Assembly (NCBI RefSeq): GCF_000385135.1
Contig: NZ_ARQM01000011.1
Span: 744,001 to 808,000, forward strand
From: Promicromonospora sukumoe 327MFSha3.1
GTDB lineage: Bacteria > Actinomycetota > Actinomycetes > Actinomycetales > Cellulomonadaceae
DNA: 64,000 nucleotides
Direction: 5' to 3'
Part shown: piece by piece, positions 1-64,000 of the stretch
Layout: every line of letters begins with the position of its first letter
How positions within the stretch are numbered: position 1 is the stretch's first letter
Notes under the pieces: model-generated
Database searches by the model: none
Told to the model about the DNA's origin: nothing
The model's input: only the letters and a program-made list of their open reading frames with translations
Program-made: the position numbers and the translations under genes

Positions 1-590
1 GCGGTGAGCTTCCGGTGCGCGCCGCGCTCCTGCTCCGGCGTGAGCACCTCGTCGAAGAGGTCCACCGCGCCGAAGCTGCCCTGCGGGTCGTGGTGGAAGG
101 TCCAGCCGTCGTGGCGCACCTCCAGCCGGTAGGTGAACGGGCCCTGCCGGTAGGTGCCGGCGACCAACGGCAGGGGTTCGTGCAGGCCGTCGCCGCAGCC
201 GACGTCGGGCCACCAGACGCCGCCCGGGTTCTCCGCGCTGGGCAGCCCCCGCACGGTCAGCGCCAGGTGCCCCACGTACACGTCGGCGCGCTCGGCCGCG
301 GAGTCCCAGTTGTGCCCCCACGCCGGGACGACGTCGAAGCCGAGCGACCGCAGCGCCGCCGTCAGCACGCCGTTGTGGTGGAAGCAGTAGCCGGCGTTGC
401 CGCCCGCCGCGACGCGCGCCAGGGTCGACGGCACGTCGACGGCGGGCGGGCTGCCGAGCATGGTGTGCAGGTTCTCGTACGGGATGCGCTCGGCGTGCCG
501 CCGGTGGATCTCGAACAGGGTCGCGACGGTCGCCGGCGGCCGCTCGTCGAGGCCCAGCCGGGCGAGGTATCCGGCCGCCGCGTGCGTCAT
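1..590 (-). CDS. Arylamine N-acetyltransferase (3' end beyond window)
   Basis: Cytosolic enzyme that transfers acetyl or related acyl groups from CoA to arylamines and hydrazines. The visible 196 residues contain the family's catalytic triad: Cys69 in AGYCFHHN, His108 in VGHLALTV and Asp129 in WWPDVGCG, at the spacing usual for NAT enzymes. The N-terminal YENLHTM stretch is also typical. The gene runs off the left edge, so roughly the last quarter is missing. The ATG at 588-590 is preceded, seven bases upstream, by TATCCT on the coding strand and has no Shine-Dalgarno sequence, which fits leaderless transcription. It is divergent from the DUF456 gene. The family call is firm; the natural acceptor cannot be told from sequence. 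Confidence 0.92.
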   Translation of the reverse strand, partial: MTHAAAGYLARLGLDERPPATVATLFEIHRRHAERIPYENLHTMLGSPPAVDVPSTLARVAAGGNAGYCFHHNGVLTAALRSLGFDVVPAWGHNWDSAAERADVYVGHLALTVRGLPSAENPGGVWWPDVGCGDGLHEPLPLVAGTYRQGPFTYRLEVRHDGWTFHHDPQGSFGAVDLFDEVLTPEQERGAHRKLT

Positions 591-651
591 GGCGAGCAGG
601 ATATCCGCCGGGCCCGGTGTCCGATTTGCACCAGCAGGCTAGTGTGCGGCC

Positions 652-1134
652 GTGGACGTTTGGGCAGAGGTACTCGTCGGTGTCGCAATCCTGGTCGGAC
701 TGATCGGCATCGTCGTCCAGGTGTTGCCGGGCGCCGTGCTCGTGCTGGGCGGCATCCTCGTGTGGGCGATCTTCACGGGCGGCGTCGAGGCGTGGGTCGT
801 GTTCGGCATCGCCGCGGCCGCCATCGCGATCGCCGAGGTGGCCCAGTGGTTGATCGCGGGCAAGCACCTGCGCAAGGCGAACGTGCCGTGGCTGACCCTG
901 GCCGTGGGCGGCATCGCCGGCATCATCGGCTTCTTCGTGATCCCGGTGATCGGCCTGTTCCTGTTCTTCGTCGGCGCGATCTTCCTGATGGAGTGGGCGC
1001 GGCACCGCGAGGTCCCGGCGGCGTGGGCCTCCACCAAGGCCGCCGTCCAGGCCACCCTCATCACGATCGGCGTGCAGCTCGTGGGCTCGCTGTTCGCGGC
1101 GGGCACCTGGGTCGTGGGCCTCTTCTTCACCTGA
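652..1134 (+). CDS. DUF456 family membrane protein
   Basis: A 160-residue, almost entirely hydrophobic protein with about four to five membrane segments (roughly residues 5-45, 47-70, 80-115 and 130-158) separated by short glycine-rich turns. Length, the VGLIGIVVQVLPGAVLVLGG start and the central GIAGIIGFFVIPVIGLFLFF repeat of the same pattern match the DUF456 family, whose function is unknown. The start is GTG at 652: the hexamer TAGTGT at 640-645 lies six bases before it and no ribosome binding site is visible, so the transcript is probably leaderless. It is convergent with the thioesterase gene, with a long hairpin between them. Gene reality is well supported; function is not known. Confidence 0.85.
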   Translation: MDVWAEVLVGVAILVGLIGIVVQVLPGAVLVLGGILVWAIFTGGVEAWVVFGIAAAAIAIAEVAQWLIAGKHLRKANVPWLTLAVGGIAGIIGFFVIPVIGLFLFFVGAIFLMEWARHREVPAAWASTKAAVQATLITIGVQLVGSLFAAGTWVVGLFFT

Positions 1135-1163
1135 CGCCGCCGGGCCACGGCAGCGCCGCGAGA

Positions 1164-1234
1164 GTGCGCTTCTACCCAGTCATTAGGCCCGGAAACAGCG
1201 TGATTCCGGGCCCAATGACTGGGTAGAAGCGCAC
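1164..1234. repeat. Long inverted repeat between convergent genes
   Basis: Two 31-base arms (1164-1194 and 1204-1234) flank a 9-base loop and pair with one mismatch (A opposite C). The arms begin GTGCGCTTCTACCCAG and end in GGCCCGGAA. It lies between the stops of the convergent DUF456 and thioesterase genes, so it may end both transcripts, although there is no T tract as in a classical terminator. The arm sequence is not related to the other inverted repeats in this window. Confidence 0.85.
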
Positions 1235-1294
1235 CTTCGCGCGGGGCGCGAGCGCGAGCGCGCGCGCCGACGGCGGCAGGCGTCAGGCGCGCCG

Positions 1295-1843
1295 CTACGG
1301 CGTCGGCAGGTCGAAGATCAGCAGGGTGCTCGACGCCGTCGCGACCACCGCGCCCGTCGCGTCCCGCACCACTCCCTCGGTGAAGCCGACCCGGGAGCCG
1401 GCCTTGACCACGGTGCCCTCCGCGCTGAGCGGTCCGCCGCCGCCGCGCACGGCCTTGACGTAGCTCACCTTGATCTCGATCGACGTGTAGCCCTTGCCCT
1501 GCGGCAGCACCGACTGGATGGCGCAGCCGCACACCGTGTCCAGCAGGGTGCAGAGCACGCCACCGTGGATCGTGCCGATCGGGTTGTAGCCGGACTCGTC
1601 GGGCGTGCACCGGAAGGTCACGCGCCCCTCCTCGACCTCGTCGATGTCGAGGCCGAAGTGCGCGGCGATCGGCGGCGGCGGGATGACGCCCTCGCGCATC
1701 CGGCGCAGGAACTCCACCCCGGTCATCAGCGGCGCCTGTGCCGCGGTCTGGATGGGGTCGTACCAGGTCAGCTCGCGGGTCCGCGGCTCGCCCCAGGCCT
1801 CGTGAGCACTCGCGGGGGAGTCGGTCTGCTGTGTTTCGGACAT
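1295..1843 (-). CDS. PaaI-type hotdog-fold thioesterase
   Basis: A 182-residue acyl-CoA thioesterase of the 4HBT/PaaI hotdog superfamily. The signature NPIGTIHGGVLCTLLDT (HGG at 93-95) forms the catalytic helix region, followed by the expected beta-sheet core (YTSIEIKVSYVKAV, GTVVKAGSRVGFTEGVV). About 55 N-terminal residues precede the fold. The open frame extends upstream through the antisense strand of the next gene, but the ATG at 1841-1843 is the right start: TACCCT on the coding strand (1851-1856) is seven bases upstream, and the peptidase gene begins divergently at 1868. The substrate is unknown; a role in clearing aromatic or fatty acyl-CoA would be an inference from the family. Confidence 0.88.
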   Translation of the reverse strand: MSETQQTDSPASAHEAWGEPRTRELTWYDPIQTAAQAPLMTGVEFLRRMREGVIPPPPIAAHFGLDIDEVEEGRVTFRCTPDESGYNPIGTIHGGVLCTLLDTVCGCAIQSVLPQGKGYTSIEIKVSYVKAVRGGGGPLSAEGTVVKAGSRVGFTEGVVRDATGAVVATASSTLLIFDLPTP

Positions 1844-1867
1844 GTTCGCAAGGGTAGTGTCCGGGCC
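1844..1867. promoter_or_regulatory. 24-bp divergent leaderless promoter pair
   Basis: Only 24 bases separate the ATG of the thioesterase (minus) from the ATG of the S9 peptidase (plus). The plus-strand -10-like TAGTGT (1855-1860) and the minus-strand -10-like TACCCT (1851-1856) share two bases, and each lies seven bases from its own start codon. The -35 region of each promoter must therefore lie inside the other gene. Use of the two promoters is probably mutually exclusive. Confidence 0.6.
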
Positions 1868-3931
1868 ATGCAGGCAGCCGACCTTCCCCTTGTCCGCACC
1901 GTCTCCCGGCCCGCCGTCCACCCGGACGGGACCTGGGCCGTCGTGGCCGTGACCCGCCCCGACCTGGACGCCGACGCCGTCGTGGGCCAGCTCTGGCGGG
2001 TGCCCCTGGTCTCGACAGGCTCGACCGGCGGAGGTGCGGGCTCGGCCGGCGGGGTCTCGACAGGCTCGACCAGCGGGGGCACCGGCTCGACCGGCGAGAC
2101 GCCCAGCCGCCTCACCCGGGGGTTCCGCGACACCGAGCCGCGCTTCTCGCCCGACGGCGCCCTGGTCGCCTTCCTGCGCGCCCAGCCGCAGGCCGCCCCG
2201 CAGCTCTGGGTGCTCCCGGTCGCGGGCGGCGAGGCCGTGCAGGTCACCGACCGCACGCTCGGCGTCAGCGGCTTCCGCTGGTCGCCCGACGGCAAGCGCC
2301 TCGCGTTCCTGAGCCGCGAGCCGGAGGCGGGCCGCTACGGCTCGGTCGAGGGCATCGCGCCGGCCGCCGAGGGCCCGCGCCGCATCACCGGGTGGAGCTG
2401 GACGCGCAATGGCCTCGGCTACCACCGGGACCGCCCCCAGCACGTGTACCTGGTCGACGTGCCCGACGTCGCGGCCGAGCCCGTGGTCCAGCCCGCCCCG
2501 ACGCCGCAGGGCCCGGCCGAGCCCCGGCCCACCGTGCCCGAGCCGCGCCGGGTGACCACGGACGACGTGGACCACTCCGGTATCGCGTTCACGCCCGACG
2601 GCGGCTCGATCGCCGTCCTGGCCGAGCGCGAGCAGGGCGCGGGCCAGGTGGGCCGCAGCGTCCTGCGGGTGCTGCCGCTGGGCGCCGGCGCGGCCGGCGG
2701 GGGCTCCGAGGTGGAGCTCGGCACGCTGGGCCCGCAGGCGATCGCGTTCGGCCCCGGCGGCGAGCTGTACGTGCTCGCCCAGGACCACGGCCCCGAGGGC
2801 AAGGACTTCGTGGCCCGCAACGCCGCCCTGTACGTGCTGTCCGCGTGGGCCGACCCGGAGCCGCGCCGGCTGACCGACCCGGAGACCCAGGAGCTCGGCC
2901 ACGAGCCCGTGGCGCTGCCCGACGGCGGCGTGCTGCTCGTGCTCGCGAGCCGCGGCGCCCAGCACGTGGTCCGCGTCGACGACGACGGCACCACGACCCG
3001 GCTGACCAGCGGAGACGTCGTCGTCTCCGACGTCGGCGTGGGCGGCGGAACGATCGCCGTGGCGTACGGCGACCCGGGCACCTACGGCGAGGTCGGCGTC
3101 GTCGCGGACGGCGCGGTCCACCGCCGGACCGACTTCTCCGCGCCGCTGCGCGCGGCCGGCGTCGTCACGCCCACGGAGCTGACGGTCACGGGCCGCGACG
3201 GGTACCCCGTGCACGGATGGGTCGCGGTGCCGGAGGGCACGGGCACGCACCCGACCCTGCTGATGATCCACGGCGGCCCCTACTCGTCCTACGGCGTGGG
3301 GCTGTTCGACGAGACGCAGGTGCTGGTCGACGCCGGCTACGCCGTCGTCTACTGCAACCCGCGCGGCTCGGCGGGGTACGGGCAGGCGCACGGCCGCACG
3401 ATCAAGCAGGCCATGGGCACCGTGGACCTGCACGACGTGCTCGACTTCCTGGACGGCGCGGTCGCGTCGGACGGGCGGCTGGACGGCTCGCGCGTGGGCG
3501 TGCTCGGCGGCTCGTACGGCGGGTACCTCACGGCCTGGACGATCGCGCACGACCACCGGTTCGCCGGCGCGATCGTGGAGCGCGGGTTCCTCGACCCGGA
3601 GACGTTCTTCGGCACCAGCGACATCGGCTCGTTCTTCGGCCTGGAGTACGTGGGGGAGAAGCCGGAGCAGGTGGCGGCGCAGTCCCCGCAGGCCGTCGCC
3701 GGGCAGGTGACGACGCCCACGCTCGTGCTGCACTCCGAGCTGGACCTGCGCTGCCCGCTGTCCCAGGCCGAGCGCTACTACTCGACGCTCAAGGGGCACG
3801 GCGTGGAGACGGAGCTGGTCGTCTTCCCCGGGGAGAACCACGAGCTGTCCCGGTCCGGCCGGCCGCGGCACCGCCAGCAGCGCTTCGAGGTGATCCTCGA
3901 CTGGTGGAAGCGGTACCTGCCGGTCGCCTGA
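1868..3931 (+). CDS. S9 family prolyl oligopeptidase / dipeptidyl aminopeptidase
   Basis: A 687-residue serine peptidase without signal peptide, so probably cytosolic, that removes N-terminal dipeptides or cuts short peptides. An N-terminal beta-propeller (about 1-425, with repeated PDG/SPDGKRLAFLS blades) is followed by an alpha/beta-hydrolase domain with the LLMIHGGPYSSYG oxyanion strand. The triad is Ser549 in GGSYGGY, Asp626 in SELDLRCP and His658 in GENHELS. The start ATG at 1868 follows TAGTGT by seven bases; the longer frame overlaps the divergent thioesterase and is rejected. Odd point: residues about 47-76 are a Gly/Ser/Thr-rich insert (VSTGST repeats) encoded by a short repeat that is otherwise intergenic in this window. 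Confidence 0.93.
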   Translation: MQAADLPLVRTVSRPAVHPDGTWAVVAVTRPDLDADAVVGQLWRVPLVSTGSTGGGAGSAGGVSTGSTSGGTGSTGETPSRLTRGFRDTEPRFSPDGALVAFLRAQPQAAPQLWVLPVAGGEAVQVTDRTLGVSGFRWSPDGKRLAFLSREPEAGRYGSVEGIAPAAEGPRRITGWSWTRNGLGYHRDRPQHVYLVDVPDVAAEPVVQPAPTPQGPAEPRPTVPEPRRVTTDDVDHSGIAFTPDGGSIAVLAEREQGAGQVGRSVLRVLPLGAGAAGGGSEVELGTLGPQAIAFGPGGELYVLAQDHGPEGKDFVARNAALYVLSAWADPEPRRLTDPETQELGHEPVALPDGGVLLVLASRGAQHVVRVDDDGTTTRLTSGDVVVSDVGVGGGTIAVAYGDPGTYGEVGVVADGAVHRRTDFSAPLRAAGVVTPTELTVTGRDGYPVHGWVAVPEGTGTHPTLLMIHGGPYSSYGVGLFDETQVLVDAGYAVVYCNPRGSAGYGQAHGRTIKQAMGTVDLHDVLDFLDGAVASDGRLDGSRVGVLGGSYGGYLTAWTIAHDHRFAGAIVERGFLDPETFFGTSDIGSFFGLEYVGEKPEQVAAQSPQAVAGQVTTPTLVLHSELDLRCPLSQAERYYSTLKGHGVETELVVFPGENHELSRSGRPRHRQQRFEVILDWWKRYLPVA
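2005..2100 (+). repeat. Repeat element inside the S9 peptidase reading frame
   Basis: Two copies of the unit GGTCTCGACAGGCTCGACC (near 2008 and 2053) and a shortened third (CACCGGCTCGACCGGCGAG, near 2081) lie in the coding sequence. They match, with one or two changes, the unit GGTCTCGACAAGCTCGACCA found in the intergenic array at 45045-45179. In frame it encodes a low-complexity VSTGSTGGG linker between the first propeller strands, so the protein appears to tolerate it. Confidence 0.75.
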
Positions 3932-3944
3932 CGACGTGTCAGAT

Positions 3945-3994
3945 GCCGTGTCAGACGTACAGGTCACCAGGGTGACCTGTACGTCTGACACGGC
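3945..3994. repeat. Perfect 24-bp-arm hairpin after the S9 peptidase gene
   Basis: Arms 3945-3968 and 3971-3994 are perfect reverse complements (left arm begins GCCGTGTCAGACGTAC) around a 2-base loop. The hairpin starts 13 bases after the S9 peptidase stop and ends before the -10 region of the next gene, so it is well placed as a transcription terminator. An extra GTGTCAG copy just upstream (3936-3942) suggests a partly duplicated arm. Confidence 0.85.
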
Positions 3995-4022
3995 AGGGGT
4001 GGCGGCGTGCGAGGATCGATCC

Positions 4023-4505
4023 GTGCAGATCATCACCGCCCCGCTCGCCCAGCTCGACGTCGTCATCGCGTACGGGGTCTGGAAGCTGCGTCAGGACGTC
4101 TTCGTCGTCGAGCAGGACTGCCCGTACCACGACCTCGACGGCCGCGACGCCGAGCCCGGCGCCGTGCAGGTCGTGCTGCTGGCCGAGGCCGCGCCCGACT
4201 CCGTGTCCGACGGCGGTACCCGCGTGCTCGGCACGGCCCGCGTGCTCGACGACGGCACCGTCTGGCGCATCGGCCGCGTCGCCCTGGCCAAGGAGGCCCG
4301 CGGCAAGGGCCTGTCCGACGACGTGATGCGCGCCGCCATCGAGTACATCGAGGCCGCCGGCGACGAGCGCGACATCGTGCTCGACGCCCAGTCGCCGCTC
4401 ACGCGCTGGTACGGCAAGCACGGCTTCGTGGCGGACGGCGACGAGTTCCTGGACGACGGCATCCCGCACACGCCGATGCGCCGCACGGTGCACGCCTCGG
4501 CCTGA
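4023..4505 (+). CDS. ElaA-like GNAT N-acetyltransferase
   Basis: A 160-residue single-domain GNAT acetyltransferase. The N-terminal segment (YGVWKLRQDVFVVEQDCPYHDLDGRD) is the hallmark of the ElaA subfamily, and RVALAKEARGKGLSDDVM supplies the acetyl-CoA pyrophosphate loop (R/Q-x-x-G-x-G/A). The C-terminal WYGKHGFVADGDEFLDDGIPHTPM also matches ElaA proteins, whose substrate is unsettled. The start is GTG at 4023, six bases after GAGGAT; the frame continues upstream only through the hairpin at 3945-3994, which would code an artificial palindromic peptide. It stands alone between two other leaderless genes. Confidence 0.88.
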   Translation: MQIITAPLAQLDVVIAYGVWKLRQDVFVVEQDCPYHDLDGRDAEPGAVQVVLLAEAAPDSVSDGGTRVLGTARVLDDGTVWRIGRVALAKEARGKGLSDDVMRAAIEYIEAAGDERDIVLDAQSPLTRWYGKHGFVADGDEFLDDGIPHTPMRRTVHASA

Positions 4506-4580
4506 GCCCCGGGTCCGAGCGCCGGCCGACGCCGGAAAAGAGGGTGAACCCACGCCGTCGTCGGGCATAGCGTCGGCGCC

Positions 4581-5402
4581 GTGACCGACGACGCACACAC
4601 CGCGGACCTGCGCGCCCACCACCCCGGCGACGATCCCGCCGACGGCCAGTTCCCCGAGAGCGTGGCCGCGGGCTACGACGACCCGGGCGGCGCGAACGAC
4701 GCCGCCGTCGTGACGCCCGCCGTGGACCTGCTGACCGAGCTCGCCGACGGCGGCCCCGTGCTGGAGCTCGCGGTCGGCACCGGGCGCATCGCCGCGCCGC
4801 TGGCGGCCCGCGGCGTCCGGGTGGGCGGCATCGAGCTGAGCCGGGCCATGGCGGCGCGGATCGCCGGCAAGCCCGGCGGGGCGGACGTCGGCGTCACGAT
4901 CGGCGACATGACCTCCACCCGGTTCGACGGGTTCGGCGGCGAGGTCGGGCCGGGCGACTTCGCCCTGGCCTACCTGGTCTTCAACACGATCAGCAACGTC
5001 ACCACCCAGGACGGGCAGGTCGACGTCTTCGTCAACGCGGCGGCGCACCTGCGGCCCGGCGGGCTGTTCCTGATCGAGGTGGGCGTGCCGGGGCTGCGCC
5101 GGCTGCCGCCCGGCCAGGACACCGTCCCGTTCACGGTCGCCCCCGGCCCGGGGGACACCGGATACGTGGGCTTCGACCGGTACGACGTCGCGACCCAGCT
5201 GTTCACGTCGAACCACGTGACCGTGCGACCCGACGGCAGCGGCCAGTTCCGCTCGGTGCCGTTCCGGTACGCCTGGCCCGCCGAGATGGACCTCATGGCG
5301 CGGATCGCCGGGATGCGGCTGCGGCACCGCTGGGCGGGCTGGGACCGGTCGCCGTTCACCGCGGACTCCGAGAACCACGTCTCGGTGTGGGAGAAGGTCT
5401 GA
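4581..5402 (+). CDS. Class I SAM-dependent methyltransferase
   Basis: A 273-residue cytosolic methyltransferase. Motif I is LELAVGTGRIAAPLA (from residue 61), followed by GIELS at the end of strand 2, and DFALAYLVFNTISN for motif II/III; the HLRPGGLFLIEVG strand is typical of family 25-type methyltransferases. The C-terminal half (GYVGFDRYDVATQLFTSNHV onward) is a beta-rich cap seen in small-molecule methylases. The GTG at 4581 follows TAGCGT (4568-4573) by seven bases. A GGGTGAAC sequence at 4542-4549 occupies the -35 position. The substrate is not predictable. Confidence 0.87.
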   Translation: MTDDAHTADLRAHHPGDDPADGQFPESVAAGYDDPGGANDAAVVTPAVDLLTELADGGPVLELAVGTGRIAAPLAARGVRVGGIELSRAMAARIAGKPGGADVGVTIGDMTSTRFDGFGGEVGPGDFALAYLVFNTISNVTTQDGQVDVFVNAAAHLRPGGLFLIEVGVPGLRRLPPGQDTVPFTVAPGPGDTGYVGFDRYDVATQLFTSNHVTVRPDGSGQFRSVPFRYAWPAEMDLMARIAGMRLRHRWAGWDRSPFTADSENHVSVWEKV

Positions 5403-5441
5403 CCCTCCTGGGCGGGTCGGGCCGGGCCCGGCCGCGGGGCG

Positions 5442-7022
5442 TCAGTACGCCCCGCGCCCCGAGACCACGGCGCGGGCGGTCTGCCCCAGGATGGCCAGGT
5501 CCTGCATCGGCGTCCAGTTCTCGGCGTAGTAGACGTCGAGCCGGACCGCCTCCTCCCACGGCAGGTCGGAGCGGCCGGAGACCTGCCACATGCCCGTCAT
5601 CCCGGGCTTGACCAGCAGCCTGCGCCGCATGCGCTCCTCGTACGCGGCGACCTCGTGCGGCAGCGCGGGCCGGGGTCCGACCAGGCTCATGTGGCCGCCG
5701 AGCACGTTGAAGAGCTGGGGCAGCTCGTCGAGCGAGTACCGGCGCAGCACGCGGCCCACCCGGGTGATGCGCGGGTCGGTGCGCATCTTGAACAGCGGGC
5801 CGGCGCCGTCGTTCCCCGCCGTCAGGGCCTTGACCTCGCGGTCGGCGCCCACGCGCATGGTGCGGAACTTGAACATCCGGAAGATCTTCCCGTCGCGGCC
5901 CACGCGCTCGGACAGGTAGAACAGCGGGCCCTTGCTGGTGAACGCGACGGCCAGCCCCACGCCGAGCAGGATCGGCGACACGAGCACCGTGATCAAGGCG
6001 GCGAGCACCCAGTCGATGCCCTGTTTCACGCGGAACTTCGCCCCCCGGAACCGCGGCGCGGCCACGTGCAGCAGCGACAGGCCCGACGTCGGGGACACGC
6101 TCATGCGGGCGGCGGCGACGTCGGCCAGCTCGGTGGTGAGCATGAGGTCCACGCCCACGCGCTCGAGCTGCCAGCCGAGCCGACGGACGACGTCGGTGGT
6201 GATGCTCCCCGACGCGCTCACCGCGACGGCGCTCGCGCGGACCAGCGCGGCCGCCTCGCCGACCCGGGACAGGTCGCCCAGCACGGGTACCCCGCCCACC
6301 TCGTCGCCGGGCAGCCCGTCGCGCGGCGGGGTCTCGCCGGGAGCCGTCTCGCCGGCGGGCGTCTCGTCGGACGGCAGGCAGGCGCCCACCACCACGAACC
6401 CGCGGTGCGGCGCGTCGTTGAGCCGCCGGATCACGCGCTCGGCCTGCTCGCGGTGCCCCACCACCAGGACGGGCGTCATGCAGCCCGTGCCGCGGCTCCG
6501 CGTGCGGGCCACCCACTGCCGCCAGCCGTAGCGCGAGCCGATCAGCCCCGCGAGCCCGAGCGGCAGCACGATCGCCTGCGCGAGCACGTCCCGGGGCTCG
6601 ACGGCCCCGGTGAGCCAGGCCAGCAGCACGAGCACGCTCACCGCGGTGCACGTGGCGGCGAAGATGCGCCGGTACTCCGTGTGGTCGCGGCCCACGACCC
6701 GCAGGTCGTACGAGCTGCGCGCGGCCACCGCCCCGATCCAGACCACCGCCACCAGGGCCGACACGGCGAGCGAGCCGAGGAGCCCGGGGTGCCCGGGGGT
6801 GCCGGCCAGGAGGGTCGCGTCGAGCACGGACGCCAGGATCACCGAGGCGAGGACGACGGCCGTGTCGGTGTAGCGCAGCCGGGCGCGATAACGCACCTGC
6901 CACTGCGGGTGAGCGCGCCGCGCGCGGACGTCGTGAAAACCACGCGACGTCGCATTCTTCACCCTTTTCTCGGTGGTCTGCGGGCGAATTTCGAAACCGC
7001 CACCTATCGTCTGGCTCGCCAC
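5442..7022 (-). CDS. Polyprenyl-phosphate sugar phosphotransferase (initiates polysaccharide repeat unit)
   Basis: A 526-residue membrane enzyme that transfers a sugar-1-phosphate from a UDP-sugar to undecaprenyl phosphate, starting repeat-unit assembly. The N-terminal half has about five membrane helices, then a Rossmann-like region (TPVLVVGHREQAERVI). After a further membrane hairpin come the catalytic signatures GKIFRMFKFRTM, DELPQLFNVLGGHMSLVGPRPALP and VKPGMTGMWQVSGRS, as in the WbaP/CpsE family. The start is GTG at 7020-7022: a strong GAAGGA lies seven bases before it, unlike most genes here. It is the last gene of the locus on this side and seems to have its own promoter with a long leader. 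Which sugar it transfers cannot be told. Confidence 0.93.
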   Translation of the reverse strand: MASQTIGGGFEIRPQTTEKRVKNATSRGFHDVRARRAHPQWQVRYRARLRYTDTAVVLASVILASVLDATLLAGTPGHPGLLGSLAVSALVAVVWIGAVAARSSYDLRVVGRDHTEYRRIFAATCTAVSVLVLLAWLTGAVEPRDVLAQAIVLPLGLAGLIGSRYGWRQWVARTRSRGTGCMTPVLVVGHREQAERVIRRLNDAPHRGFVVVGACLPSDETPAGETAPGETPPRDGLPGDEVGGVPVLGDLSRVGEAAALVRASAVAVSASGSITTDVVRRLGWQLERVGVDLMLTTELADVAAARMSVSPTSGLSLLHVAAPRFRGAKFRVKQGIDWVLAALITVLVSPILLGVGLAVAFTSKGPLFYLSERVGRDGKIFRMFKFRTMRVGADREVKALTAGNDGAGPLFKMRTDPRITRVGRVLRRYSLDELPQLFNVLGGHMSLVGPRPALPHEVAAYEERMRRRLLVKPGMTGMWQVSGRSDLPWEEAVRLDVYYAENWTPMQDLAILGQTARAVVSGRGAY

Positions 7023-7311
7023 GTCGATTCCTTCTTTCCCTCTGGCCAGGAATGAGTTTTTGGGCGCACTGGATCGCGACGCGTCTACGCGCCCTGGTGG
7101 AGCCGGGGGGTGGTGGTCCGGGCCTTGCAACAGCAGCCTCGGGGCGTTGTGTGTGCCCGGTTCTCGTTGCTATTTCTTGGTCACGATAATATGAGGGTCA
7201 CCGTATTCTGTCGTGCGCCGGGTGCCCTTTTCCGGGGCGTTCACCCGCCACTTCACCCGTTTGGATGAATGGGGTGAGAGAGCGGTGGGTAAAGAAATAA
7301 CTGAGCATCGT
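7023..7311 (-). promoter_or_regulatory. Leader and promoter region of the sugar phosphotransferase gene
   Basis: A 289-base gap, AT-richer than its surroundings, upstream of the phosphotransferase gene. On the minus strand a TATTAT hexamer (7186-7191) is the best -10 candidate and would give a 5' leader of about 155 bases ending in a Shine-Dalgarno sequence. Two TTCACCC boxes (7240-7246, 7252-7258) and one GGGTGAG (7272-7278) lie upstream of it, but not at the spacing seen in the other six promoters of the locus. No reading frame in the gap looks real. Confidence 0.45.
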
Positions 7312-7944
7312 TCAGTGCCGAAAAGACGCGTTCGACGGGGCCTCGTGGAGCGCCCCGTCGGTCTCCGTGAACTCGTCCCCGGTGACCGGGCAGCGCCAGC
7401 CGTCACCGGTGGTGCGCTCCAGCGGCACGCCGGCGCGGCCGACCCAGCGGATGCGCTTGGCGGGCACCCCGGCCACGAGCGCGAAGTCCGGCACGTCGGC
7501 CGTCACGACGGCGCCCGCCGCGACGGTCGCCCACCGGCCGATCGTCACCGGCGCCACGCACACCGCCCGGGCGCCGATCGCGGCGCCGGTGCGGATCGTG
7601 ACGCCGACGGCCTGCCAGTCGTCGCCGGTCTTGACCGTCCCGTCCGGGGTCACGGCCCGCGGGTACAGGTCGTTGGTCAGCACGGCGGCCGGGCCGACGA
7701 ACACGCCGTCCTCCAGCACCGCCGGCTCGTACACGAGCGCGTAGTTCTGCAGCTTGCAGCCGTCGCCCAGGCGTACGCCGGGCCCGACGTAGGCGCCGCG
7801 CCCCACGATGCAGCCGGACCCCACGACGGCGTCCTCGCGCACCTGGGCCAGGTGCCAGATGGTGGTGCCCGCGCCGATCGTGGCGCGGTCGTCGACGTCG
7901 GCCGAGTCCTGGACCCGGGCCGCCCCCTGCTCGTCGATGGTCAT
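7312..7944 (-). CDS. Hexapeptide-repeat N-acetyltransferase, WbpD/WlbB-like
   Basis: A 210-residue left-handed beta-helix acetyltransferase. Hexapeptide repeats run from about residue 15 to 160 (ATIGAGTTIWHLAQVREDAVVGSGCIVGRG onward), and the order of turns, the LTNDLYPRA loop and the AGVPAKRIRWVG end match enzymes that N-acetylate a UDP-3-amino-glucuronic acid. A C-terminal tail with a CPVTGDEF element is common in this group. It follows the acyl carrier protein gene after 16 bases and probably ends the ligase-decarboxylase-carrier operon. Sugar N-acetylation fits the oxidoreductase and aminotransferases at 22-31 kb, but position in this operon leaves open that it acts on the carrier pathway product. 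Confidence 0.85.
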   Translation of the reverse strand: MTIDEQGAARVQDSADVDDRATIGAGTTIWHLAQVREDAVVGSGCIVGRGAYVGPGVRLGDGCKLQNYALVYEPAVLEDGVFVGPAAVLTNDLYPRAVTPDGTVKTGDDWQAVGVTIRTGAAIGARAVCVAPVTIGRWATVAAGAVVTADVPDFALVAGVPAKRIRWVGRAGVPLERTTGDGWRCPVTGDEFTETDGALHEAPSNASFRH

Positions 7945-7960
7945 GGCATGCCCCGTCCCG

Positions 7961-8254
7961 TCACCGCGCCCGCGCGCTGACGAACGCGTGCAGGCTGCCC
8001 GCGGTCTCCAGCAGGCCGCCGGCCAGCTCGTCGTCCTCGACGGTGATCGCGAACCGGTCCTCCAGCGCGGTCACCAGCTCCAGCACCGCCAGCGAGTCGA
8101 GCTCGGGCACGTCGCCGAACAGCGGGGTGGCGGCGTCGAACGAGCGCACGCGGTCCTCGATGCCGAGCACCTTGCCGAGCACCTCGAGCACGTCGGCGAG
8201 CGTCACGTCGCTCGTCGCGCTGCCCGCGGGGCTGTCTGTCACGTCGCTGCTCAT
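7961..8254 (-). CDS. Acyl carrier protein
   Basis: A 97-residue acyl carrier protein. The phosphopantetheine attachment site is Ser54 in PELDSLAVLEL, with the usual four-helix pattern around it (VTLADVLEVLGKVLGIED before, LVTALEDRFAITVEDDEL after). I chose the ATG at 8252-8254, which has AGGAG five bases upstream; an ATG 24 bases further out (8276-8278) lacks such a site. It sits directly behind the decarboxylase and ligase genes, so the ligase very likely loads it. This is not the fatty-acid synthase carrier, which would lie among fab genes. Confidence 0.9.
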   Translation of the reverse strand: MSSDVTDSPAGSATSDVTLADVLEVLGKVLGIEDRVRSFDAATPLFGDVPELDSLAVLELVTALEDRFAITVEDDELAGGLLETAGSLHAFVSARAR

Positions 8255-8307
8255 CAGATCTCCTGTCGAAGTACTCATGCTGTGTCGTCGTGGTCCGAGG
8301 CCGCGCC

Positions 8308-9573
8308 TCAGACCAGCACCTCGGCGGGCGCCGGGTGGCCGAGGAACGCGGTGGGGCTGGCGGTCAGGCCGTAGGCCCCCGCCTGGAGCACCACCACGAG
8401 GTCGTCGAGGTCGGCCCGCGGCAGCGGGACGTCGTCGGCCAGCAGGTCGAGCGGGGTGCACAGGCAGCCGACGACGGTCGCCTGCTCCGTCTCGGCCGCC
8501 GCCATCCGGTTGCCCACGAGCACCGGGTAGTTGCGCCGGATCACCTGCCCGAGGTTCCCCGACGCGGCGAGCTGGTGGTGCATGCCGCCGTCGACCACGA
8601 GGTAGGTGCGGCCGCGCGAGACCTTGCGGTCGACCACGCGGGTCACGTAGGTGCCGGCCTCGCCGACGAGGTACCGGCCGAGCTCGATGTGCACGTCGGC
8701 CTCGGGCAGCGCCGGGGCGATCTGCTCCGCGACCACGGTCGCGAGGCTCTCGCCCACGCGGGCCAGGTCGACCGGCCGGTCCTTGGGGAAGTAGGGGATG
8801 CCCAGGCCGCCGCCCAGGTTCACGTACCGCACGGGGCCGGGGGCGTGCTCGGCGAGCGCGACGACGAGGTCGGCCGTGGCGCGCTGCGCACCGGCGATGA
8901 GCTCCGCGTCGAGGTTCTGCGAGCCGGCGAACACGTGGAACCCGGTCACGTCCGCGCCCGCGGTGCCGAGCCAGGCCAGCAGGTCGGGCACCTGCTCGGC
9001 GTCGACGCCGAACTGCTGCGGGCCGCCGGACATGCGCATCCCCGAGCCGCGCACGGCGAAGTCGGGGTTCACGCGGATGGCGACGCGCGGCACGATGCCG
9101 AGCTCCTCCCCGGCCGCGACCACGCGGCGCGCCTCCGTGGCCGACTCCAGCTCGACCAGCACGCCCGCGGCGACCGCCGAGCGGATCTCCTGCGGCGTCT
9201 TGCCCGGTCCCGCGAAGCTGATCCGCTCCGGGTCCGTGTCGGTGTCCAGGGCCGTGTGCATCTCGTGCGCCGAGGCGACGTCGAGCGCGTCGACCAGCCC
9301 GGACAGGTGCTGCACGACGGCGGGCATCGGGTTGGCCTTGACGGCGTACCCGAGGCGCACGGCGTCGCCGAGCGCGGTCCTCACCTCCGCTACCCGGTCG
9401 GTGATGCGCTGCCGGTCGTAGGCGAAGAACGGCGTGGACCCCACCCGGGCGGCCAGGCGCGTCAGGGGCACGCCGCCCACGAGCACCTCGTCGCCGGCGA
9501 CGGGCAGCGCCGCCACGGCCGGGTGCGGGGCGGGCGCCGTAGGGGCCGCGGTCTCGGCCACCTGCGCGGTCAC
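8308..9573 (-). CDS. PLP-dependent decarboxylase, fold type III (exosortase-A-locus type)
   Basis: A 421-residue decarboxylase of the diaminopimelate/ornithine decarboxylase family (alanine-racemase-like barrel plus beta domain). The PLP lysine is Lys79 in GYAVKANP; HVFAGSQNL and the phosphate-binding NLGGGLGIPY follow, ELGRYLVGEAG supplies the family arginine, and the C-terminal CLCTPLDLL and QAGAYG give the active-site cysteine and tyrosine. It is not the housekeeping lysA by context: it overlaps the AMP ligase by four bases and precedes an acyl carrier protein. I recall the same trio from exosortase-A polysaccharide loci, where it has family names but no settled reaction. The substrate is unknown. 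Confidence 0.88.
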   Translation of the reverse strand: MTAQVAETAAPTAPAPHPAVAALPVAGDEVLVGGVPLTRLAARVGSTPFFAYDRQRITDRVAEVRTALGDAVRLGYAVKANPMPAVVQHLSGLVDALDVASAHEMHTALDTDTDPERISFAGPGKTPQEIRSAVAAGVLVELESATEARRVVAAGEELGIVPRVAIRVNPDFAVRGSGMRMSGGPQQFGVDAEQVPDLLAWLGTAGADVTGFHVFAGSQNLDAELIAGAQRATADLVVALAEHAPGPVRYVNLGGGLGIPYFPKDRPVDLARVGESLATVVAEQIAPALPEADVHIELGRYLVGEAGTYVTRVVDRKVSRGRTYLVVDGGMHHQLAASGNLGQVIRRNYPVLVGNRMAAAETEQATVVGCLCTPLDLLADDVPLPRADLDDLVVVLQAGAYGLTASPTAFLGHPAPAEVLV

Positions 9574-11186
9574 TCGGCCACCTCCGCGACGAGGCCCGCG
9601 CGGATCGCCGGGCGGTCCAGCTTGCCGTTGGGGTTGCGCGGGAACGCCTCGGCCACGTGGACCTCCGCCGGGAGCATGAACGTGGGCAGCGACTGGCGCA
9701 TCTCCTTGAGCAGCCGGTCGGTGTCGACGGGCTCGGGGGACAGCACGGCGAGCGCGATGCGCTGGCCCAGCCGGTCGTCCGGCACCCCGATCGCTACGGC
9801 CTCGCGCACCAGGCCGGTGCTCAGCGCCGCCTCCTCCACCTCGGTGGGGCTCACGCGGTACCCGGAGGTCTTGATCATCTCGTCCTCACGGCCCACGAAG
9901 TACAGGTAGCCCTCGGCGTCGCGCACCACGGTGTCGCCCGACCACACGGCGGGCTCCGGCACGGCGCGCCACGGCTCGTCGTACCCGGGCACGGGGCGGA
10001 ACCGGGCCGCCGTCCGCTCCGGGTCGTTCCAGTAGCCGAGCGCGACCAGGCTGCCGCGGTGCACGAGCTCGCCGGGCTCGTCCGGCCCGCACGGCGTGCC
10101 GTCCGGGCGCAGCACCAGCACCTCCGCGTTCGGGATGGCGCGCCCGATCGAGCCGGGGCGTGCGTCGACCTGCGCGGGGTCCAGGTAGGTGGAGCGGAAC
10201 GCCTCGGTGAGGCCGTACATCAGGTACGGGGCGGCCGCGGGGAACAGCTCGCGCAGCTCGCCCAGGAGCGCGACGGGCATGCGCCCGCCCGTGTTGGCGA
10301 AGTAGCGCAGGGCGAACCGCGCGCCCGACGGCCACTCGACGCCCGCGAGCTGCGTCCACAGGGGCGGCACGCCCGTGATCCCGGTGACGCCGTACTGCTC
10401 GCACACGGCCGTGACGCCCCGCGGCAGCAGGTAGTCGTGCAGTACCACGTGGGCGCCGACGGCGAACGCGGTGGTGAGCTGGGACAGGCCGGCGTCGAAG
10501 CTCAGCGGCAGCACCGCGAGCAGCACGTCCTCGGCCGAGTTGTGCAGGTAGGCGGACACGCTCGTGGCGCCCACGACCAGGTTGCGGTGCGACAGGACGA
10601 CGCCCTTGGGGGCGCCGGTGCTGCCGGACGTGTACAGGATCGCGGCGATGTCGGTGTCGGGGCCGGACGGCGAGAGCGGCGCCGCGGCGGGGTCCGCGGC
10701 GCCGGCGGGCTCCGCGTCGTCGTCGGACGCCGTGGTCCAGCGGAGCACGGTCAGCGCCGGCAGCTCGGGCAGGTCGTGCGGCAGGCCGCCGTCGGCCGGG
10801 TCCACGAGCAGCACGGTGGTCAGGCCGGTGTCGCCGAGGTGGTCGCGGACGGCGTTCAGCCGGCCGGGCGAGGTGACGAGCACGCGGGCACCGGAGTCGC
10901 GCAGCACGTGCGCGACCTGCTTGCCCTTCAGGAGCGGGTTCACGGGGACGAAGACGCCGCCGGCCACCGAGGTGCCCCACAGGGCCGCGACCGTCTCGAA
11001 CCGCTTCTCGAGGAAGACCGCCACCCGGTCGTGCCGGGCCACGCCGAGCCCGGCCAGCCGGGCCCCGGCCTGCCGTACGGCCTGCCAGAGCTCCGCGTAG
11101 GTCAGGGTCGCGTCCCGGGCCGACAGCGCGGGGGCGTGCGGCCGGTGGCGCGCCTGTAGCTCCAGGTGCTGATGGATGGTGGTCAC
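9570..11186 (-). CDS. AMP-forming acyl/aminoacyl ligase (exosortase-A-locus type)
   Basis: A 538-residue adenylate-forming enzyme (ANL superfamily). The ATP-binding loop is ILYTSGSTGAPKGVVLSH, YGLTEAFRSTY is motif A5, GDTVVRDAEGYLYFVGREDEMIKTSGYRVSPTEVE region carries A7-A8, and NGKLDR near the end holds the A10 lysine. It activates a carboxylate as acyl-AMP and probably loads the carrier protein encoded downstream. Two GTG codons compete; the one at 11184-11186 has TACCGT seven bases upstream (11194-11199), which fits the leaderless pattern, so I prefer it over 11195. First gene of a four-gene operon whose promoter carries the YTCACCC box. Confidence 0.88.
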   Translation of the reverse strand: MTTIHQHLELQARHRPHAPALSARDATLTYAELWQAVRQAGARLAGLGVARHDRVAVFLEKRFETVAALWGTSVAGGVFVPVNPLLKGKQVAHVLRDSGARVLVTSPGRLNAVRDHLGDTGLTTVLLVDPADGGLPHDLPELPALTVLRWTTASDDDAEPAGAADPAAAPLSPSGPDTDIAAILYTSGSTGAPKGVVLSHRNLVVGATSVSAYLHNSAEDVLLAVLPLSFDAGLSQLTTAFAVGAHVVLHDYLLPRGVTAVCEQYGVTGITGVPPLWTQLAGVEWPSGARFALRYFANTGGRMPVALLGELRELFPAAAPYLMYGLTEAFRSTYLDPAQVDARPGSIGRAIPNAEVLVLRPDGTPCGPDEPGELVHRGSLVALGYWNDPERTAARFRPVPGYDEPWRAVPEPAVWSGDTVVRDAEGYLYFVGREDEMIKTSGYRVSPTEVEEAALSTGLVREAVAIGVPDDRLGQRIALAVLSPEPVDTDRLLKEMRQSLPTFMLPAEVHVAEAFPRNPNGKLDRPAIRAGLVAEVAE

Positions 11187-11300
11187 GAAGATCACGGTAG
11201 AGCGCCCTGCATCAATTTAGGCAGGCCGGTGACGGGTGAATAGGGCCAAAAAGCGGGTGAACCGAGAATTGGGTGAAAATGAACCGACGAGGTGAATGTT
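11187..11300 (-). promoter_or_regulatory. Ligase operon promoter with YTCACCC boxes
   Basis: Coding-strand -10 TACCGT (11194-11199). A TTCACCC box (11234-11240 on this strand) lies 34 bases upstream of it, and three more same-orientation boxes follow at 11255-11261, 11271-11277 and, as TTCACCT, 11290-11296. The -35 region is poor. It shares its layout with five other promoters of the locus. Confidence 0.6.
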
Positions 11301-11370
11301 CGTACCGGAGGCAGAACTCATCCGGGAGGGGCTGAAAAATGCATAGTGAATTGTGCCCGGGCGGGCTTGT

Positions 11371-11400
11371 TTCACCTCGGCGCGTTGTTTTTCACCTCGG
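11371..11400 (+). repeat. Paired TTCACCTCGG direct repeat
   Basis: The ten bases TTCACCTCGG occur at 11371-11380 and again at 11391-11400, exactly 20 bases apart, just past the stop of the GNAT-type gene (minus strand). The core is close to the promoter box of the locus, but no promoter in the matching direction is evident. Confidence 0.5.
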
Positions 11401-11408
11401 CGTGCGGC

Positions 11409-12275
11409 TCACCACGGCACCTGCGTCAGCTCGCTGTAGAGGTAGGAGACCGACTCCGGCGGGCGGCCCGTGCGGCTCAGGTACATCGTGGGGCGCTGCG
11501 CGGGCAGCCGGACGGAGTGCCACGGCCGGGGCCCGCTCACGCGGTCCTGCAGCAGGGTGAACGGCAGCCCGTGCGTGAGCAGGACGTGCCGGTAGACGGC
11601 GGGCGCCGCGACGCGGAACAGGTCGCGGTCGCTCACGTGGAGCACCGAGGCGAACAGCCGCAGGCGCTTGCGCCGCACGGCGCGGAAGACCACCCAGCAC
11701 GGCTCGCCGCGGACGACGGCGACGACGTGCCGCGCGGCGGGGGACTCCGCGTGGTCGCGGTATGCGGCCAGGTCAGCGCCGCGCAGCACGGACTCGATGT
11801 CGGGCCGCCCGGTCAGCAGCCGCACCCCCGGCGAGGGCAGCGGGAGGTTGGCCACCAGCGCTCCGGCCGTGTCCAGGTGCTGGAATCCGAGCCGCTCGTT
11901 CAGGGGGATCACGGTGCCGCTCGGGGAGAGGTCGGTGAGCTCGCGGTCGCGCTGCGCGAGCATCGCGCGCAGCAGCCGCAGCGAGTGGTGGCGGAACTCG
12001 TCCAGCACGCACCACGCCGCGACGTTGCACACGGCGCTCGGTCCGCCGGGGCCGTCCGCCTCCGAGTAGAGGGCCGCGTACACGCCCACGACCCGTCCCT
12101 CGGACTCGAGCAGGAACCCGTGGTCGGGGTGGCTGGTGGTCCAGGTGGGCCGCAGTGAGAGCGCCCATACCGCAGGGCTCAGCCGGCTGTCCAGATGCGC
12201 GCTCAGGAATTCGCCCACGCGCGGCAGATCGGCTGTCGTGACGGGAGCGAGCCCGACCTCTTTCGAATGTGCCAC
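11409..12275 (-). CDS. GNAT-type acyltransferase of the polysaccharide locus
   Basis: A 288-residue protein with a GNAT-like N-terminal half: VTTADLPRVGEFLSAHL start, GFLLESEGRVVGVYAAL central strand, CVLDEFRHHSLRLLRAMLAQ helix, and NERLGFQHLDT near residue 135. The second half resembles the partly duplicated fold of FemAB/GNAT proteins common in exopolysaccharide clusters. It probably acylates a sugar or a carrier-bound precursor in the cytosol. The start is GTG at 12273-12275, seven bases after CATACT on the coding strand; upstream extension would read through promoter DNA. It is transcribed alone and divergently from a GT4 gene, and its promoter carries the shared box. Confidence 0.72.
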   Translation of the reverse strand: MAHSKEVGLAPVTTADLPRVGEFLSAHLDSRLSPAVWALSLRPTWTTSHPDHGFLLESEGRVVGVYAALYSEADGPGGPSAVCNVAAWCVLDEFRHHSLRLLRAMLAQRDRELTDLSPSGTVIPLNERLGFQHLDTAGALVANLPLPSPGVRLLTGRPDIESVLRGADLAAYRDHAESPAARHVVAVVRGEPCWVVFRAVRRKRLRLFASVLHVSDRDLFRVAAPAVYRHVLLTHGLPFTLLQDRVSGPRPWHSVRLPAQRPTMYLSRTGRPPESVSYLYSELTQVPW

Positions 12276-12451
12276 GTCGGTGAGTATGACCCCGGGAAAA
12301 GGCGCCGGCCGGGGGTGCCCGGGGTGAAAGGGGTGCCGGGCGCTGATTTCATCCGGTAATTTGTGAACAGTTGCCGCGGGCGCATTTCTCACCCCTGTGT
12401 TCACCCGGCCCGGGGATGCCTCGGGCGCGGGCCAGACGTCACTATCGGGGA
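12276..12451. promoter_or_regulatory. Divergent promoter region with shared activator-like boxes
   Basis: Serves the GNAT-type gene (minus) and the GT4 gene (plus). Minus promoter: CATACT (12283-12288), box TTCACCC at 12322-12328, gap 33. Plus promoter: CACTAT (12440-12445), box TTCACCC at 12400-12406, gap 33, with a second box CTCACCC 12 bases further upstream (12388-12394). Both -10 elements lie 6-7 bases from their start codons. Neither has a recognisable -35. Confidence 0.65.
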
Positions 12452-13714
12452 GTGGCTGTCAACGAACCGATCGGGTCCTCCCGCGTGGACCACGTGCTGC
12501 TGATCGCACCCGCGTGCGACGGCAACGACGTGGGCGAGTCCTGGGTCGCCCACCAGTGGGCGCAGCTGCTGTCGGAGCGGTTCCGGGTGACGCTCCTGTC
12601 CACGTACAAGAAGGACCACGTGCCGCCGTCCCGGCAGCTCCCGGGCGTGCGCGTCGTCGAGTGGGCCGAGCCGCCGCTCGTGCACCGGGCCGAGCGGCTC
12701 AACAGCCTGCTCCAGCCGGCGTACGTACCGTTCTACCGGCGGGCCCGGCGCTGGGTGCGCGGCCGGCTCGCGGCGGGCGAGCGGTTCGACGTGGCGCACC
12801 AGGCGACGCCCGTGGCGATGCGCTACCCGTCACCCGTCGTCGGCCTCGGCATCCCCCTGGTCGTCGGTCCGGTCGGCGGCAGCCTGGAGTCCCCGCCCGC
12901 GTTCGCCCAGGAGGAGATCGTGCCGTGGTACCAGCGGCTCCGCGGGCTGGACCGGCTGCGGCTGCGGTACGACCCGCTCCTGCGCTCGACCTACGAGACC
13001 GCCGACTGCGTCGTGGGCATCGCCCCCTACGTGCGCGAGGTCCTCGGCGAGGTGCGGCTGCGCCGGTTCGAGACCCTCCGCGAGGTGGCCCTGCACCAGG
13101 TGCGACCCGAGATCGACCGCAGGGGTCGTACCGGTCCCGTTCGGCTGCTGCACGTCGGGCGGCTGGTGCGGACCAAGGGCGCCCGCGACGTCATCCGGGC
13201 CATGGCCACGCTGCGCGACCTGCCGGTGGTGCTCGACGTCGTCGGGGACGGCAACGACCGGCAGGCGTGCGCCGACCTGGTGCGTGAGCTCGGGCTGACC
13301 GACCGGGTGACGCTGCACGGGGCGGTGCCGCGCGCCGACGTCGACCGCTTCTACGAGGAGGCCGACGTCTTCGTCTTCCCGAGCTACCGGGAGCCGGGCG
13401 GCGCCGTCGCGCTGGAGGCCATGTCGCACGGGCTGCCGCTCGTCGTCTGCGACCGCGGCGGCCCCGGCGCCAACGTGACCGACGCCTGCGCGTTCGTGCT
13501 GCCCGCCGAGTCCCCCGACCAGCTCGCCCGCGACGTCGCCGCCGCGGTGCGCCGCCTGGTCACCGAGCCGGACCTGCGGCTGCGCATGGGCGAGGCCGCC
13601 CGCGAGCACGCGGTGGCCGAGCACCTGTGGGACAGGCGGGTCGACCAGATGGTCGAGCTCTACGAACAGGTCGCCACGGCGCGGCCGGCTGCCGGGGCCC
13701 AGGCCACCGGATGA
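12452..13714 (+). CDS. GT4-family glycosyltransferase
   Basis: A 420-residue retaining glycosyltransferase with GT-B fold. The N-terminal half (VDHVLLIAPACDGNDVGESWVAHQWAQLL) binds the acceptor. The C-terminal half starts at LLHVGRLVRTKGARDVIRAM and contains FPSYREPGGAVALEAMSHGLPLVVCDRGG, the E-x7-E donor-binding motif of family GT4. The GTG at 12452 is chosen because CACTAT ends six bases before it; an ATG at 12416 would lie upstream of that -10 element. The downstream beta-helix gene overlaps its stop by four bases (ATGA). It likely adds one sugar to the lipid-linked repeat unit. Confidence 0.88.
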   Translation: MAVNEPIGSSRVDHVLLIAPACDGNDVGESWVAHQWAQLLSERFRVTLLSTYKKDHVPPSRQLPGVRVVEWAEPPLVHRAERLNSLLQPAYVPFYRRARRWVRGRLAAGERFDVAHQATPVAMRYPSPVVGLGIPLVVGPVGGSLESPPAFAQEEIVPWYQRLRGLDRLRLRYDPLLRSTYETADCVVGIAPYVREVLGEVRLRRFETLREVALHQVRPEIDRRGRTGPVRLLHVGRLVRTKGARDVIRAMATLRDLPVVLDVVGDGNDRQACADLVRELGLTDRVTLHGAVPRADVDRFYEEADVFVFPSYREPGGAVALEAMSHGLPLVVCDRGGPGANVTDACAFVLPAESPDQLARDVAAAVRRLVTEPDLRLRMGEAAREHAVAEHLWDRRVDQMVELYEQVATARPAAGAQATG

Positions 13715-14724
13715 GCGAGGACGACCGGCGTGCCAGGATGACCCGCATGGGCACCTCGTCGTGGCGGGTCCCGCTCCGCTGGGCAACCGGAGCGCTGGTC
13801 GCCGCCGTCCTGACCACCCTCGCCACCGCACCGCGGGACGAGCCCGACACGTCCGGGCCCTCCGCCGAGCAGGCCACGGCGTCGGCCACCGACGGACCCG
13901 TGAGCGACGGCAGCGCCCCGACGGGGAAGGCCACGCCGCTGACGTTCCCCACGCCCGGGACCGCGGGCCTGCCCGACGGGTGGACGCCGAAGCGCACCCA
14001 CACGGGCGACCTCCACCTGACCGAGCCCGGCGAGGTGGTCAGCGACCTGCGGATCACGGACGGCATCATCTCTGTGGAGGCGGAGAACGTGACCCTGCGG
14101 CGGGTGCAGGCCGTCGGGTCCCGGGTGGTGAACGACAACGGGCCGGAGTGCGGGTCGGGCCTGGTGGTCGAGCAGTCCGAGTTCGTCCGGAGCTCCAGGC
14201 GGACGACGGACGGCGACCTGCAGGTCATCGGCAACGGCGGGTTCACGGTGCGCGACGTCGTGATCGACGGCGTGCCCGAGGGCATCCGGGTGGGCGCCGC
14301 GCAGTGCGGCGGCGTCGTCGTGGAGGACACCTTCATCCGGGTGGTCCCGCCCGACGACTGCGGAGACTGGCACGGCGACGGCATCCAGGGCTACGGCGGC
14401 GGCGCGCTGACCGTGAAGAACACCCGGATCGTCATGCGCGAGACCGCCGACTGCTACGGGACCGCCCCGTTCTTCTACCCGAGCGGCCAGGGCAACACGT
14501 CGCTGACCGTCGACGGCCTGCTGGTCGAGGGCGGCGGCTACGCGTTCCGCGCCGGCACCCCGGGCAGCGTGCGCAACCTGCAGGTCGTGGGTGACACCTG
14601 GGGCTACGGGCCGGTCGACGTGCTCTGCTCCGCCCTGACCGACTGGCAGGCGCACACCGTGACGGTCGGCGACGACGGCACCCGGCCGGTCGACCCGATA
14701 GCGTGCGCGGGCAGCGGCAACTGA
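13711..14724 (+). CDS. Membrane-anchored right-handed beta-helix protein
   Basis: A 337-residue extracytoplasmic protein. One hydrophobic segment (about residues 20-40, LRWATGALVAAVLTTLATA) acts as signal or anchor, followed by a Ser/Thr/Pro-rich spacer. A pectate-lyase-like parallel beta-helix then follows, with repeated rungs such as NVTLRRVQAVGSRV, GFTVRDVVIDGVPEGIRVG and ALTVKNTRIVM. Conserved CGDWHGDGIQGYGGG and NTSLTVDGLLVEGGGYAFR rungs resemble polysaccharide lyases or epimerases. It probably cuts, trims or binds the exported polymer. The ATG at 13711 overlaps the glycosyltransferase stop (ATGA), which suggests coupling; a second ATG at 13747 follows CAGGAT by seven bases and could also be used. 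Confidence 0.78.
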   Translation: MSEDDRRARMTRMGTSSWRVPLRWATGALVAAVLTTLATAPRDEPDTSGPSAEQATASATDGPVSDGSAPTGKATPLTFPTPGTAGLPDGWTPKRTHTGDLHLTEPGEVVSDLRITDGIISVEAENVTLRRVQAVGSRVVNDNGPECGSGLVVEQSEFVRSSRRTTDGDLQVIGNGGFTVRDVVIDGVPEGIRVGAAQCGGVVVEDTFIRVVPPDDCGDWHGDGIQGYGGGALTVKNTRIVMRETADCYGTAPFFYPSGQGNTSLTVDGLLVEGGGYAFRAGTPGSVRNLQVVGDTWGYGPVDVLCSALTDWQAHTVTVGDDGTRPVDPIACAGSGN

Positions 14725-14800
14725 CCCTCCCCTTCGAGGCCTAAGTTTCTTCTCTTTGGGGCGACCGAAAGAGGAGAAACTTAGGCCTCGAAGGGGAGGG
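14725..14800. repeat. Inverted repeat, CCTAAGTTTCT family, copy 1
   Basis: Arms of 26 bases (14725-14750 and 14775-14800) are perfect reverse complements; each holds the core GAGGCCTAAGTTTCT. The centre contains a weaker inner stem (CTCTTTGGGG...CCGAAAGAGG). It lies between the convergent ends of the beta-helix gene and a glycosyltransferase gene and may terminate both. First of six related copies in the window. Confidence 0.88.
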
Positions 14801-14811
14801 GGCGGCCGCCC

Positions 14812-15648
14812 TCAGGCGCGCGAGCTCGCGTCCCGCTCCCACGTCGTGAAGTCGCCCGCCCGGACGGCGGAGCGGGCGCGCAGCCGCCCGGCCAGCACCA
14901 CCCCGACGAACACGGGGACCTTGGGCGCCAGCGCCGGGCGCTCGCGGACGACCCGCCACAGGTCGCCCATGGACGTCCGGGCGCCGTCCCCGCGCAGCCC
15001 GGCCTGGTCCGCCTGCACGTTGCCGGTCGTCACCCGTGCCCGACGGCGGACGAGGTCGCGCGTCGTGCGGGCCGGGTGCACCACGACGGTGACGTCGGGG
15101 ACCACGACGCGCTCGTCCGGGGCGAACGCCTCGGAGAGCGCCAGGTCGTCGGCCATCACCTCGGGCAGCGCGGCGACCCGGCGGGCGCCCTCGCGGGACA
15201 CCGCCAGCACCCCGCGCCCGAACAGCCCGGAGCGCACCGTGGGCAGCGCCTCCCACACGTCGAGGTACCAGCGGGCGAGCGGCGCCACCCCGGTGCGGGG
15301 CATCGTGCGCGAGGGCGCCGCGACGGCCGCGCGCCCGGGGCCGACGGCGGCGGCGAGCCGGGCGACGCCGTCGGCGGTGATCTCGACGTCGGCGTCCAGG
15401 TACACGCGCGGGAACGTGGTGGCCACCCCGTCGGCCGCGCGCAGCGCGCGGGACTTGGACGGTTCCGGCAGGTCGAGGACGGTCACGGGGTACCCCGCGG
15501 CCACCCGCGCCGTGCCGTCGGTGCAGCCGTTGCAGGCGACCACCACCTCCAGCAGCCCGGGGGTGGCGCACAGGGCGGCCAGCAGCCGCCCGATCGTGCG
15601 CTCCTCGTCGTGCGCGGGCACGACGACGGACGCCACGGGCCCGGTCAT
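14812..15648 (-). CDS. GT2-family glycosyltransferase
   Basis: A 278-residue inverting glycosyltransferase with GT-A fold. It opens with ASVVVPAHDEERTIGRLLAAL, has ACNGCTDGTARVA in the nucleotide-binding region and the metal-binding DADVEI (DXD-like) motif, and the later VMADDLALSEAF gives the catalytic-base ED/DD region. The C-terminal RDLVRRRARVTTGNVQAD resembles the R/QXXRW-like region of processive or long-chain GT2 enzymes, but no membrane helices are seen, so it is probably cytosolic. It overlaps the preceding GT2 gene by four bases and ends the deacetylase operon. Confidence 0.87.
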   Translation of the reverse strand: MTGPVASVVVPAHDEERTIGRLLAALCATPGLLEVVVACNGCTDGTARVAAGYPVTVLDLPEPSKSRALRAADGVATTFPRVYLDADVEITADGVARLAAAVGPGRAAVAAPSRTMPRTGVAPLARWYLDVWEALPTVRSGLFGRGVLAVSREGARRVAALPEVMADDLALSEAFAPDERVVVPDVTVVVHPARTTRDLVRRRARVTTGNVQADQAGLRGDGARTSMGDLWRVVRERPALAPKVPVFVGVVLAGRLRARSAVRAGDFTTWERDASSRA

Positions 15649-16544
15649 CGCGGCAGCACCGCGTCGCTCGCGCCCAGCGCCGCCGGGCGCCGGGACGGCC
15701 GGACCAGCGCGCGCAGCGTGGGCCACGAGGCGCGGTGCCCGAGCAGGCCCCGCCGCAGCTCCACGAGCAGGGTGATCCCGTAGTACATCCAGGCCGCGCG
15801 CTCCCCGCACCGGCGCCGGACGAGGCGCACCCGGTTGACCATCAGCATGGTGTGCGTCTCGTGGCTGGTGCCCGAGCCGCCGCCCACGTGCATGCCGCCG
15901 GCCGCCGGCGTGTACACCGACAGCCAGCCGCGGTCGCGGGCGCGCAGCGCGAAGTCGGTCTCCTCGGAGTAGAGGAAGTACGACGGGTCGAACCCGCCCA
16001 GGGTGTCGAAGCACTCCCGGTCCACGAGCCAGATCGCGCCGACGGCCCAGTCCACGGGGTGCTCGGTGGCGTACGCGCGCGGGTCCTCGATCCGCTCGGC
16101 GAAGGCCGGCAGGCGGGTGAAGCTCAGCCCGCCGGCCCGCCCCACGGTCGGCGTGCGGCGCAGCGTCGGGGACAGGCTGCCGTCCACCTCCCGCGTGCGC
16201 GGCACCACGATGCCGACGTCGGACCGGCGCAGCACGCGGAGCATCCGCGGCACGCAGTCGGCGTCGAGCTCCACGTCCGGGTTGAGCACCAGGATCTCCG
16301 CCGCCTCCGGCGCATACCGCACCGCCTTGTTCATCCCCGCCCCGTAGCCGTCGTTCACGCTCTCGACGACGGCGCAGTCGCCCCGGCGCCGCAGCAGCGT
16401 GAGCGTCTCGTCCGTGGACCCGTTGTCGACCACCACCGTGGTGTACGGGACGTCGCCGAAGGCGGCGGGCAGGCTGTCCAGCAGGGCGTCGATGTGCCGG
16501 GCGCTGTTGTACGTGACGACGACGGCGGCGACCTCGGCGCCCAT
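15645..16544 (-). CDS. GT2-family glycosyltransferase, rhamnosyltransferase-like
   Basis: A 299-residue GT-A enzyme. Key elements: AAVVVTYNSARHIDALLDSL, VVVDNGSTDETL, GYGAGMNKAVRYA, LNPDVELDADC (DXD equivalent), then WAVGAIWLVDRECFDTLGGFDPSYFLYSEETDFALRARDRGW, which is the pattern of rhamnosyltransferases such as WbbL. The catalytic base is probably in EETD. It starts one base inside the stop of the deacetylase gene (TGATG) and overlaps the following gene by four bases, so the three are one transcript. Rhamnose as donor is a family-based guess; no rml genes are in the window. Confidence 0.87.
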   Translation of the reverse strand: MGAEVAAVVVTYNSARHIDALLDSLPAAFGDVPYTTVVVDNGSTDETLTLLRRRGDCAVVESVNDGYGAGMNKAVRYAPEAAEILVLNPDVELDADCVPRMLRVLRRSDVGIVVPRTREVDGSLSPTLRRTPTVGRAGGLSFTRLPAFAERIEDPRAYATEHPVDWAVGAIWLVDRECFDTLGGFDPSYFLYSEETDFALRARDRGWLSVYTPAAGGMHVGGGSGTSHETHTMLMVNRVRLVRRRCGERAAWMYYGITLLVELRRGLLGHRASWPTLRALVRPSRRPAALGASDAVLPR

Positions 16545-17197
16545 CAGCGCAGGCCCTTGACGAAGGTGCGGGCCCGGTCGGCCGCGCGGACCCGGTAGCG
16601 CTCGCCGTGCCGGAGCCAGCCGGCGACGTCGTCGGCCGTGTCGTGCGCGCGGAGGCTGAACCGCGCCTGGCGCCAGGCGCCGGGCCGGGCCAGCGCCCGG
16701 TCGCTCGTGTAGACCCGCTCGTAGCCGAGCCGGCGCAGCGCGCCCAGGGTGGTCCGGTCGTACCGGCCCAGCGGGCAGGCGGCGGTGACCACGGGCTCGT
16801 CCAGCACCTCCTGGAGCCGGTCCCGGGCCTCGACGAGCTCGGTGTGCACCTGGGGCGGGGTCAGCCGGCGCCAGACCCGGTGGTCCATGCCGTGCGACCC
16901 GACGCCCATGCCCGACCGGCGCAGCGTCCGGACGTCGTCGGCCGACAGCGACCCGGGCTGCCCGAGGCGGCCCGCGATGACGAAGAACTCGGCCGCGCGC
17001 CCGCGGTCGGCCAGCTCCGGGAGCGCGACCTCCAGGTCGGAGGTGTTGCCGTCGTCGAAGCTGAGCCGCACGTCCGGCCGGGCGGCGACCAGGTCGAGGA
17101 CCCGGCGGAACGTGTCGGCGCTGATCCAGTAGGCGGCCTCCTCGGCCGGGACGTCGTCCGGCGGCGTCCCGATGCCGTGAAAGCAGAGATTGATCAT
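16544..17197 (-). CDS. Polysaccharide deacetylase (NodB-like)
   Basis: A 217-residue carbohydrate esterase family 4 protein. The NodB motifs are present: LCFHGIG at the N-terminus, LSFDDGNTSD (catalytic and metal-binding aspartates) and GVGSHGMDHRVW (metal-binding histidines, H-x3-H). No signal peptide is seen, so it may act on cytosolic lipid-linked intermediates rather than on exported polymer. I chose the ATG at 17195-17197 (MINLCFHGIG), with CACGAT six bases upstream; an upstream in-frame start lies inside the promoter. It leads a three-gene operon with two GT2 genes and has the shared promoter box. Confidence 0.88.
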   Translation of the reverse strand: MINLCFHGIGTPPDDVPAEEAAYWISADTFRRVLDLVAARPDVRLSFDDGNTSDLEVALPELADRGRAAEFFVIAGRLGQPGSLSADDVRTLRRSGMGVGSHGMDHRVWRRLTPPQVHTELVEARDRLQEVLDEPVVTAACPLGRYDRTTLGALRRLGYERVYTSDRALARPGAWRQARFSLRAHDTADDVAGWLRHGERYRVRAADRARTFVKGLR

Positions 17198-17262
17198 TTG
17201 TTTATCGTGAAGGACCGGCACCGGCCGCGGAATGCATTCCCGGGTGATTGTCCGGGTGATTC
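17198..17262 (-). promoter_or_regulatory. Deacetylase operon promoter with tandem ATCACCC boxes
   Basis: Coding-strand -10 CACGAT (17204-17209) lies six bases from the ATG. Two ATCACCC boxes at 17242-17248 and 17253-17259 are direct repeats 11 bases apart; the nearer one is 32 bases upstream of the -10. No good -35 is seen. Confidence 0.6.
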
Positions 17263-17281
17263 TTGCGGTCGCCCGACGGCT

Positions 17282-18601
17282 CTATGCCCTGACCCGCAGA
17301 GAGCCCGCGACACCGATCAGGAGAAAGAGCGCGCCCATGGTCATCGGGAACGCGAAGGCGTCGAAGAAGAACAGGCAGACGAAGCCGACGACGATGGCCG
17401 CGATCAGCGACAGCGCCAGATCGTGGGTCCGGGGGTCCACCCCGGCGCTGCGCGCCCGGACCCGTACGAGCACGCGGACCGTCGCCACGCAGAGCCAGCA
17501 GAACAGGGCGGTGCCCACCAGGCCGATCGTCACCAGGAGCAGCAGGTACTGGTTGTCGAAGATCCGGTAGGTGGGCAGGAACGTGCCCAGCCCGCGGCCG
17601 AACAGCGGGTCACGTGCGATGAACTCGCCCGCCAGGTCGAACGAGCCGGTGCGCGAGGTGACGCTCGGGTCCTCCGCGGCGCCGGTGAACAGACCGAGGA
17701 TGGAGGCCAGCATGCCGGGCGCGACCACCATGCCCGCCAGCGCGCCCACTGCGGTGACGCCGAGCATGATGCGGCGGCGGGCGCCCTTCCAGCCCAGCAG
17801 CAGGATCAGCAGGCCGACGCCGGCGCCCACGTAGGCGGACCGGGACCCGCTGGCCGGCACCAGGGCGAGGGCCGCCGCCGCGGGCGCCCACCGCAGCAGG
17901 GGCCGGCGCTCGGTGTGCTCGAACCCGACGTGCAGCGTGAGCGGCAGCAGCATGGTGATCAGCACCCCGTACTCGATGGGGTGGGTGGCTGTGCCCTGCG
18001 GGCGGATCAGGCCGTTGCGCTCGCCGAGCTCGTACGGCGAGGTGAGGGTCAGGCCGGGCAGGGCGAGGCGGTCCACGAACAGCTCGCCGAGCGCGAACTG
18101 CGCCAGCCCGAGCACCGCCAGCGCGCCGCCCGCGAGGGCCAGCCGCCACACGAGCACGTCGCGCCTCTCGGCCGAGAGGATGCCGTCGTGCGCCAGCAGG
18201 AGCGTGCCCGACCAGGCGAGCAGCGCCAGGATCGCGACGTCCGCGGGGCTCATCTCGTTCGACACGACGGGCCGCGACATCGCCAGCACGTACGTGACGC
18301 CCACGCTGAACAGGAACAGAGCGAGGGAGACCCGGATCAGCCGCGGGCCGCTCAGCGCCGGCCGGGCCGCCCCGACGCCGATGAGCACCCACAGCAGCAG
18401 GCTCGCCAGGCCGAGCACCATCGACGGCGCCCCGGCGCTGCCGAGCGGGCCGATCACCAGCTTCGAGGGCACCGCGAACAGCAGGAGCAGGTAGACCGAC
18501 AGCCAGCTGACGACGTCGAACCGCACCACGCGCCGGAGCACCGGCAACGGCCGGGGCAGCGAGGCGTGCCGCCGGACGGGGGCAGGCCGGGCCTGGGTCA
18601 C
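17282..18601 (-). CDS. O-antigen ligase / Wzy-type polymerase membrane protein
   Basis: A 439-residue integral membrane protein with about eleven helices. The large periplasm-type loop in the middle carries NGLIRPQGTATHPIEYGVLITMLLP, and the RSAYVG and DPLFGRGLGTF segments match the Wzy_C domain of O-antigen ligases and polymerases. In a Wzx/Wzy system it would join lipid-linked repeat units on the outer face of the membrane. Its GTG start overlaps the stop of the chain-length gene by four bases (GTGA), so the two are co-expressed. It ends 84 bases before the deacetylase start, in the same direction. Confidence 0.87.
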   Translation of the reverse strand: MTQARPAPVRRHASLPRPLPVLRRVVRFDVVSWLSVYLLLLFAVPSKLVIGPLGSAGAPSMVLGLASLLLWVLIGVGAARPALSGPRLIRVSLALFLFSVGVTYVLAMSRPVVSNEMSPADVAILALLAWSGTLLLAHDGILSAERRDVLVWRLALAGGALAVLGLAQFALGELFVDRLALPGLTLTSPYELGERNGLIRPQGTATHPIEYGVLITMLLPLTLHVGFEHTERRPLLRWAPAAAALALVPASGSRSAYVGAGVGLLILLLGWKGARRRIMLGVTAVGALAGMVVAPGMLASILGLFTGAAEDPSVTSRTGSFDLAGEFIARDPLFGRGLGTFLPTYRIFDNQYLLLLVTIGLVGTALFCWLCVATVRVLVRVRARSAGVDPRTHDLALSLIAAIVVGFVCLFFFDAFAFPMTMGALFLLIGVAGSLRVRA

Positions 18602-19485
18602 CGGCTCTCCGCGGCCGCCCGCGCGGCGGCCTCGTCCCGGCGCTTGTCACGCGAGTCGCGCGGGGGGTTGTGCCAGGGCGGGAGAGCCCGGTCGTCCGCG
18701 GGTCCGCCGGCCGGCGGCTGCACCGACGGCGGCCGCACGGCGGGCAGCCGCACGGTCGGGGGCTTGTCCCCGGCCGCGGGCGCGCTCTGCTGCGCGGGCT
18801 TCGCGGCCTCCGGGCCGGCAGCCTCGGGCTCGGCCGACGGCTGGTCGGCCGGCGCCGCGTCCGGCGAACCGCCCTGCTTGCGGCCGCGCGCCCGGCTGCG
18901 GAACAGCCCGTCGACCGCCACGGCCCCGACCACGGTGGCCACCAGCCCGAGGCCGGCGGCGGCGATGATCATCCGCACGGTGCCGCTGTTGTCGGCCTCG
19001 GCCTTCTCGTCCTTGGTCAGCGTCAGCGTCGAGACGATGGCGTTCTCGGGCGCGTCGACCTCCTCCTGGAGGCGGCGCAGCTCGACGGGGATCGACGCGG
19101 TGATCTCCTCCAGCGTGGCGAGGGTGGCCTCAGGCGTCGAGTCCGTGACGTCGACGGAGATGACCGGGCCGCGCGTGGACTCCTCGATGGCCACGACGTA
19201 CTCGGCGTCGGTCGAGCCGGAGGTGAAGCGTGCCTTGGCGGCGTCGCTCTCGTAGTAGGCGACCACCACGCGCGCGGGCAGGTCGAGCCCGCCCAGGGCC
19301 AGGAACGGGTTGCCGCCCTTCCCGACCATCTGCTCGGACGGGACCAGCAGCACCAGGCCACGAGCGGTGTACACCGGCGGCTCGATGGTGCTCGCGCCGT
19401 AGATCAGCCCGGCGGTGGCCAGCAGGCCGATCACGGTGACGATCCACCGGCGGCCGAGGGCCGCAATCACGTCGAGGAATGACAT
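18598..19485 (-). CDS. Wzz-like chain-length determinant, no kinase domain
   Basis: A 295-residue membrane protein with the Wzz layout: helix 1 near residues 13-33 (RRWIVTVIGLLATAGLIYG), an extracytoplasmic domain with a helical LEEITASIPVELRRLQEEVDA segment, and helix 2 near 170-192 (VRMIIAAAGLGLVATVVGAVAV). The cytosolic tail of about 100 residues is rich in Ala, Pro and Glu and has no Walker motifs or tyrosine cluster, unlike bacterial tyrosine kinases. It likely sets polymer length with the Wzy-like protein it overlaps. The ATG has AAGGG upstream (AAAGGGTGAACAA), so here translation is Shine-Dalgarno led. Confidence 0.82.
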   Translation of the reverse strand: MSFLDVIAALGRRWIVTVIGLLATAGLIYGASTIEPPVYTARGLVLLVPSEQMVGKGGNPFLALGGLDLPARVVVAYYESDAAKARFTSGSTDAEYVVAIEESTRGPVISVDVTDSTPEATLATLEEITASIPVELRRLQEEVDAPENAIVSTLTLTKDEKAEADNSGTVRMIIAAAGLGLVATVVGAVAVDGLFRSRARGRKQGGSPDAAPADQPSAEPEAAGPEAAKPAQQSAPAAGDKPPTVRLPAVRPPSVQPPAGGPADDRALPPWHNPPRDSRDKRRDEAAARAAAESR

Positions 19486-19610
19486 TTGTTCACCCTTTCC
19501 GGGCGTATCACGCCGCGCTCAGCAAAGGTATCGTGCCGAGGGCGGGCAAAGGAACGGGTCGTGGAACTCCGGCGCGAATTTCGCCCGCTCCGAGAAATTG
19601 CGGAGAATCC
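19486..19610. promoter_or_regulatory. Divergent promoter region between two Wzz-like genes
   Basis: For the plus-strand gene, TATCGT (19529-19534) is a -10 candidate with a leader of about 70 bases; a TTCACCC box (19489-19495) lies 33 bases upstream of it, as in five other promoters of the locus. That box also overlaps the ribosome binding site of the minus-strand gene, so a protein bound there could affect both genes. Confidence 0.5.
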
Positions 19611-20363
19611 ATGACCTTGTGGGACCTGATACGTGCGGCGGTGCGGCGCTGGCCCGTCCTGCTGGCGGGTGCCGCCGTCAGCCTCGGGCTCGTGTACACC
19701 ACCACGCTGGACGACGGCGTGTACTGGAGCCGCACGCAGGTCGTCTTCCTCGCCCCCACCAGCAAGGCCTACCCGAACGCGCTGCGCACGACGTCGGAGG
19801 ACCTGATCATCACGGCGGGCGTGGTGGCCAAGGCCGTGGTCGGCCCCGCGGAGGTGACCAAGTACGCCTCCCCGGACGCGACCCTGATCGGCGAGGGCAC
19901 CCGGGACGGCTGGTCGATCCGCCTGCCGGACACGGGCGGCCAGTGGGCCCCCAACTTCGCCCAGCAGGTGCTGTACGTCGAGGTCGTGTCGGCCACCGCC
20001 GAGGAGACCGCCGCGCGGCAGGACGAGATCATCGGGCAGATCGAGCACGAGCTGGCCCGGCTGCAGAGCGACGCCGGGGTGGCGCCCGTCAACGAGATCA
20101 CCGTGACGACCGCCCCGGAGTCCACGGTCGTGCACCACGTGCAGGGCTCGCGCATCCGGGCGGCCGGCATGACGGCGGTGCTCGGCGCGTCCGCCACGTT
20201 CGCCCTCATCGCGGTGCTCGAGACGCGGGCCCGGCGGCGCGCCAGGGAGGCGGCCGCCGCTGCGGACGCCCCCGGTGACGAGACCGCCGCCGGGGACGAA
20301 GCCGCGCCCGAGGGCGAGACCGCGCCCGCCGAGGCACGCCCCGCCCAGCCCGTCGCGTACTGA
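19611..20363 (+). CDS. Second Wzz-like membrane protein, no kinase domain
   Basis: A 250-residue protein with two membrane helices (about 15-35, VLLAGAAVSLGLVYTTT, and about 183-203, AAGMTAVLGASATFALIAVL) around an extracytoplasmic domain. A short Ala/Glu-rich tail follows. The fold resembles the divergently encoded Wzz-like protein, with the same N-terminal pattern (LWDLIRAAVRRWPVLL against FLDVIAALGRRWIVTV). The two may form a mixed complex. The ATG at 19611 has GGAGA five bases upstream; the reading frame extends 44 codons further but crosses the promoter. No ATPase or tyrosine-kinase partner is encoded in the window. Confidence 0.78.
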   Translation: MTLWDLIRAAVRRWPVLLAGAAVSLGLVYTTTLDDGVYWSRTQVVFLAPTSKAYPNALRTTSEDLIITAGVVAKAVVGPAEVTKYASPDATLIGEGTRDGWSIRLPDTGGQWAPNFAQQVLYVEVVSATAEETAARQDEIIGQIEHELARLQSDAGVAPVNEITVTTAPESTVVHHVQGSRIRAAGMTAVLGASATFALIAVLETRARRRAREAAAAADAPGDETAAGDEAAPEGETAPAEARPAQPVAY

Positions 20364-20391
20364 GGCGGGCCGTGCGCCGTGCGCGGCCGGC

Positions 20392-21609
20392 TCAGCCGTG
20401 CGCCGCGCCACGGACCTCGTCCTCCACGATGCGGGCCACCGCGTCCTGCGCCGGCGCCCAGGACCGGCCCAGGACGCTCGCGGCGGCCTTGGCCGCGTAC
20501 GCGCCGGCGTCCGGCCGCTCGACGGCGGCGGTGAGCTGCGCGGCGATGCCGGCCGCCGTCGGCTCGGCCCAGCCCACGTAGGGGTTGGGCAGGTCGGCGC
20601 GCGCCAGCGGCGAGTCGTTGACGACGGGCACGACGCCGGCGGCCAGCATCTCCTCGGCCACCAGCGAGATGTTGGTGAACGACATCGCCAGGCCCGCCAC
20701 CACCCGCCCGTACAGGTCGTTCAGCTCCGCGGGCGTGAGCCGGCCGTGGAACGTGACGGGGAACGTCAGGTCCGCCGGGCGCGAGCCGTACACGTGGATC
20801 TCCTGCTCCGGGTGCGCGCGGTGGAACCGCTCCAGGGCGAGCCGGGCCAGCAGGTAGCCGCGGCGGCCGACGTCGGGCTTGGCGTACAGCACCACGCCGG
20901 ACCGCGGCCGCTCGACGTCGGGCAGGTGGTAGGTGTCGGTGTCGCAGCCGAACGGCACCACGTCGCTGTCCTGCCCCAGCTCGGACGTGAGGCACCCGCC
21001 CACCATGTCGCCCAGCGCGATGCGCCGGAACGGGAACCGGTAGGTCATGGCCGCCAGCTCGTACTCCGACCCGCGCGGGTAGAAGTAGGGCTCGTAGTCC
21101 TGGATGAAGTACAGCCGGTGGGCGGGGCGCAGGCCCCGGGACACGATCACGTGCGCGGACTCCCACGACGACGCCACGACCGCGTCCATGCCGCTGATGC
21201 CCGCCCGGGCGTCGCGCACCTCGGCGCGCACCCCGGGCCAGCCCTGCCGCAGCTCGGCGGTGCGCTGGACGATGTCCAGGCCGTGCCGGTCGTAGAGGAA
21301 CACGACGCACTTGTGACCGCGCGCCTCCAGGCCCTCGACCATGCGGAACAGCGTGGTGTGCCCGCCGGAGCCCGCGGCGGGCGGCGACGTCACCCAGCCC
21401 ACGGTCAGGGGACGGCCGCCGAGCACCGGGTCGGGGGTCGGCAGCACGTGCGGCAAGTCGCCGACGATGTCCGCCGGGTCGAGCTGGAAGCCGAGCGAGG
21501 CCGCGTCCGTGCTCCGGTAGGCGCGGGCGGCGGCGCGCTGGGCCAGCCCGCGGGCGCCCACGCGGCGCAGGCGGCGGAGCTTGGCGGTGGCCTTGGTCAG
21601 CCGGTTCAT
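20392..21609 (-). CDS. GT4-like glycosyltransferase, WsaF type
   Basis: A 405-residue GT-B glycosyltransferase. The N-terminal domain has VGWVTSPPAAGSGGHTTLFRMVEGLEARGH, and the DYEPYFYPRGSEYELA and PFGCDTDTYH segments are characteristic of rhamnan-type WsaF-like enzymes. The donor domain carries VAGLAMSFTNISLVAEEMLAAGVVPVVND, equivalent to the E-x7-E region. It is the last gene of the long biosynthetic operon that begins with the oxidoreductase at 30676. An ATG with GGGAGA nine bases upstream and a 34-base gap from the previous gene mark the start. Confidence 0.82.
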   Translation of the reverse strand: MNRLTKATAKLRRLRRVGARGLAQRAAARAYRSTDAASLGFQLDPADIVGDLPHVLPTPDPVLGGRPLTVGWVTSPPAAGSGGHTTLFRMVEGLEARGHKCVVFLYDRHGLDIVQRTAELRQGWPGVRAEVRDARAGISGMDAVVASSWESAHVIVSRGLRPAHRLYFIQDYEPYFYPRGSEYELAAMTYRFPFRRIALGDMVGGCLTSELGQDSDVVPFGCDTDTYHLPDVERPRSGVVLYAKPDVGRRGYLLARLALERFHRAHPEQEIHVYGSRPADLTFPVTFHGRLTPAELNDLYGRVVAGLAMSFTNISLVAEEMLAAGVVPVVNDSPLARADLPNPYVGWAEPTAAGIAAQLTAAVERPDAGAYAAKAAASVLGRSWAPAQDAVARIVEDEVRGAAHG

Positions 21610-21643
21610 CGGCAGTTCTCCCTCGTCACAGGCACGGGCGCGG

Positions 21644-22840
21644 TCACAGGCCGGACGTCGCCCAGCGCAGGTACATCAGCTCGACCCGCCCGCGGCGGAC
21701 GATCCGGCGGACGACGGCGCCGTACCCGGCCCGGCCCGTCCGCTCGGCGCGCTCCGCCCGCGCGACCACCCGCGCCGTCGAGCGCCACTGGCGGGAGGCG
21801 GGCCAGACCTCGGTAGCGAGGTCCAGGTACGGAGCGGGCGACTCGGCGCGGTCGGCCGCGGCCGCCGCGTACCGCAGGGCGTCCTGGGCGAGGGCGGACC
21901 GGGCCCGGTCGCGCAGCCCGTGGGCGCCCGCGATCCGGTCGCCCACGTTGGCGAACAGCCGGTCGTAGGCGTCCACGCGGGCGCGCAGGTCCAGCAGCGC
22001 ACCGGACCCCTCGTTCACGCTCAGGCTGGCGGCGTGCTCGCGGTGCAGCGCCTGGTCGGCCCCGCCCACGTAGCCGACGTCGGCCACGGCGGCCAGGCGC
22101 AGCCACATCTCGACGTCCATCGTGAACTTCAGGTGCTGGTCCAACGGACCCACGTCCTTGAGCAGGTCGGAGCGCATGACCACCTCGGGGGAGGTGATGC
22201 AGCTGACGCCCGTGCGGCACCGCTCGGCCAGCCACGCGCGCCCGTCCCAGACCGTCCAGGACAGCTCGCCGAGCGCCGGTACGGGCGGCGTGCCGTCCTC
22301 GAAGTGCTGCGGGTGCCCGTAGACCAGGCCCACCTCCGGGTGCTGCTCCAGCAGGGCCGTGGCCCGGGCGAGCGCGCCGGGCGGCAGCATGTCGTCGGCG
22401 TCCAGCCGCACCACGAACTGGCCCGTGCTGTGCTCCCAGCCGCGGTTGAACGACGCGACCTGGCCGAGGTTCTCCTCGTTGGCCAGCACCGTCACGCCCG
22501 GGTGCTCGGCCGCCAGGGCGCGCGCGACGGCGAGGCTGTCGTCGGTGGAGGCGTCGTCCACGACGATCACCTCGACGTCGACGCCCTCCTGGCTCACCAG
22601 GCTGCCGATGGTCTGCGGCAGGAACCGGCCGTAGCCGAAGCACGGCACCACCACCGAGACGCGGGGCCGCAGCTGCGGGGCCGCGGCCGGGCGCCGGCGG
22701 AACGAGTGGGGCGCCAGGGGTGAGGAGACCCACGACCCGAGCGTCCGCACCACCCGCGCGCCCGCGCCGCCGCCCACCGCGCCGCGGTCCACCCACGCGC
22801 GCCACGCGGTGGCCGCGCGGTCCAGCGGCCCGCCGCTCAT
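21644..22840 (-). CDS. GT2-family glycosyltransferase
   Basis: A 398-residue GT-A enzyme with an N-terminal extension of about 60 residues. The catalytic domain starts at RVSVVVPCFGYGRFLPQTIGSL and contains VVDDASTDDSLAVA, then RLDADDML as metal-binding DXD motif, and TMDVEMWLRLA as probable base region. The last 130 residues are helical and may contact other assembly enzymes. The ATG at 22838-22840 overlaps the stop of the aminotransferase gene by four bases, so translation is probably coupled. The donor and acceptor sugars are unknown. Confidence 0.87.
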   Translation of the reverse strand: MSGGPLDRAATAWRAWVDRGAVGGGAGARVVRTLGSWVSSPLAPHSFRRRPAAAPQLRPRVSVVVPCFGYGRFLPQTIGSLVSQEGVDVEVIVVDDASTDDSLAVARALAAEHPGVTVLANEENLGQVASFNRGWEHSTGQFVVRLDADDMLPPGALARATALLEQHPEVGLVYGHPQHFEDGTPPVPALGELSWTVWDGRAWLAERCRTGVSCITSPEVVMRSDLLKDVGPLDQHLKFTMDVEMWLRLAAVADVGYVGGADQALHREHAASLSVNEGSGALLDLRARVDAYDRLFANVGDRIAGAHGLRDRARSALAQDALRYAAAAADRAESPAPYLDLATEVWPASRQWRSTARVVARAERAERTGRAGYGAVVRRIVRRGRVELMYLRWATSGL

Positions 22841-24003
22841 CGCGGACCCCGCCCCGTCACGGCGTCGCGCAGTGTGGCCACCACGCGCTCCTGCTGGGCC
22901 GCGGTGATGCCTGGGAACATCGGCAGCGAGAGGATCTGGTCGGCGTGCGCCTCGGCTCGCGGCGCGGTGCCGGGCCGGAAGCCCAGGTGCGCCGTCGCCG
23001 GCAGCAGGTGCACCGGGGCCGGGTAGTGGATGCCGTGCCCGATGCCGGCCGCCGTCAGCGCCGCCGACGCCGCGGGCCGGTCCGGCACCCGCACCACGTA
23101 CAGGTGCCACACGTGCGCGGCGCCCGGCAGCTCGCGCGGCGCCACGACCTCCGGGACGTCCCGGAACGCCTCGGCCAGCAGGGCGCCGTAGCGGGCCGCG
23201 GCCTCGGACCGCTGCAGGTTCCACGCGTCCAGCCGGGTCAGCTTCGCGGACAGCACGGCGGCCTGCAGGGAGTCGAGCCGCGAGTTCGCGCCGACCTCCA
23301 GGTGCTCGTACCGGTTGACGCCGCCGTGGTTGCGCAGCCGGCGCGCCCGCTCGGCGACGTCGTCCGACGACGTCATGACCGCGCCGGCGTCGCCGAACGC
23401 GCCCAGGTTCTTGCCCGGGTAGAAGCTGGTCGCGGCCACGTCGCCCGCGCCGCCGGAGCGCAGTCCGTCCCGGCTCGCGCCCTGCGCCTGGGCGGCGTCC
23501 TCGACGACCAGGACGTCGGGGCCCACCAGCTCGCGCAGCCGGGCCACGGGCGCCATCTGCCCGTACAGGTGCACGCCGATCACGGCGCGGGTGCGCGCCG
23601 ACAGGCGCCCGGCGACGTCCTCCGGGTCCAGCAGGAAGTCGTCGTCGACGTCGGCCGGAACGAGCAGGGCGCCGCAGCGCAGCACCGCCTCCGCCGTCGC
23701 GAAGAACGTGTTGGCCGGGACGATCACCTCGTCGCCGCGGCCGATCCCCGCCGCCCGCAGGCCGATCTCCAGCGCGTCGGTGCCGTTGCCGACCCCCACG
23801 GCGTGCCGCGCCCGGCAGTAGGCGGCGAACTCGCGCTCGAACCGCTCGACGTCCGGCCCGAGCACGAAACCGGACGTGCGCAGGATCTCGTCCCAGCGCT
23901 CGCGGACGTCGGCCTCGACCTCGGCGGTCTGCGCGCCCAGGTCGAGGAAGGGCACGGGCTCCGGCGCGGGCACGGGGGAGGTCGTGGTCAGGGTCTCGGT
24001 CAT
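22837..24003 (-). CDS. DegT/DnrJ/EryC1-type sugar aminotransferase (first)
   Basis: A 388-residue PLP enzyme that aminates a keto-sugar nucleotide, commonly at C3 or C4. Motifs: FLDLGAQTAEVEADV, VGVGNGTDALEIGLRA, VPANTFFATAEAVL, VVEDAAQAQGA (binds PLP nitrogen) and Lys198 in SFYPGKNLGAFGDAG as the Schiff-base lysine. The NHGGVNRYEHLEVGANSRLDSLQAAVL segment is typical of the VioA/QdtB/WlbC branch that makes 3-amino sugars. GAGAGG lies eight bases before the ATG. It overlaps the genes on both sides by four bases. With the oxidoreductase at 29585-30676 it could form a 3-amino-glucuronate route. Confidence 0.9.
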   Translation of the reverse strand: MTETLTTTSPVPAPEPVPFLDLGAQTAEVEADVRERWDEILRTSGFVLGPDVERFEREFAAYCRARHAVGVGNGTDALEIGLRAAGIGRGDEVIVPANTFFATAEAVLRCGALLVPADVDDDFLLDPEDVAGRLSARTRAVIGVHLYGQMAPVARLRELVGPDVLVVEDAAQAQGASRDGLRSGGAGDVAATSFYPGKNLGAFGDAGAVMTSSDDVAERARRLRNHGGVNRYEHLEVGANSRLDSLQAAVLSAKLTRLDAWNLQRSEAAARYGALLAEAFRDVPEVVAPRELPGAAHVWHLYVVRVPDRPAASAALTAAGIGHGIHYPAPVHLLPATAHLGFRPGTAPRAEAHADQILSLPMFPGITAAQQERVVATLRDAVTGRGPR

Positions 24004-25562
24004 GGGGTGGTTCCTCTCGGTCGGGCAGCCGGGACGGCATGCGCCACCGCGGGCTCCGGTGGATCGAGCCGGGGCACGGGCAGGGTGATCGGAGCGGGCT
24101 CGGCCGGCGGCTCCTCCGGGGGCTGGGCCTCGTCCGGCCCGTCGAGGGCCGTGCGGGCGGCGCGCCAGCGCGGCCGCACCCACGCGAACGTGGTGGCGAC
24201 GTACAGCACGAGGGTGACGGCCCCGGCGAGCAGGCCGCCGAGCAGCGCGTTCTCGACGCGGTCCGCGGCCGCCATGCCCGCGGCGACGGCGGCGACGGCG
24301 GCGAGGCCCGGGACCGCGAGGGCCCGGGCGAGGGCCGCGACCTCGTCGCGGGAGCGGCGCAGCAGCACCAGGTAGGCGGGCACCAGCACGCCGACGGCGA
24401 CGGCGGCCTGCGCGGTCGCGACGCCCATGCTCCCGCCCAGGCGGGCGCCCGCGACGGTCGCGGGGACCAGCGCGACGAGCCAGACCACCTGCACCGCGAG
24501 CACACCGCGCGAGCGGCCGAGCGCGTACAGGTACCCGGCCAGCACGTCGGAGACCACGCGCACCGCGCCCACCACGGCGAGCGGCACCAGGATCTGCGCG
24601 GCCGGCTCCCACCGCGCGCCGTAGACGAGCACGACGACGGGGTGGGCCAGCGCGGCGAGCATCGCGGCCGCCGCGGCGACCGCCCACCAGACGGGGCCGA
24701 GCAGCGGCACGAGCGCGGCCCGCGCACGCTCGCGCACCTGCGAGAACGCGGGCAGCGTGACCGACCGCAGCGCCTGGCCGACGAGCGTCATGGGCCACGT
24801 CGAGATGTTCGCGGCCAGCACGTAGAACCCGAGCTCGACGGCGCCGGCCAGGTTGCCGAGCACCACGCGGTCGACCGACAGCAGCACCCAGGACAGCAGG
24901 TTGGCGGCCGCGACGGGCAGGCCGAACGCGAGCACGGAGCGGGCCACGGTGCGGTCCCACGAGAACCGCAGCCGGGTCCGGGTGAGCCAGAACTGCGTGG
25001 CGACGCCGCACGCCTGGCCGGCGACCCGGCCCACGGCCAGGCCGACGAGGCCGTAGCCGAACACCGCGAGCACGAGCGTCACCACGGCGCCGACGCCGAA
25101 GTCGATGGCGTTGGAGCGGAACAGCCCGCGCTGGTCGAGCTGCCGCTGCAGCGTGGCGAACGGCACGACGCCCACGCCCGCCAGCAGGAACGTCGCGGCC
25201 AGGATGGCGATGGGCCCGGCCGCGCCGGGGCCGCCCATGGCGGAGGCGAGCGCCGGGGCGGACAGTGCGGTGAGCAGGGTCAGGGTGCCGCCGGTGACCA
25301 GGCCGAGCACCGCGACCGGGCCGGTCCGCCGCTCGAAGTCCGGGCTGCGCACCAGGTCGGCGCTGAGGCCCAGGTCGGCCAGCGCCATCACGACGCTCTG
25401 CACCGTCAGGGCGATCGCGTACAGGCCGAACTCCTCCGGCGACACGATGCGGGCGATGACGATGCCGAGCCCGAGGTTGCCCAGCCGCACCACGACGGTG
25501 CCCGTGGTGCTCCAGCGCAGGGCGCGGCCGACCCGGCCGCTCAGGGTGCCTGTGTCAGTCAC
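24000..25562 (-). CDS. Wzx-type oligosaccharide flippase
   Basis: A 520-residue integral membrane protein of the MOP/polysaccharide transporter superfamily with about fourteen helices. It opens with ALRWSTTGTVVVRLGNLGLGIVIARIVSPEEFGLYAIAL, the usual first two helices of Wzx/RfbX proteins, and has the RSVLAFGLPVAAANLLSWVL repeat start of the second half. It moves the undecaprenyl-linked repeat unit to the outer face. A Pro/Glu-rich tail of about 50 residues is cytosolic. The GTG at 25560-25562 overlaps the end of the preceding glycosyltransferase by eight bases and has GAGAGG upstream. Confidence 0.9.
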   Translation of the reverse strand: MTDTGTLSGRVGRALRWSTTGTVVVRLGNLGLGIVIARIVSPEEFGLYAIALTVQSVVMALADLGLSADLVRSPDFERRTGPVAVLGLVTGGTLTLLTALSAPALASAMGGPGAAGPIAILAATFLLAGVGVVPFATLQRQLDQRGLFRSNAIDFGVGAVVTLVLAVFGYGLVGLAVGRVAGQACGVATQFWLTRTRLRFSWDRTVARSVLAFGLPVAAANLLSWVLLSVDRVVLGNLAGAVELGFYVLAANISTWPMTLVGQALRSVTLPAFSQVRERARAALVPLLGPVWWAVAAAAAMLAALAHPVVVLVYGARWEPAAQILVPLAVVGAVRVVSDVLAGYLYALGRSRGVLAVQVVWLVALVPATVAGARLGGSMGVATAQAAVAVGVLVPAYLVLLRRSRDEVAALARALAVPGLAAVAAVAAGMAAADRVENALLGGLLAGAVTLVLYVATTFAWVRPRWRAARTALDGPDEAQPPEEPPAEPAPITLPVPRLDPPEPAVAHAVPAARPRGTTP

Positions 25563-26736
25563 GGGTTGGCCTCTCCCGTAGTCGGCCGCGGGTGACGTCC
25601 AGCGCGACGCGGGCCGCGAGCCGGGCCAGGGCGCGCGGGGAGCGGCGTCCGGTTGCCGCCGCGGCACGGTAGATCTGCTCCATCCGCTCGGCCGACGCCG
25701 TCAGCGAGTACCGTCCGGTCACGACACGGTGGCCGAACGCGCCGAGCTCCGCTCGCAGGCCGGCGTCGCGGACCAGCGGGTCCAGCGCGGCCGCCAGCGC
25801 CGGTGCCCCGGCGCCGCCGGCCCCGTACCAGCCCTGGTCGAGGAACGTGGACAGACTCGGCTCGTCGAGGCCGCGCCAGAACCCGCGCTCGCCCTGGACC
25901 ACGACCGGTTTGCCGAACGCCATCCCCTTGAGGACGGAGCTGCCCATGCCGATGACTACGTCGGCCGCGTCGTACGCGGGCCGCGGGTCGTCGAGTGCGC
26001 CCGCCACGACGACTGCGGGCCGCCCCAGCTCGGCGTTGACCTTCTCGGCACGTGCCGCCGTGGCGTCGGCCCGGGGGCCGTCGCCCACCACGAGCAGTCG
26101 GACCGGGCTGGCGGGGCCGGCCTGCTCGACCACGTCCATCGCCTCGAGGATGCCCGCCGTCTTGTCGAGGTCGTCGGTGAGGCGGCAGACCACGGCGACG
26201 ACGACGTCATCGGGCCGGAACCCCCACCGTGCTCGAGCTTCTGGGCCGCCCGCGACGCCCAGCGCGTTGGCGACGGTGTCCACGGGCGGCTCGAGGAGTT
26301 CGACGTGCCGGTAGGCCCGGTCCGCCGCCTCCTGGGCGAGCTGGCGGGTGCCGACCACGAGGGGGAGGTGCCGCGGGATGTACCCGGAGACGTACATCGA
26401 CATCGTCGTCACCACGGCCGGCGTGCCGGCCAGGAGGTGCGTACCGAGCGCCACGTCGATGGCGGGGCCCCACTCGTAGGCGTGCACCACGTCGGCGCGG
26501 GTCCGCCGCACGGCGGAGACGACCTGCGCCATGTTCCGGGGGGACGGCCAGCTCAGGTGGGTCGGCAGGGTCACCGTGTCGAGCCCGAACCGGTCCGCCA
26601 CCTCCCACAGGGCTCCGCCCGGAGGCGCGAGCACCAGCACGTCGTGGCCGCGGGCCATGGTCTCCCGGGCGAGCTCGAGGGCGCCGAGCTGGCTGCCACC
26701 GATCTCCATGTGGTGCACGTACACGACGACTCTCAT
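25555..26736 (-). CDS. GT4-family glycosyltransferase
   Basis: A 393-residue GT-B enzyme. The N-terminal domain begins VVVYVHHMEIGGSQLGALELARETMARGHDV, a common GT4 acceptor-domain start with the G-G-S/A loop. The donor domain has LLVVGDGPRADATAARAEKVN and ADVVIGMGSSVLKGMAFGKPVVVQGERGF, where the usual E-x7-E motif is altered (SVLKGMAFGKPVVVQGE keeps the second glutamate position only). Donor binding may therefore differ from classical GT4 enzymes. It overlaps the acetyltransferase gene by four bases and the flippase gene by eight, within the main operon. Confidence 0.82.
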   Translation of the reverse strand: MRVVVYVHHMEIGGSQLGALELARETMARGHDVLVLAPPGGALWEVADRFGLDTVTLPTHLSWPSPRNMAQVVSAVRRTRADVVHAYEWGPAIDVALGTHLLAGTPAVVTTMSMYVSGYIPRHLPLVVGTRQLAQEAADRAYRHVELLEPPVDTVANALGVAGGPEARARWGFRPDDVVVAVVCRLTDDLDKTAGILEAMDVVEQAGPASPVRLLVVGDGPRADATAARAEKVNAELGRPAVVVAGALDDPRPAYDAADVVIGMGSSVLKGMAFGKPVVVQGERGFWRGLDEPSLSTFLDQGWYGAGGAGAPALAAALDPLVRDAGLRAELGAFGHRVVTGRYSLTASAERMEQIYRAAAATGRRSPRALARLAARVALDVTRGRLRERPTRD

Positions 26737-27389
26737 GGCGTCGTTCCCACGGTGCTGCCGGACCTGAGGCGCTGGGCCGGCACGCCCGCCCACGTCTCGC
26801 CGTCCGGCACGTCGGTCAGGACCACGGCGCCCATGCCCACCACGGCGCCCGCGCCGATCCGGACGCCGGGGTGCACGGAAGCGTTCATGCCGAGGTAGGC
26901 CGCGCGGCCCACCCGCACGCCGCCGCCGAGGGAGACCCCGGCGGCCAGCGTCGCGAGGTCCTCGACCACGCAGTCGTGCGTGATCGTCACGTGCGGCATG
27001 GCGACGACGTGCGCGCCGACGGTCGCGTCGGCGGTGATCGTCACGCCCGCCAGCAGGATCGAGCCCTCCCCGACCGGGCACCCGCCCGGGTTGCGCACCG
27101 ACGGGTCCACCACACGCCCGTAGGTCACGCCCGTGCCCAGCCGCTGGTGCACCGCGGCGCGGGTCCGGCTCGGGCCCATGCACAGCAGCACGTGCGCGCC
27201 GGGGTGCTGCGCCGCGGACGTCACCGGCCCCAGCACCGGGGCGCCGCCGATCGTGGGCGGCAGGTCGGCGTGGCGGTCGTCGAGGACGCCGAGCACCTCG
27301 TGCCCGGCCTCGGCGGCCACGGGTAGCACCTCGCGGGCCAGCCCGCTCGCCCCGACCAGCAGCAGCGGCCCGCCCCAGCTCGCCGCCAC
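26733..27389 (-). CDS. PglD/NeuD-type sugar acetyltransferase
   Basis: A 218-residue protein with a short Rossmann-like N-terminal domain (LLLVGASGLAREVLPVA, VLGVLDDRHADLPP) and a left-handed beta-helix of hexapeptide repeats (GSILLAGVTITADATVGAHVVAMPHVTITHDC onward). This is the layout of PglD and NeuD. PglD acetylates a 4-amino sugar nucleotide, NeuD O-acetylates sialic acid. Between two aminotransferases and an epimerase, N-acetylation of an amino sugar nucleotide is the likelier role. His in THDC is the expected catalytic base. The GTG at 27387-27389 lies one base after the stop of the second aminotransferase. Confidence 0.87.
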   Translation of the reverse strand: MAASWGGPLLLVGASGLAREVLPVAAEAGHEVLGVLDDRHADLPPTIGGAPVLGPVTSAAQHPGAHVLLCMGPSRTRAAVHQRLGTGVTYGRVVDPSVRNPGGCPVGEGSILLAGVTITADATVGAHVVAMPHVTITHDCVVEDLATLAAGVSLGGGVRVGRAAYLGMNASVHPGVRIGAGAVVGMGAVVLTDVPDGETWAGVPAQRLRSGSTVGTTP

Positions 27390-27390
27390 G

Positions 27391-28545
27391 TCACTGCCCC
27401 CCGTACCCGCGGAGCACCTGGACCACGCGGTCGAGCTCGGTGTCCGTCATCTGGTGGAACAGGGGCAGGATCAGCGTGCCGTCCGTGAGCCGCTCGGTCA
27501 CGGGCAGCGGCATGTGGGTCCGGTCGGCGTGCGCGGGCTGCCGGTGCGCGGCCATGATGCCGCGCCGCGCGGAGATGCTCGCGGCGGCCAGGGCCTGGAG
27601 CAGCCCCTCCCGGTCGAGACCGTAGCCCGGCAGCACCTCCACCCACAGCGACTGCACGTTGCCGGTGCCGTAGGCCGGGTCGTCGACGAGGCGCAGGCCG
27701 GTCACGCCGGCCAGCGCCGCGCGGTAACGGGCGGCGAGCTCCCGCCGCCGCGCCACGATCGCGGGCAGGCGGCCGAGCTGCACCAGGCCGACGGCGGCCT
27801 GCAGGTCCGTCATCCGGAAGTTGAAGCCGACCTCGTCGTACTCCTCCGGCGGCGACACGAGCGAGGCGTGCCGGTCCGCCGCCGAGACGCTCATGGCGTG
27901 CTCGCGCAGGCGGCGGGCGCGGGTGGCCCACTCCGGGCGGCTGGTGGTGATCATGCCGCCCTCGCCGGTCGTCAGGATCTTGCGGGGGTGGAACGACCAC
28001 GCGACGATCTCGGCGCCCGCCCCGACGGGGCGGTCGCGGTAGGTCGAGCCCGCGCCGCAGGCGGCGTCCTCGATCACCACGACGCCCAGCGGGTCGCACA
28101 CCTCGCGGATCGCGGCCAGGTCCACCGGCACGCCGGCCTGGTCGACCGCGATCACCGCGCGGGTCGCGGGGGTGAGCGCGGCCGCCACCGTCTCGGCCGT
28201 CACGTTGCCGGTGGCGGCGTCCACGTCCGCGAACACGGGCCGCGCACCCACGTACGTGGGCGCGTTCGCCGTCGCGACGAACGAGAAGGACGGCACGACG
28301 ACGTCGTCCCCGGCGCCGACGCCCGCCACGACCAGGGCGAGGTGCAGCGCCGTCGTGCAGCTCGACGTCGCCACCGCGGCGCGGGCGCCCATCGCCTCGG
28401 CGAACGCCGCCTCGAACGCGGCGACGCGCGGGCCCTGGGCCACCCAGCCCGACTCGATCACCTCGGTGACCGCGGCGACCTCCTCGGCGCCGAGCCACGG
28501 CTTCATGACGTCGACCCGCTGCAGGCCCTCCTCCACGGCGGTCAC
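27391..28545 (-). CDS. DegT/DnrJ/EryC1-type sugar aminotransferase (second)
   Basis: A 384-residue PLP enzyme. It has VMKPWLGAEEVAAVTEVIESGWVAQGPRV, SSCTTALHLALVVAGVGAGDDVVVPSFSF, VVIEDAACGAGSTY and the Schiff-base Lys189 in SFHPRKILTTGEGG. The FHPRK/TTGEGG form matches the 4-amino branch (PglE, ArnB, DesI-like) better than the first aminotransferase at 22837-24003, so the two probably act on different positions. The GTG start at 28543-28545 overlaps the epimerase stop (GTGA). With the PglD-like gene just downstream it could make a 4-acetamido sugar. Confidence 0.9.
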   Translation of the reverse strand: MTAVEEGLQRVDVMKPWLGAEEVAAVTEVIESGWVAQGPRVAAFEAAFAEAMGARAAVATSSCTTALHLALVVAGVGAGDDVVVPSFSFVATANAPTYVGARPVFADVDAATGNVTAETVAAALTPATRAVIAVDQAGVPVDLAAIREVCDPLGVVVIEDAACGAGSTYRDRPVGAGAEIVAWSFHPRKILTTGEGGMITTSRPEWATRARRLREHAMSVSAADRHASLVSPPEEYDEVGFNFRMTDLQAAVGLVQLGRLPAIVARRRELAARYRAALAGVTGLRLVDDPAYGTGNVQSLWVEVLPGYGLDREGLLQALAAASISARRGIMAAHRQPAHADRTHMPLPVTERLTDGTLILPLFHQMTDTELDRVVQVLRGYGGQ

Positions 28546-29588
28546 GAGGTCACCCCCGCGGGCTCGGACGCGACCCAGTTGCGGTCCTCGATGCGGCTCA
28601 GCATCTCCTCCGGGCTCTCGGGCCGGGTGCGGAACCAGTCGACCAGGTCGGCGACGCCCTGCTCGAAGCCGGTGCGCGGCGCGAACCCGGTCAGCTCGCT
28701 GACCAGGGTGTTGTCCACCAGCAGGCGGCGCACGTCGCCCGGACGCGCCTCCAGCCGCACCGGCTCGAGGTCGGGCCGGCCGGCGAGCCGGGCGACCGTC
28801 TCCACGAGCTCGTTGATGGTCACCTCGGCACCCGAGCCCACGTTGACCGTGCGGCCGATCGCGGCGTCGCACTCCGCGATCTCGGCCAGGGCCCGCGCGG
28901 TGTCGCTGACGTGCAGGAAGTCGCGCGTCTGCTCGCCGTCGCCGTAGACGAAGCCGGGCAGGCCGCACAGGGCCCGCACGATGGTGCGCGGCAGCACCTC
29001 GCCGCTGTCGCCCTCGAAGTGGCTCCGCGGGCCGAACGTGTTGAACGGCCGGACCACGACCACCGGCATGCCGTGCGTGCGGTACGCGGCGCGCGCGTAC
29101 GCCTCCCCGGCCAGCTTGGACCCGCCGTAGACCGTCTCGGGCCAGGTCGGGTGCTCCTCGTTCATCGGGGCGTACTGCGCGGTGCCGAACACCTCGCTGG
29201 AGCTGACGTGCACGAACCGCCGCACGCCCGCCGCGCGTGCCCGTTCGAGCAGCTCCAGCGTGGCGGTGGCGTTGACCTCGTGGTTCTCGCGCGGGTTGTG
29301 CAGGCTGTGCCGCACCCCCAGGCAGGCCAGGTGGAAGACGACGTCCGCGTCGTCGACCAGCGCGAGCGCCGCCTCGCTGCGGATGTCGTCGGCGACGAGG
29401 CGCACGGTGGCGTCGTCCGCCGCGGCGTCGGCGATGTGGTGCGCGATGTTCTCGCGCCGCCCGTTGACCAGGTTGTCCACCACGGTGACCGACGCCGCGC
29501 CGCGGCGGACCAGCTCGTCCACCAGGTGGCTGCCGATGAACCCCGCGCCGCCCGTGACCAGGACGCGCGCCCCGTTCAGGCCGCTCAT
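28542..29588 (-). CDS. NAD-dependent sugar epimerase/dehydratase (extended SDR)
   Basis: A 348-residue extended short-chain dehydrogenase acting on nucleotide sugars. The NAD-binding motif is LVTGGAGFIGSHLVDELVRRG, HVSSSEVFG carries the catalytic Ser/Thr, and YGGSK gives the Tyr-x3-Lys pair. The RPFNTFGPRSHFEGDSGEVLPRTI and YGDGEQTRDFLHVSD segments are usual for UDP-hexose 4-epimerases, UDP-xylose synthases and dTDP-glucose 4,6-dehydratases; the sequence does not decide among these. It starts with an ATG overlapping the oxidoreductase stop by four bases. Confidence 0.9.
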   Translation of the reverse strand: MSGLNGARVLVTGGAGFIGSHLVDELVRRGAASVTVVDNLVNGRRENIAHHIADAAADDATVRLVADDIRSEAALALVDDADVVFHLACLGVRHSLHNPRENHEVNATATLELLERARAAGVRRFVHVSSSEVFGTAQYAPMNEEHPTWPETVYGGSKLAGEAYARAAYRTHGMPVVVVRPFNTFGPRSHFEGDSGEVLPRTIVRALCGLPGFVYGDGEQTRDFLHVSDTARALAEIAECDAAIGRTVNVGSGAEVTINELVETVARLAGRPDLEPVRLEARPGDVRRLLVDNTLVSELTGFAPRTGFEQGVADLVDWFRTRPESPEEMLSRIEDRNWVASEPAGVTS

Positions 29589-30676
29589 GCCGCACCGTTC
29601 CCGGCCGGCTCGCCCGCGAGCACCGGCGTGCGTGCGCCGGTCCCGACGGGGGAGACGTCGCCGCCCGCGGCGAGGCTGCGGTCCGCGGCCTCCAGCACGT
29701 CGAGCACGCGCAGGCCCGCCGCGCCGTCGGTCAGGGCCGGGCGCTCGCCGTGGATCGCCGCGGCGAGCTCGCCCACCATGGAGCCGAGCGCCTCGCGCTC
29801 CTCCAGGGCGGGCGACCAGGTGTCGCCCAGGCGGTAGGAGATGGTCGCGGCCCGGCGCTCCAGGCTGTCGAACGCCTGGGTCTCCAGGTCCACACCGCGG
29901 TCGTAGACGCTGATCCGCTGCTGCGGGTTCAGGTCGTCCCACACGAGCGTGCGGCGCGACCCGCCGATCGTCATCCGCCGCACCTTCGTGGGGCTGAGCC
30001 AGTTCACGTGCACGCTGGCCACCGCGCCGCCGGGCAGCGGCAGCACCAGGTAGCCCACGCAGGACTTGCCCGCGCCGATCGGGTCGGCGCCGTGCGCGGC
30101 CACCGACCCGGGCTGCAGGCCGTCGGGCAGGATGAAGTCGAGGACCGACAGGTCGTGCGGCGCCAGGTCCCAGAACACGTCCACGTCCGGCTGGACCAGC
30201 CCGAGGTTGATCCGCACCGAGTCGATGTACAGGATGTCGCCCAGGTCGCCGCCCGCCACCAGCTCGCGGATCTTGCGGACCGCCGGCGTGTAGCAGTAGG
30301 TGTGGTCGGTCATCAGCACCAGCCCGCGGGACCGGGCCTCGGCGACCATCTCGCCGGCGGCCGCCGCGCGGTCGGCGATCGGCTTCTCGACGACCACGTG
30401 CTTGCCGGCCCGCAGCGCCGCCAGCGCGATCGCGTGGTGCGTCCGGGCCGGGGTGGCGATGGCGACGGCGTCGACGTCGTCCCGCTCCAGCAGCGCGTCG
30501 AGCGACGTCTCGACGTCGACCCGGCCGTTGGCGCGGGCCACGCGGGCCGCCCGGTCCGCGTCGAGGTCGCAGACCGCCGCCAGCTCCCAGCGGTCGGACG
30601 CCGCGAAGTTGCGTGCCAGGTTGGGTCCCCAGTAGCCGGCGCCCACCACGGCCGCCCGCAAGGTTTTCTGGTCCAT
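29585..30676 (-). CDS. Gfo/Idh/MocA oxidoreductase, WlbA/WbpB-like
   Basis: A 363-residue NAD-dependent sugar oxidoreductase. Motifs: AAVVGAGYWGPNLARNFAAS (Rossmann fold), VAIATPARTHHAIALAALRAGKHVVVEKPIA with the EKP lysine, and LMTDHTYCYTPAVRKIRELV and VFWDLAPHDLSVLDFIL, where the His of APHD is the catalytic residue of the family. This form is close to the dehydrogenases that oxidise UDP-N-acetylglucosaminuronic acid at C3 before amination. It heads the nine-gene operon running to 20392. The ATG has GAAGAAGG upstream; a TACATT (30737-30742, minus strand) could be the promoter. Confidence 0.88.
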   Translation of the reverse strand: MDQKTLRAAVVGAGYWGPNLARNFAASDRWELAAVCDLDADRAARVARANGRVDVETSLDALLERDDVDAVAIATPARTHHAIALAALRAGKHVVVEKPIADRAAAAGEMVAEARSRGLVLMTDHTYCYTPAVRKIRELVAGGDLGDILYIDSVRINLGLVQPDVDVFWDLAPHDLSVLDFILPDGLQPGSVAAHGADPIGAGKSCVGYLVLPLPGGAVASVHVNWLSPTKVRRMTIGGSRRTLVWDDLNPQQRISVYDRGVDLETQAFDSLERRAATISYRLGDTWSPALEEREALGSMVGELAAAIHGERPALTDGAAGLRVLDVLEAADRSLAAGGDVSPVGTGARTPVLAGEPAGNGAA

Positions 30677-30878
30677 GCTGCCTTCTTCCGGTATCAGCTC
30701 GGATCGGCCCGGAGTGTTGTCATCCTGGCTCCGATCAATGTACGTCCCGGCGTGGAGGCGAACCGGCCGGTGCCTTTCTAATTCACCCCTGACCGGTCTT
30801 TTATCACCCGGAGGGGAGTTTCACCCGGAGGTGAAATATGAATGCGGGCGCGGCCGTTCAGAATGCCGTGACCGGCAT
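30677..30878 (-). promoter_or_regulatory. Upstream region of the main biosynthetic operon
   Basis: A gap of 202 bases without a gene. It holds a candidate minus-strand -10 (TACATT, 30737-30742) and a cluster of box-like elements: TTCACCC at 30782-30788 and 30820-30826, ATCACCC at 30803-30809, and AGGTGAA at 30829-30835. Their orientation is opposite to that in the six matched promoters, so their role here is less clear. It may also hold the end of the GT4 transcript. Confidence 0.4.
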
Positions 30879-32102
30879 TCAGCCGCGCTCCTCGGACAAT
30901 GCGCGGGAGCGGCCCGTCAGGCCGTCGAACACCCGCACGTACGTCTCGGCCTGGCGGGACCAGGCCAGCTCGCCCTCGATCCGGGCGCGACCGGCCAGGC
31001 CCATGGCGCGGGCGCGGTCCGGGTCGTCGAGGATCTCGAGGATCGCGTCGCCGAACGGCGCCGCGTCGCTCCCGGCGACGTACCGCGCCGCGTCGCCCGC
31101 GCTGCGCCGGGTCTCGGTCAGGTCCGTCGCCACGACGGGCAGCTCGTGCGCCATGTACTCCAGCGTCTTGTTCATGGTGGAGCGGTCGTTGAACTCGCTG
31201 GGCGGGTCGGGCGTGACGCCCAGGTCGGCGCTGGAGAGCCACCGACCGATGGCGGCGTGGTCCACCCGTCCGGTGAAGTGCACCCAGAGGTCCAGCCCGC
31301 GGCGCGTGCAGTCCGCGCGCAGCTCCTCCAGCGCGTCCCCGAACCCGAGCAGCGCGAACCGCACGTCGGTGCGCCCGCGCACCTTCACCACGTGCTCGAT
31401 CGCCGCCAGCAGCCGGTCGACGCCGTCCTGCGAGCCCATGATCCCCACGTAGCAGACGAGGTACTTGCCCAGGTCACGGGCCCCCGGCTCGGGGTCGCCG
31501 CGGCGCATCAGGTCGGCGTCGGGCGTGCTCAGCACCACCGAGCTGCGGCTCAGGTCGACGTTCCCGCGCTCCAGCGCGATCTGCCGGTAGGAGCCGTTCG
31601 TCGAGATCACGTGGTCCGCGGTGCGGTACGTCGCGCGCTCCAGCAGGAGCAGGGCCCTGTACAGGAGGTCGCGCCGGCCGAACTTGGCCACGTACACCTC
31701 GGGGCACAGGTCGTGCTGGTCGTAGACGAAGCGCACCCCGCGGCGCAGCCGCCACAGCAGCGCGAGCAGCCAGTACGTGTCCGGCGGGTTGCAGGCCTGG
31801 ATCACCTGGAACGGCGCGTCGCGGTGCACCCGCGCCGCGGCCCGCGCCGTGCGCCACCAGCAGACCACGAACTCGCGCACGTATCCCAGGACGCCGCGCG
31901 ACTCGGGCGGAGGCGGGTAGGAGTACACGGTCGTCTCGTCGACCTGGAACCGGGCCGGCTCGTCGTCGTTCTCCTGCGGGCAGACGACGCTCACGCGGTA
32001 GCCGGCGTCCGTCAGGGCGCGGCACTCGGACCTGACCCTGCGGTCGATCCGGAACGGCAGGTTCTGGATGATCACCAGAACATGTGGGGCGTCGGAATGC
32101 AT
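30879..32102 (-). CDS. GT4-family glycosyltransferase
   Basis: A 407-residue GT-B enzyme. It begins HVLVIIQNLPFRIDRRVRSECRALTDAGYRVSVVCPQ, and FVYDQHDLCPEVYVAKFGRRD is a signature of the subgroup that acts early on lipid-linked sugars in actinobacterial exopolysaccharide loci. The donor domain has VCYVGIMGSQDGVDRLLAAI, FALLGFGD, and DPPSEFNDRSTMNKTLEYMAHELPVVATDL with the E-x7-E-like region. It is transcribed alone. The ATG at 32100-32102 follows AACACT (coding strand) by six bases, and the promoter has the shared CTCACCC box. Confidence 0.87.
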   Translation of the reverse strand: MHSDAPHVLVIIQNLPFRIDRRVRSECRALTDAGYRVSVVCPQENDDEPARFQVDETTVYSYPPPPESRGVLGYVREFVVCWWRTARAAARVHRDAPFQVIQACNPPDTYWLLALLWRLRRGVRFVYDQHDLCPEVYVAKFGRRDLLYRALLLLERATYRTADHVISTNGSYRQIALERGNVDLSRSSVVLSTPDADLMRRGDPEPGARDLGKYLVCYVGIMGSQDGVDRLLAAIEHVVKVRGRTDVRFALLGFGDALEELRADCTRRGLDLWVHFTGRVDHAAIGRWLSSADLGVTPDPPSEFNDRSTMNKTLEYMAHELPVVATDLTETRRSAGDAARYVAGSDAAPFGDAILEILDDPDRARAMGLAGRARIEGELAWSRQAETYVRVFDGLTGRSRALSEERG

Positions 32103-32290
32103 GAGGAAAGTGTTGCCCCGACGGCACGGCCCAGAAAGCCGGGGAGCGGGTGAGAACGGGGATTCACCCGGGCGCGCGGGTGATATCCGCCCCGCGAGAC
32201 ATCACCCGGGAATCACCCCGTTCCCCACTTGATTCCCGACGGTATCTCATGAATGGGTGAAAAGGTGCCGCGGTAAACCGTCGCGGTATT
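32103..32290 (-). promoter_or_regulatory. GT4 promoter with a cluster of CACCC boxes
   Basis: Minus-strand -10 AACACT (32109-32114) with a CTCACCC box at 32148-32154, gap 33. Five further boxes lie upstream in both orientations (32163-32169, 32178-32184, 32201-32207, 32212-32218, 32255-32261), the densest group in the window. The pair at 32163-32184 forms an inverted TTCACCCGG/GCGGGTGA arrangement. Confidence 0.55.
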
Positions 32291-33226
32291 TCATCCGGTG
32301 TTCCTACGGGCCGCCCGGACCTCCTCGCGGACGATCCCGACGACGGTGTCGGTGGTGCGGTCCAGGTAGCTTCGCCCGTCGTCGAACCGCGCCGTCGGGC
32401 TGATGTAGCTCAGCGGCCCGATGTGGGTCACCGGGTCGAGCCGGTGCACGCTCACCTTCCCGGCCGCGAGGGCCCGGTTCCACGGGCTGCGGCGCAGCAG
32501 CCGCCAGCGCTCCGGGAAGAGCCAGGTGCTGACCCGCTCGATCCAGTCGTTCGAGCTCGTCAGCCGGTGCACGCCGGTCGCGTGCGTCAGGTCGTTGGCG
32601 CCGTTGTGGAACCCGCCCAGGGTGATCGGCCAGACCGGGGCGCGCAGCTGGGTGAACAGCTCCTCGACCGCGCCGAGCGCCACCTGGGCGCCGCCGCTGT
32701 AGCCGAGCAGCACCACCGGGATGCCGCTGCCGGGCTCGTACCCGGCCAGCCGGAGCTGCTCGGCGATGTGGCCGCCCACGGCGCGGTTGTACAGCGGCCG
32801 GTAGCGGCGGTCGGCCGCCACGAAGATCTGCATCACGTTGTGCAGGAACAGGGTGATGCCGACGTGCCGCCGCAGCCAGTCCCACACCGGCCGGCCCACC
32901 AGCGGGTCGGCCAGCGGGGAGTAGGGCTGCACCTGGCCCAGCACCCGCAGCTCGGGGGCGCCGGCGATGATCGCCTGGACGAGCTGGCCGCCGTCGCGCG
33001 TGTCGGTGAACCGGCGCTTGCCGATGCCGTCGAGGTAGACCAGGTAGGCGTCCGGCGGGCGGTCCGGCTCGGCGCCCCGGGCGTAGGGCACGTTCGCGGG
33101 CAGCACCGGGGCCTGGGCGCGCCAGCCCATCGTCCAGACCATCAGCTCGTAGCGGGCGAGCAGGCCCTCGGCGAGCAGGAACGGGCCGATCGCCAGCACC
33201 AGGAACAGGGGGAGCAGCTCGCTCAT
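32291..33226 (-). CDS. Membrane-anchored alpha/beta-hydrolase-like protein
   Basis: A 311-residue protein with one N-terminal membrane helix (about 4-30) and a soluble domain. VVLLGYSGGAQVALGAVEELF contains a nucleophile-elbow-like G-x-S-x-G (Ser177), and LVYLDGIGKRRFTD, PITLGGFHNGANDLTHATGVHRLTS and a late histidine (THIGPLSY) fit an alpha/beta hydrolase, though the family is not one I can name. Its partners are a GT1 enzyme and a patatin-like lipase, so a lipid or glycolipid substrate is plausible. The ATG has GGGAGGTG five bases upstream and overlaps the previous stop by four bases. Confidence 0.7.
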   Translation of the reverse strand: MSELLPLFLVLAIGPFLLAEGLLARYELMVWTMGWRAQAPVLPANVPYARGAEPDRPPDAYLVYLDGIGKRRFTDTRDGGQLVQAIIAGAPELRVLGQVQPYSPLADPLVGRPVWDWLRRHVGITLFLHNVMQIFVAADRRYRPLYNRAVGGHIAEQLRLAGYEPGSGIPVVLLGYSGGAQVALGAVEELFTQLRAPVWPITLGGFHNGANDLTHATGVHRLTSSNDWIERVSTWLFPERWRLLRRSPWNRALAAGKVSVHRLDPVTHIGPLSYISPTARFDDGRSYLDRTTDTVVGIVREEVRAARRNTG

Positions 33227-33711
33227 GCCGGCACCTCCCGGGCACCGGCCATGAGCCGGGCGGTCACGCGCCGCACCACCTCGACGGCGCCGGCGAGCCC
33301 CAGCCCGGCCCCGGCGACGCACGCGGCGGCGGCCCACCAGCCCAGCCCGGACGCGGCGGCCAGCGGTCCGGCCAGGCCGGCCCCCACGCCGACGACGAGC
33401 AGCAGGTGCAGCGCCGGGCCGAGCAGCGGGAACGCGAGGACCGCGGCGAGCAGCATCGGCGCGACCAGGGCGGGCGTCCAGGTCAGGGCGGGCCCGGCCA
33501 GGGGGCCGCCCACCAGCTCGGCGAGGGTCCAGGCGGTCAGCGGCCACAGGGCGACGACCGTCCCCTCGACGACGGTCCCCGTCGTCATGAGCAGCACGAG
33601 GAACCCCGGCGAGAGCCGGGGCCGGCGGGCCACCAGGGGGAGCACCCGCCCGGCGCTCTCGGACAGCCCGGCCAGCACCAGCAGCACGACGACGGCGGTC
33701 GGCACGCTCAC
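33223..33711 (-). CDS. Small multi-helix membrane protein, unknown function
   Basis: A 162-residue hydrophobic protein with about four to five membrane helices (VVVLLVLAGLSESAG, LLMTTGTVVEGTVVALWPLTAW, PMLLAAVLAFPLLGPALHLLLVVGVG, GWWAAAACVAGAGLGLAG). I do not recognise the family. The GTG at 33709-33711 overlaps the GT1 stop (GTGA) and the gene's own stop overlaps the hydrolase start, so it is firmly embedded in the patatin-GT1-hydrolase operon. It may anchor or transport the glycolipid these enzymes act on; this is inference from context only. Confidence 0.7.
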   Translation of the reverse strand: MSVPTAVVVLLVLAGLSESAGRVLPLVARRPRLSPGFLVLLMTTGTVVEGTVVALWPLTAWTLAELVGGPLAGPALTWTPALVAPMLLAAVLAFPLLGPALHLLLVVGVGAGLAGPLAAASGLGWWAAAACVAGAGLGLAGAVEVVRRVTARLMAGAREVPA

Positions 33712-34934
33712 CCCTCCCGTCCGGGGCCGGTGGACGTACCCCCGGCGGCCGCGCCGCCGGCGGCCCCGGCGAGGTACCGCTCGAGCTCGTCCGCGGCCCG
33801 GGGCGCGCCGCCGGCCTCCTGCTGCGCGGCCCGCTGCACCGCGGCCGCCGCGCGGAAGCGGGGCTCGTCGAGCAGCCGCCGGGCCAGGGTGGACACGGTG
33901 TCGGCGGTCGCGTCCCCGGGGCCGAGCGTGAGGCCAGCGCCCAGCTCGACCACCCGCCGCGCCACGAGCGGCTGGTCGGCGCCCTGCGGCACCACGAGCG
34001 TGGGCACGCCGGCCAGCATCGCCTCGTTGACGCTGTTCATGCCGCCGTGGGTGACGAAGAGCGCGGCCTGCGCCAGCACCTGGAGCTGCGGCACCGACCG
34101 GCGGGCGAGCACGTTGCCCGGCAGCGTCCCCAGGTCGGCGGGGTCCGTCTGCCCCGTGGAGACCACCACGGTGCCGCCCAGCGGAGCCAGGGCGGTGGCG
34201 AACGTGCGCAGCAGCCGGGGGCCGCCGTCGAACACCGTGCCCAGCGACGCGTACAGCACGGGGCCGGTGAGCCGGTCGGCGGCGAACGCGTCGTCGGGCA
34301 GGCGGGAGCCCACGCTCGCCCCGACGAACCGGAAGGACGGGTCGAACAGGTCGGCGCCGGGCTGGAACGACCGGGAGGTGAAGACCAGGTTGAGCGGCTC
34401 GCGTGCGTCCATCAGATCGGTCACGGGCAGCCCGTCGGTCGCGTAGCGGCGCTGCAGCGCCCAGCGGGACCGCGCGTAGCGCCCGGCGATGGCGGGATGG
34501 GCCGCGGCGGCGGCCAGGAGGTCCCGGGACCGGCCGGGGCTGGGGACCTCCCGGTTGAACGCGAACGTCGTGAACGTCGCGGCCGCGGGCACCCCGAGCT
34601 CCCGCGCGGCGACGGCGCCCCACGGGCACGCCGCGCCGTGCACCACCAGGTCCGGCCGGTCGGCGCGGAGGTCCGTGAGCACGGCGGGCAGCAGGTCGAC
34701 GGCGGCGTGCGCGAGGCCCGCCATCATCGCGAGCGGGATCGGCGGGTCCGGCAGGGGCAGGTCGCCGCCGGGGTACAGGTGTACCCGGGCGCCCGCGGCC
34801 TCGATCTGCGCCGCGAACGCCGGGGTCGTGTGGTAGGTCACCGTGTGCCCGCGGCGGACCAGCTCGGCCACGACCGGTAGCGTCGGGTTGACGTAGCCGT
34901 GCATGCCGATGTTCAGGAACGCGACGGTGCTCAT
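33708..34934 (-). CDS. GT1-family (MGT-like) glycosyltransferase
   Basis: A 408-residue inverting GT-B enzyme of the UGT/macrolide glycosyltransferase type. It starts TVAFLNIGMHGYVNPTLPVVAELVRRGHTVTYHTT, where His12 takes the catalytic position, and contains VLYASLGTVFDG and the donor signature VTHGGMNSVNEAMLAGVPTLVVPQGADQPL. Such enzymes glycosylate small lipophilic acceptors (macrolides, sterols, lipids, carotenoids) rather than build polymers. Patatin and hydrolase partners favour a lipid acceptor. The ATG at 34932-34934 overlaps the patatin stop by four bases. Confidence 0.88.
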   Translation of the reverse strand: MSTVAFLNIGMHGYVNPTLPVVAELVRRGHTVTYHTTPAFAAQIEAAGARVHLYPGGDLPLPDPPIPLAMMAGLAHAAVDLLPAVLTDLRADRPDLVVHGAACPWGAVAARELGVPAAATFTTFAFNREVPSPGRSRDLLAAAAAHPAIAGRYARSRWALQRRYATDGLPVTDLMDAREPLNLVFTSRSFQPGADLFDPSFRFVGASVGSRLPDDAFAADRLTGPVLYASLGTVFDGGPRLLRTFATALAPLGGTVVVSTGQTDPADLGTLPGNVLARRSVPQLQVLAQAALFVTHGGMNSVNEAMLAGVPTLVVPQGADQPLVARRVVELGAGLTLGPGDATADTVSTLARRLLDEPRFRAAAAVQRAAQQEAGGAPRAADELERYLAGAAGGAAAGGTSTGPGREG

Positions 34935-35881
34935 CGCTGGTCTCCGGTCCGGGCCGCGGTGCGTTTCCCGGTCCGGGTTCCGGCCGCGGTGCCGGGCGCC
35001 GCCGCGACCGGCTCGCGCCGGTACAGGCCCGGGCCGGTGACGACCAGCTCGTCGAGGAACCGGCTCGCCGAGAGCAGCGCGGCGTCGATCAGCCGGCGGG
35101 AGTGGCTGAAGTCCCACAGCGCGGGCCAGGCCACCACGCCCGTGGGCAGCACCACGGTCGGGATCTCGCGCGACACCTCGCGCAGGTCGCGCTCGATCTG
35201 CTGGTGCATCATCAGCAGCCCGGCCCGCGCGGCGACGGCCTCGGCCCGCCGCGGCGGGGCGGTGGTGCGCAGCGGAAGGGCCTCGCGGCCCGTCACCACG
35301 ACCACCACGCTCGCGGCCCCGGCCTGCCGGGCGGCGAGCACCGGGACGTGCGCGACCGCGCCGCCGTCGACCAGGATCCGGCCGTCCCGCTCCACCGGGG
35401 GCAGGACGCCGGGGATGGCGGCGCTCGCGAGCAGGGCGGACTCCAGGTCGCCGTGGTCCAGCAGCACCGGCTCGCCGGTCACCAGGTCCGTCGCGACCGC
35501 GACGAAGGGGACCGGCAGGTCCTCGATCCGGGCCGGCAGGCCGGCCCGCCTGATCAGCCGGCGCAGGCCGGCGTCGGCGAACAGGCCGGCCCGGAAGGAC
35601 CGCAGGCCGAACGGGAAGACCTCCCGGCGCCGCAGCCCCGTCCAGGTCAGGGCCAGCGACCGCGCGGCGGTGCCGGGGTGCGCGGCGGCCACGGCCCCGT
35701 TGAACGCGCCCACGGACGTGCCCACGATCAGGTCCGGCACGAACCCGTGCTGCTCCAGCGCGTAGCCGACCCCGACCTGCGTGGCCCCGTACACCCCGCC
35801 CCCGCCGACCACCGCGGCGACGGGCCGGGGCAGCCCCCGCAGCCCCCTGGGCAGGCCGTTCGACCCACGTGCGAACCTCAT
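34931..35881 (-). CDS. Patatin-like phospholipase
   Basis: A 316-residue acyl hydrolase with the Ser-Asp dyad of patatins. AAVVGGGGVYGATQVGVGYALEQHG is the oxyanion loop, IVGTSVGAFNGAVAA holds Ser56 in G-x-S-x-G, and ILVDGGAVAHVPV holds Asp172 in DGG. No signal peptide is seen, so it probably acts on the inner face of the membrane. It is the first gene of a four-gene operon. The ATG has AAGGAGT seven bases upstream. It is divergent from pcrA, with 129 bases between the starts. Confidence 0.9.
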   Translation of the reverse strand: MRFARGSNGLPRGLRGLPRPVAAVVGGGGVYGATQVGVGYALEQHGFVPDLIVGTSVGAFNGAVAAAHPGTAARSLALTWTGLRRREVFPFGLRSFRAGLFADAGLRRLIRRAGLPARIEDLPVPFVAVATDLVTGEPVLLDHGDLESALLASAAIPGVLPPVERDGRILVDGGAVAHVPVLAARQAGAASVVVVVTGREALPLRTTAPPRRAEAVAARAGLLMMHQQIERDLREVSREIPTVVLPTGVVAWPALWDFSHSRRLIDAALLSASRFLDELVVTGPGLYRREPVAAAPGTAAGTRTGKRTAARTGDQR

Positions 35882-36010
35882 GGCGGCGACTCCTTGCTGA
35901 TCCGACGAACGGCACCGTCATCCACCCGACCGGACAGGGACCCGGTCTGTGACGGCGGATACCACTCCGGCCGTCGGCAGTGTCGGTGAGCCCGCCTAGG
36001 CTTAGGGGCG

Positions 36011-38737
36011 ATGACTTCCCTCTTCGACAGCCTCTCCCTGCCCGGCCTCGACCCAGCCCCGCCGGGTGACGAGGCGCGCCTGCCGCGCACCGCCCCGCGG
36101 TGGGACGACGGCGGGGGCGACGGCGACCCCGGCGAGGCCGCCGTGCCGGCGGAGCCGGAGTGGCTCGCGGGCCTGCCGCACGAGTCCGAGGCGCCGCGCG
36201 CCGGCGGGGCTTACGCGCACCTGGACCCGGACGAGCTGCTGGACGGGCTCAACCCCCAGCAGCGCGCCGCCGTCGTGCACGAGGGCGGGCAGCTGCTGAT
36301 CGTGGCGGGCGCCGGTTCGGGCAAGACGCGCGTGCTCACGCACCGCATCGCCTACCTCCTGGCCACGGGCCGGGCGCGGGCAGGCGAGATCCTCGCGATC
36401 ACGTTCACCAACAAGGCGGCGGCCGAGATGCGCGAGCGCGTCGAGGGCCTGGTGGGCCCCGCGGCGAACCGCATGTGGGTGTCCACGTTCCACTCGGCGT
36501 GCGTGCGGATCCTGCGCCGGGAGGCCACGACGCTCGGGCTGAGGTCCAGCTTCAGCATCTACGACGCCGCGGACAGCCAGCGCCTCATCACGCTGGTCAC
36601 GCGCGAGCTCAACCTGGACCCCAAGAAGTACCCGGCGCGCGGGCTGTCGAACAAGATCAGCGACCTGAAGAACGAGCTGGTCGACCCCGAGACCTACGCC
36701 CGGCAGGCCATGGCGTACGCGGAGCAGGAGGCGCAGACCGAGGCCGCCGCAGCGGCGTCGGGCGGCATCCGGCGGCCGTGGGGCGGGCAGTCGGCCGACG
36801 AGCGCAACACCGCCGTGCCCAAGTTCGACCAGGTGCTGGCCGACGTCTACACCCGCTACCAGGCACGCCTGGCCCAGGCGAACGCCCTGGACTTCGACGA
36901 CATCATCATGACCACGGTGAACCTGTTCCAGGCGTTCCCGAACGTCGCGGAGCACTACCGCCGCCGGTTCCGGCACATCATGGTGGACGAGTACCAGGAC
37001 ACCAACCACGCGCAGTACACCCTGGTCCGGGAGCTGGCGGGGGTGGGGGCGGACGACGACTCGGGTCTCGACCCGGCCGAGCTCACCGTCGTGGGCGACT
37101 CGGACCAGTCCATCTACGCGTTCCGCGGCGCCACGATCCGCAACATCCTGGAGTTCGAGAAGGACTACCCGGACGCCACGACGATCCTGCTGGAGCAGAA
37201 CTACCGCTCCACGCAGAACATCCTGAGCGCCGCCAACGCGGTGATCTCCCGCAACGCCGGCCGCACGCCCAAGCGCCTGTGGACCGACTCGGGGGCCGGG
37301 GCCAAGATCGTGGGCTACGTCGCGGACGACGAGCACCAGGAGGCGCGGTTCGTCGCCGACGAGATCGACAAGCTCGGCGACGGCGACAGCGTGCGCCCGG
37401 GCGACGTCGCGATCTTCTACCGCACCAACGCGCAGTCGCGTGCGCTGGAGGAGGTGCTGGTCCGCGTCGGCCTGCCCTACAAGGTGGTCGGCGGCACGCG
37501 CTTCTACGAGCGCCGCGAGGTCAAGGACGCCGTCGCCTACCTGCGCGCGCTGGCCAACGAGGACGACGACGTGAACCTGCGCCGCATCCTCAACGTGCCG
37601 AAGCGCGGGCTGGGGGACCGGGCGGAGTCGCTCGTGGCGTCGTTCGCCGAGCGGGAGCGCACGTCGTTCGGCGCAGCCCTGGAGCGCGCCGACGAGATCC
37701 CCGGCATGACCAACCGCTCGCTCAAGCCCCTGCTCGCCTTCCGCGACCTGATGCGCGAGCTGCGCGGCCTGGTCGACGACGGCGCTGCCCCCGCCGTGGT
37801 GCTCGGCGCCGTGCTCGACAAGACCGGCTACCTCGCGGAGCTGCGCGCCAGCGAGGACCCGCAGGACGAGGGCCGCGTCGAGAACCTGGCCGAGCTGCAC
37901 GCCGTCGCCGTCGACTTCGGCGAGACCGACCCCGAGGGCTCGCTCGCCGACTTCCTGGAACGGGTCTCGCTGGTCGCGGACAGCGACCAGATCCCCGACG
38001 AGGACGTCGCCGACGGCGCCGCGGAGGAGGCGCCCAAGGAGAACCAGGGCGTCGTCACGCTCATGACCCTGCACACCGCCAAGGGCCTGGAGTTCCCCGT
38101 CGTGTTCCTCACGGGCATGGAGGACGGCACGTTCCCCCACATGCGCTCGCTGCACGACGACACCGAGCTCGCCGAGGAGCGCCGGCTCGCCTACGTGGGC
38201 ATCACCCGCGCGCGAGAGCGGCTGTACATCACGCGGTCCTCGGTGCGGGCGGCCTTCGGCATGGCCAACGAGTTCCCGGAGAGCCGGTTCCTGCAGGAGG
38301 TCCCCGAGGAGCTGTGGGACTGGCGGCGGCGCGAGTCGTCGACGGCCGCGATCCGTTCGGGGCGCGGCGGCTGGAGCGGCGGGTACGGCTCGGGTGGTTA
38401 CGGTTCCGGCGGCCGCGGATCGGGTTCGGGCTCCGGGTCGAGCTGGTCCTCGGGCCGGTCGGGTCCGGTGCGCACCAGTACCACCACGTCGTCGTCGGGC
38501 GGTGGGCAGGCGAACCCGTTCTCCCCGCAGAAGAAGGCGGGCGCCAAGGGCGGGTTCGGCGGCCTCAACGTCCAGAAGGACATCCCGAGCCTGGAGATCG
38601 GCGACCGCGTCACCCACGACTCGTACGGGCTCGGCACGGTCGTGGACGTCGAGGCCAACGCCGTGGTCAAGATCGACTTCGGCACCAACGGCACGAAGCG
38701 CATCGCGCTGAAGTACACGGCGATCACGAAGCTCTGA
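36011..38737 (+). CDS. pcrA: ATP-dependent DNA helicase PcrA/UvrD
   Basis: A 908-residue superfamily 1A helicase that unwinds DNA 3' to 5' in repair and replication. The UvrD start LDGLNPQQRAAVVH leads into Walker A (IVAGAGSGKTRVLTHR, residues 97-112); HIMVDEYQDTN is motif II, VVGDSDQSIYAFRGA motif III, LEQNYRS motif IV, GVVTLMTLHTAKGLEFPVVF motif V and RRLAYVGITRARERL motif VI. About 70 variable residues precede the helicase core. A Gly/Ser-rich linker (about 775-830) leads to a C-terminal Tudor-like domain (GDRVTHDSYGLGTVVDVEANAVVKIDF) that in PcrA contacts RNA polymerase. TAGGCT lies eight bases before the ATG, so it is probably leaderless. Confidence 0.96.
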   Translation: MTSLFDSLSLPGLDPAPPGDEARLPRTAPRWDDGGGDGDPGEAAVPAEPEWLAGLPHESEAPRAGGAYAHLDPDELLDGLNPQQRAAVVHEGGQLLIVAGAGSGKTRVLTHRIAYLLATGRARAGEILAITFTNKAAAEMRERVEGLVGPAANRMWVSTFHSACVRILRREATTLGLRSSFSIYDAADSQRLITLVTRELNLDPKKYPARGLSNKISDLKNELVDPETYARQAMAYAEQEAQTEAAAAASGGIRRPWGGQSADERNTAVPKFDQVLADVYTRYQARLAQANALDFDDIIMTTVNLFQAFPNVAEHYRRRFRHIMVDEYQDTNHAQYTLVRELAGVGADDDSGLDPAELTVVGDSDQSIYAFRGATIRNILEFEKDYPDATTILLEQNYRSTQNILSAANAVISRNAGRTPKRLWTDSGAGAKIVGYVADDEHQEARFVADEIDKLGDGDSVRPGDVAIFYRTNAQSRALEEVLVRVGLPYKVVGGTRFYERREVKDAVAYLRALANEDDDVNLRRILNVPKRGLGDRAESLVASFAERERTSFGAALERADEIPGMTNRSLKPLLAFRDLMRELRGLVDDGAAPAVVLGAVLDKTGYLAELRASEDPQDEGRVENLAELHAVAVDFGETDPEGSLADFLERVSLVADSDQIPDEDVADGAAEEAPKENQGVVTLMTLHTAKGLEFPVVFLTGMEDGTFPHMRSLHDDTELAEERRLAYVGITRARERLYITRSSVRAAFGMANEFPESRFLQEVPEELWDWRRRESSTAAIRSGRGGWSGGYGSGGYGSGGRGSGSGSGSSWSSGRSGPVRTSTTTSSSGGGQANPFSPQKKAGAKGGFGGLNVQKDIPSLEIGDRVTHDSYGLGTVVDVEANAVVKIDFGTNGTKRIALKYTAITKL

Positions 38738-38754
38738 CGGGGAGGGGCGGTGGC

Positions 38755-38829
38755 CCTTCCCCTTCGAGGCCTAGGTTTCTTCGCTTTGACGAGGCTCAAA
38801 GCGAAGAAACTTAGGCCTCAAAGAGGGAT
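38755..38829. repeat. Inverted repeat, CCTAAGTTTCT family, copy 2
   Basis: Core arms 38766-38789 and 38796-38819 pair with one mismatch (CCTAGGTTTC against CTTAGG on the other side). The inner stem is TTCGCTTTGA/TCAAAGCGAA. Outer flanks CCCTTCCCCTTC and AAAGAGGGAT pair imperfectly. It starts 17 bases after the pcrA stop and could terminate pcrA. Confidence 0.85.
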
Positions 38830-38904
38830 GGCCCGACCCGACCCGACCCGACCCGACTCGGCCGACCCCGGCCGGGCTGGCCCGGTCGCGGACCATCCTC
38901 TTCT

Positions 38905-38962
38905 TCGAAGCCTAAGTTTCTTGTCTTTGGGGTGCCCGAAAGCCAAGAAACTTAGGCCTCGA
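38905..38962. repeat. Inverted repeat, CCTAAGTTTCT family, copy 3
   Basis: Arms TCGAAGCCTAAGTTTCTTG and its complement CAAGAAACTTAGGCCTCGA pair with one mismatch. The inner part has diverged (TCTTTGGGGTGCCCGAAAGC) and pairs less well than in copies 2 and 5. It is a shorter member of the family. Confidence 0.82.
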
Positions 38963-39073
38963 GAGAGATGGCTCGATCTCGTTCGCCTGGCCCGGCCCGC
39001 TCGACCCGGCCCGTCTCGACTAGCCCGTTCCGCTCCGGCGCATTGGTGGGGTGGGGCTTGGGTGGGTCTCTTC

Positions 39074-39133
39074 TTCGAGGCCTAAGTTTCTTCGCTTTGG
39101 GGTGGCTGAAAGAGGAGAAACTTAGGCCTCGAA
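39074..39133. repeat. Inverted repeat, CCTAAGTTTCT family, copy 4
   Basis: Arms TTCGAGGCCTAAGTTTCT and AGAAACTTAGGCCTCGAA pair perfectly over 18 bases; the middle has CGCTTTGGGG against TGAAAGAGG. Outer flanks extend with GAAGGGGAGG on the right. It lies about 120 bases before the -10 element of the acyltransferase gene. Confidence 0.85.
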
Positions 39134-39267
39134 GGGGAGGGGCGGTCTCCGGGGAACCTTCGTCGGGTCTGGTTCTGCCGCGAGTCGGCGGAACCGGGGC
39201 CGCGGGGCGGGCGGCGGTTTCACATTCCGGACTTTTTCGGTCTGCGGAGGTTCGGTACCGTCCGCCC

Positions 39268-41421
39268 ATGGTCCTGACCGACGACGCCTGGCCCGGTCTG
39301 GTCGCCGGGTCCGCCACGGCCGCAGCCCCGGCCACGGCCGCAGCCCCGGCCATGGCCGCAGCCCCGGCCATGGCCGCAGCCCCGGCCACGGCCCCGGCCC
39401 CGGCCACCGCCGCAGCCGCGGCACCGGCACTCGCTCCGGCAGCTGGTCCGACGACGACGGGCGACCCGACGGCGGCGGGCTCCCCGGCACCGGCCCGTGT
39501 CCCGACGGTGACGGGCGTCCTGACATCGCCGGCCCCGACGCCGACCGCGACTCCCGCGCCACCGGCCGGCCCCGGCCTCCGGATCCCGGGCCTGGACGGG
39601 CTGCGCGCCGTCGCGGTGCTCGCCGTCGTGGCGTTTCACCTGGCGCCCGCCTGGGTGCCGGGCGGGTTCCTGGGCGTGGACGTGTTCTTCGTGGTCAGCG
39701 GGTTCCTCATCACCACGCTGCTGCTGCGCGAGGTCGCGGGCACCAGCTGGATCCGGCTGACGCGGTTCTGGGTGCGCCGGGCGCGCCGGCTGCTGCCCGC
39801 CCTCGCCCTGGTGCTGGTCGCGAGCATCCCGGTGGCGCGGCTGGTCGAGCCGGACCTGACGGTCGGCATCGGGCGGCAGCTCCTGGGCGCGCTGACGTTC
39901 AGCACCAACTGGGTCGAGATCTCCGCGGGCAGCGACTACTTCGACGAGTCCCAGCCGGAGCTGCTGCGCATCCTGTGGTCGCTGGCGATCGAGGAGCAGT
40001 TCTACCTGGCGTGGCCGGTGCTGCTCGTCGTGCTGCTGATCGCGGTGCGCTCGGCGGCCTGGCGGGTGCGGCTCGTCGTGGCGGGCGCCCTCCTGTCGGC
40101 GGGCGCGATGGCGCTCCTGTTCATGCCGGCGTACGGCGAGGGCGTGGACCCGACGCGCGTCTACTACGGCACCGACACCCACGCGTTCGGCCTGCTCCTG
40201 GGCGCGGCCGTGACGCTGCGCTGGGCCAAGGCGGGGCCCGCGCTGCGGGGCGGGCGCGCCCGCCTGCTCCCGCCGCTCGCGCTCGCCGGCCTGGTCGTGC
40301 TGTTCCTGGTGCTGCGCGGCGACTCGCCGCTCACCTACCCGCTCGGGCTGCTGGCGGCGTCGCTGCTGGCCCTCGTGCTGGTGCTGGCGTGCGACGCGGC
40401 CCGTACCGAGCCCACCTGGTTCGTCACCGCGCTGGAGGCGCCGGCGCTGCGCTGGGTGGGGGAGCGGTCGTACGGGATCTACCTGTGGCACTGGCCGGTC
40501 GCCTGCATCGTCACCGCGGCCGTCGGGGCCCAGCCCGGCACCGTGTGGTGGGGCATCGGCACCGGCCTCACCGTGGCGCTGACGGTGGTGCTCGGGGCGG
40601 CGTCGTACCGGTGGGTCGAGATGCCGGTGCGGCGGCTCGGGTTCCGCGGCGCGGGCCGGGCGCTGCTCGCGGCGGTGCGCACCTCCGCCGTCGTGCCCAA
40701 GGGGGCGCTGGTGGTCGCGGTGCTCGCCCTGGTCGGCACCGGGGCGGCCGTCACGTCCGCCCCGGAGCGGACGGCGACCGAGCTCGCCATCGCCGCGGGC
40801 GTCCAGGCCGGCCGCGACGCCGCAGGCCCGCAGACCGCCACCGCCACGGCCGCCGCAGCCACCGACCGCCCCGGCGACGGCGACCACACCCCGACCTCCC
40901 GCACGGCCCCGGAGCGCCTGCCCTTCGGCACGCGGGACGGCGTCCAGGTCTCTGCCTTCGGCGACTCCGTGCTGGCAGCGGCCACGCCCGCGATCCTCGC
41001 GCGCTACCCGCGGGCCCAGGTGCAGGGCGTGGTCAGCACCGACTGGCTCGACGCCGAGCGCATGGTCAGGGTCGCGAAGCGCGAGGGCCGGCTTCGCGAG
41101 ACGGTCCTGCTCAACTTCGGCACCAACTCGGGCTTCCAGCTCGACGGCTCGGCCGACGCCGCCCGGCACGTGCTCGACCTGATCGGCCCGGACCGCCGCG
41201 TGGTGCTCGTCAACAGCGTGGGGATCAGCTACTGGGTGCCGGACGCCAACAAGACCCTCGACAAGATCGCCGCGGGCCGCGCGAACGTCGCGGTCGCCGA
41301 CTGGCACGCGCTCGTCGGCCGGCACCCCGGCCTGCTGCACGCCGACGCGACGCACCCGAACCTCGACGGCGTCGAGGCCTACACCGACCTGGTCGAGGAG
41401 TCGTTCGCGACCCTGGAGTAG
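39268..41421 (+). CDS. OafA-type acyltransferase 3 with C-terminal SGNH domain
   Basis: A 717-residue membrane protein that probably O-acetylates a cell-surface glycan. An N-terminal tail of about 105 residues is almost pure Ala/Pro/Thr. The acyltransferase-3 domain then opens with IPGLDGLRAVAVLAVVAFHL (catalytic-type histidine) and FLGVDVFFVVSGFLIT, has about ten helices, and includes ILWSLAIEEQFYLAWPVLL and YGIYLWHWPVACI. A linker leads to an SGNH hydrolase-like domain with FGDSVLAAA and, near the end, DATHPN (Asp and His of the triad). TACCGT (39256-39261) lies six bases before the ATG, which fixes this start over longer frames that cross the repeats. Confidence 0.9.
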   Translation: MVLTDDAWPGLVAGSATAAAPATAAAPAMAAAPAMAAAPATAPAPATAAAAAPALAPAAGPTTTGDPTAAGSPAPARVPTVTGVLTSPAPTPTATPAPPAGPGLRIPGLDGLRAVAVLAVVAFHLAPAWVPGGFLGVDVFFVVSGFLITTLLLREVAGTSWIRLTRFWVRRARRLLPALALVLVASIPVARLVEPDLTVGIGRQLLGALTFSTNWVEISAGSDYFDESQPELLRILWSLAIEEQFYLAWPVLLVVLLIAVRSAAWRVRLVVAGALLSAGAMALLFMPAYGEGVDPTRVYYGTDTHAFGLLLGAAVTLRWAKAGPALRGGRARLLPPLALAGLVVLFLVLRGDSPLTYPLGLLAASLLALVLVLACDAARTEPTWFVTALEAPALRWVGERSYGIYLWHWPVACIVTAAVGAQPGTVWWGIGTGLTVALTVVLGAASYRWVEMPVRRLGFRGAGRALLAAVRTSAVVPKGALVVAVLALVGTGAAVTSAPERTATELAIAAGVQAGRDAAGPQTATATAAAATDRPGDGDHTPTSRTAPERLPFGTRDGVQVSAFGDSVLAAATPAILARYPRAQVQGVVSTDWLDAERMVRVAKREGRLRETVLLNFGTNSGFQLDGSADAARHVLDLIGPDRRVVLVNSVGISYWVPDANKTLDKIAAGRANVAVADWHALVGRHPGLLHADATHPNLDGVEAYTDLVEESFATLE
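39313..39402 (+). repeat. 18-bp tandem repeat coding the Ala-rich tail
   Basis: About five copies of the 18-base unit GCCACGGCCGCAGCCCCG (ACG or ATG variants at the second codon) encode repeated ATAAAP/AMAAAP hexapeptides at the N-terminus of the acyltransferase. The pattern is prone to slippage and copy number may vary between strains. Confidence 0.8.
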
Positions 41422-41483
41422 CACAGCCCTCGGGATGACACGGCTTGGCGCACCCTGCCCGGTTTAGGCCACTATGTGTCGCC

Positions 41484-42800
41484 ATGAGGATCCTGGTCTC
41501 CGCGGGTCGCCTGTTCGTGGCGCACTGGCCCGCGCTCCTGACGCTCGGCCTGCTCGGCGTCGCCGTCCGCAACGGTGCGATGTGGGGTGCGGTCGAGCTG
41601 AGCCAGTGGAACTCGTTCGTGGCGCAGCTCCTGCTGATCCTGAGCCCGCTGGGCTACCTCGCGCCGGTCGTCGGCATGCTGTGGGTCTGCCGGAACAGCC
41701 TGCCGAGCCTGGGTGGCGCGGACCTCGGCCGCCGGGAGCGCGCCGCGCAGGCCGCGATCCCCGGCATGCTGCCCACGCGGCGCGCCCCGCTCATGCCGTC
41801 GGAGCGGCGCGAGCGGCGCCTCATCGACATCGCCCTGTCCGTGCTGGTGCCGTTCCTCGTCGTCTACGAGGTCGAGGGCCTCATGGACGCCGACCGGATG
41901 CGGTTCACCAACGAGGCCGCGGCCGACGAGCTGTTCAACGACACCTTCAGCACCCAGGGTGTCGACTTCGCCGCCCGCGTCGGCGTCTGGTCCGGCTGGA
42001 CGCTCATCGCCATCGTGACCGGCGCCTTCCTGCTGCGCTGGCTGCTCGGCCGCCTGGAGGGCAAGGTCCAGTTCCTCGGGATCGCGGTGCTCGGCGGCTG
42101 CCTCGAGATCTACTGGACCAGCCAGGTCGCCGGCCAGATCGAGACGATCGAGACGCTGCTGTGGAACACCGCGAGCGACCGTGAGCTCGTCGCGGCCGCC
42201 GTCGGCACCGTGGGCGCCGCGCAGGAGAGCGTGGGCGAGGCGGGGAACGACGCCGCGTCCTTCGCCGCCGACGGCTTCGTCACGGTCCTCGAGTCGCTCG
42301 ACGTCGTCCTGGTCGCGCCCCTGGCCTGGCTCGCCATCGGCGCCGTGGTGCTGGGGCACAAGCTGATGGAGCCGCCGTCGGACGAGCACCGCTGGCTCGA
42401 CCGCATGACCTGGCTCCCGGCCGGGCTCCGCTCGCTCCTGGAGTCGCTCACCGAGGACCTGCGCGCCCGCTTCTCCGCCCTGTGGAACGGCATGAAGATG
42501 ATCGTGCACGGCGGCCTCGGCCCCATGCTCGTCTTCTGCCTGGGCTACCTCGTGGTGATGCGGGCTCCCTACGCCATCGGCTGGCTGGTGCGCACCGTGA
42601 CGGGGCCGGTCGAGACCAACGCGTGGATCGCGTTCAGCCCCTTCGAGGCCGCCGCCGGCCTCGGTCTCGCCCTAGCGCTCGCCGCCGCGCTCATCGCGGC
42701 GACCGTCGAAGTGCTGGTCGAGCGGGGCCTCGCCGTCCGCGAGCTCGACGACGACGCGACGCCCGTGGCAGGCAACCGCGTCGTCGCGCGCCCCGCCTAG
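41484..42800 (+). CDS. Multi-helix membrane protein, unknown function
   Basis: A 438-residue protein with about seven to eight membrane helices (near residues 10-30, 40-65, 118-135, 170-190, 200-215, 275-295, 350-370 and 390-420), separated by polar loops rich in Arg and Glu. I do not recognise the family; conserved homologues are likely limited to actinobacteria, but this cannot be checked here. A CACTAT hexamer (41470-41475) lies eight bases before the ATG at 41484. It is convergent with the three-gene operon at 42826-44974, 25 bases apart. Confidence 0.8.
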   Translation: MRILVSAGRLFVAHWPALLTLGLLGVAVRNGAMWGAVELSQWNSFVAQLLLILSPLGYLAPVVGMLWVCRNSLPSLGGADLGRRERAAQAAIPGMLPTRRAPLMPSERRERRLIDIALSVLVPFLVVYEVEGLMDADRMRFTNEAAADELFNDTFSTQGVDFAARVGVWSGWTLIAIVTGAFLLRWLLGRLEGKVQFLGIAVLGGCLEIYWTSQVAGQIETIETLLWNTASDRELVAAAVGTVGAAQESVGEAGNDAASFAADGFVTVLESLDVVLVAPLAWLAIGAVVLGHKLMEPPSDEHRWLDRMTWLPAGLRSLLESLTEDLRARFSALWNGMKMIVHGGLGPMLVFCLGYLVVMRAPYAIGWLVRTVTGPVETNAWIAFSPFEAAAGLGLALALAAALIAATVEVLVERGLAVRELDDDATPVAGNRVVARPA

Positions 42801-42825
42801 GCGGGACGCCGGCGGGCAGCGCCCG

Positions 42826-43560
42826 TTACGGCAGCTCCACCGCGAGGTAGTCCGGCCCCCCGAACGACAGCCGCACCTGCTCGATCGTCGCGTCCGGGTC
42901 GACCAGCACGAACGAGCTCACGTCCCACTCGGGCTGCTCGCTCACGAACCCGTCGGCGCCGTCGGGCAGGCACCGGTTGGAGTTGCCCAGCACGTCCGGC
43001 GCCGCCTCGCCGTAGCGCGTGCCGTCGTCGGACACGAGGGCGATCGCGCACAGCGACAGGTCGGTCTGGGGCTCGGCCGCGAAGTGCAGCTGCACCTCGT
43101 AGGCGACCGACCCCTCGGGGATCTCCACCGGCATGCCGTACGCGGGCGCGGGCAGCTCGTCCACCTTCTCGACGCCCGTCACCGTCGCGTCCAGCTCGCG
43201 CAGCACGTAGGTGTTCGCCCGCTCCGGCACGTCGAAGCCCATGTCTAGGTACTCGCTCGCCAGGTGCGCCGGCTCGCCCAGCGCGACGCGCTGGGACTCG
43301 TAGTGCACGCCGTCCGGCCACCAGAACGCCCACACCCGGAACGACGACGCCGCCGTGGTCACCACGACCGCGATCGGCAGCAGCACCAGCCAGACGGCGT
43401 TGCGCCGCCACCAACCCCTGGGCCGCCCGGCCGCGGGGACGTCGGGCGGCACGGAACCGGGCAGCAGGCCGGGCTGCAGGCTCGGGGCGCCGCCCGGCTG
43501 CAGGCTCGGGTACGGGTCCTGACCGGGGCCCGGCACCGCCGGGGTCACCAGCGTCGTCAT
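42826..43560 (-). CDS. Membrane-anchored extracytoplasmic protein, unknown function
   Basis: A 244-residue protein: a Pro/Gly-rich cytosolic tail (about 1-52), one membrane helix (about 54-74, AVWLVLLPIAVVVTTAASSF) and an extracytoplasmic domain of about 165 residues that looks beta-rich (VAYEVQLHFAAEP, SSFVLVDPDATIEQVRLSFGG). Two cysteines (LCAIAL and NRCLPD) may form a disulfide. I do not recognise the family. It is the last gene of a three-gene operon and overlaps the stop of the lipoprotein-like gene before it by four bases. Confidence 0.78.
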   Translation of the reverse strand: MTTLVTPAVPGPGQDPYPSLQPGGAPSLQPGLLPGSVPPDVPAAGRPRGWWRRNAVWLVLLPIAVVVTTAASSFRVWAFWWPDGVHYESQRVALGEPAHLASEYLDMGFDVPERANTYVLRELDATVTGVEKVDELPAPAYGMPVEIPEGSVAYEVQLHFAAEPQTDLSLCAIALVSDDGTRYGEAAPDVLGNSNRCLPDGADGFVSEQPEWDVSSFVLVDPDATIEQVRLSFGGPDYLAVELP

Positions 43561-44177
43561 TCCTCACTACCTTCCGCACGGGCCGTGGCGTAGCCCGGCG
43601 ACTCGGTCGTCACGGTCTCGGTCGCCTCCCAGAGCGTCTTCGCGTCCTCGGCGGAGATGCCCAGGTCGACGACGCCGGCGGCGTCCCGCCGCTGGCCCGC
43701 GTGCTCCTCGGTCTGCCCGCCGCGCGCCAGGCGCACCGTCGCGCCCGCGAGCGCGTCCTTCGGCACGTCGAAGCAGTACGTGACGTGCCAGGCGTATCCC
43801 GGCTGGGCCTTGGCCGACGTCGAGCACCCGGCCTGGTCGGTGGGCCAGAAGGTCCGGCCCTCGGCGTCGGTGATCTCGGCGCCCACGAACGACGTGGCGC
43901 CCTGCGTGGCCCGCCAGGTCGCGTCGACCACCACGAACGTGCCGCCCGCCTGCGCGGCCTCCGAGAAGCTCTCCAGGGTGTCGGCCACGCGGACCTCGGT
44001 CACCGTGAGGTCGGCGTACGTGAGGTCGAGGGTCTCTCCGACGGCGCCCTCGACGACGAACGGCGTCTCCACGACCGTCTCCTGGGGCACCGTGGTGACG
44101 AGCGCGCAGCCCGCGACCACGCCGCCGACGACGAGCAGCGAGCCCTTCCAGGTGATCCGGCGGCGTCCGTGCCTCAC
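43557..44177 (-). CDS. Probable lipoprotein with DUF4352-like domain
   Basis: A 206-residue exported protein. The N-terminus (KGSLLVVGGVVAGCALV) has a VAGC lipobox with Cys24, so it may be lipid-anchored. The body resembles the DUF4352 beta-sandwich (LDLTYADLTVTEVRVADTLESF, TFVVVDATWRATQ, GAEITDAEGRTFWPT, HVTYCFDVPKDALAGATVRL), a fold used in anchored extracellular proteins of Gram-positive bacteria. The GTG at 44175-44177 overlaps the preceding stop (GTGA). It is the middle gene of a three-gene operon; the joint function is unknown. Confidence 0.78.
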   Translation of the reverse strand: MRHGRRRITWKGSLLVVGGVVAGCALVTTVPQETVVETPFVVEGAVGETLDLTYADLTVTEVRVADTLESFSEAAQAGGTFVVVDATWRATQGATSFVGAEITDAEGRTFWPTDQAGCSTSAKAQPGYAWHVTYCFDVPKDALAGATVRLARGGQTEEHAGQRRDAAGVVDLGISAEDAKTLWEATETVTTESPGYATARAEGSEE

Positions 44178-44974
44178 TGCTGGTCCTCCGGGGCCGGGGT
44201 CCGGTCGGTGTTGTCCTTGAGGGGCACGTCGCCCTGGAACGCGACCTCCCCGGGCAGCCAGTACCCGTTGTCCAGGGTCAGCCGGCTCTCGTCGATCCAG
44301 TCCAGCCCCACCACCTCGACCGGGATCTCGCTGCCCGTGAACTCGTCGCTCTGCTGCCAGATCAGCGCGACCTGGTAGGTGACGCCCGGGTTGAGGATGC
44401 GCATCGTGGTCGCGTCGGCGACGTTGACGATGGACGCGGGCGGCAGCTCGGGCTCCTCGGCCTCGCTCTCGTCCTCGGGCGAGGCGCTCGGGGACGGCTC
44501 GGCCCCGGGCTCGGTGCCCGCCCCGGCCCCGGGGTCCGTGTCGAGGTCCGTGTCCAGGTTCGTTGCCAGGTCGGTCAGCGACTCCTGCGGCACGACGTCG
44601 ACGCCCCTCGGCGCGGGGATCGCGCTGCCGAGCGTGCTGCTGTACTCGGGGACGTCGCTGGTGTTGGTCACGTCCACGACCAGGGCGAGCATGTGGTTGC
44701 CCGGCGCGGGCGTGAGGTAGCCGAGGTCGCCGGTCTTCACGGCGCGCACGACGGTCAGGTCGAACGGGCCCACCTCGATGGCGGTGCCCGCCACGACCGG
44801 GTCGGCCTGCGCCTCCACCTTGCTCCACGCGCCGAACGGGGTGACGGCCACGAGCGCGGCGACGACGCCGGCGCCGACGCGCTGCATCGTCGACATGTCG
44901 TCGGCGACGGCCGAGACGACGCGGCGGCCCACCCGGAACGCGATGTCGGGGCTGCCGTTGCGGGCATGCTTCAT
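44174..44974 (-). CDS. Membrane-anchored extracytoplasmic protein, unknown function
   Basis: A 266-residue protein with a cytosolic start of about 38 residues, one membrane helix (about 42-60, VGAGVVAALVAVTPFGAW) and a beta-rich extracytoplasmic part (FDLTVVRAVKTGDLGYL, MLALVVDVTNTSDVPEYSS). A low-complexity Asp/Glu/Pro/Ser region (about 145-190) splits the domain. The general pattern, anchor plus growth-factor-like beta-sandwich, is shared with the two genes downstream. TACGAT on the coding strand lies eight bases before the ATG at 44972-44974. The function is unknown. Confidence 0.78.
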   Translation of the reverse strand: MKHARNGSPDIAFRVGRRVVSAVADDMSTMQRVGAGVVAALVAVTPFGAWSKVEAQADPVVAGTAIEVGPFDLTVVRAVKTGDLGYLTPAPGNHMLALVVDVTNTSDVPEYSSTLGSAIPAPRGVDVVPQESLTDLATNLDTDLDTDPGAGAGTEPGAEPSPSASPEDESEAEEPELPPASIVNVADATTMRILNPGVTYQVALIWQQSDEFTGSEIPVEVVGLDWIDESRLTLDNGYWLPGEVAFQGDVPLKDNTDRTPAPEDQQ

Positions 44975-45044
44975 GGCGCACGATCGTAGCGGTGCATCAC
45001 GGACCAACCGGGCGAAAGTCCACGACCGCCATCGCGGGCCACGT

Positions 45045-45179
45045 CGCTGGTCGAGCTTGTCGAGACCCGGTCCGCTTCGCTGGTCGAGCTTGTCGAGACC
45101 CGGTCCGCTTCGCTGGTCGAGCTTGTCGAGACCTGGGTCTCGACAAGCTCGACCAGCGATGGCGCAAGCTCGACCAGCG
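45045..45179. repeat. Array of CGCTGGTCGAGCTTGTCGAG repeats
   Basis: Three direct copies of a 23-base unit (CGCTGGTCGAGCTTGTCGAG plus ACC) begin at 45045, 45078 and 45111, exactly 33 bases apart. An inverted copy follows at 45136-45158 and a partial inverted copy at 45166-45179. Copies three and four form a large hairpin just past the stop of the subtilisin gene and may terminate it. The same unit, slightly changed, occurs inside the S9 peptidase gene at 2005-2100. Confidence 0.88.
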
Positions 45180-45185
45180 CCGCCG

Positions 45186-48100
45186 TCAGCGCAGCCCGAA
45201 CGCCCGCGTCAGCGTCTGCGACACCGTGTTGCCGTCACTGTCCTCCACGACGGTCCGCAGGGTCGCGAACTGCGCGCCCCGCGGCGCCGCCAGCCGCGCC
45301 GACCAGCCGTCCGGCCCGTGCGACTGCCGGTCCCGCGTGAGGTCGAGCCGCTTCCAGGTCGCCCCGTCGTCGTACGACACCTCGACCGTGGGCCGGCCCA
45401 CGCGGGCCTCGATCCCGGGCAGGTGCGACGGCGTCACCGTCAGCCGGGCCGTGCGGGACGCCCGTCCCGCCAGGTCGGTGTCCACGCCGTAGTCGAGCTG
45501 GATCAGCGGCAGCGGCTCGACGGCGTCGGGCCCGCTCGCCTCCGACGTGAAGTCCCACTCGGTGAGGGTGTGCGTCGAGTAGGGTCCCGCCCAGTCGGCG
45601 CGGTCGTTGTCGGCCACCACGCGGTACGGCAGGCGCTCGGCCGGCAGGCCGCCGTTCACGGGCAGGAACTCGGCGTTGCCCCACAGGAGCTCGGTGTCGC
45701 CCTGGTAGAGCGTCGCCCGGTTGCGGACGTCGAAGTTGCCGCCGCCCGTGGCACCGACGTGCCCGCTGCCCGAGTCGCCCCAGCCCGGCACCGGCACGTA
45801 CATCTGGTCCAGGTAGCGGATGGGCTGGGAGCCCAGCGCCGACATGCGCGGCCGCAGGACCGGCCCGAACCACGTCACGTCACTGGTCGTGCGCGCCTTG
45901 TACTCCAGCACGTCGACGTTCGACTGCCCCATCTCGCCGGCGATGTGGGCGCTCTGCGTCCACGGCACACCGGCGGCGACCCAGTCGGTCCGCTCGCCCT
46001 GCGCGGGGGCGGCGAGCTGGTTGCCCGCCGTCCAGCCGTGCCAGACGTCGAACCGGGCCTCCATCGCGGGACCCTGGCGGTAGTTGCGGAACGAGGTGTC
46101 CACCCGCGCCAGGTCGCCCTTGGCCGCGGTCCACGTGGGCCGGGCCGGCACGGCGCCGGTCCAGTGGTGCACCACGTCGTAGGTGTACTCGGTCGTGGGG
46201 TGCGACGAGACCGTGACCTCCGGCCGGCGCCCGTCCAGCGACCGCAGCAGCTCCGCGCCCTGGCCGGACGTGAGCGTGGCGACCGTCAGCGGGGCCGGCT
46301 CGCCCGGGATCCACGGGGACTCGTCCCACGGCGCCAGCCGCCCGGCGCCGTCGTGCACCACGAACAGCACGCGCGCGCCGGCGTCGGCCGCGGCCTGGGC
46401 CAGCGGCGCGATCTCGTCCGTGTCGGCGGCGCGCACGACGACGGCGGTGTCCTTCAGGCCGTGCCCGCCCCCGTGGTGTGCCAGGTCGGACAGGCCCGAC
46501 ACGCCCTCGGCCTCGACCACCCGCAGCGTGCGCTTCCCTGCCGGCAGCGGCGTCGCGGCCCGCTTGACCCGCAGGTCGTCCAGGCCGTCGAACCCGCCGC
46601 GGCCCTTCTCCACCGTGAGGGCCGGCTGCTCCAGGCGGAACTGCGCCCCGAACTCGAACAGGCCCGCGGTGACCTTCTTCCCCGTGGGCAGCGCCCAGAG
46701 GCTGTCGAACTCACCCGGCGGGAACATCGAGCTCGCCGTGTAGCCGCCGTTCGGGAACTGCCGGATCACGTCCAGGCGCATGGACGCCGGGTCCGTGTCC
46801 TGCGGCACCTCCGCGCGCACCTGGACCGCCTTGCGGGCGTCCAGCACGACCGACCGGTCCTGGCTCAGGTCCACGTCCACGAAGCTCAGCAGCGCCGTGC
46901 CGAGCGAGCCCGGCCCGTTCGCGCCCTCGACGTCGACCGACAGCCAGCCGCTGTAGCTGCCCACCGGCATCCGCAGCACGGCGGTGCCGTTCTCGTCCAG
47001 GTCCGCCCCGGCGAAGATCTGGTCCGACGTCACCAGCAGCTTGCCCGTCGCGGGCCGGCCGTCGTCGCCCGTGACGGTCACGGTCAGCTTCTGGCGCTGC
47101 CCCTCGCGGGTCGCGCCCGTCAGGGTGCGGGCCCGCACGGCCCCGGCGTCGTCCGTCGCCACGACCGTGGCGCTCAGGTCCACCTCCGCCGGCAGCAGCG
47201 AGAGGTCCGCCGTGAGGTCCACCGACGCCGTGCCCTGCGCCGGCACGGTCACCGTGTCGGAGGACAGGGTGAGGAAGCCCGCCGGGACCGCGCCGTCGAC
47301 CGCGAGGTGCAGGTCGACCGGGGCGTCACCCAGGTTCGTGTACGTGATCGGCTTCGACGCGGGCTCCGTGCCGGAGTCGTACGTGTGGAAGCCGAACCCG
47401 GCGCTCGCGGTGCCGAACATCGTCGCGGCCACGGCCGCGGGCGCGTCGAGGCGGCCGCTGCCTGCCTCGTAGGGGGTGTAGGCGGGGGTCGGCACGGCGG
47501 TGCTGACGATCGCCTCCTTGATCTGCTCCGCCGTCCAGCCCGGGTGGGCCGCCGCGACGAGCGCCGCGGTGCCCGCCACGTGCGGGGTCGCCATCGAGGT
47601 GCCGCTCATCGTCGTGTACATCCCGGAGCCGCGCACGAGCTGCGAGCGGGCCGCGAGGATGTCGACGCCGGGCGCCGTGATCTCGGGCTTGACCCCGCCG
47701 TCGATCGCGGGGCCGGTGCTGGAGAAGTCGGCCAGGGTGTCGGTCGCGTCGACGGCGCCCACGGCGAGGGCCGAGTCCGCCAGGGCCGGCGAGCTGACGG
47801 TCCGCGGGCCGCCGTTGCCTGCGGCGGTCACGAACAGCGCGCCCGTCTCGGCGGTCAGCTCGTCCACGGCGGCCGCCATCGGGTCGTCCGCCCCGGCGGG
47901 CTCCCCGCCCAGGCTCATGCTGACGATGCGGGCGTCCTGGTCGCGCGCGGCCCACTCCATGCCGGCGATGATCCAGGACTCCATGCCGCGCCCGTTGCTG
48001 TCGAGCACCCGGCCCACGTGCAGCCGCGCGCCGGGGGCGACGCCCCGCTCCAGGCCGTCCGAGGCCGCGCCGGTGCCCGCGATCGTCGAGGCGACGTGCG

Positions 48101-48959
48101 TGCCGTGCCCCTGGTAGTCGTCGACGTAGTCCTCGGTCTCGACGAAGTTGGCGCTCGCGGCGACCTGGTCGGCCAGGTCGGGGTGCGTGGGGTCGACGCC
48201 CGTGTCGAGCACGGCGACGTCCACGCCCTCGCCGGTGTTGCCGTCGGCCCACACGTCGGGCGCGCCGATCTGGGCGGTCGACTCGGCGAGGTCGGCGGTG
48301 ACGGGGCCGTCGAGCCAGATCTTCTCGATGCCGCCGGCGAACGCGGGGGAGCCGCCGGAGGTGCGGGCGCCCGCCGCCGGGCCCTCGGTCAGGTCGGCCC
48401 AGAACGCGGCGGCGTCGTCGCGGTCCTGCGTCACGGCGGCGCCGTCCACGCTGGGCAGCGGGCGGACGACGTCGGCGCCGTCGAGGGACGCGGCGCCCCG
48501 CGACCGGGCGGCGGCCTCGTCGGCGTAGCGGACGATCAGCGGCAGCGCGTCGGTGCTCGCGTCGTCGTAGCCGTTCGCGAGGAGCCGCGTGACGTCGAAC
48601 AGGCGGTCGTCGAGGGTGCCGGCCGTCACGTAGGGCAGCGCGGCGTCCGGGTAGACGAACGTGCTGCCGTCGCGCTCGGTGCGGTGGTAGGACGACGTCG
48701 TCCCACCGGGGCCGGTGACGTTGGTGACGCTCGTGCCGTCCGCCGCCGTGCTGATGGTGACCGTGTCACCGGTGATCAGGGTGACGCTGCGCGACCCCGC
48801 CGCCGATGGCGGGAGCGCGGTGGCGGAGCCGCCCGGCGGGACTGCCGGGCCGGCGGGGCTCGCGAGGGCCGCGGCAGACGCCGACGCGGCCCCGACCGCG
48901 AGGGCCGCGGCCACGCCGGTGGCGACGAGCGCCCTGGCGCGGGTGGAGATGGTGAACAC
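45186..48959 (-). CDS. Secreted subtilisin-like serine peptidase (S8), multidomain
   Basis: A 1257-residue exported protease. A Sec signal peptide (about 1-30, ending ASASAA) is followed by a propeptide-like region to about 210. The S8 domain has its triad at Asp252 (VAVLDTGVDPTHPDL), His285 (YQGHGTHVAS) and Ser455 (MSGTSMATPHVAGTA), with the oxyanion Asn in AAGNGG. About 700 further residues are beta-sandwich repeats typical of large actinobacterial subtilases. It probably degrades proteins outside the cell. The GTG at 48957-48959 has AAGGGA six bases upstream; a start ten codons earlier overlaps that site and is less likely. Confidence 0.93.
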   Translation of the reverse strand: MFTISTRARALVATGVAAALAVGAASASAAALASPAGPAVPPGGSATALPPSAAGSRSVTLITGDTVTISTAADGTSVTNVTGPGGTTSSYHRTERDGSTFVYPDAALPYVTAGTLDDRLFDVTRLLANGYDDASTDALPLIVRYADEAAARSRGAASLDGADVVRPLPSVDGAAVTQDRDDAAAFWADLTEGPAAGARTSGGSPAFAGGIEKIWLDGPVTADLAESTAQIGAPDVWADGNTGEGVDVAVLDTGVDPTHPDLADQVAASANFVETEDYVDDYQGHGTHVASTIAGTGAASDGLERGVAPGARLHVGRVLDSNGRGMESWIIAGMEWAARDQDARIVSMSLGGEPAGADDPMAAAVDELTAETGALFVTAAGNGGPRTVSSPALADSALAVGAVDATDTLADFSSTGPAIDGGVKPEITAPGVDILAARSQLVRGSGMYTTMSGTSMATPHVAGTAALVAAAHPGWTAEQIKEAIVSTAVPTPAYTPYEAGSGRLDAPAAVAATMFGTASAGFGFHTYDSGTEPASKPITYTNLGDAPVDLHLAVDGAVPAGFLTLSSDTVTVPAQGTASVDLTADLSLLPAEVDLSATVVATDDAGAVRARTLTGATREGQRQKLTVTVTGDDGRPATGKLLVTSDQIFAGADLDENGTAVLRMPVGSYSGWLSVDVEGANGPGSLGTALLSFVDVDLSQDRSVVLDARKAVQVRAEVPQDTDPASMRLDVIRQFPNGGYTASSMFPPGEFDSLWALPTGKKVTAGLFEFGAQFRLEQPALTVEKGRGGFDGLDDLRVKRAATPLPAGKRTLRVVEAEGVSGLSDLAHHGGGHGLKDTAVVVRAADTDEIAPLAQAAADAGARVLFVVHDGAGRLAPWDESPWIPGEPAPLTVATLTSGQGAELLRSLDGRRPEVTVSSHPTTEYTYDVVHHWTGAVPARPTWTAAKGDLARVDTSFRNYRQGPAMEARFDVWHGWTAGNQLAAPAQGERTDWVAAGVPWTQSAHIAGEMGQSNVDVLEYKARTTSDVTWFGPVLRPRMSALGSQPIRYLDQMYVPVPGWGDSGSGHVGATGGGNFDVRNRATLYQGDTELLWGNAEFLPVNGGLPAERLPYRVVADNDRADWAGPYSTHTLTEWDFTSEASGPDAVEPLPLIQLDYGVDTDLAGRASRTARLTVTPSHLPGIEARVGRPTVEVSYDDGATWKRLDLTRDRQSHGPDGWSARLAAPRGAQFATLRTVVEDSDGNTVSQTLTRAFGLR

Positions 48960-49127
48960 AGTTGTCCCTTTCGACAGTGGTGTGCCCATTTCCTAGCCCT
49001 CGCACGCGGTGCGCTGGGTTTCGCCCGTGTAACGGCACCGCCATTTTCTGGCCAACTCCGGACAGATGGCAGGTAACGGCCACGCCCCGCACCCGAGAAC
49101 GGGTGCGGGGCGTGGCGCGGGCGCGGG
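48960..49127 (-). promoter_or_regulatory. Upstream region of the subtilisin gene
   Basis: The 168-base gap carries the protease ribosome binding site and, downstream of the Clp-N gene, an imperfect hairpin (CGCCCCGCACCCG...CGGGTGCGGGGCG, 49084-49112) that is a likely terminator for the HTH/Clp-N operon. I could not identify a convincing promoter for the protease. Confidence 0.45.
49084..49112 (-). terminator. Probable terminator of the HTH/Clp-N operon
   Basis: Thirteen-base arms CGCCCCGCACCCG and CGGGTGCGGGGCG pair perfectly around a short loop (AGAA plus neighbouring bases), 15 bases past the stop of the Clp-N gene. There is no T tract. Confidence 0.6.
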
Positions 49128-49670
49128 TCAGGCCGCCTTGCTCTGCCCCTCCGCCAGGTGCCGGACCCGGTCGAGGTCCGCCCCGGCGTCGGACAGGAGG
49201 GCGCGGGCCGGTGACTCGGCGCGGGTGAGGCCGAGCAGCAGGTGCCCGCCGTGGATCTCCTTGGAGCCCAGCCGGATCGCCTCGCGCAGCGCGAGCTCCA
49301 GCGACTTCTTGGCGTCCGGGGTGAACGGGATGTGCTTGCGGCGCCCGCGCAGGGTGCGGCCCGCCCGGGCGAGGGCGCCCTCGCCGAAGGTGGCCTCGGT
49401 GCGCCGCGTCACCTCGTCCAGGTCGATGCCGACGGCGGCCAGCGCGGCCGGGTCCAGCGCGTCGCCCGCCTCGATCTTGGCCCGGGCGCTCTCGACCAGG
49501 GCGGCGGTGTCCACCCCGCCGTCGGTCAGGGCGGTCCGGGCCGGGCCGCCGCTCTCGGCGAGCGCGACGAGCAGGTGGCGGCTGTCGATCTGGTCGCTGT
49601 GCGCGTCGCGGGCGACCTGCTGGGCGTCGACGACGGCGGAGCGGGCGTCCTTCGTGAACCTCTCGAACAT
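49128..49670 (-). CDS. Clp N-terminal-domain protein without ATPase
   Basis: A 180-residue protein made only of the two Clp_N repeats that adaptors and substrates bind on ClpC/ClpA: repeat 1 about 1-75 (FERFTKDARSAVVDAQQVARDAHSDQIDSRHLLVAL) and repeat 2 about 100-175 (FTPDAKKSLELALREAIRLGSKEIHGGHLLLGL). No Walker motif follows, so it cannot unfold proteins itself. It may capture Clp adaptors or sense misfolded protein. It starts one base inside the stop of the HTH gene (TGATG) with AGGAGG before the ATG, so both are made together. Confidence 0.88.
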   Translation of the reverse strand: MFERFTKDARSAVVDAQQVARDAHSDQIDSRHLLVALAESGGPARTALTDGGVDTAALVESARAKIEAGDALDPAALAAVGIDLDEVTRRTEATFGEGALARAGRTLRGRRKHIPFTPDAKKSLELALREAIRLGSKEIHGGHLLLGLTRAESPARALLSDAGADLDRVRHLAEGQSKAA

Positions 49671-49879
49671 CAGATCCTCCTGTTGTGCTTCTTGTGCACG
49701 GCCTGCCGGGTGACGCCGAGCGCGTCGGCGATCTCCTGCCACGACCAGCCGAGCCGACGTGCCCGCTCGACCTGGAGGGTCTCCAGGCGGTCGGCCAGCT
49801 CGCGCATGGCCTTCACGGCGCGCAGTCCCTCGGCGGGGTCGTCCCCGGCTGCGGATGCGGCGAGTGCTTGCTGGGTCAT
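49670..49879 (-). CDS. Small helix-turn-helix regulator
   Basis: A 69-residue DNA-binding protein. The C-terminal half is a clear helix-turn-helix (GWSWQEIADALGVTRQAVHKKH), and a preceding helix (AVKAMRELADRLETLQVERARRL) probably forms the dimer interface. It is paired with the Clp-N protein gene in one operon. The ATG at 49877-49879 follows CATAGT by seven bases. Two identical-arm palindromes overlap its own promoter, so it most likely represses itself. The Clp-N partner suggests a link to protein-quality stress, by context only. Confidence 0.85.
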   Translation of the reverse strand: MTQQALAASAAGDDPAEGLRAVKAMRELADRLETLQVERARRLGWSWQEIADALGVTRQAVHKKHNRRI

Positions 49880-49927
49880 GGCGTCAACTATGGTTGACAA
49901 AGTTACTCGTTGTCAACCCTGGTTGAC
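49880..49927 (-). promoter_or_regulatory. Promoter with two GTCAAC-N4-GTTGAC operators
   Basis: Two 16-base palindromes, GTCAACTATGGTTGAC (49883-49898) and GTCAACCCTGGTTGAC (49912-49927), are 29 bases apart centre to centre. On the minus strand, TTGACA (from the second site) and CATAGT (in the first) form a -35/-10 pair with an 18-base spacer, seven bases before the HTH start codon. Binding at the two sites would cover both promoter elements, as expected for an autorepressor. Confidence 0.75.
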
Positions 49928-50033
49928 AAAACTCGGGGATCGAGACGTGTGCCACATGCCCGTGCCGAAGAAGCCCGGAAAACCGCCGCTCTCGTTCGGA
50001 AGCACAAGCGATCCAGGGCTACTCTGTACGGGG

Positions 50034-50053
50034 ATGTCTTGACGTCGAGACAT
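50034..50053. promoter_or_regulatory. Palindrome at the predicted sucC transcription start
   Basis: ATGTCTTGACGTCGAGACAT is a 20-base palindrome with one mismatched pair. A TACTCT (50020-50025) upstream could be the -10 element, which places the palindrome over the first transcribed bases. It is a candidate operator for control of sucCD; the binding protein is unknown. Confidence 0.5.
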
Positions 50054-50120
50054 CGCCTCAGCCGGGCTCCGGGCGCCTACGACGTCCGAGGGCCGCATCC
50101 CGATGGAAGGACGCAGCAGG

Positions 50121-51290
50121 GTGGACCTGTTCGAATACCAGGCGCGCGACATCTTCGAGAAGCACGGCGTGCCCGTGCTGGGCGGGGTCGTCGCGACCAC
50201 CGTCGAAGAGGCTCGCGAGGGCGCCGAGAAGCTGGGCGGCGGAACCGTCGTCGTGAAGGCCCAGGTCAAGACCGGTGGGCGCGGCAAGGCGGGCGGCGTC
50301 AAGCTGGCCCACTCGCCCGCGGAGGCGGCCGAGAAGGCCGGCGAGATCCTCGGCATGGACATCAAGGGCCACACGGTGCACCGCGTGATGATCGCCCAGG
50401 GCGCCAAGATCGCCGAGGAGTTCTACTTCTCCGTGCTCCTGGACCGGTCCAACCGCAACTACCTCGCCATGTGCTCCGTCGAGGGCGGCATGGAGATCGA
50501 GCAGCTCGCCGTCGAGCGGCCCGAGGCGCTCGCGCGCATCGCCGTCGACCCGGCCGTCGGCATCGACGAGGCCAAGGCCGCCGAGATCGTGGACGCCGCC
50601 GGCTTCGCCGAGGACATCAAGGGCAAGGTCGCCGAGGTCATCCAGGGCCTGTGGACCGTGTTCAAGGCCGAGGACGCCACGCTGGTCGAGGTGAACCCGC
50701 TGGTCAAGACCGAGGACGGCGAGATCGTCGCCCTCGACGGCAAGGTCACGCTCGACGAGAACGCCGGCTTCCGCCACGCGGACCACGCCGAGCTCGAGGA
50801 CTCCGCCGCGGCCGACCCGCTGGAGGCGAAGGCCAAGGAGAACGACCTCAACTACGTCAAGCTCGACGGCGAGGTCGGCATCATCGGCAACGGCGCGGGC
50901 CTGGTCATGTCCACCCTCGACGTCGTCGCCTACGCCGGCGAGAAGCACGGCGGCGTCAAGCCCGCCAACTTCCTCGACATCGGCGGCGGCGCCAACGCCC
51001 AGGTCATGGCGAACGGCCTCGACGTCATCCTGAACGACGAGCAGGTCAAGTCGGTCTTCGTGAACGTCTTCGGCGGCATCACCGCGTGCGACGAGGTCGC
51101 CAACGGCATCGTGGGCGCGCTGGACATCCTCGGCGACGAGGCGTCCAAGCCGCTGGTCGTCCGCCTCGACGGCAACAACGTCGAGCTCGGCCGCCAGATC
51201 CTGAACGAGCGCAACCACCCGCTCGTCACCCTCGCCGACACCATGGACGGCGGCGCCGACCTTGCCGCCGCCAAGGCTGCCGCCGCCTGA
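50121..51290 (+). CDS. sucC: Succinate-CoA ligase (ADP-forming), beta subunit
   Basis: The 389-residue beta subunit of succinyl-CoA synthetase, which makes ATP or GTP from succinyl-CoA in the TCA cycle. An ATP-grasp domain ([59 protein letters not shown]) is followed by the CoA-ligase domain ([39 protein letters not shown]). The start is GTG at 50121 (MDLFEYQ matches the family N-terminus), with AAGGA nine bases upstream. It is followed after 39 bases by sucD. The leader is about 90 bases long with a palindrome near the start of transcription. Confidence 0.97.
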
Positions 51291-51329
51291 TCGCCCGCTG
51301 AAGACTTCGAAAGCAGAGACAAGAAGACA

Positions 51330-52226
51330 ATGTCGATCTACCTGAACCAGGACTCGAAGATCATCGTCCAGGGCATCACGGGCGGCATGGGTGCCAAGCA
51401 CACCGCCCTGATGCTGGACTCCGGCGCGCAGATCGTCGGCGGCGTGAACGCCCGCAAGGCCGGCACGACGGTGACCCACAAGGACGCCTCGGGCGCCGAC
51501 GTCACCCTCCCGGTGTTCGGCACCGTCAAGGAGGCCATGGCCGAGACCGGCGCGGACGTCTCCGTCGTCTTCGTGCCCCCGGCCTTCACCAAGGACGCCG
51601 CCATCGAGGCCATCGACGCGGGCATCGGCCTGCTCGTGGTCATCACCGAGGGCGTGCCGGTGCAGGACACCGCCGAGGTGTGGTCGTACCTGCAGGGCAA
51701 GGAGACCCGGATGATCGGGCCGAACTGCCCCGGCATCATCACCCCGGGCGAGTCGCTCGCCGGCATCACGCCGCACACCATCACGGGCAAGGGCCCGATC
51801 GGTCTCGTGTCGAAGTCGGGCACGCTGACCTACCAGATGATGTACGAGCTGAAGGACTTCGGCTTCTCGACCGCCATCGGCATCGGCGGCGACCCGATCG
51901 TCGGCACCACGCACATCGACGCGCTCGAGGCCTTCGAGAACGACCCGGAGACCAAGGCGATCGTGATGATCGGCGAGATCGGCGGCGACGCCGAGGAGCG
52001 TGCCGCCGAGTACATCAAGGCGCACGTCACCAAGCCGGTCGTCGGCTACGTCGCGGGCTTCACCGCCCCCGAGGGCAAGACGATGGGCCACGCCGGCGCG
52101 ATCGTGTCCGGCTCGGCCGGCACCGCGGCCGCCAAGAAGGAGGCCCTCGAGGCCGTCGGCGTGAAGGTCGGCAAGACGCCGTCCGAGACCGCCGACCTCA
52201 TGCGGGAGATCCTGCAGGGGCTCTGA
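51330..52226 (+). CDS. sucD: Succinate-CoA ligase (ADP-forming), alpha subunit
   Basis: The 298-residue alpha subunit, which carries the phospho-histidine and binds CoA. The Rossmann-like CoA domain contains [15 protein letters not shown] and [19 protein letters not shown] and [13 protein letters not shown] are the family signatures, and His254 in [13 protein letters not shown] is the phosphorylated residue. Length is normal. It forms an operon with sucC. A strong hairpin 36 bases after the stop (52263-52320) should end the transcript. Confidence 0.97.
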
Positions 52227-52262
52227 CGCCCTCGGTCGGGCAACCGGCCGAACTCATCGACT

Positions 52263-52320
52263 TCGGTCGGTTGTCTTGGGATCGGTCCAACAGTGGACCG
52301 ATCCCAAGACAACCGACCGA
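52263..52320. repeat. Perfect 27-bp-arm hairpin after sucD
   Basis: Arms 52263-52289 and 52294-52320 are perfect reverse complements around the loop ACAG; the left arm starts TCGGTCGGTTGTCTTGGG. It probably terminates the sucCD transcript. A weaker related sequence (CTCGGTCGGGCAACCGGCCGA) lies at 52231-52251. The arms are unrelated to the other repeat families here. Confidence 0.88.
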
Positions 52321-52474
52321 TCTCGTCTGCGTGTGGTCCCTTCGCAAAACGGGCGTTCCTACACCAGTTCACCCGGCGAACTCCATACCCAGCCGTAATA
52401 TCTCCCGAAGTTCACCCGGGCCACGCCGAGGCAGGTCCCCGGGATGGCCCCCGGGCGCGGGTGAAGATTGCCGG
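52321..52474 (+). promoter_or_regulatory. Upstream region of the DUF6350 gene
   Basis: A 154-base gap with TTCACCC at 52368-52374 and 52411-52417, GGGTGAA at 52459-52465 and GGGTGAG overlapping the start codon. The spacing to a possible -10 (GAAGAT, 52463-52468) does not match the six polysaccharide promoters, so the similarity may be chance. Confidence 0.35.
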
Positions 52475-54148
52475 GTGAGCGCACCACCCCGCCCGAGCAC
52501 GGCTTCCCGCACCTCAGGTGCCCGCACGACCCGCCCGGCCGGCAACCGGCCGACGGCACGTCGCGGCCGCCTGGTCGAGGAGCCGCCCACGCCGGAGCCA
52601 GGGTCGTCCGCGCTCGCCCACGTCGTCTCCGGAGTGCTCGCCGCGGCCCAGGCCCTGGTCCTGTCCCTCGCCGTCGTAGTGCTCCCGGCGGTGGTCGCCT
52701 ACCTCGTGGGCAACGCCACCCTCACCTCCGCGCCGGAGACCGCGGACGACGGCGTCCAGGTGCGCTCCGCGATCGACGTCGCCACGGGCCTCTGGCTCCT
52801 GGGGCACGGCGTCCCGCTCACGGCCGACGCCGTGACCGTCACCCTCGCGCCGCTCGGCATCGCGGCGCTCGCCCTGTTCGCCACGTACGCCTCGGCCAAG
52901 CGGTTCGCCGCGACGTCGGTCCGCGCCTGGGCCGCGGGCGCCGTGACCTATGCCGTGGGCACCACGGGGGTCGCCCTGCTCGCGGGCAGCGCCCCGGGCT
53001 GGTCGCTGGCCCTGGCTCCGCCCGCCGGCCTGGTGATGGGCGGGCTCGGCACGGGACTCGGCATCCTCGCGCGCCCGGACGCGCCGACGCCGGCCGAGAT
53101 CGGTGAGCGCGCCGAGGCGCTGGTGCGGCGGTTCACCGGCTTCGACCTGCTCCCCGCGACCCTGCGTCTGGGGCTGCGCGGCGGCGCGCTGGCCGTCGCG
53201 TTCCTGACCGGCGGCGCGGCGCTCCTCGTGGCGGCGTGGGCGCTGGCGGGTCGCGCCACGTCGTCGGACATCGTGACGGCGCTGGAGCCGGGCTGGACCG
53301 GGGGCGTCGTGTTCGCCGTGGCCCAGCTCGCGCTACTGCCCAACCTGCTGCTGTGGGCGCTCGCCTGGATCGCGGGGCCGGGCTTCGCCGTCGGCGAGGG
53401 CACCAGCTTCACGCCGTTCGGCACGGTCTCCGGGCCGCTGCCCGCGGTGCCGCTGCTCGGGGCGCTGCCCGGCGAGGACTGGGCCAACCCCGTCAGCGCC
53501 TGGGTGCCCGTGCTCGTCGTCGCGTGCGGCGTCGCGGCGGGCGTGTTCGTGTGGCGCCGGCTGGAGCCGTCGCTGGTGCGATGGGCCGACGTCGGCTGGG
53601 TGCTCGGCGGGATCGTGCTCGTGCCCGGGCTGTTCGTGCTGCTGGGCCAGTGGGCCGCCGCGGGCGCCGTCGGGCCGGGCCGGCTGTCCCAGATCGGGGC
53701 CGACCCGCTCGTGAGCGCCGGGCTCGTCGCCGCCGAGGTCGGCGGGGGAGCGGCGGCGGTGCTGCTCGGCGCCAAGCTCGACGTGGTCGCGCGCCGCGGC
53801 GAGATCGGGGACGACCTGGTGGCGTGGCTGAAGCGTCCGGCGTCGGTGAGCGGCGAGCGGGACGGTTCGGTGGATCGCGACCTGGACGAACAGCCGGGGG
53901 AGGCGCGCGACCTCGCGTCGGAGCTCGGGTTCGACGGCTCGCCCGACCCGGAAGGCGACGGTGTGCCCGAGGGCAAGGCGGCGGACGACGACGCGGACCC
54001 GCGCGACGCAGCGGACCCGGCCCCGTCCGGCGACTGGGCGAGGACCCAGGCGTACGCGGTCTCGGAGCCGGACCCCGACCCGGGTGCCGGGTCGGCGACC
54101 GGTCCGGCTGATGACGACGAAACGCCCGGGGCGCGCCCGGGAACGTAG
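52475..54148 (+). CDS. DUF6350 family membrane protein
   Basis: A 557-residue membrane protein. After a basic, Arg/Pro-rich tail of about 45 residues come roughly ten helices (residues about 50-430), with conserved small-residue patches such as PLTADAVTVTLAPLGIAALALF and FTPFGTVSGPLPAVPLLGALP. The last 120 residues are acidic and cytosolic. The position between sucD and purN is typical for DUF6350 proteins of Micrococcales; function is unknown. GTG at 52475 is the best start, because further upstream the frame runs through sucD antisense-shifted sequence. The stop TAG is also part of the purN promoter hexamer. Confidence 0.8.
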   Translation: MSAPPRPSTASRTSGARTTRPAGNRPTARRGRLVEEPPTPEPGSSALAHVVSGVLAAAQALVLSLAVVVLPAVVAYLVGNATLTSAPETADDGVQVRSAIDVATGLWLLGHGVPLTADAVTVTLAPLGIAALALFATYASAKRFAATSVRAWAAGAVTYAVGTTGVALLAGSAPGWSLALAPPAGLVMGGLGTGLGILARPDAPTPAEIGERAEALVRRFTGFDLLPATLRLGLRGGALAVAFLTGGAALLVAAWALAGRATSSDIVTALEPGWTGGVVFAVAQLALLPNLLLWALAWIAGPGFAVGEGTSFTPFGTVSGPLPAVPLLGALPGEDWANPVSAWVPVLVVACGVAAGVFVWRRLEPSLVRWADVGWVLGGIVLVPGLFVLLGQWAAAGAVGPGRLSQIGADPLVSAGLVAAEVGGGAAAVLLGAKLDVVARRGEIGDDLVAWLKRPASVSGERDGSVDRDLDEQPGEARDLASELGFDGSPDPEGDGVPEGKAADDDADPRDAADPAPSGDWARTQAYAVSEPDPDPGAGSATGPADDDETPGARPGT

Positions 54149-54158
54149 GCTGGGGCCC
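54146..54158 (+). promoter_or_regulatory. purN leaderless promoter overlapping the DUF6350 stop
   Basis: TAGGCT (54146-54151) is a -10-like hexamer seven bases before the purN GTG. Its first three bases are the stop codon of the DUF6350 gene, so purN can be expressed on its own although only ten bases separate the two genes. Confidence 0.55.
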
Positions 54159-54803
54159 GTGCAGACGCCCTCCGGTCACCCCGTCGAGTCCACATCCGCC
54201 AAGCGCCTGGTGGTGCTCGCCTCGGGCGGCGGCTCCAACCTCGCGGCGCTGCTCGCCGCGCACGACGACGCCGCCTATGGCGCGCGCGTCGTCGGCCTCG
54301 TCACGGACCGCCCGACGGCGGGCGCGCTCGACCTGGCCCGGGACGCGGGGGTCGCCTCCGCCGTCGTCGCGCTCAAGGACTTCGACGACCGCGCGGCCTG
54401 GAACGACGGCGTGCTCGAGGCGATCTCGGTGTTCCGGCCCGACTACGTGATCCTGGCGGGCTTCATGCGCATCCTGGCGCCCGGCGTCGTCCGCAGGTTC
54501 GAGGGGCGGATGATCAACACGCACCCGGCCCTGCTGCCCGCCTTCCCGGGCGCGCACGGCGTGCGCGACGCGCTCGCCCACGGCGTCAAGGTCACCGGCT
54601 GCACGGTGCACGTGGTCGACGACGGCGTGGACACCGGCCCGATCCTCGCCCAGACGGCCGTCCCGGTGCTCGACTCCGACGACGAGCCCACGCTGACCGA
54701 GCGCATCAAGGTCGCCGAGCGCGCGCTCCTGGTCGAGACGGTCGGCCGCCTGTCCCGCGAGGGCCTCCACGTCGCGGGCCGCAAGGCGTCGATCGGCCGC
54801 TGA
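54159..54803 (+). CDS. purN: Phosphoribosylglycinamide formyltransferase
   Basis: The 214-residue GAR transformylase, which formylates glycinamide ribonucleotide with 10-formyl-tetrahydrofolate in purine synthesis. It has VVLASGGGSNLAALLAAH at the phosphate-binding end, GFMRILAPGVVRRFEGRMINTHPALLPAFPGAHG with the catalytic Asn and His, and TGCTVHVVDDGVDTGPILAQ with the catalytic Asp. A short N-terminal extension (about 14 residues) precedes the fold. GTG at 54159 follows TAGGCT by seven bases. purH lies at the end of the window and is separated by an unrelated accessory block. Confidence 0.96.
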   Translation: MQTPSGHPVESTSAKRLVVLASGGGSNLAALLAAHDDAAYGARVVGLVTDRPTAGALDLARDAGVASAVVALKDFDDRAAWNDGVLEAISVFRPDYVILAGFMRILAPGVVRRFEGRMINTHPALLPAFPGAHGVRDALAHGVKVTGCTVHVVDDGVDTGPILAQTAVPVLDSDDEPTLTERIKVAERALLVETVGRLSREGLHVAGRKASIGR

Positions 54804-54867
54804 CCGGGCTGGTCCGCCGTCGGCCGTCCGTCCCTCCGGCCGCCCGCCGTCCGGCCGTGTTGGCCCT

Positions 54868-54937
54868 TCTCCTTTGAGGCCTAAGTTTCTTCGCTTTGAG
54901 GCGACTCAAAGCGAAGAAACTTAGGCCTCAAAGGAGA
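54868..54937. repeat. Inverted repeat, CCTAAGTTTCT family, copy 5
   Basis: The most complete copy: 33-base arms (54868-54900 and 54905-54937) pair perfectly around GCGA. Arms read TCTCCTTTGAGGCCTAAG onward to CGCTTTGAG. It lies between the convergent purN and AbiEi-like genes, and its right arm contains the stop codon and last codons of the latter. Confidence 0.9.
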
Positions 54938-55982
54938 CTGGCAAAACGGTCGTAACGGCCGCACCGGCCGAAACGACCGCCGGGCCGAGGATCGCCGGCT
55001 GGCCGACGTCGTCGTAGTTGCCCGGCGCCCAGCCGGCCTCGCGCAGCAAGGGCTCCAGGGTCTCGACCAGCCGGCCTCCGAGATCCTTCGCGGTGAAGCG
55101 CAGCAGGCGCGAGCCGCCCGCCGAAGCCAGCGCGTTCTGGCGCGTGCGGTCGCGGAACACCGCGGCCGGCGCGGAGTGCACCTCGACGCCGTCGATCTCG
55201 ACGAGCAGCCAGGTGCCGTCCGGCAGCAACCAGGCGAGATCGACCCGGCCGAGGTGCGTGCCGTCGGGGTCCCGGACCACGAGCTGCAGGGTGTCCGGCC
55301 GGATCCCGGCGTCCAGGCAGGCCAGCCGCGCGGAGGTCTCGAGCGGCGACTCCGACCTCCCGTCTGCCAGCCGCCACCAGGGATGCGTCGCCTCGACACC
55401 GCGGTGCCCGCGCGCCAGGTCGTGCGCCCGGGCCAGGTCGTCCGCCGTGGCGGACCGGGAGTGCAGCAGGTCGTCCATCACGGCCACGGCGTCGGCCCGG
55501 TACATCTGCCCGACGCCGAGGGCGAGGGCGTCCGCGACGCTCGCGATCCGGTAGTCGCCGCCGAACCGCCCGCTCACCATGTCCCCGATCTTCCGGAACG
55601 TGATCCCGTCCCGGGCCGGACGCCACAGCCCGTCGGGCGCGACCACCTCCGACCGGATGGTGCGCGGCAGGCCCTTGACCTTGTACAGCGCGAGCGCGCA
55701 CAGGCCGACGGCGGTCGATCCCGGGCCGGCCGCGAGGAGGCCGAGCCACGCGGGACGACGTCGTAGGTGGTCCAGCAGGTCGGTACGTGACCGCTGGTCG
55801 GGCGGCACGACGTCGGTGTCGTAGACGCCCTGGGTGACCCGGACCAGCCGGCCCTGCCGGACGAGCCGGTACCGCCACCGGGCGTCGACGCCGATGCCGT
55901 CGAGCTGCGCGGCGGAGATCAGCCCCTCCTGCCGGGAGGCGATGACGTCAACCTGCACGGGCAGGGGCTTCAGCGGTCGCAT
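54921..55982 (-). CDS. AbiEi-antitoxin-like / DUF559-type protein
   Basis: A 353-residue protein. The N-terminal part (VDVIASRQEGLISAAQLDGIGVDARWRYRLVRQGRLVRVTQGVYD) is the winged-helix found in AbiEi-type antitoxins and in many actinobacterial solitary proteins. The C-terminal part (RVDLAWLLPDGTWLLVEIDGVEVHSAPAAVFRDRTRQNALASAG) resembles the DUF559/Vsr-like nuclease fold, with D-x-E-x-D pattern (VDLAW...VEIDG). No AbiEii toxin gene is adjacent, so a toxin-antitoxin role is doubtful. The last codons (VSFEA) and the stop are supplied by the inverted repeat at 54868-54937, as if the repeat had replaced the original end. Confidence 0.75.
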   Translation of the reverse strand: MRPLKPLPVQVDVIASRQEGLISAAQLDGIGVDARWRYRLVRQGRLVRVTQGVYDTDVVPPDQRSRTDLLDHLRRRPAWLGLLAAGPGSTAVGLCALALYKVKGLPRTIRSEVVAPDGLWRPARDGITFRKIGDMVSGRFGGDYRIASVADALALGVGQMYRADAVAVMDDLLHSRSATADDLARAHDLARGHRGVEATHPWWRLADGRSESPLETSARLACLDAGIRPDTLQLVVRDPDGTHLGRVDLAWLLPDGTWLLVEIDGVEVHSAPAAVFRDRTRQNALASAGGSRLLRFTAKDLGGRLVETLEPLLREAGWAPGNYDDVGQPAILGPAVVSAGAAVTTVLPVSFEA

Positions 55983-56192
55983 GAACCAATATCAGCATGC
56001 AAGAAAGGTCATTGCCGATTATCCATTGTCAACCTGTGGAAAACTGGCTGACTCCCGTCTCCTTTGAGGCCTAAGTTTCTTCGCATTGAGGCGAACCAAA
56101 GCGAAGAAACTTAGGCCTCAAAGGGGAGTGGCCGACGGCGGCTGGGCTCGGGGCGTCATCAGGCGGACATTTCACCCGGTACGTTGTGCGGC
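55983..56192. other. Divergent gap with an inverted repeat and an MFS promoter
   Basis: A 210-base gap between the AbiEi-like gene (minus) and an MFS gene (plus). The left 80 bases are AT-rich. It contains copy 6 of the repeat family and the MFS promoter TACGTT (56180-56185), seven bases before the GTG. A TTCACCC at 56171-56177 abuts that hexamer and probably has no relation to the polysaccharide promoters. Confidence 0.55.
56060..56129. repeat. Inverted repeat, CCTAAGTTTCT family, copy 6
   Basis: Arms CTCCTTTGAGGCCTAAG onward and the complementary right arm ending AAAGGGGAG, with a few mismatches (TTCGCATTG against CAAAGCGAA). Unlike the other copies it lies upstream of both neighbouring genes, so it cannot be only a terminator. 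Confidence 0.87.
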
Positions 56193-57539
56193 GTGACTGG
56201 GGAGACGACGACGGCGGGTTCAGTGGACGCGGCGAGTCCCGACGCGGCGAGTCCCGACGCGGCGAGCCCCGACCCTGCGAGCCCCGACCCGGCCTGCCCC
56301 GACGCGGCCGGCCCCGACCTCCCGCTCCGGCGCAACTCCGCCTACCTGCTCCTCACCACCGGACGGTTCGCGCAGGCGATCGGCGCCGGCGTCGGCACGT
56401 TCGCGGTCCCGCTGGTCGCGTTCGAGGTCACCGGTTCGGTGGGGCAGGCGGGCCTGATCAGCGGCATCGGCCAGGCCGGCGCGCTGCTGGCCACGTTGCC
56501 CGCGGGCGTCGTCGCCGACCGGGTCAACCGCCGGCTGCTCCTGATCGTCGCCGCCGCGACGGGCACCGCCCTGTGGGCCACGGTCGTCGCCGCCGGGCTG
56601 GCGGGCACCCTCGGCGCCTGGCACCTGGCGGCGGTGCTGTTCGGCTCGTCGCTGGTCAGCGCGTTCGTGAACCCGGCGTCGGGCGGTGCGCTGCGCGCCG
56701 TCGTCCCCGCCGCGCAGATGCCGAACGCGATGGCCGTGAATCAGGGGCGGATGGCGGCGGTCGCGCTGTTCGCGGGGCCGGTCGGCGGGTTCCTGTACGG
56801 CATGGCGCACGTGCTGCCGTTCGTCGCGTCCGTGGTAGGGCACCTGATCGAGGTGGTAGCGGTGTCGTTCGTGCGCAAGCCGCTCAACGGCGAGCGGACC
56901 GGCGCGACCCACCCGCTCGCCGACCTGCGCGAGGGCCTGCGCTTCGTGGGCGCGGTGCCGCTCTTCCGTGCGGTGCTGGTCCTGATCACGCTGCTGAACC
57001 TCACGTCGATCGCCCTGGTCGTCGCGATCAACCTGGAGCTGGTGCGCACCGGCATCGATCCGCGGCTGATCGGCCTCGTGGACGCGTGCGCCGGGATCAG
57101 CATGCTGACCGGCGCGATCGTCGCGGGGCCGATCGTGCGGCGCGTCCGCGTGGGCCGGTTCGGGGTCGCGACCATCGGCCTGCTCGCCGGGGCCCTCGTC
57201 GTCATGGCGCTGGCGCCCACGTACTGGGTGTTCGTCGCGATGCTGGCGGTCGGGGTGTTCCTCTACCCGGCGCTCAACGCGGGCTTCACCGGCTACCTGA
57301 CGGTGATCATCGCGGACCGCATGATGGGCCGCGCCACCTCGCTGCTCGGACTGACCGGCCTGATCGCCGCCCCGGCCGCGCCCGTGCTGGGCAGCGCGCT
57401 GCTGGAGGCGTGGGGCATCGGCGGCACGCTGTGGGTGATGGTGGGCGCCATGGTCGCGGTGCTCGTTGCGCTCAGCCTCACCCGTCCACTGATGCGGATC
57501 GGCAGGCCGGACACATGGGCGGCGGACGCGCTGGAGTAG
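56193..57539 (+). CDS. MFS exporter (first of a paralogous pair)
   Basis: A 448-residue major facilitator transporter with twelve predicted helices, of the EntS/multidrug-exporter-like group. SAYLLLTTGRFAQAIGAGVGTFAVPLVAFEVTGSVGQAGLI and GVVADRVNRRLLLIVAA (motif A: D-R-x-x-R-R) are typical. A repetitive Ala/Ser/Pro/Asp tail of about 30 residues precedes helix 1. It shares pattern and length with the second MFS gene at 58217-59554; both have NQGR/AQGRDAA at helix 5. The GTG follows TACGTT by seven bases. It is convergent with the ArsR gene. The substrate is unknown. Confidence 0.88.
   Translation: MTGETTTAGSVDAASPDAASPDAASPDPASPDPACPDAAGPDLPLRRNSAYLLLTTGRFAQAIGAGVGTFAVPLVAFEVTGSVGQAGLISGIGQAGALLATLPAGVVADRVNRRLLLIVAAATGTALWATVVAAGLAGTLGAWHLAAVLFGSSLVSAFVNPASGGALRAVVPAAQMPNAMAVNQGRMAAVALFAGPVGGFLYGMAHVLPFVASVVGHLIEVVAVSFVRKPLNGERTGATHPLADLREGLRFVGAVPLFRAVLVLITLLNLTSIALVVAINLELVRTGIDPRLIGLVDACAGISMLTGAIVAGPIVRRVRVGRFGVATIGLLAGALVVMALAPTYWVFVAMLAVGVFLYPALNAGFTGYLTVIIADRMMGRATSLLGLTGLIAAPAAPVLGSALLEAWGIGGTLWVMVGAMVAVLVALSLTRPLMRIGRPDTWAADALE
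56226..56315 (+). repeat. 15-bp tandem repeat coding an ASPDA tail
   Basis: Six copies of a 15-base unit (first GACGCGGCGAGTCCC, then increasingly changed) encode repeated DAASP pentapeptides at the N-terminus of the MFS protein. Copies 1 and 2 are identical, which suggests recent expansion. Confidence 0.82.
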
Positions 57540-57555
57540 CCGCGGCCCGGGCCGC

Positions 57556-58134
57556 TCAGGTCTCCGGGACGGGTTCGCCCGCCAGGTCCCGCGGGCCGAC
57601 GGCGTAGAGGACCTGGTAGAACTTCCGCTCGGGGTCGTCGGGGTCCGCCCGCTTGGCGGCCCCGGTCTTGTCCCACCACTTCTCCATGACGGCGAACACC
57701 TCCGCGGTCATCTCCTCCGCCTCGTCGCGCGTGAAGAAGGCCCCGCTGGCCATGCCCTCGTGGAAGTCGGCCCGAGCGCCCGGGGCCTCCCGGTCGCGCA
57801 GGAACATGGCGCGCAGCCAGCGCAGGTAGGGGTCGATGGCGTTCTCCGCCCCCGCGAGGTTGCGGTCCACGACGAACTGCTCCACGACAGGTCGCCACAC
57901 CCGGTCCCGCTTGTCCCGTGCGAGCTCCGGGGCCTCCTCGATGAAGTGGTGCTTGGCCAGCACCCGCAGGTGGAAGCTGATCGAGTTCGCCGGGATGTCC
58001 AGGGTCCTGGCGAGGTCCGCGGCGCGCGCGTGCTCGCGGACGTTGAGCTCGATCAGGATCCGCTGCCGCACCGGGTGCGCCATGGCGCGCAGCGTCTCCG
58101 GGTCGGTGATCTGGAGGGGTTCCTTCGAGGCCAT
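57556..58134 (-). CDS. ArsR-type winged-helix regulator
   Basis: A 192-residue transcription regulator. The N-terminal winged helix (LQITDPETLRAMAHPVRQRILIEL, AADLARTLDIPANSISFHLRVLAKHHFIEEAPE) is ArsR-like and lacks the metal-binding CxC motif. The C-terminal 100 residues are a helical domain probably used for ligand sensing or dimerisation. It is divergent from the second MFS gene, with 82 bases between starts and a palindromic operator in between; the first MFS gene converges on its 3' end. TAGCCT (coding strand) lies six bases before the ATG. It most likely represses exporter expression until an inducer binds. Confidence 0.88.
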   Translation of the reverse strand: MASKEPLQITDPETLRAMAHPVRQRILIELNVREHARAADLARTLDIPANSISFHLRVLAKHHFIEEAPELARDKRDRVWRPVVEQFVVDRNLAGAENAIDPYLRWLRAMFLRDREAPGARADFHEGMASGAFFTRDEAEEMTAEVFAVMEKWWDKTGAAKRADPDDPERKFYQVLYAVGPRDLAGEPVPET

Positions 58135-58216
58135 CGCGCCAGGCTAGCAAGATCTCGCAACAAGAGATGCGCAACTATCATTGCGCAATTGCAGTTGCGG
58201 GCTCTACGGTGTGCGC
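58135..58216. promoter_or_regulatory. Divergent ArsR/MFS promoter with TGCGCAA operator
   Basis: TGCGCAA-CTATCA-TTGCGCA (58168-58187) is a perfect palindrome with 7-base arms. More TTGC/GCAA elements flank it (TCTCGCAACAAGAG at 58153-58166, AATTGCAGTTGCGG at 58187-58200), so extra sites are likely. Minus -10: TAGCCT at 58141-58146; plus -10: TACGGT at 58205-58210. Both lie six bases from the start codons, and the operator covers both -35 regions. Confidence 0.7.
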
Positions 58217-59554
58217 ATGACGACGGACGAGGCCCGCGCGGCCGACGAGACGACGACGGAGGGTCGCGCGCCGGCCGGCCTCTGGCGCAACCGCTCCTAC
58301 CGCCTGCTGCTGACCGGCGCGACGGCGGAGGACGTCGGCGCGGCCGTCGGCGCCTTCGCGGTGCCGCTGCTCGCGTACGCGGTCACCGGGTCCGTGGTGC
58401 AGGCCGGCGTGATCGCGTTCGTCGGCCAGCTCGGCTCGGTACTCCTGACCTTGCCGGCCGGGGTGATCGTGGACCGGGTGGACCGCCGTCGCCTCATCAT
58501 GGCCGGCAGCGCGGTCGCGGCTCTGGCCTGGACCAGCGTGGTCGTCGCGGGCCTCGCCCCCGGCCTCTCGATCACCGCCGCGCACCTGGCCGGGGCGCTG
58601 TTCGTGTCGTCCGCGGTCGGCGCCCTCATGGACCCGGCCGGGACCGCGGCACTGCATGCCGTGGTCCCCAAGGAGCAGCTCGGCCAGGCGATGTCGGTCG
58701 CGCAGGGGCGCGACGCCGCGGCCACCCTGCTCCAGGGTCCGCTCGGCGGGCTGCTCTACGGCATGAGCACCGTGCTGCCCTTCGTGGTGTCCGCCGCGGG
58801 GCGGCTGGTGTCCGTGGCGGCCACGTCCCTGGTGCGGGAGCCGCTCAACGGCGACCTCGACGCCGCGCGCGCGGAGCATCCCGTCGCCGCACTGCGGGAG
58901 GGGTTGCGCTTCGTGTTCGGCGTGCCACTGCTCCGCGCGTCGCTCTGGCTGTTCATGCTGGTCAACCTGGTTCTGAACGGCATGATGATCGCCGTCAACC
59001 TGCACCTGGTGAGCGTCGGGACGGCGCCCGCGCTGATCGGCCTGATCAACACCGCGGTCGGGGTGGGCGTGCTGGCCGGCTCGGTCCTCGCGGGCGTGCT
59101 CGTCCAGCGGGTGCGCGTGGGTGTCCTCACGGTGCTGACGCTCGGCGTCTCCGGCGTCGGCGTCGTGCTGATGGCGGTGTTCCCGACCTACTGGGGGTTC
59201 GTCGCCGCGCTGACCGGGATGATGTTCTTCGCGCCCGCGCTCAACGCCGGGATGCTCTCGTACGTCACGGCGATCACGCCGGGACAGATGCAGGGGCGCA
59301 TGGCCGCGACGATGGGGCTCACCGGTCTGGTGGCCGGGCCGGTGGCGCCGCTCGTGGGCAGCGGTCTCCTCGCAGGCCTCGGGATCGGTCCCGCCATGTG
59401 GCTGTTCGCCGGCGCGTGGGCGGTGCTGTTCCTGGCCATGTTCCTGGTGCGCCCCCTGTGGCGCGTCGGCCTCCCGGACACCTGGGCGGCCGACGTCGTC
59501 GAGTGGCCGACGGCGCGCACGCCGTCGGCCACCCGACCGCCGTCGGCCACCTGA
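58217..59554 (+). CDS. MFS exporter (second of a paralogous pair)
   Basis: A 445-residue major facilitator transporter, twelve helices, same group as the gene at 56193-57539. Matching blocks include RNRSYRLLLTGATAEDVGAAVGAFAVPLLAYAVTGSVVQAGVI, GVIVDRVDRRRLIMAGS (motif A) and LPDTWAADVVE at the end, against LRRNSAYLLLTT..., GVVADRVNRRLL and RPDTWAADALE in the first. The ATG at 58217 follows TACGGT by six bases. It is divergent from the ArsR gene and is its most probable target. The substrate is unknown. Confidence 0.89.
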   Translation: MTTDEARAADETTTEGRAPAGLWRNRSYRLLLTGATAEDVGAAVGAFAVPLLAYAVTGSVVQAGVIAFVGQLGSVLLTLPAGVIVDRVDRRRLIMAGSAVAALAWTSVVVAGLAPGLSITAAHLAGALFVSSAVGALMDPAGTAALHAVVPKEQLGQAMSVAQGRDAAATLLQGPLGGLLYGMSTVLPFVVSAAGRLVSVAATSLVREPLNGDLDAARAEHPVAALREGLRFVFGVPLLRASLWLFMLVNLVLNGMMIAVNLHLVSVGTAPALIGLINTAVGVGVLAGSVLAGVLVQRVRVGVLTVLTLGVSGVGVVLMAVFPTYWGFVAALTGMMFFAPALNAGMLSYVTAITPGQMQGRMAATMGLTGLVAGPVAPLVGSGLLAGLGIGPAMWLFAGAWAVLFLAMFLVRPLWRVGLPDTWAADVVEWPTARTPSATRPPSAT

Positions 59555-59557
59555 GAA

Positions 59558-59595
59558 TCAGACGGCGGACCAGCCCGTCAGACGGCGGACCAGCC
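59558..59595. repeat. 18-bp direct duplication at the SDR 3' end
   Basis: TCAGACGGCGGACCAGCC occurs at 59558-59575 and 59578-59595. The second copy contains the stop codon and last codons (WSAV) of the SDR gene; the first is an exact spare copy just past the stop. Confidence 0.75.
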
Positions 59596-60615
59596 GCCGT
59601 CCGACGCGATGATCGCGCCGTTCAGGTTCGCCGAGTCCTTCGACAGCAGGAACGTGATGGTCGCGGCGAGCTCCTCGGGCATGGCGAGGCTGAGGATGTT
59701 GGCCTGGTAGGGCCGCAGCACCGGGGCGCCGAACTCGGCCTGGCCCGGCAGCTGGATGCCCGTGGCGACGCCGCCGGGCGCCACCGCGTTGGTGCGGATG
59801 CCGTGCTTCGCGTACATCACTGCCGTCGACTTCGTCAGCCCGACCACCGCGTGCTTCGAGGCCGTGTAGGCGACGCCGGCGGCCGAGCCGCGCAGCCCCG
59901 CCTCGGAGGCGACGTTCACGATGCGCCCCTCCGTCGCGGCCAGCATGCCGGGCACGACGGCGCGGGTGAGCCGCATGGTGCCCTCCAGGTTCACGCGCAG
60001 CACGCGCTCCCACAGGGCGTCGGTGACCTCGTGGACCGCCGACATGTCGTCCATGATCCCGGCGACGTTGGCCAGCGCGTCCACGCGTTCGCCGGCCGCC
60101 GCCAGGATGCGGTCGACGTCGTCCTGGGCCGAGATGTCGCCCGCCACGGGGATGATCTCGGCCCCGGACGGCAGCCCGGTCAGGCCGGCGGCGAGCTCGC
60201 CGAGCTTCTCCGCGGAGATGTCGGCGGCGATCACGCGCCCGCCCTCGCGGGCCACGCGGGAGGCGACGGCGCGGCCGATGCCGGACGCCGCTCCGGTGAC
60301 GACGACGGTCTGGCCGGCGAACCGGCCCGGGGTGACCTGCTCGCTCCAGCCCGCGGCGGCCTGCTCGTCGTACGCCGCGTCGGCTGCCGCGGCCTCCTCG
60401 GGCGCCGCCTCCCGGTACGCGGCGAGCAGCGCGTCGAGCGCCTCGGCGGGGAACTTGCCGCCGGACATCGCGACGAGCTGCTCCAGCGCCAGGCCGCGGG
60501 CGGGGGCCAGCGAGTCCGGCGTCGCGCCGCCCTGGGCGAGGAAGTCGCCGAGGATCCGGCCCCCGACGGGGTGGTCGAGCCAGTCGCCGACGGTCGAGTG
60601 GGTGGTCAGTGCCAT
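59578..60615 (-). CDS. Short-chain dehydrogenase/reductase with N-terminal extension
   Basis: A 345-residue SDR oxidoreductase. The classical SDR domain begins near residue 100 with QTVVVTGAASGIGRAVASRVAREGGRVIAADIS, followed by NVAGIMD, NVASEAGLRG and the catalytic YTASK (Tyr-x3-Lys); the PGGVATGIQL loop is usual. About 95 residues before it (TVGDWLDHPVGGRILGDFLAQGG) are helical and not part of a normal SDR. AGGAG lies seven bases before the ATG at 60613-60615. It is divergent from a TetR gene and shares its operator, together with an FAD dehydrogenase at 61342-62982, so a ketone or steroid-like substrate is plausible. Confidence 0.87.
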   Translation of the reverse strand: MALTTHSTVGDWLDHPVGGRILGDFLAQGGATPDSLAPARGLALEQLVAMSGGKFPAEALDALLAAYREAAPEEAAAADAAYDEQAAAGWSEQVTPGRFAGQTVVVTGAASGIGRAVASRVAREGGRVIAADISAEKLGELAAGLTGLPSGAEIIPVAGDISAQDDVDRILAAAGERVDALANVAGIMDDMSAVHEVTDALWERVLRVNLEGTMRLTRAVVPGMLAATEGRIVNVASEAGLRGSAAGVAYTASKHAVVGLTKSTAVMYAKHGIRTNAVAPGGVATGIQLPGQAEFGAPVLRPYQANILSLAMPEELAATITFLLSKDSANLNGAIIASDGGWSAV

Positions 60616-60637
60616 GGTGCGCTCCTCGGACGTGGTT

Positions 60638-60669
60638 GGTACCGGACAACGTTGTCCGGTACCTAGAAT
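60638..60669. promoter_or_regulatory. TetR operator and divergent promoters
   Basis: A perfect 26-base palindrome (60638-60663), each half reading GGTACCGGACAAC from the outside to the centre. Plus -10: TAGAAT (60664-60669), six bases before the TetR ATG. Minus -10: TATTCT (60665-60670) for the SDR gene. The two -10 elements overlap almost completely and touch the palindrome, so one bound TetR dimer pair would block both. Confidence 0.8.
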
Positions 60670-60675
60670 ACCGCT

Positions 60676-61296
60676 ATGACCGGTGTACTTCGTGACCCGC
60701 GACGCGGTGAGGTTCCTCGCAGTCCCGCACGCCGCGGCGGGGCGCCCAACCTGGGCCCGCGCGCCGCCGCGGGCAACCGCGCGGCCCTCCTGGACGCTGC
60801 TCGCGAGGTGTTCGGGTCCGTCGGGACCAGCGCGCCGCTGAGTGCGGTCGCCAAGCGGGCCGGCGTCGGCCAGGGGAGCCTCTACCGGCACTTTCCGGAC
60901 CGGCTCGACCTCGTGGTCGCCGTCTTCGAGGAGCAGGTCGTGACCCTCGAGGATGCGGCGGCCGCGCCGGACGCCGACCTGCGCGACCTGCTCGGCCTGG
61001 TCACGCGGCACGCGATCGACTCGGTCGGGTTCGTCGACCTGGTCCGCTCGAGCGTGCCCGCCGACGAGCGGATCGTCGCCCTGGGGGAGCGGGTCGCGGT
61101 CGCCCTCGGCACCCGGCTGGAGACGGCCACGGCGGCCGGTACCGTCCCGCCCGGGACGACGTCGGACGACCTGCTGCTCGCCGTCGCGATGACGGCCGGC
61201 GCGCTGTCGCAGGCCGAGGGGGCCGACCGGGTGCGCCGGGCGTGCCGCGCCTGGGAGCTGCTCCGGATCGAGGTACGGATCCCCGACGGCGCCTGA
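60676..61296 (+). CDS. TetR/AcrR family regulator
   Basis: A 206-residue regulator. An N-terminal basic tail of about 30 residues is followed by the TetR DNA-binding domain (NRAALLDAAREVFGSVGTSAPLSAVAKRAGVGQGSLYRHFPDRLDLVVAVFEEQV), where VGQGSLYRHFPDR is the recognition helix. The C-terminal ligand domain starts at about residue 95. It lies divergently to the SDR gene behind a perfect palindrome, and a close copy of that palindrome occurs before the FAD dehydrogenase. The ATG follows TAGAAT by six bases. Confidence 0.9.
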   Translation: MTGVLRDPRRGEVPRSPARRGGAPNLGPRAAAGNRAALLDAAREVFGSVGTSAPLSAVAKRAGVGQGSLYRHFPDRLDLVVAVFEEQVVTLEDAAAAPDADLRDLLGLVTRHAIDSVGFVDLVRSSVPADERIVALGERVAVALGTRLETATAAGTVPPGTTSDDLLLAVAMTAGALSQAEGADRVRRACRAWELLRIEVRIPDGA

Positions 61297-61341
61297 CGGC
61301 GTCGCGGCGCGCCGGGAACACCCGGCGCGCCCCACCGCGGC

Positions 61342-62982
61342 CTACCCGCGTCTGCCCGCCGCCTGCTGCCCGCCGATCCAGCCGAACACGGCAGCCGGAC
61401 CGATCGTGGATCCCGGCCCGGGATAGGTGCGCCCCATCACCGATGCCGTCGTGTTCCCCGCGGCGTACAGGCCGGGGATCGCCGAGCCGTCCGCCCGCAG
61501 CACCCGCGCGCGCTCGTCGGTGAGCAGCCCGCCCTTGGTGCCCAGGTCGCCGGGCACGATCCGCAGGGCGGAGAAGGGACCGCGCTCGATCGCGCCGAGG
61601 TTCGGGTTGGGCCGGACCGTGGGGTCCGAGTAGTAGCGGTCGTAGGCGGAGTCGCCGCGGCCGAAGTCGGCGTCCTTGCCGGTCCGGGCGAACCCGTTGA
61701 ACCGCGCGACGGTGTCCCGGAACGTCCGCGGGTCCAGGCCGAGCGCGTCCGCCAGCTCCGCGAGGGTGTCCGCGTACACGAGCGTGCCGTCGTCCACGTA
61801 GCGCCGCCGGCCGGAAAGGAGCGACGTGTTGAGGTAGCGCCGCCGGGCGCGGACGTCCATGACCAGCCACGACGGGTTCGCCGGCACCTGCGGGTCCCGC
61901 TCCAGCAGCGCGTGGCCGAAGTCGATGTAGCTCGTGGACTCGTTGACGTACCGGGCGCCGGAGGAGTCGACGACCATCGAGTACGGCATGGACCGCTCGG
62001 ACAGCACGAAGCCGTGCATCCCCTGGCCCTTGTTGTCCACGCCCGCGCCCCACCAGGCGTCGTCCATAAGCGCGAGCGCGCCGCCGGCGTCGGCCCCGGC
62101 CTCGATGCCCGTGCCCTGGTCGTCCTCGGACGCGGCGCTCCAGCCCGGCACGCCGTGGTGCCGCTCGCGCCACCGGGTCCTGTGGGCGAACCCGCCCGCG
62201 CCGAGCACGACGCCGCCGGTGACGCGCACGGCGCGGCGGGCCTGCGGCATCCCGACGACGGCGCCCACCACGGCGCCGTCCTCCACCAGCAGCTCGGTCA
62301 GCGGCGTGCTCAGCCGCACCTCCGTGCCCTGCGCCCGCACGACCTCCATGAGGGAGCAGGCCAGCGCGGCCCCCATCCCGACCTGCTTCTTGCCGGTGAC
62401 CAGGCCGCCCAGCACGCGGAACACCAGCCGCGCCCCGCGCACGAAGCCCGACGGCGTGGACCAGGCCCGGCCCAGCTCGTAGAAGTCGTCGTTCATGACC
62501 GCGAGCGGCACGCCGTCCTTGACGCGGGACCGCTCGATCCAGTCGCCGAGCCGCCGCGTGTCGTACGGCCGGGGCTCGATGGACCGGCCGATCTTGCCGC
62601 CGGGCCGCTCGGGGTAGTAGTCGGGGTACTTCTGCGCGGCCGACCAGCGCACGCCGTGCCCTTCCAGCGCGGTGACCAGCTCGTCGACGGTGTCGACGAA
62701 CGCCTCGCGCCGGGCGGCCGAGCTCGCGGGGCCGACGTCGCCGATCGCCTCCTGCATGTACGTCAGCGCCTCCGCGCGGGAGTCGGCGATCCCCGCGCGC
62801 CGCATCACCGGGTTGTCCGGCAGCCACAGCCCGCCGCCGCTCCGCATCGTGGTGCCGCCCCACCGGGCGGACGACTCCACGACCAGCACCTTCGCCCCGG
62901 CGTCCGCGGCGGCGATCGCCGCGCTGAGCCCGGCGGCGCCCGTCCCGGCCACCAGTACGTCGACCACTTCCTCGTGCGTCAT
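61342..62982 (-). CDS. FAD-dependent dehydrogenase, 3-ketosteroid-delta1-dehydrogenase-like
   Basis: A 546-residue flavoprotein of the fumarate reductase/KstD superfamily. The FAD site is VDVLVAGTGAAGLSAAIAAADAGAKVLVVESSARWGGTTMRSGGGLWLP, with the GGTT and SGGGLWLP segments typical of ketosteroid dehydrogenases. GGVVLGAGGFAHR and the C-terminal GLYAAGNTTASVMGRTYPGPGSTIGPAAVFGWIGGQ close the FAD domain. It probably introduces a double bond next to a ketone in a steroid or terpenoid. The ATG at 62980-62982 has GGAGGG eight bases upstream. A TetR-type operator lies just upstream. Confidence 0.87.
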   Translation of the reverse strand: MTHEEVVDVLVAGTGAAGLSAAIAAADAGAKVLVVESSARWGGTTMRSGGGLWLPDNPVMRRAGIADSRAEALTYMQEAIGDVGPASSAARREAFVDTVDELVTALEGHGVRWSAAQKYPDYYPERPGGKIGRSIEPRPYDTRRLGDWIERSRVKDGVPLAVMNDDFYELGRAWSTPSGFVRGARLVFRVLGGLVTGKKQVGMGAALACSLMEVVRAQGTEVRLSTPLTELLVEDGAVVGAVVGMPQARRAVRVTGGVVLGAGGFAHRTRWRERHHGVPGWSAASEDDQGTGIEAGADAGGALALMDDAWWGAGVDNKGQGMHGFVLSERSMPYSMVVDSSGARYVNESTSYIDFGHALLERDPQVPANPSWLVMDVRARRRYLNTSLLSGRRRYVDDGTLVYADTLAELADALGLDPRTFRDTVARFNGFARTGKDADFGRGDSAYDRYYSDPTVRPNPNLGAIERGPFSALRIVPGDLGTKGGLLTDERARVLRADGSAIPGLYAAGNTTASVMGRTYPGPGSTIGPAAVFGWIGGQQAAGRRG

Positions 62983-63003
62983 CGCGCGATCCCTCCGGTC
63001 CTT

Positions 63004-63023
63004 ACCGGACTCCGTTGTCCGGT
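63004..63023 (-). promoter_or_regulatory. Second TetR-type operator before the FAD dehydrogenase
   Basis: ACCGGACTCCGTTGTCCGGT differs from the inner 20 bases of the palindrome at 60641-60660 at two positions near the centre. On the minus strand TACCTT (63032-63037) is a plausible -10, so the site lies at the start of transcription, 22 bases before the start codon. Confidence 0.7.
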
Positions 63024-63088
63024 TGGTGCACAAGGTACTCCCGCGCCCCGGTCGCGGCGCAAGACCCAGGACCGTTCCCGGACCCGGT

Positions 63089-63094
63089 TAGACT
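63089..63094 (+). promoter_or_regulatory. -10 element of purH
   Basis: TAGACT lies seven bases before the first base of the riboswitch, the spacing expected if transcription begins at the aptamer. Confidence 0.45.
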
Positions 63095-63100
63095 GCTCGC

Positions 63101-63180
63101 GGCCGTGACTGGCGAGGGTGGGTCACCACCGGGGAGCGGCCGAGCGACCCGTGATGCGCGCCGCCCGCCTGGGTGCCAGG
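63101..63180 (+). ncRNA. ZTP (pfl) riboswitch upstream of purH
   Basis: The leader contains the conserved parts of the ZTP/ZMP aptamer in order: CGTGACTGGCG, CACCACCGGGGAGC and CCGCCTGGGTG, the last being the pseudoknot-forming strand. The spacing fits the actinobacterial form of the motif. ZTP is derived from AICAR, the substrate of PurH, so control of purH is the expected setting. The aptamer ends about 35 bases before the purH start. Confidence 0.88.
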
Positions 63181-63214
63181 GTTTTCCACGAGGCTACTTC
63201 CGAGGAGAACCGCC

Positions 63215-64000
63215 ATGTCCGGCGCCCCGTCCACCCCTGACGTCCAGCTCACCGACGACTCGCAGCGCCCCGTCCGGCGCGCCCTGCTGAGCGTCTACGA
63301 CAAGACCGGCCTGATCGAGCTCGCCACCGCGCTGCACGACGCCGGCGTCGAGCTGGTCTCGACCGGCTCCACCGCGTCCAAGATCGCCGACGCGGGCATC
63401 CCCGTCACCCCCGTCGAGGACCTCACCGGCTTCCCCGAGTGCCTGGAGGGCCGGGTCAAGACCCTGCACCCGCGCGTGCACGCCGGCATCCTGGCCGACA
63501 CCCGCAAGCAGGACCACCTCGACCAGCTCGCGCAGCTCGACATCGCGCCGTTCGAGCTCGTCGTCGTCAACCTCTACCCGTTCGCCGCCACCGTCGCCTC
63601 GGGCGCCGGGCCGGACGCCGTCGTCGAGCAGATCGACATCGGCGGGCCGTCCATGGTGCGCGCCGCCGCCAAGAACCACCCGTCGGTCGCCGTGGTCGTG
63701 GACCCGGCCGCATACCCGGCCGTGGCCGACGCCGTCCGGGCCGGCGGGTTCACCTACGCCCAGCGCAAGGCGCTCGCTGCCGCCGCGTTCGTGCACACCG
63801 CCACCTACGACGTCGCCGTGGCGTCCTGGATGGGCTCGGTCGTCTCCCCGACCGACGTCGTCGAGGCCGCCGACGGCCCCGTGTCGACCGGCTTCCCCGC
63901 CTGGGTCGGCGGCACCTGGGAGCGCGCCGACGTGCTGCGCTACGGCGAGAACCCGCACCAGCGCGCCGCCCTCTACACCCGCGGCGACGGCGTCACCGGC
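63215..64000 (+). CDS. purH: Bifunctional AICAR transformylase/IMP cyclohydrolase (5' part)
   Basis: The first 262 residues of PurH, which does the last two steps of IMP synthesis. The IMP cyclohydrolase (MGS-like) domain is complete: [68 protein letters not shown] and [15 protein letters not shown]. The transformylase domain begins at [13 protein letters not shown] and is cut by the window edge. The ATG has GAGGAG eight bases upstream. It lies behind a ZTP riboswitch and is not linked to purN, which is 8.4 kb away in this window. Confidence 0.96.

Follow-up and report, generated by a model that had tools for sequence, protein, structure and literature searches.

The promoters of this polysaccharide locus share a seven-base box, TTCACCC or a close variant, that stands at a set distance from a weak -10 hexamer and is kept in related species. 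We consider it fairly probable (roughly 70%) that the boxes are sites of one trans-acting activator of an envelope and exopolysaccharide (EPS) regulon, encoded outside the locus. The boxes, their conservation, their spacing preferences and their repeat period are established; from them we infer a binding protein, activation rather than repression, the type of contact and the transcription starts. An initial annotation had described six such promoters. Its overall observation, a shared box with a shared gap, is confirmed and proves stronger than first claimed.

A seven-base box in the locus promoters

All six boxes named in the initial annotation are present in the sequence with their hexamers and gaps: 34 bases at the ligase promoter, 32 at the deacetylase promoter, and 33 at the GNAT, first GT4, second Wzz-like and second GT4 promoters (Table 1). 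The gene termed GNAT (11409-12275) has no family match. The reported lack of a TTGACA-like -35 was also borne out, the six promoters reading GCCTAA, CGGCCG, TGCCTC, TTCCGC, TATCAC and TTTCTG at the one spacer length inspected, 17. These six boxes are a subset. Others lie at the sugar transferase promoter (7240, 7252), before the MocA operon (30782-30826) and at 32163-32261, and many of the additional boxes have the opposite orientation. The claim of a single orientation and a fixed distance is not supported as it was put: the six named boxes fit 32-34 bases, and the opposite-orientation boxes have another spacing. Direct repeats, noted earlier for two promoters, are real and more numerous than that: the ligase boxes are 21 and 16 bases apart and those of the MocA operon 21 and 17.

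Table 1. Boxes and predicted -10 hexamers of the locus promoters
Feature	Positions	Strand	Remarks
Tandem TTCACCC-N5-TTCACCC, period 12	7240..7258	+	Sugar transferase promoter; opposite to gene 5442-6896(-)
-10 TATTAT, sugar transferase promoter	7186..7191	-	48 bases from proximal box
Further TTCACCC just upstream of sugar transferase start	6958..6964	+	Kept in 6/7 species
Proximal TTCACCC, ligase/decarboxylase operon promoter	11234..11240	-	Gap 32-34 to TAmCGTG in 7/7 species
Two more ligase-promoter TTCACCC boxes (at 11255 and 11271)	11255..11277	-	11255 box conserved in alignment
-10 TACCGT, ligase operon	11194..11199	-	GTG at 11186, 7 bases downstream
TTCACCC, "GNAT" gene promoter	12322..12328	-	Gap 33-34 to nATACT in 5/5 species with sequence
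-10 CATACT, GNAT-position gene	12283..12288	-	7 bases before GTG 12275
CTCACCC-N5-TTCACCC, first GT4 promoter	12388..12406	+	Sequence and alignment
-10 CACTAT, first GT4	12440..12445	+	6 bases before GTG 12452
ATCACCC-N5-ATCACCC, deacetylase operon promoter	17242..17260	-	4/4 species, gap 32 in all
-10 CACGAT, deacetylase operon	17204..17209	-	6 bases before ATG 17197; 4/4 species
TTCACCC between divergent Wzz-like genes	19489..19495	+	Promoter of 19611-20363(+)
-10 TATCGT, second Wzz-like gene	19529..19534	+	76 bases before ATG 19611, hence not leaderless
Three boxes (30782, 30803, 30820)	30782..30826	+	Opposite to MocA-type oxidoreductase gene 29585-30676(-)
TACATT, MocA-type gene	30737-30742		Gap 39 to opposite-orientation box; checked in this genome
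CTCACCC, second GT4 promoter	32148..32154	-	Gene start ATG 32102; gap 33; checked in this genome
Opposite-orientation box, second GT4	32163..32169	+	48 bases from -10 AACACT
-10 AACACT, second GT4	32109..32114	-	6 bases before ATG 32102

HTCACCC occurs 52 times in the window, the whole 64,000-nt stretch of DNA analysed, against 23 ± 5 in shuffled sequence; none of 100 shuffles reached 52. Ranked by non-coding count over 800 kb of the contig, TTCACCC comes first among its 105 anagrams (53, with 25 for the next and a median of 8). Within the locus, 1,830 non-coding bp contain 23 HTCACCC boxes. This is roughly ten times the background, sampled in two 400-kb stretches at 1.2 and 1.5 boxes per kb; the second stretch includes the locus itself.

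Conservation and repeat period

Alignments of related species retain box, gap and -10 while the intervening sequence diverges, as seen in orthologous promoters of the ligase operon (seven of seven species), the GNAT-position gene (five of five) and the deacetylase operon (four of four). At the sugar transferase promoter, the period-12 pair is present in all seven species aligned, and in each a reverse box stands at a gap of 48-50 bases to the -10; three of the seven have a second reverse box nearer by one period, at 37-38. This promoter also has a conserved GACAG, which ends 16 bases ahead of the TATTAT hexamer. Around the box between the Wzz-like genes, ∼75 bp are nearly identical in four species. 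Six EPS sugar transferase genes of another genus (all TIGR03025, above cut-off) have this reverse tandem too, at a gap of 38-39. WTCACCC pairs with spacers of 3-16 were found in 0 of 23 other actinobacterial EPS loci with the same ligase, and 15 other loci with the ligase yielded one pair, in coding sequence; this survey covered 38 of 80 named loci with a gene caller tuned to 74% GC and poor on many of them.

The favoured repeat period is 12, unlike the 11 of PHO boxes. The pattern TTCACCC-N4..7-TTCACCC gave 73 matches in 13 genomes of the genus, against one for its backwards control, and a hand count put the spacer at N5 (period 12) in 49 of the 73 and at N4 in 9. Period 12 outscores period 11 in five of the seven promoter regions compared and ties with it in two; none scores higher at 11. 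The respective scores are 13 v 10 for the sugar transferase, 12 v 10 for GNAT/GT4a and 10 v 8 for the deacetylase; those for the ligase (11 v 10) and MocA (10 v 9) are both near background, to which scores near 10 are close. Many neighbours of tandem sites are envelope genes, and some are not, such as a sodium:alanine symporter.

Spacing between box and -10

The element box-N32..34-nAnnnT-N6..7-start codon precedes 10 of 2,036 genes (38% of the genome scanned, TTG starts left out). The identical scan with 29 permuted boxes gave a mean of 0.76 and a maximum of 4. Five of the ten genes lie in the locus that suggested the pattern, which leaves the other five as independent evidence. When only TAnnnT was accepted, forward gaps of 32-34 summed to 9 against a mean of 0.76 and a maximum of 3 for permuted boxes (two of the nine in the window). 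Reverse gaps of 38-40 and 48-49, chosen after the tandem-site gap profile and not beforehand, summed to 13 against a mean of 1.21 and a maximum of 5 (two of the 13 in the window).

That profile was drawn from 55 non-coding tandem sites, a count from which coding sites and identical cores had been dropped, five coding tandem sites having been dropped earlier. For forward nAnnnT the peak is at gap 32, with 12 cases where the mean is 1.44; the 12 represent about six gene families with orthologous promoters that are not independent. Reverse TAnnnT peaks at 39 (6 cases) and 48 (5 cases), the mean being 0.55. In 25 of the 55, nAnnnT is missing at both gaps, including the sites ahead of the genus's conserved lipoprotein and its Ig-like surface proteins. 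Two further peaks are unexplained: reverse nAnnnT at 29 (8) among the 55 sites, and forward TAnnnT at 43 (10) with ATCACCC/CTCACCC only. One promoter of another genome (G004, locus L243) has three boxes that fit neither spacing, and the adjoining protein resembles a protein of genus g14.

Over 183 boxes the A+T profile has no peak: a fixed gap is absent for boxes in general and emerges only once a -10 pattern is demanded. As -10s the named hexamers are weak, and the nAnnnT pattern is loose; their support comes from conservation and from the start codon 6-7 bases downstream. Such a start codon follows five of the six named -10s, which probably makes these five transcripts leaderless; the sixth, that of the second Wzz-like gene, is not.

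A putative envelope and exopolysaccharide regulon

In the mechanism that we propose, a single activator encoded outside the locus would turn on the EPS locus together with other envelope genes. Its subunits would bind 7-bp WTCACCC words, often as direct repeats offset by 12 or 21 bp, which is one or roughly two turns of the helix. The protein would sit upstream of the -35 position, with the proximal box 32-34 bp from the -10 in forward orientation and 37-39 and/or 48-50 bp from it in reverse. Once bound, it may recruit RNA polymerase where the -10 is weak and a recognisable -35 is mostly lacking, the sugar transferase promoter being the one with the conserved GACAG; several transcripts would start at or beside the start codon. 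Both the spacing statistics and the conservation in relatives support the earlier suggestion that an activator would bind beside RNA polymerase, as far as placement goes, and activation itself stays putative. As for the claim that the locus lacks a regulator gene, no DNA-binding family was reported for the scanned locus proteins, several of which match no family at all.

We advance more tentatively, as a serious possibility short of our favoured reading, that this is a family-wide, undescribed envelope and EPS regulon whose regulator matches no characterised one. This regulator would read 7-bp words of period 12 and, with the words in either orientation, activate promoters that are weak and partly leaderless; each orientation would have a helix-phased distance to the -10 of its own. 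Literature searches on the element found no description, and few studies seem to have dealt with how EPS loci of the ligase/decarboxylase type are regulated in actinobacteria. Being conserved, with distances that depend on orientation, the element could serve directly as bait for the regulator. The element also predicts a regulon (the priming sugar transferase, cell-wall enzymes, a LytR-CpsA-Psr protein and surface proteins) and transcription starts that can be checked by a single experiment.

Alternative readings of the boxes

A chance or composition effect of a 74% GC genome would draw on the loose nAnnnT pattern and the flat A+T profile; countered by permuted boxes, shuffles, backwards controls and cross-species conservation, it is extremely improbable, and for the locus as a whole already refuted. 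Repressor or nucleoid-protein sites, with the genes off until a signal frees the protein, would suit promoters that have several boxes in both orientations, as well as the conserved box at 6958, downstream of the sugar transferase -10. We nevertheless regard this as unlikely, as proximal boxes lie at set distances upstream of weak, mostly -35-less -10s, as activation would give. SinR, a repressor, acts at the B. subtilis eps promoter, where exopolysaccharide genes are likewise preceded by a number of 7-bp sites that may face either way; no set distance to the -10 is known there. MarA, SoxS and Rob of E. coli have an asymmetric site whose allowed distance from the -10 depends on orientation. 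That dependence is common to both systems, whereas theirs is one 20-bp site and ours consists of 7-bp direct repeats; the likeness implies no link to that regulator family.

The PHO boxes of actinobacteria, bound by PhoP/RegX3 and by PolR of Microlunatus phosphovorus, likewise repeat a word containing TTCAC in direct orientation upstream of regulated promoters. The heptamer almost equals the Streptomyces PHO unit GTTCACC (PMC6988585, PMC4415409), which is the conserved part of 11-nt units (PMC6988585), and PolR binds GTTCAC-N5-GTTCaC (PMC6754071). This genome has a senX3-regX3-like pair and then two pstS-like genes with such boxes (labels from the sequences). That our boxes are PHO boxes of SenX3-RegX3 (PhoR-PhoP), with the polymer locus induced by phosphate starvation, is still quite unlikely because of the period and the leading base, with pstS as internal control. 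PHO units recur every 11 nt, and at that period both pstS boxes reach 13/14, with a score of 10 at period 12; the seven promoter regions and the 49-to-9 preference for N5 over N4 given above point the other way, to a period of 12, and some locus boxes are 21 apart. A leading G is present in only 5 of 23 locus boxes, the targets are polymer and envelope genes, and PHO-type boxes occur separately at pstS. Another OmpR-type response regulator with a lineage-specific site, such as MtrA, is very unlikely. Many targets here are envelope genes, and MtrA too binds short imperfect direct repeats with cell-wall genes among its targets; its published sites, which are (G/T)T(G/A)ACC-N5-GT(G/T)ACN for Streptomyces and, for M. 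tuberculosis, 9-nt repeats spaced by 2 nt, have a GT-n-AC core and another period, and are neither TTCACCC nor of period 12 (PMC5650626, PMC6265350).

Candidate regulators

No likely candidate was recognised among regulator genes with boxes in their own promoter. The BldD half-site fits TTCACCC. BldD was rejected, as Pfam BldD-like_C matched 0 of 37 genomes searched from this family, the present one included; it matched 9 of all 59 genomes searched, all nine from other families. LytTR was likewise rejected, with no match in this genome (99% complete) and none in six of 12 others of the genus, one of those six only 83% complete. SARP BTAD matches number seven in this genome, one (weak, 2.6e-4) in G032, which bears the element at its sugar transferase gene, and none in G028, which has tandem sites. 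Several regulator-like genes, of TetR, IclR, MerR, LacI and sigma-factor type (labels from sequence), adjoin boxes.

Box enrichment and promoter architecture

The genome spans 6.25 Mb in 18 contigs, and the window has a GC content of 74%. By its gene content, a locus within it is predicted to direct exopolysaccharide synthesis. It encodes a priming sugar transferase (TIGR03025), a decarboxylase (TIGR03099) and a ligase (TIGR03098), all above cut-off, together with a hexapeptide transferase, an acyl carrier protein-like protein, glycosyltransferases, a deacetylase, a Wzy_C protein, a flippase and amino-sugar genes. Two further proteins, named Wzz-like in the initial annotation, are without a family match. 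Family scans, in which several locus proteins match no family, reported no DNA-binding family among them.

The initial annotation had proposed that six promoters carry a YTCACCC-type box 32–34 bases before a −10 hexamer, as sites of one activator encoded outside the locus. All six boxes, hexamers and gaps are present in the sequence as claimed. The window holds 52 boxes versus 23 ± 5 in shuffled sequence. Non-coding DNA of the locus contains 23 boxes in 1,830 bases. The background density is 1.2 per kb in one 400-kb sample of the contig and 1.5 per kb in another, which includes the locus; coding sequence has 0.36–0.38 per kb. An in-frame ATG or GTG follows five of the hexamers at a distance of 6–7 bases; the sixth, at the second Wzz-like gene, lies 76 bases from the start. 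The full arrangement (box, gap 32–34, nAnnnT, 6–7 bases, ATG/GTG) occurs at 10 genes among 2,036 called by our own simple caller in 2.39 Mb, a statistic drawn from 38% of the genome; five are the locus genes that had suggested the pattern and five lie elsewhere. The same scan with 29 permuted boxes gave a mean of 0.76 and a maximum of 4.

Features of the locus and of other box-bearing regions (C10 and C16, contigs of the same genome)
Location	Feature	Observation
Window, ~5.4–32.1 kb	Predicted exopolysaccharide locus	
Window, 6897–7060	Long sugar transferase leader	Strongly conserved in seven species; has one more box close to the start codon and may contain a second promoter or leader element
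Window, 19486–19640	Interval between divergent Wzz-like genes	~75 bp near-identical in four species, exceeding the need of one box and a −10
Window, 52368–52479	Succinate-CoA ligase alpha gene/DUF6350 gene interval	Four boxes, two per orientation; neither spacing by eye
C10:803438–803558	Region ahead of universal-stress-like gene (fetched stretch L131)	Seven same-orientation boxes in ~120 bp, six spaced 11–14
C16:222055–225532	senX3-regX3-like pair, then two pstS-like genes	PHO-type box of period 11 at each pstS-like gene

Conservation in relatives

Six same-genus relatives with the sugar transferase locus were compared, the reach of each stretch setting the denominators; orthologous promoters are not independent of each other. 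Box and TAmCGTG are kept at the ligase in 7/7 species, window counted (gap 32–34), and the GNAT-position gene keeps its arrangement in 5/5 (gap 33–34). At the first GT4 gene, which is missing at the corresponding place in one species, the box lies 32–33 bases from CACTAT in four species, with CTCACCC as the proximal box in one fetched stretch (L272). The deacetylase retains ATCACCC-N5-ATCACCC-N32-CACGAT-N6-ATG in 4/4, with a diverged spacer. At the second Wzz-like gene, ~75 bp are nearly identical in 4/4 species, and conservation there is therefore not box-specific.

Reverse-orientation boxes and spacing

The sugar transferase promoter carries GGGTGAA-N5-GGGTGAA in 7/7 species (one box ends in G in one species). 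One box is 48–50 bases from a TATTAT, TACTAT or TAATAT −10 in all seven; three have an additional box at 37–38, one period nearer. The same tandem, with a gap of 38–39 to TAnnnT, is found at this kind of gene in a different genus of the family (six loci, TIGR03025 above cut-off). Reverse boxes also occur elsewhere in the window: one at gap 39 at the MocA operon, and one at gap 48 at the second GT4 promoter, which has a forward box at 33 too.

The 55 non-coding tandem sites with N5 show a forward nAnnnT peak at gap 32 (12 sites versus a mean of 1.44). For reverse TAnnnT the peaks are 39 (6) and 48 (5) and a minor one at 60 (3), over a mean of 0.55; for reverse nAnnnT they are 29 (8), 39 (9) and 48 (7), over a mean of 1.83. 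Of the 55, 25 match neither gap. In the sampled part of the own genome, TAnnnT gave 9 matches at forward 32–34 (permuted boxes 0.76, maximum 3) and 13 at reverse 38–40/48–49 (1.21, maximum 5), reverse values that came from relatives before being counted here. Four genomes of genus g14 have the tandem at gap 32 to TAGCCT or TACCCT at a secreted-protein promoter. A GACAG conserved at the sugar transferase promoter, the reverse gap of 37–39 and further unexplained peaks leave the activator-site reading unchanged.

On contigs C10 and C11, ATCACCC or CTCACCC stands exactly 43 bases before TAnnnT in 10 upstream regions, TTCACCC in 0/10. This is the top single-gap count of the scan (permuted boxes up to 5), perhaps a second geometry or a different regulator.

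Candidate regulators

PhoP/RegX3 is the closest known match to the boxes. Judged against the PHO boxes of PMC6988585 and PMC4415409, the locus boxes fail in period and leading base, whereas both of this genome's pstS boxes do fit. PolR of Microlunatus phosphovorus binds GTTCAC-N5-GTTCaC (PMC6754071). The MtrA sites published in PMC5650626 and PMC6265350 differ from the box element. BldD and LytTR were rejected as absent from this genome, and a SARP is at most weakly disfavoured. A literature search, with most subscription papers outside its reach, found no paper on the element.

Distribution and candidate regulon

TTCACCC-N4..7-TTCACCC occurs in 37/59 genomes, own counted, and its N3..8 version in 140/221 family genomes. 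All 13 genomes of the genus have the N4..7 form, mainly N5, with 73 matches versus 1 for a backwards control. Across 40 fetched neighbourhoods of genus sites, five of them inside coding sequence, six genomes have the tandem next to the sugar transferase and one next to the ligase, and other recurring genes adjoin it as well. A family scan of one example per kind supported a transglycosylase/transpeptidase, an amidase, a LytR-CpsA-Psr protein, an acyltransferase, a penicillin amidase, an exo/endonuclease-phosphatase and a sodium:alanine symporter; what we label a lipoprotein and an Ig-like surface protein matched no family in it. Most of the genus's tandem sites outside exopolysaccharide loci match neither spacing. 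Separately, AAGAAAC, AAACTTA, TTAGGCC, CAAAGCG and similar heptamers each occur ~30 times in 800 kb of C11, nearly all in non-coding DNA, which suggests a repeated intergenic element.
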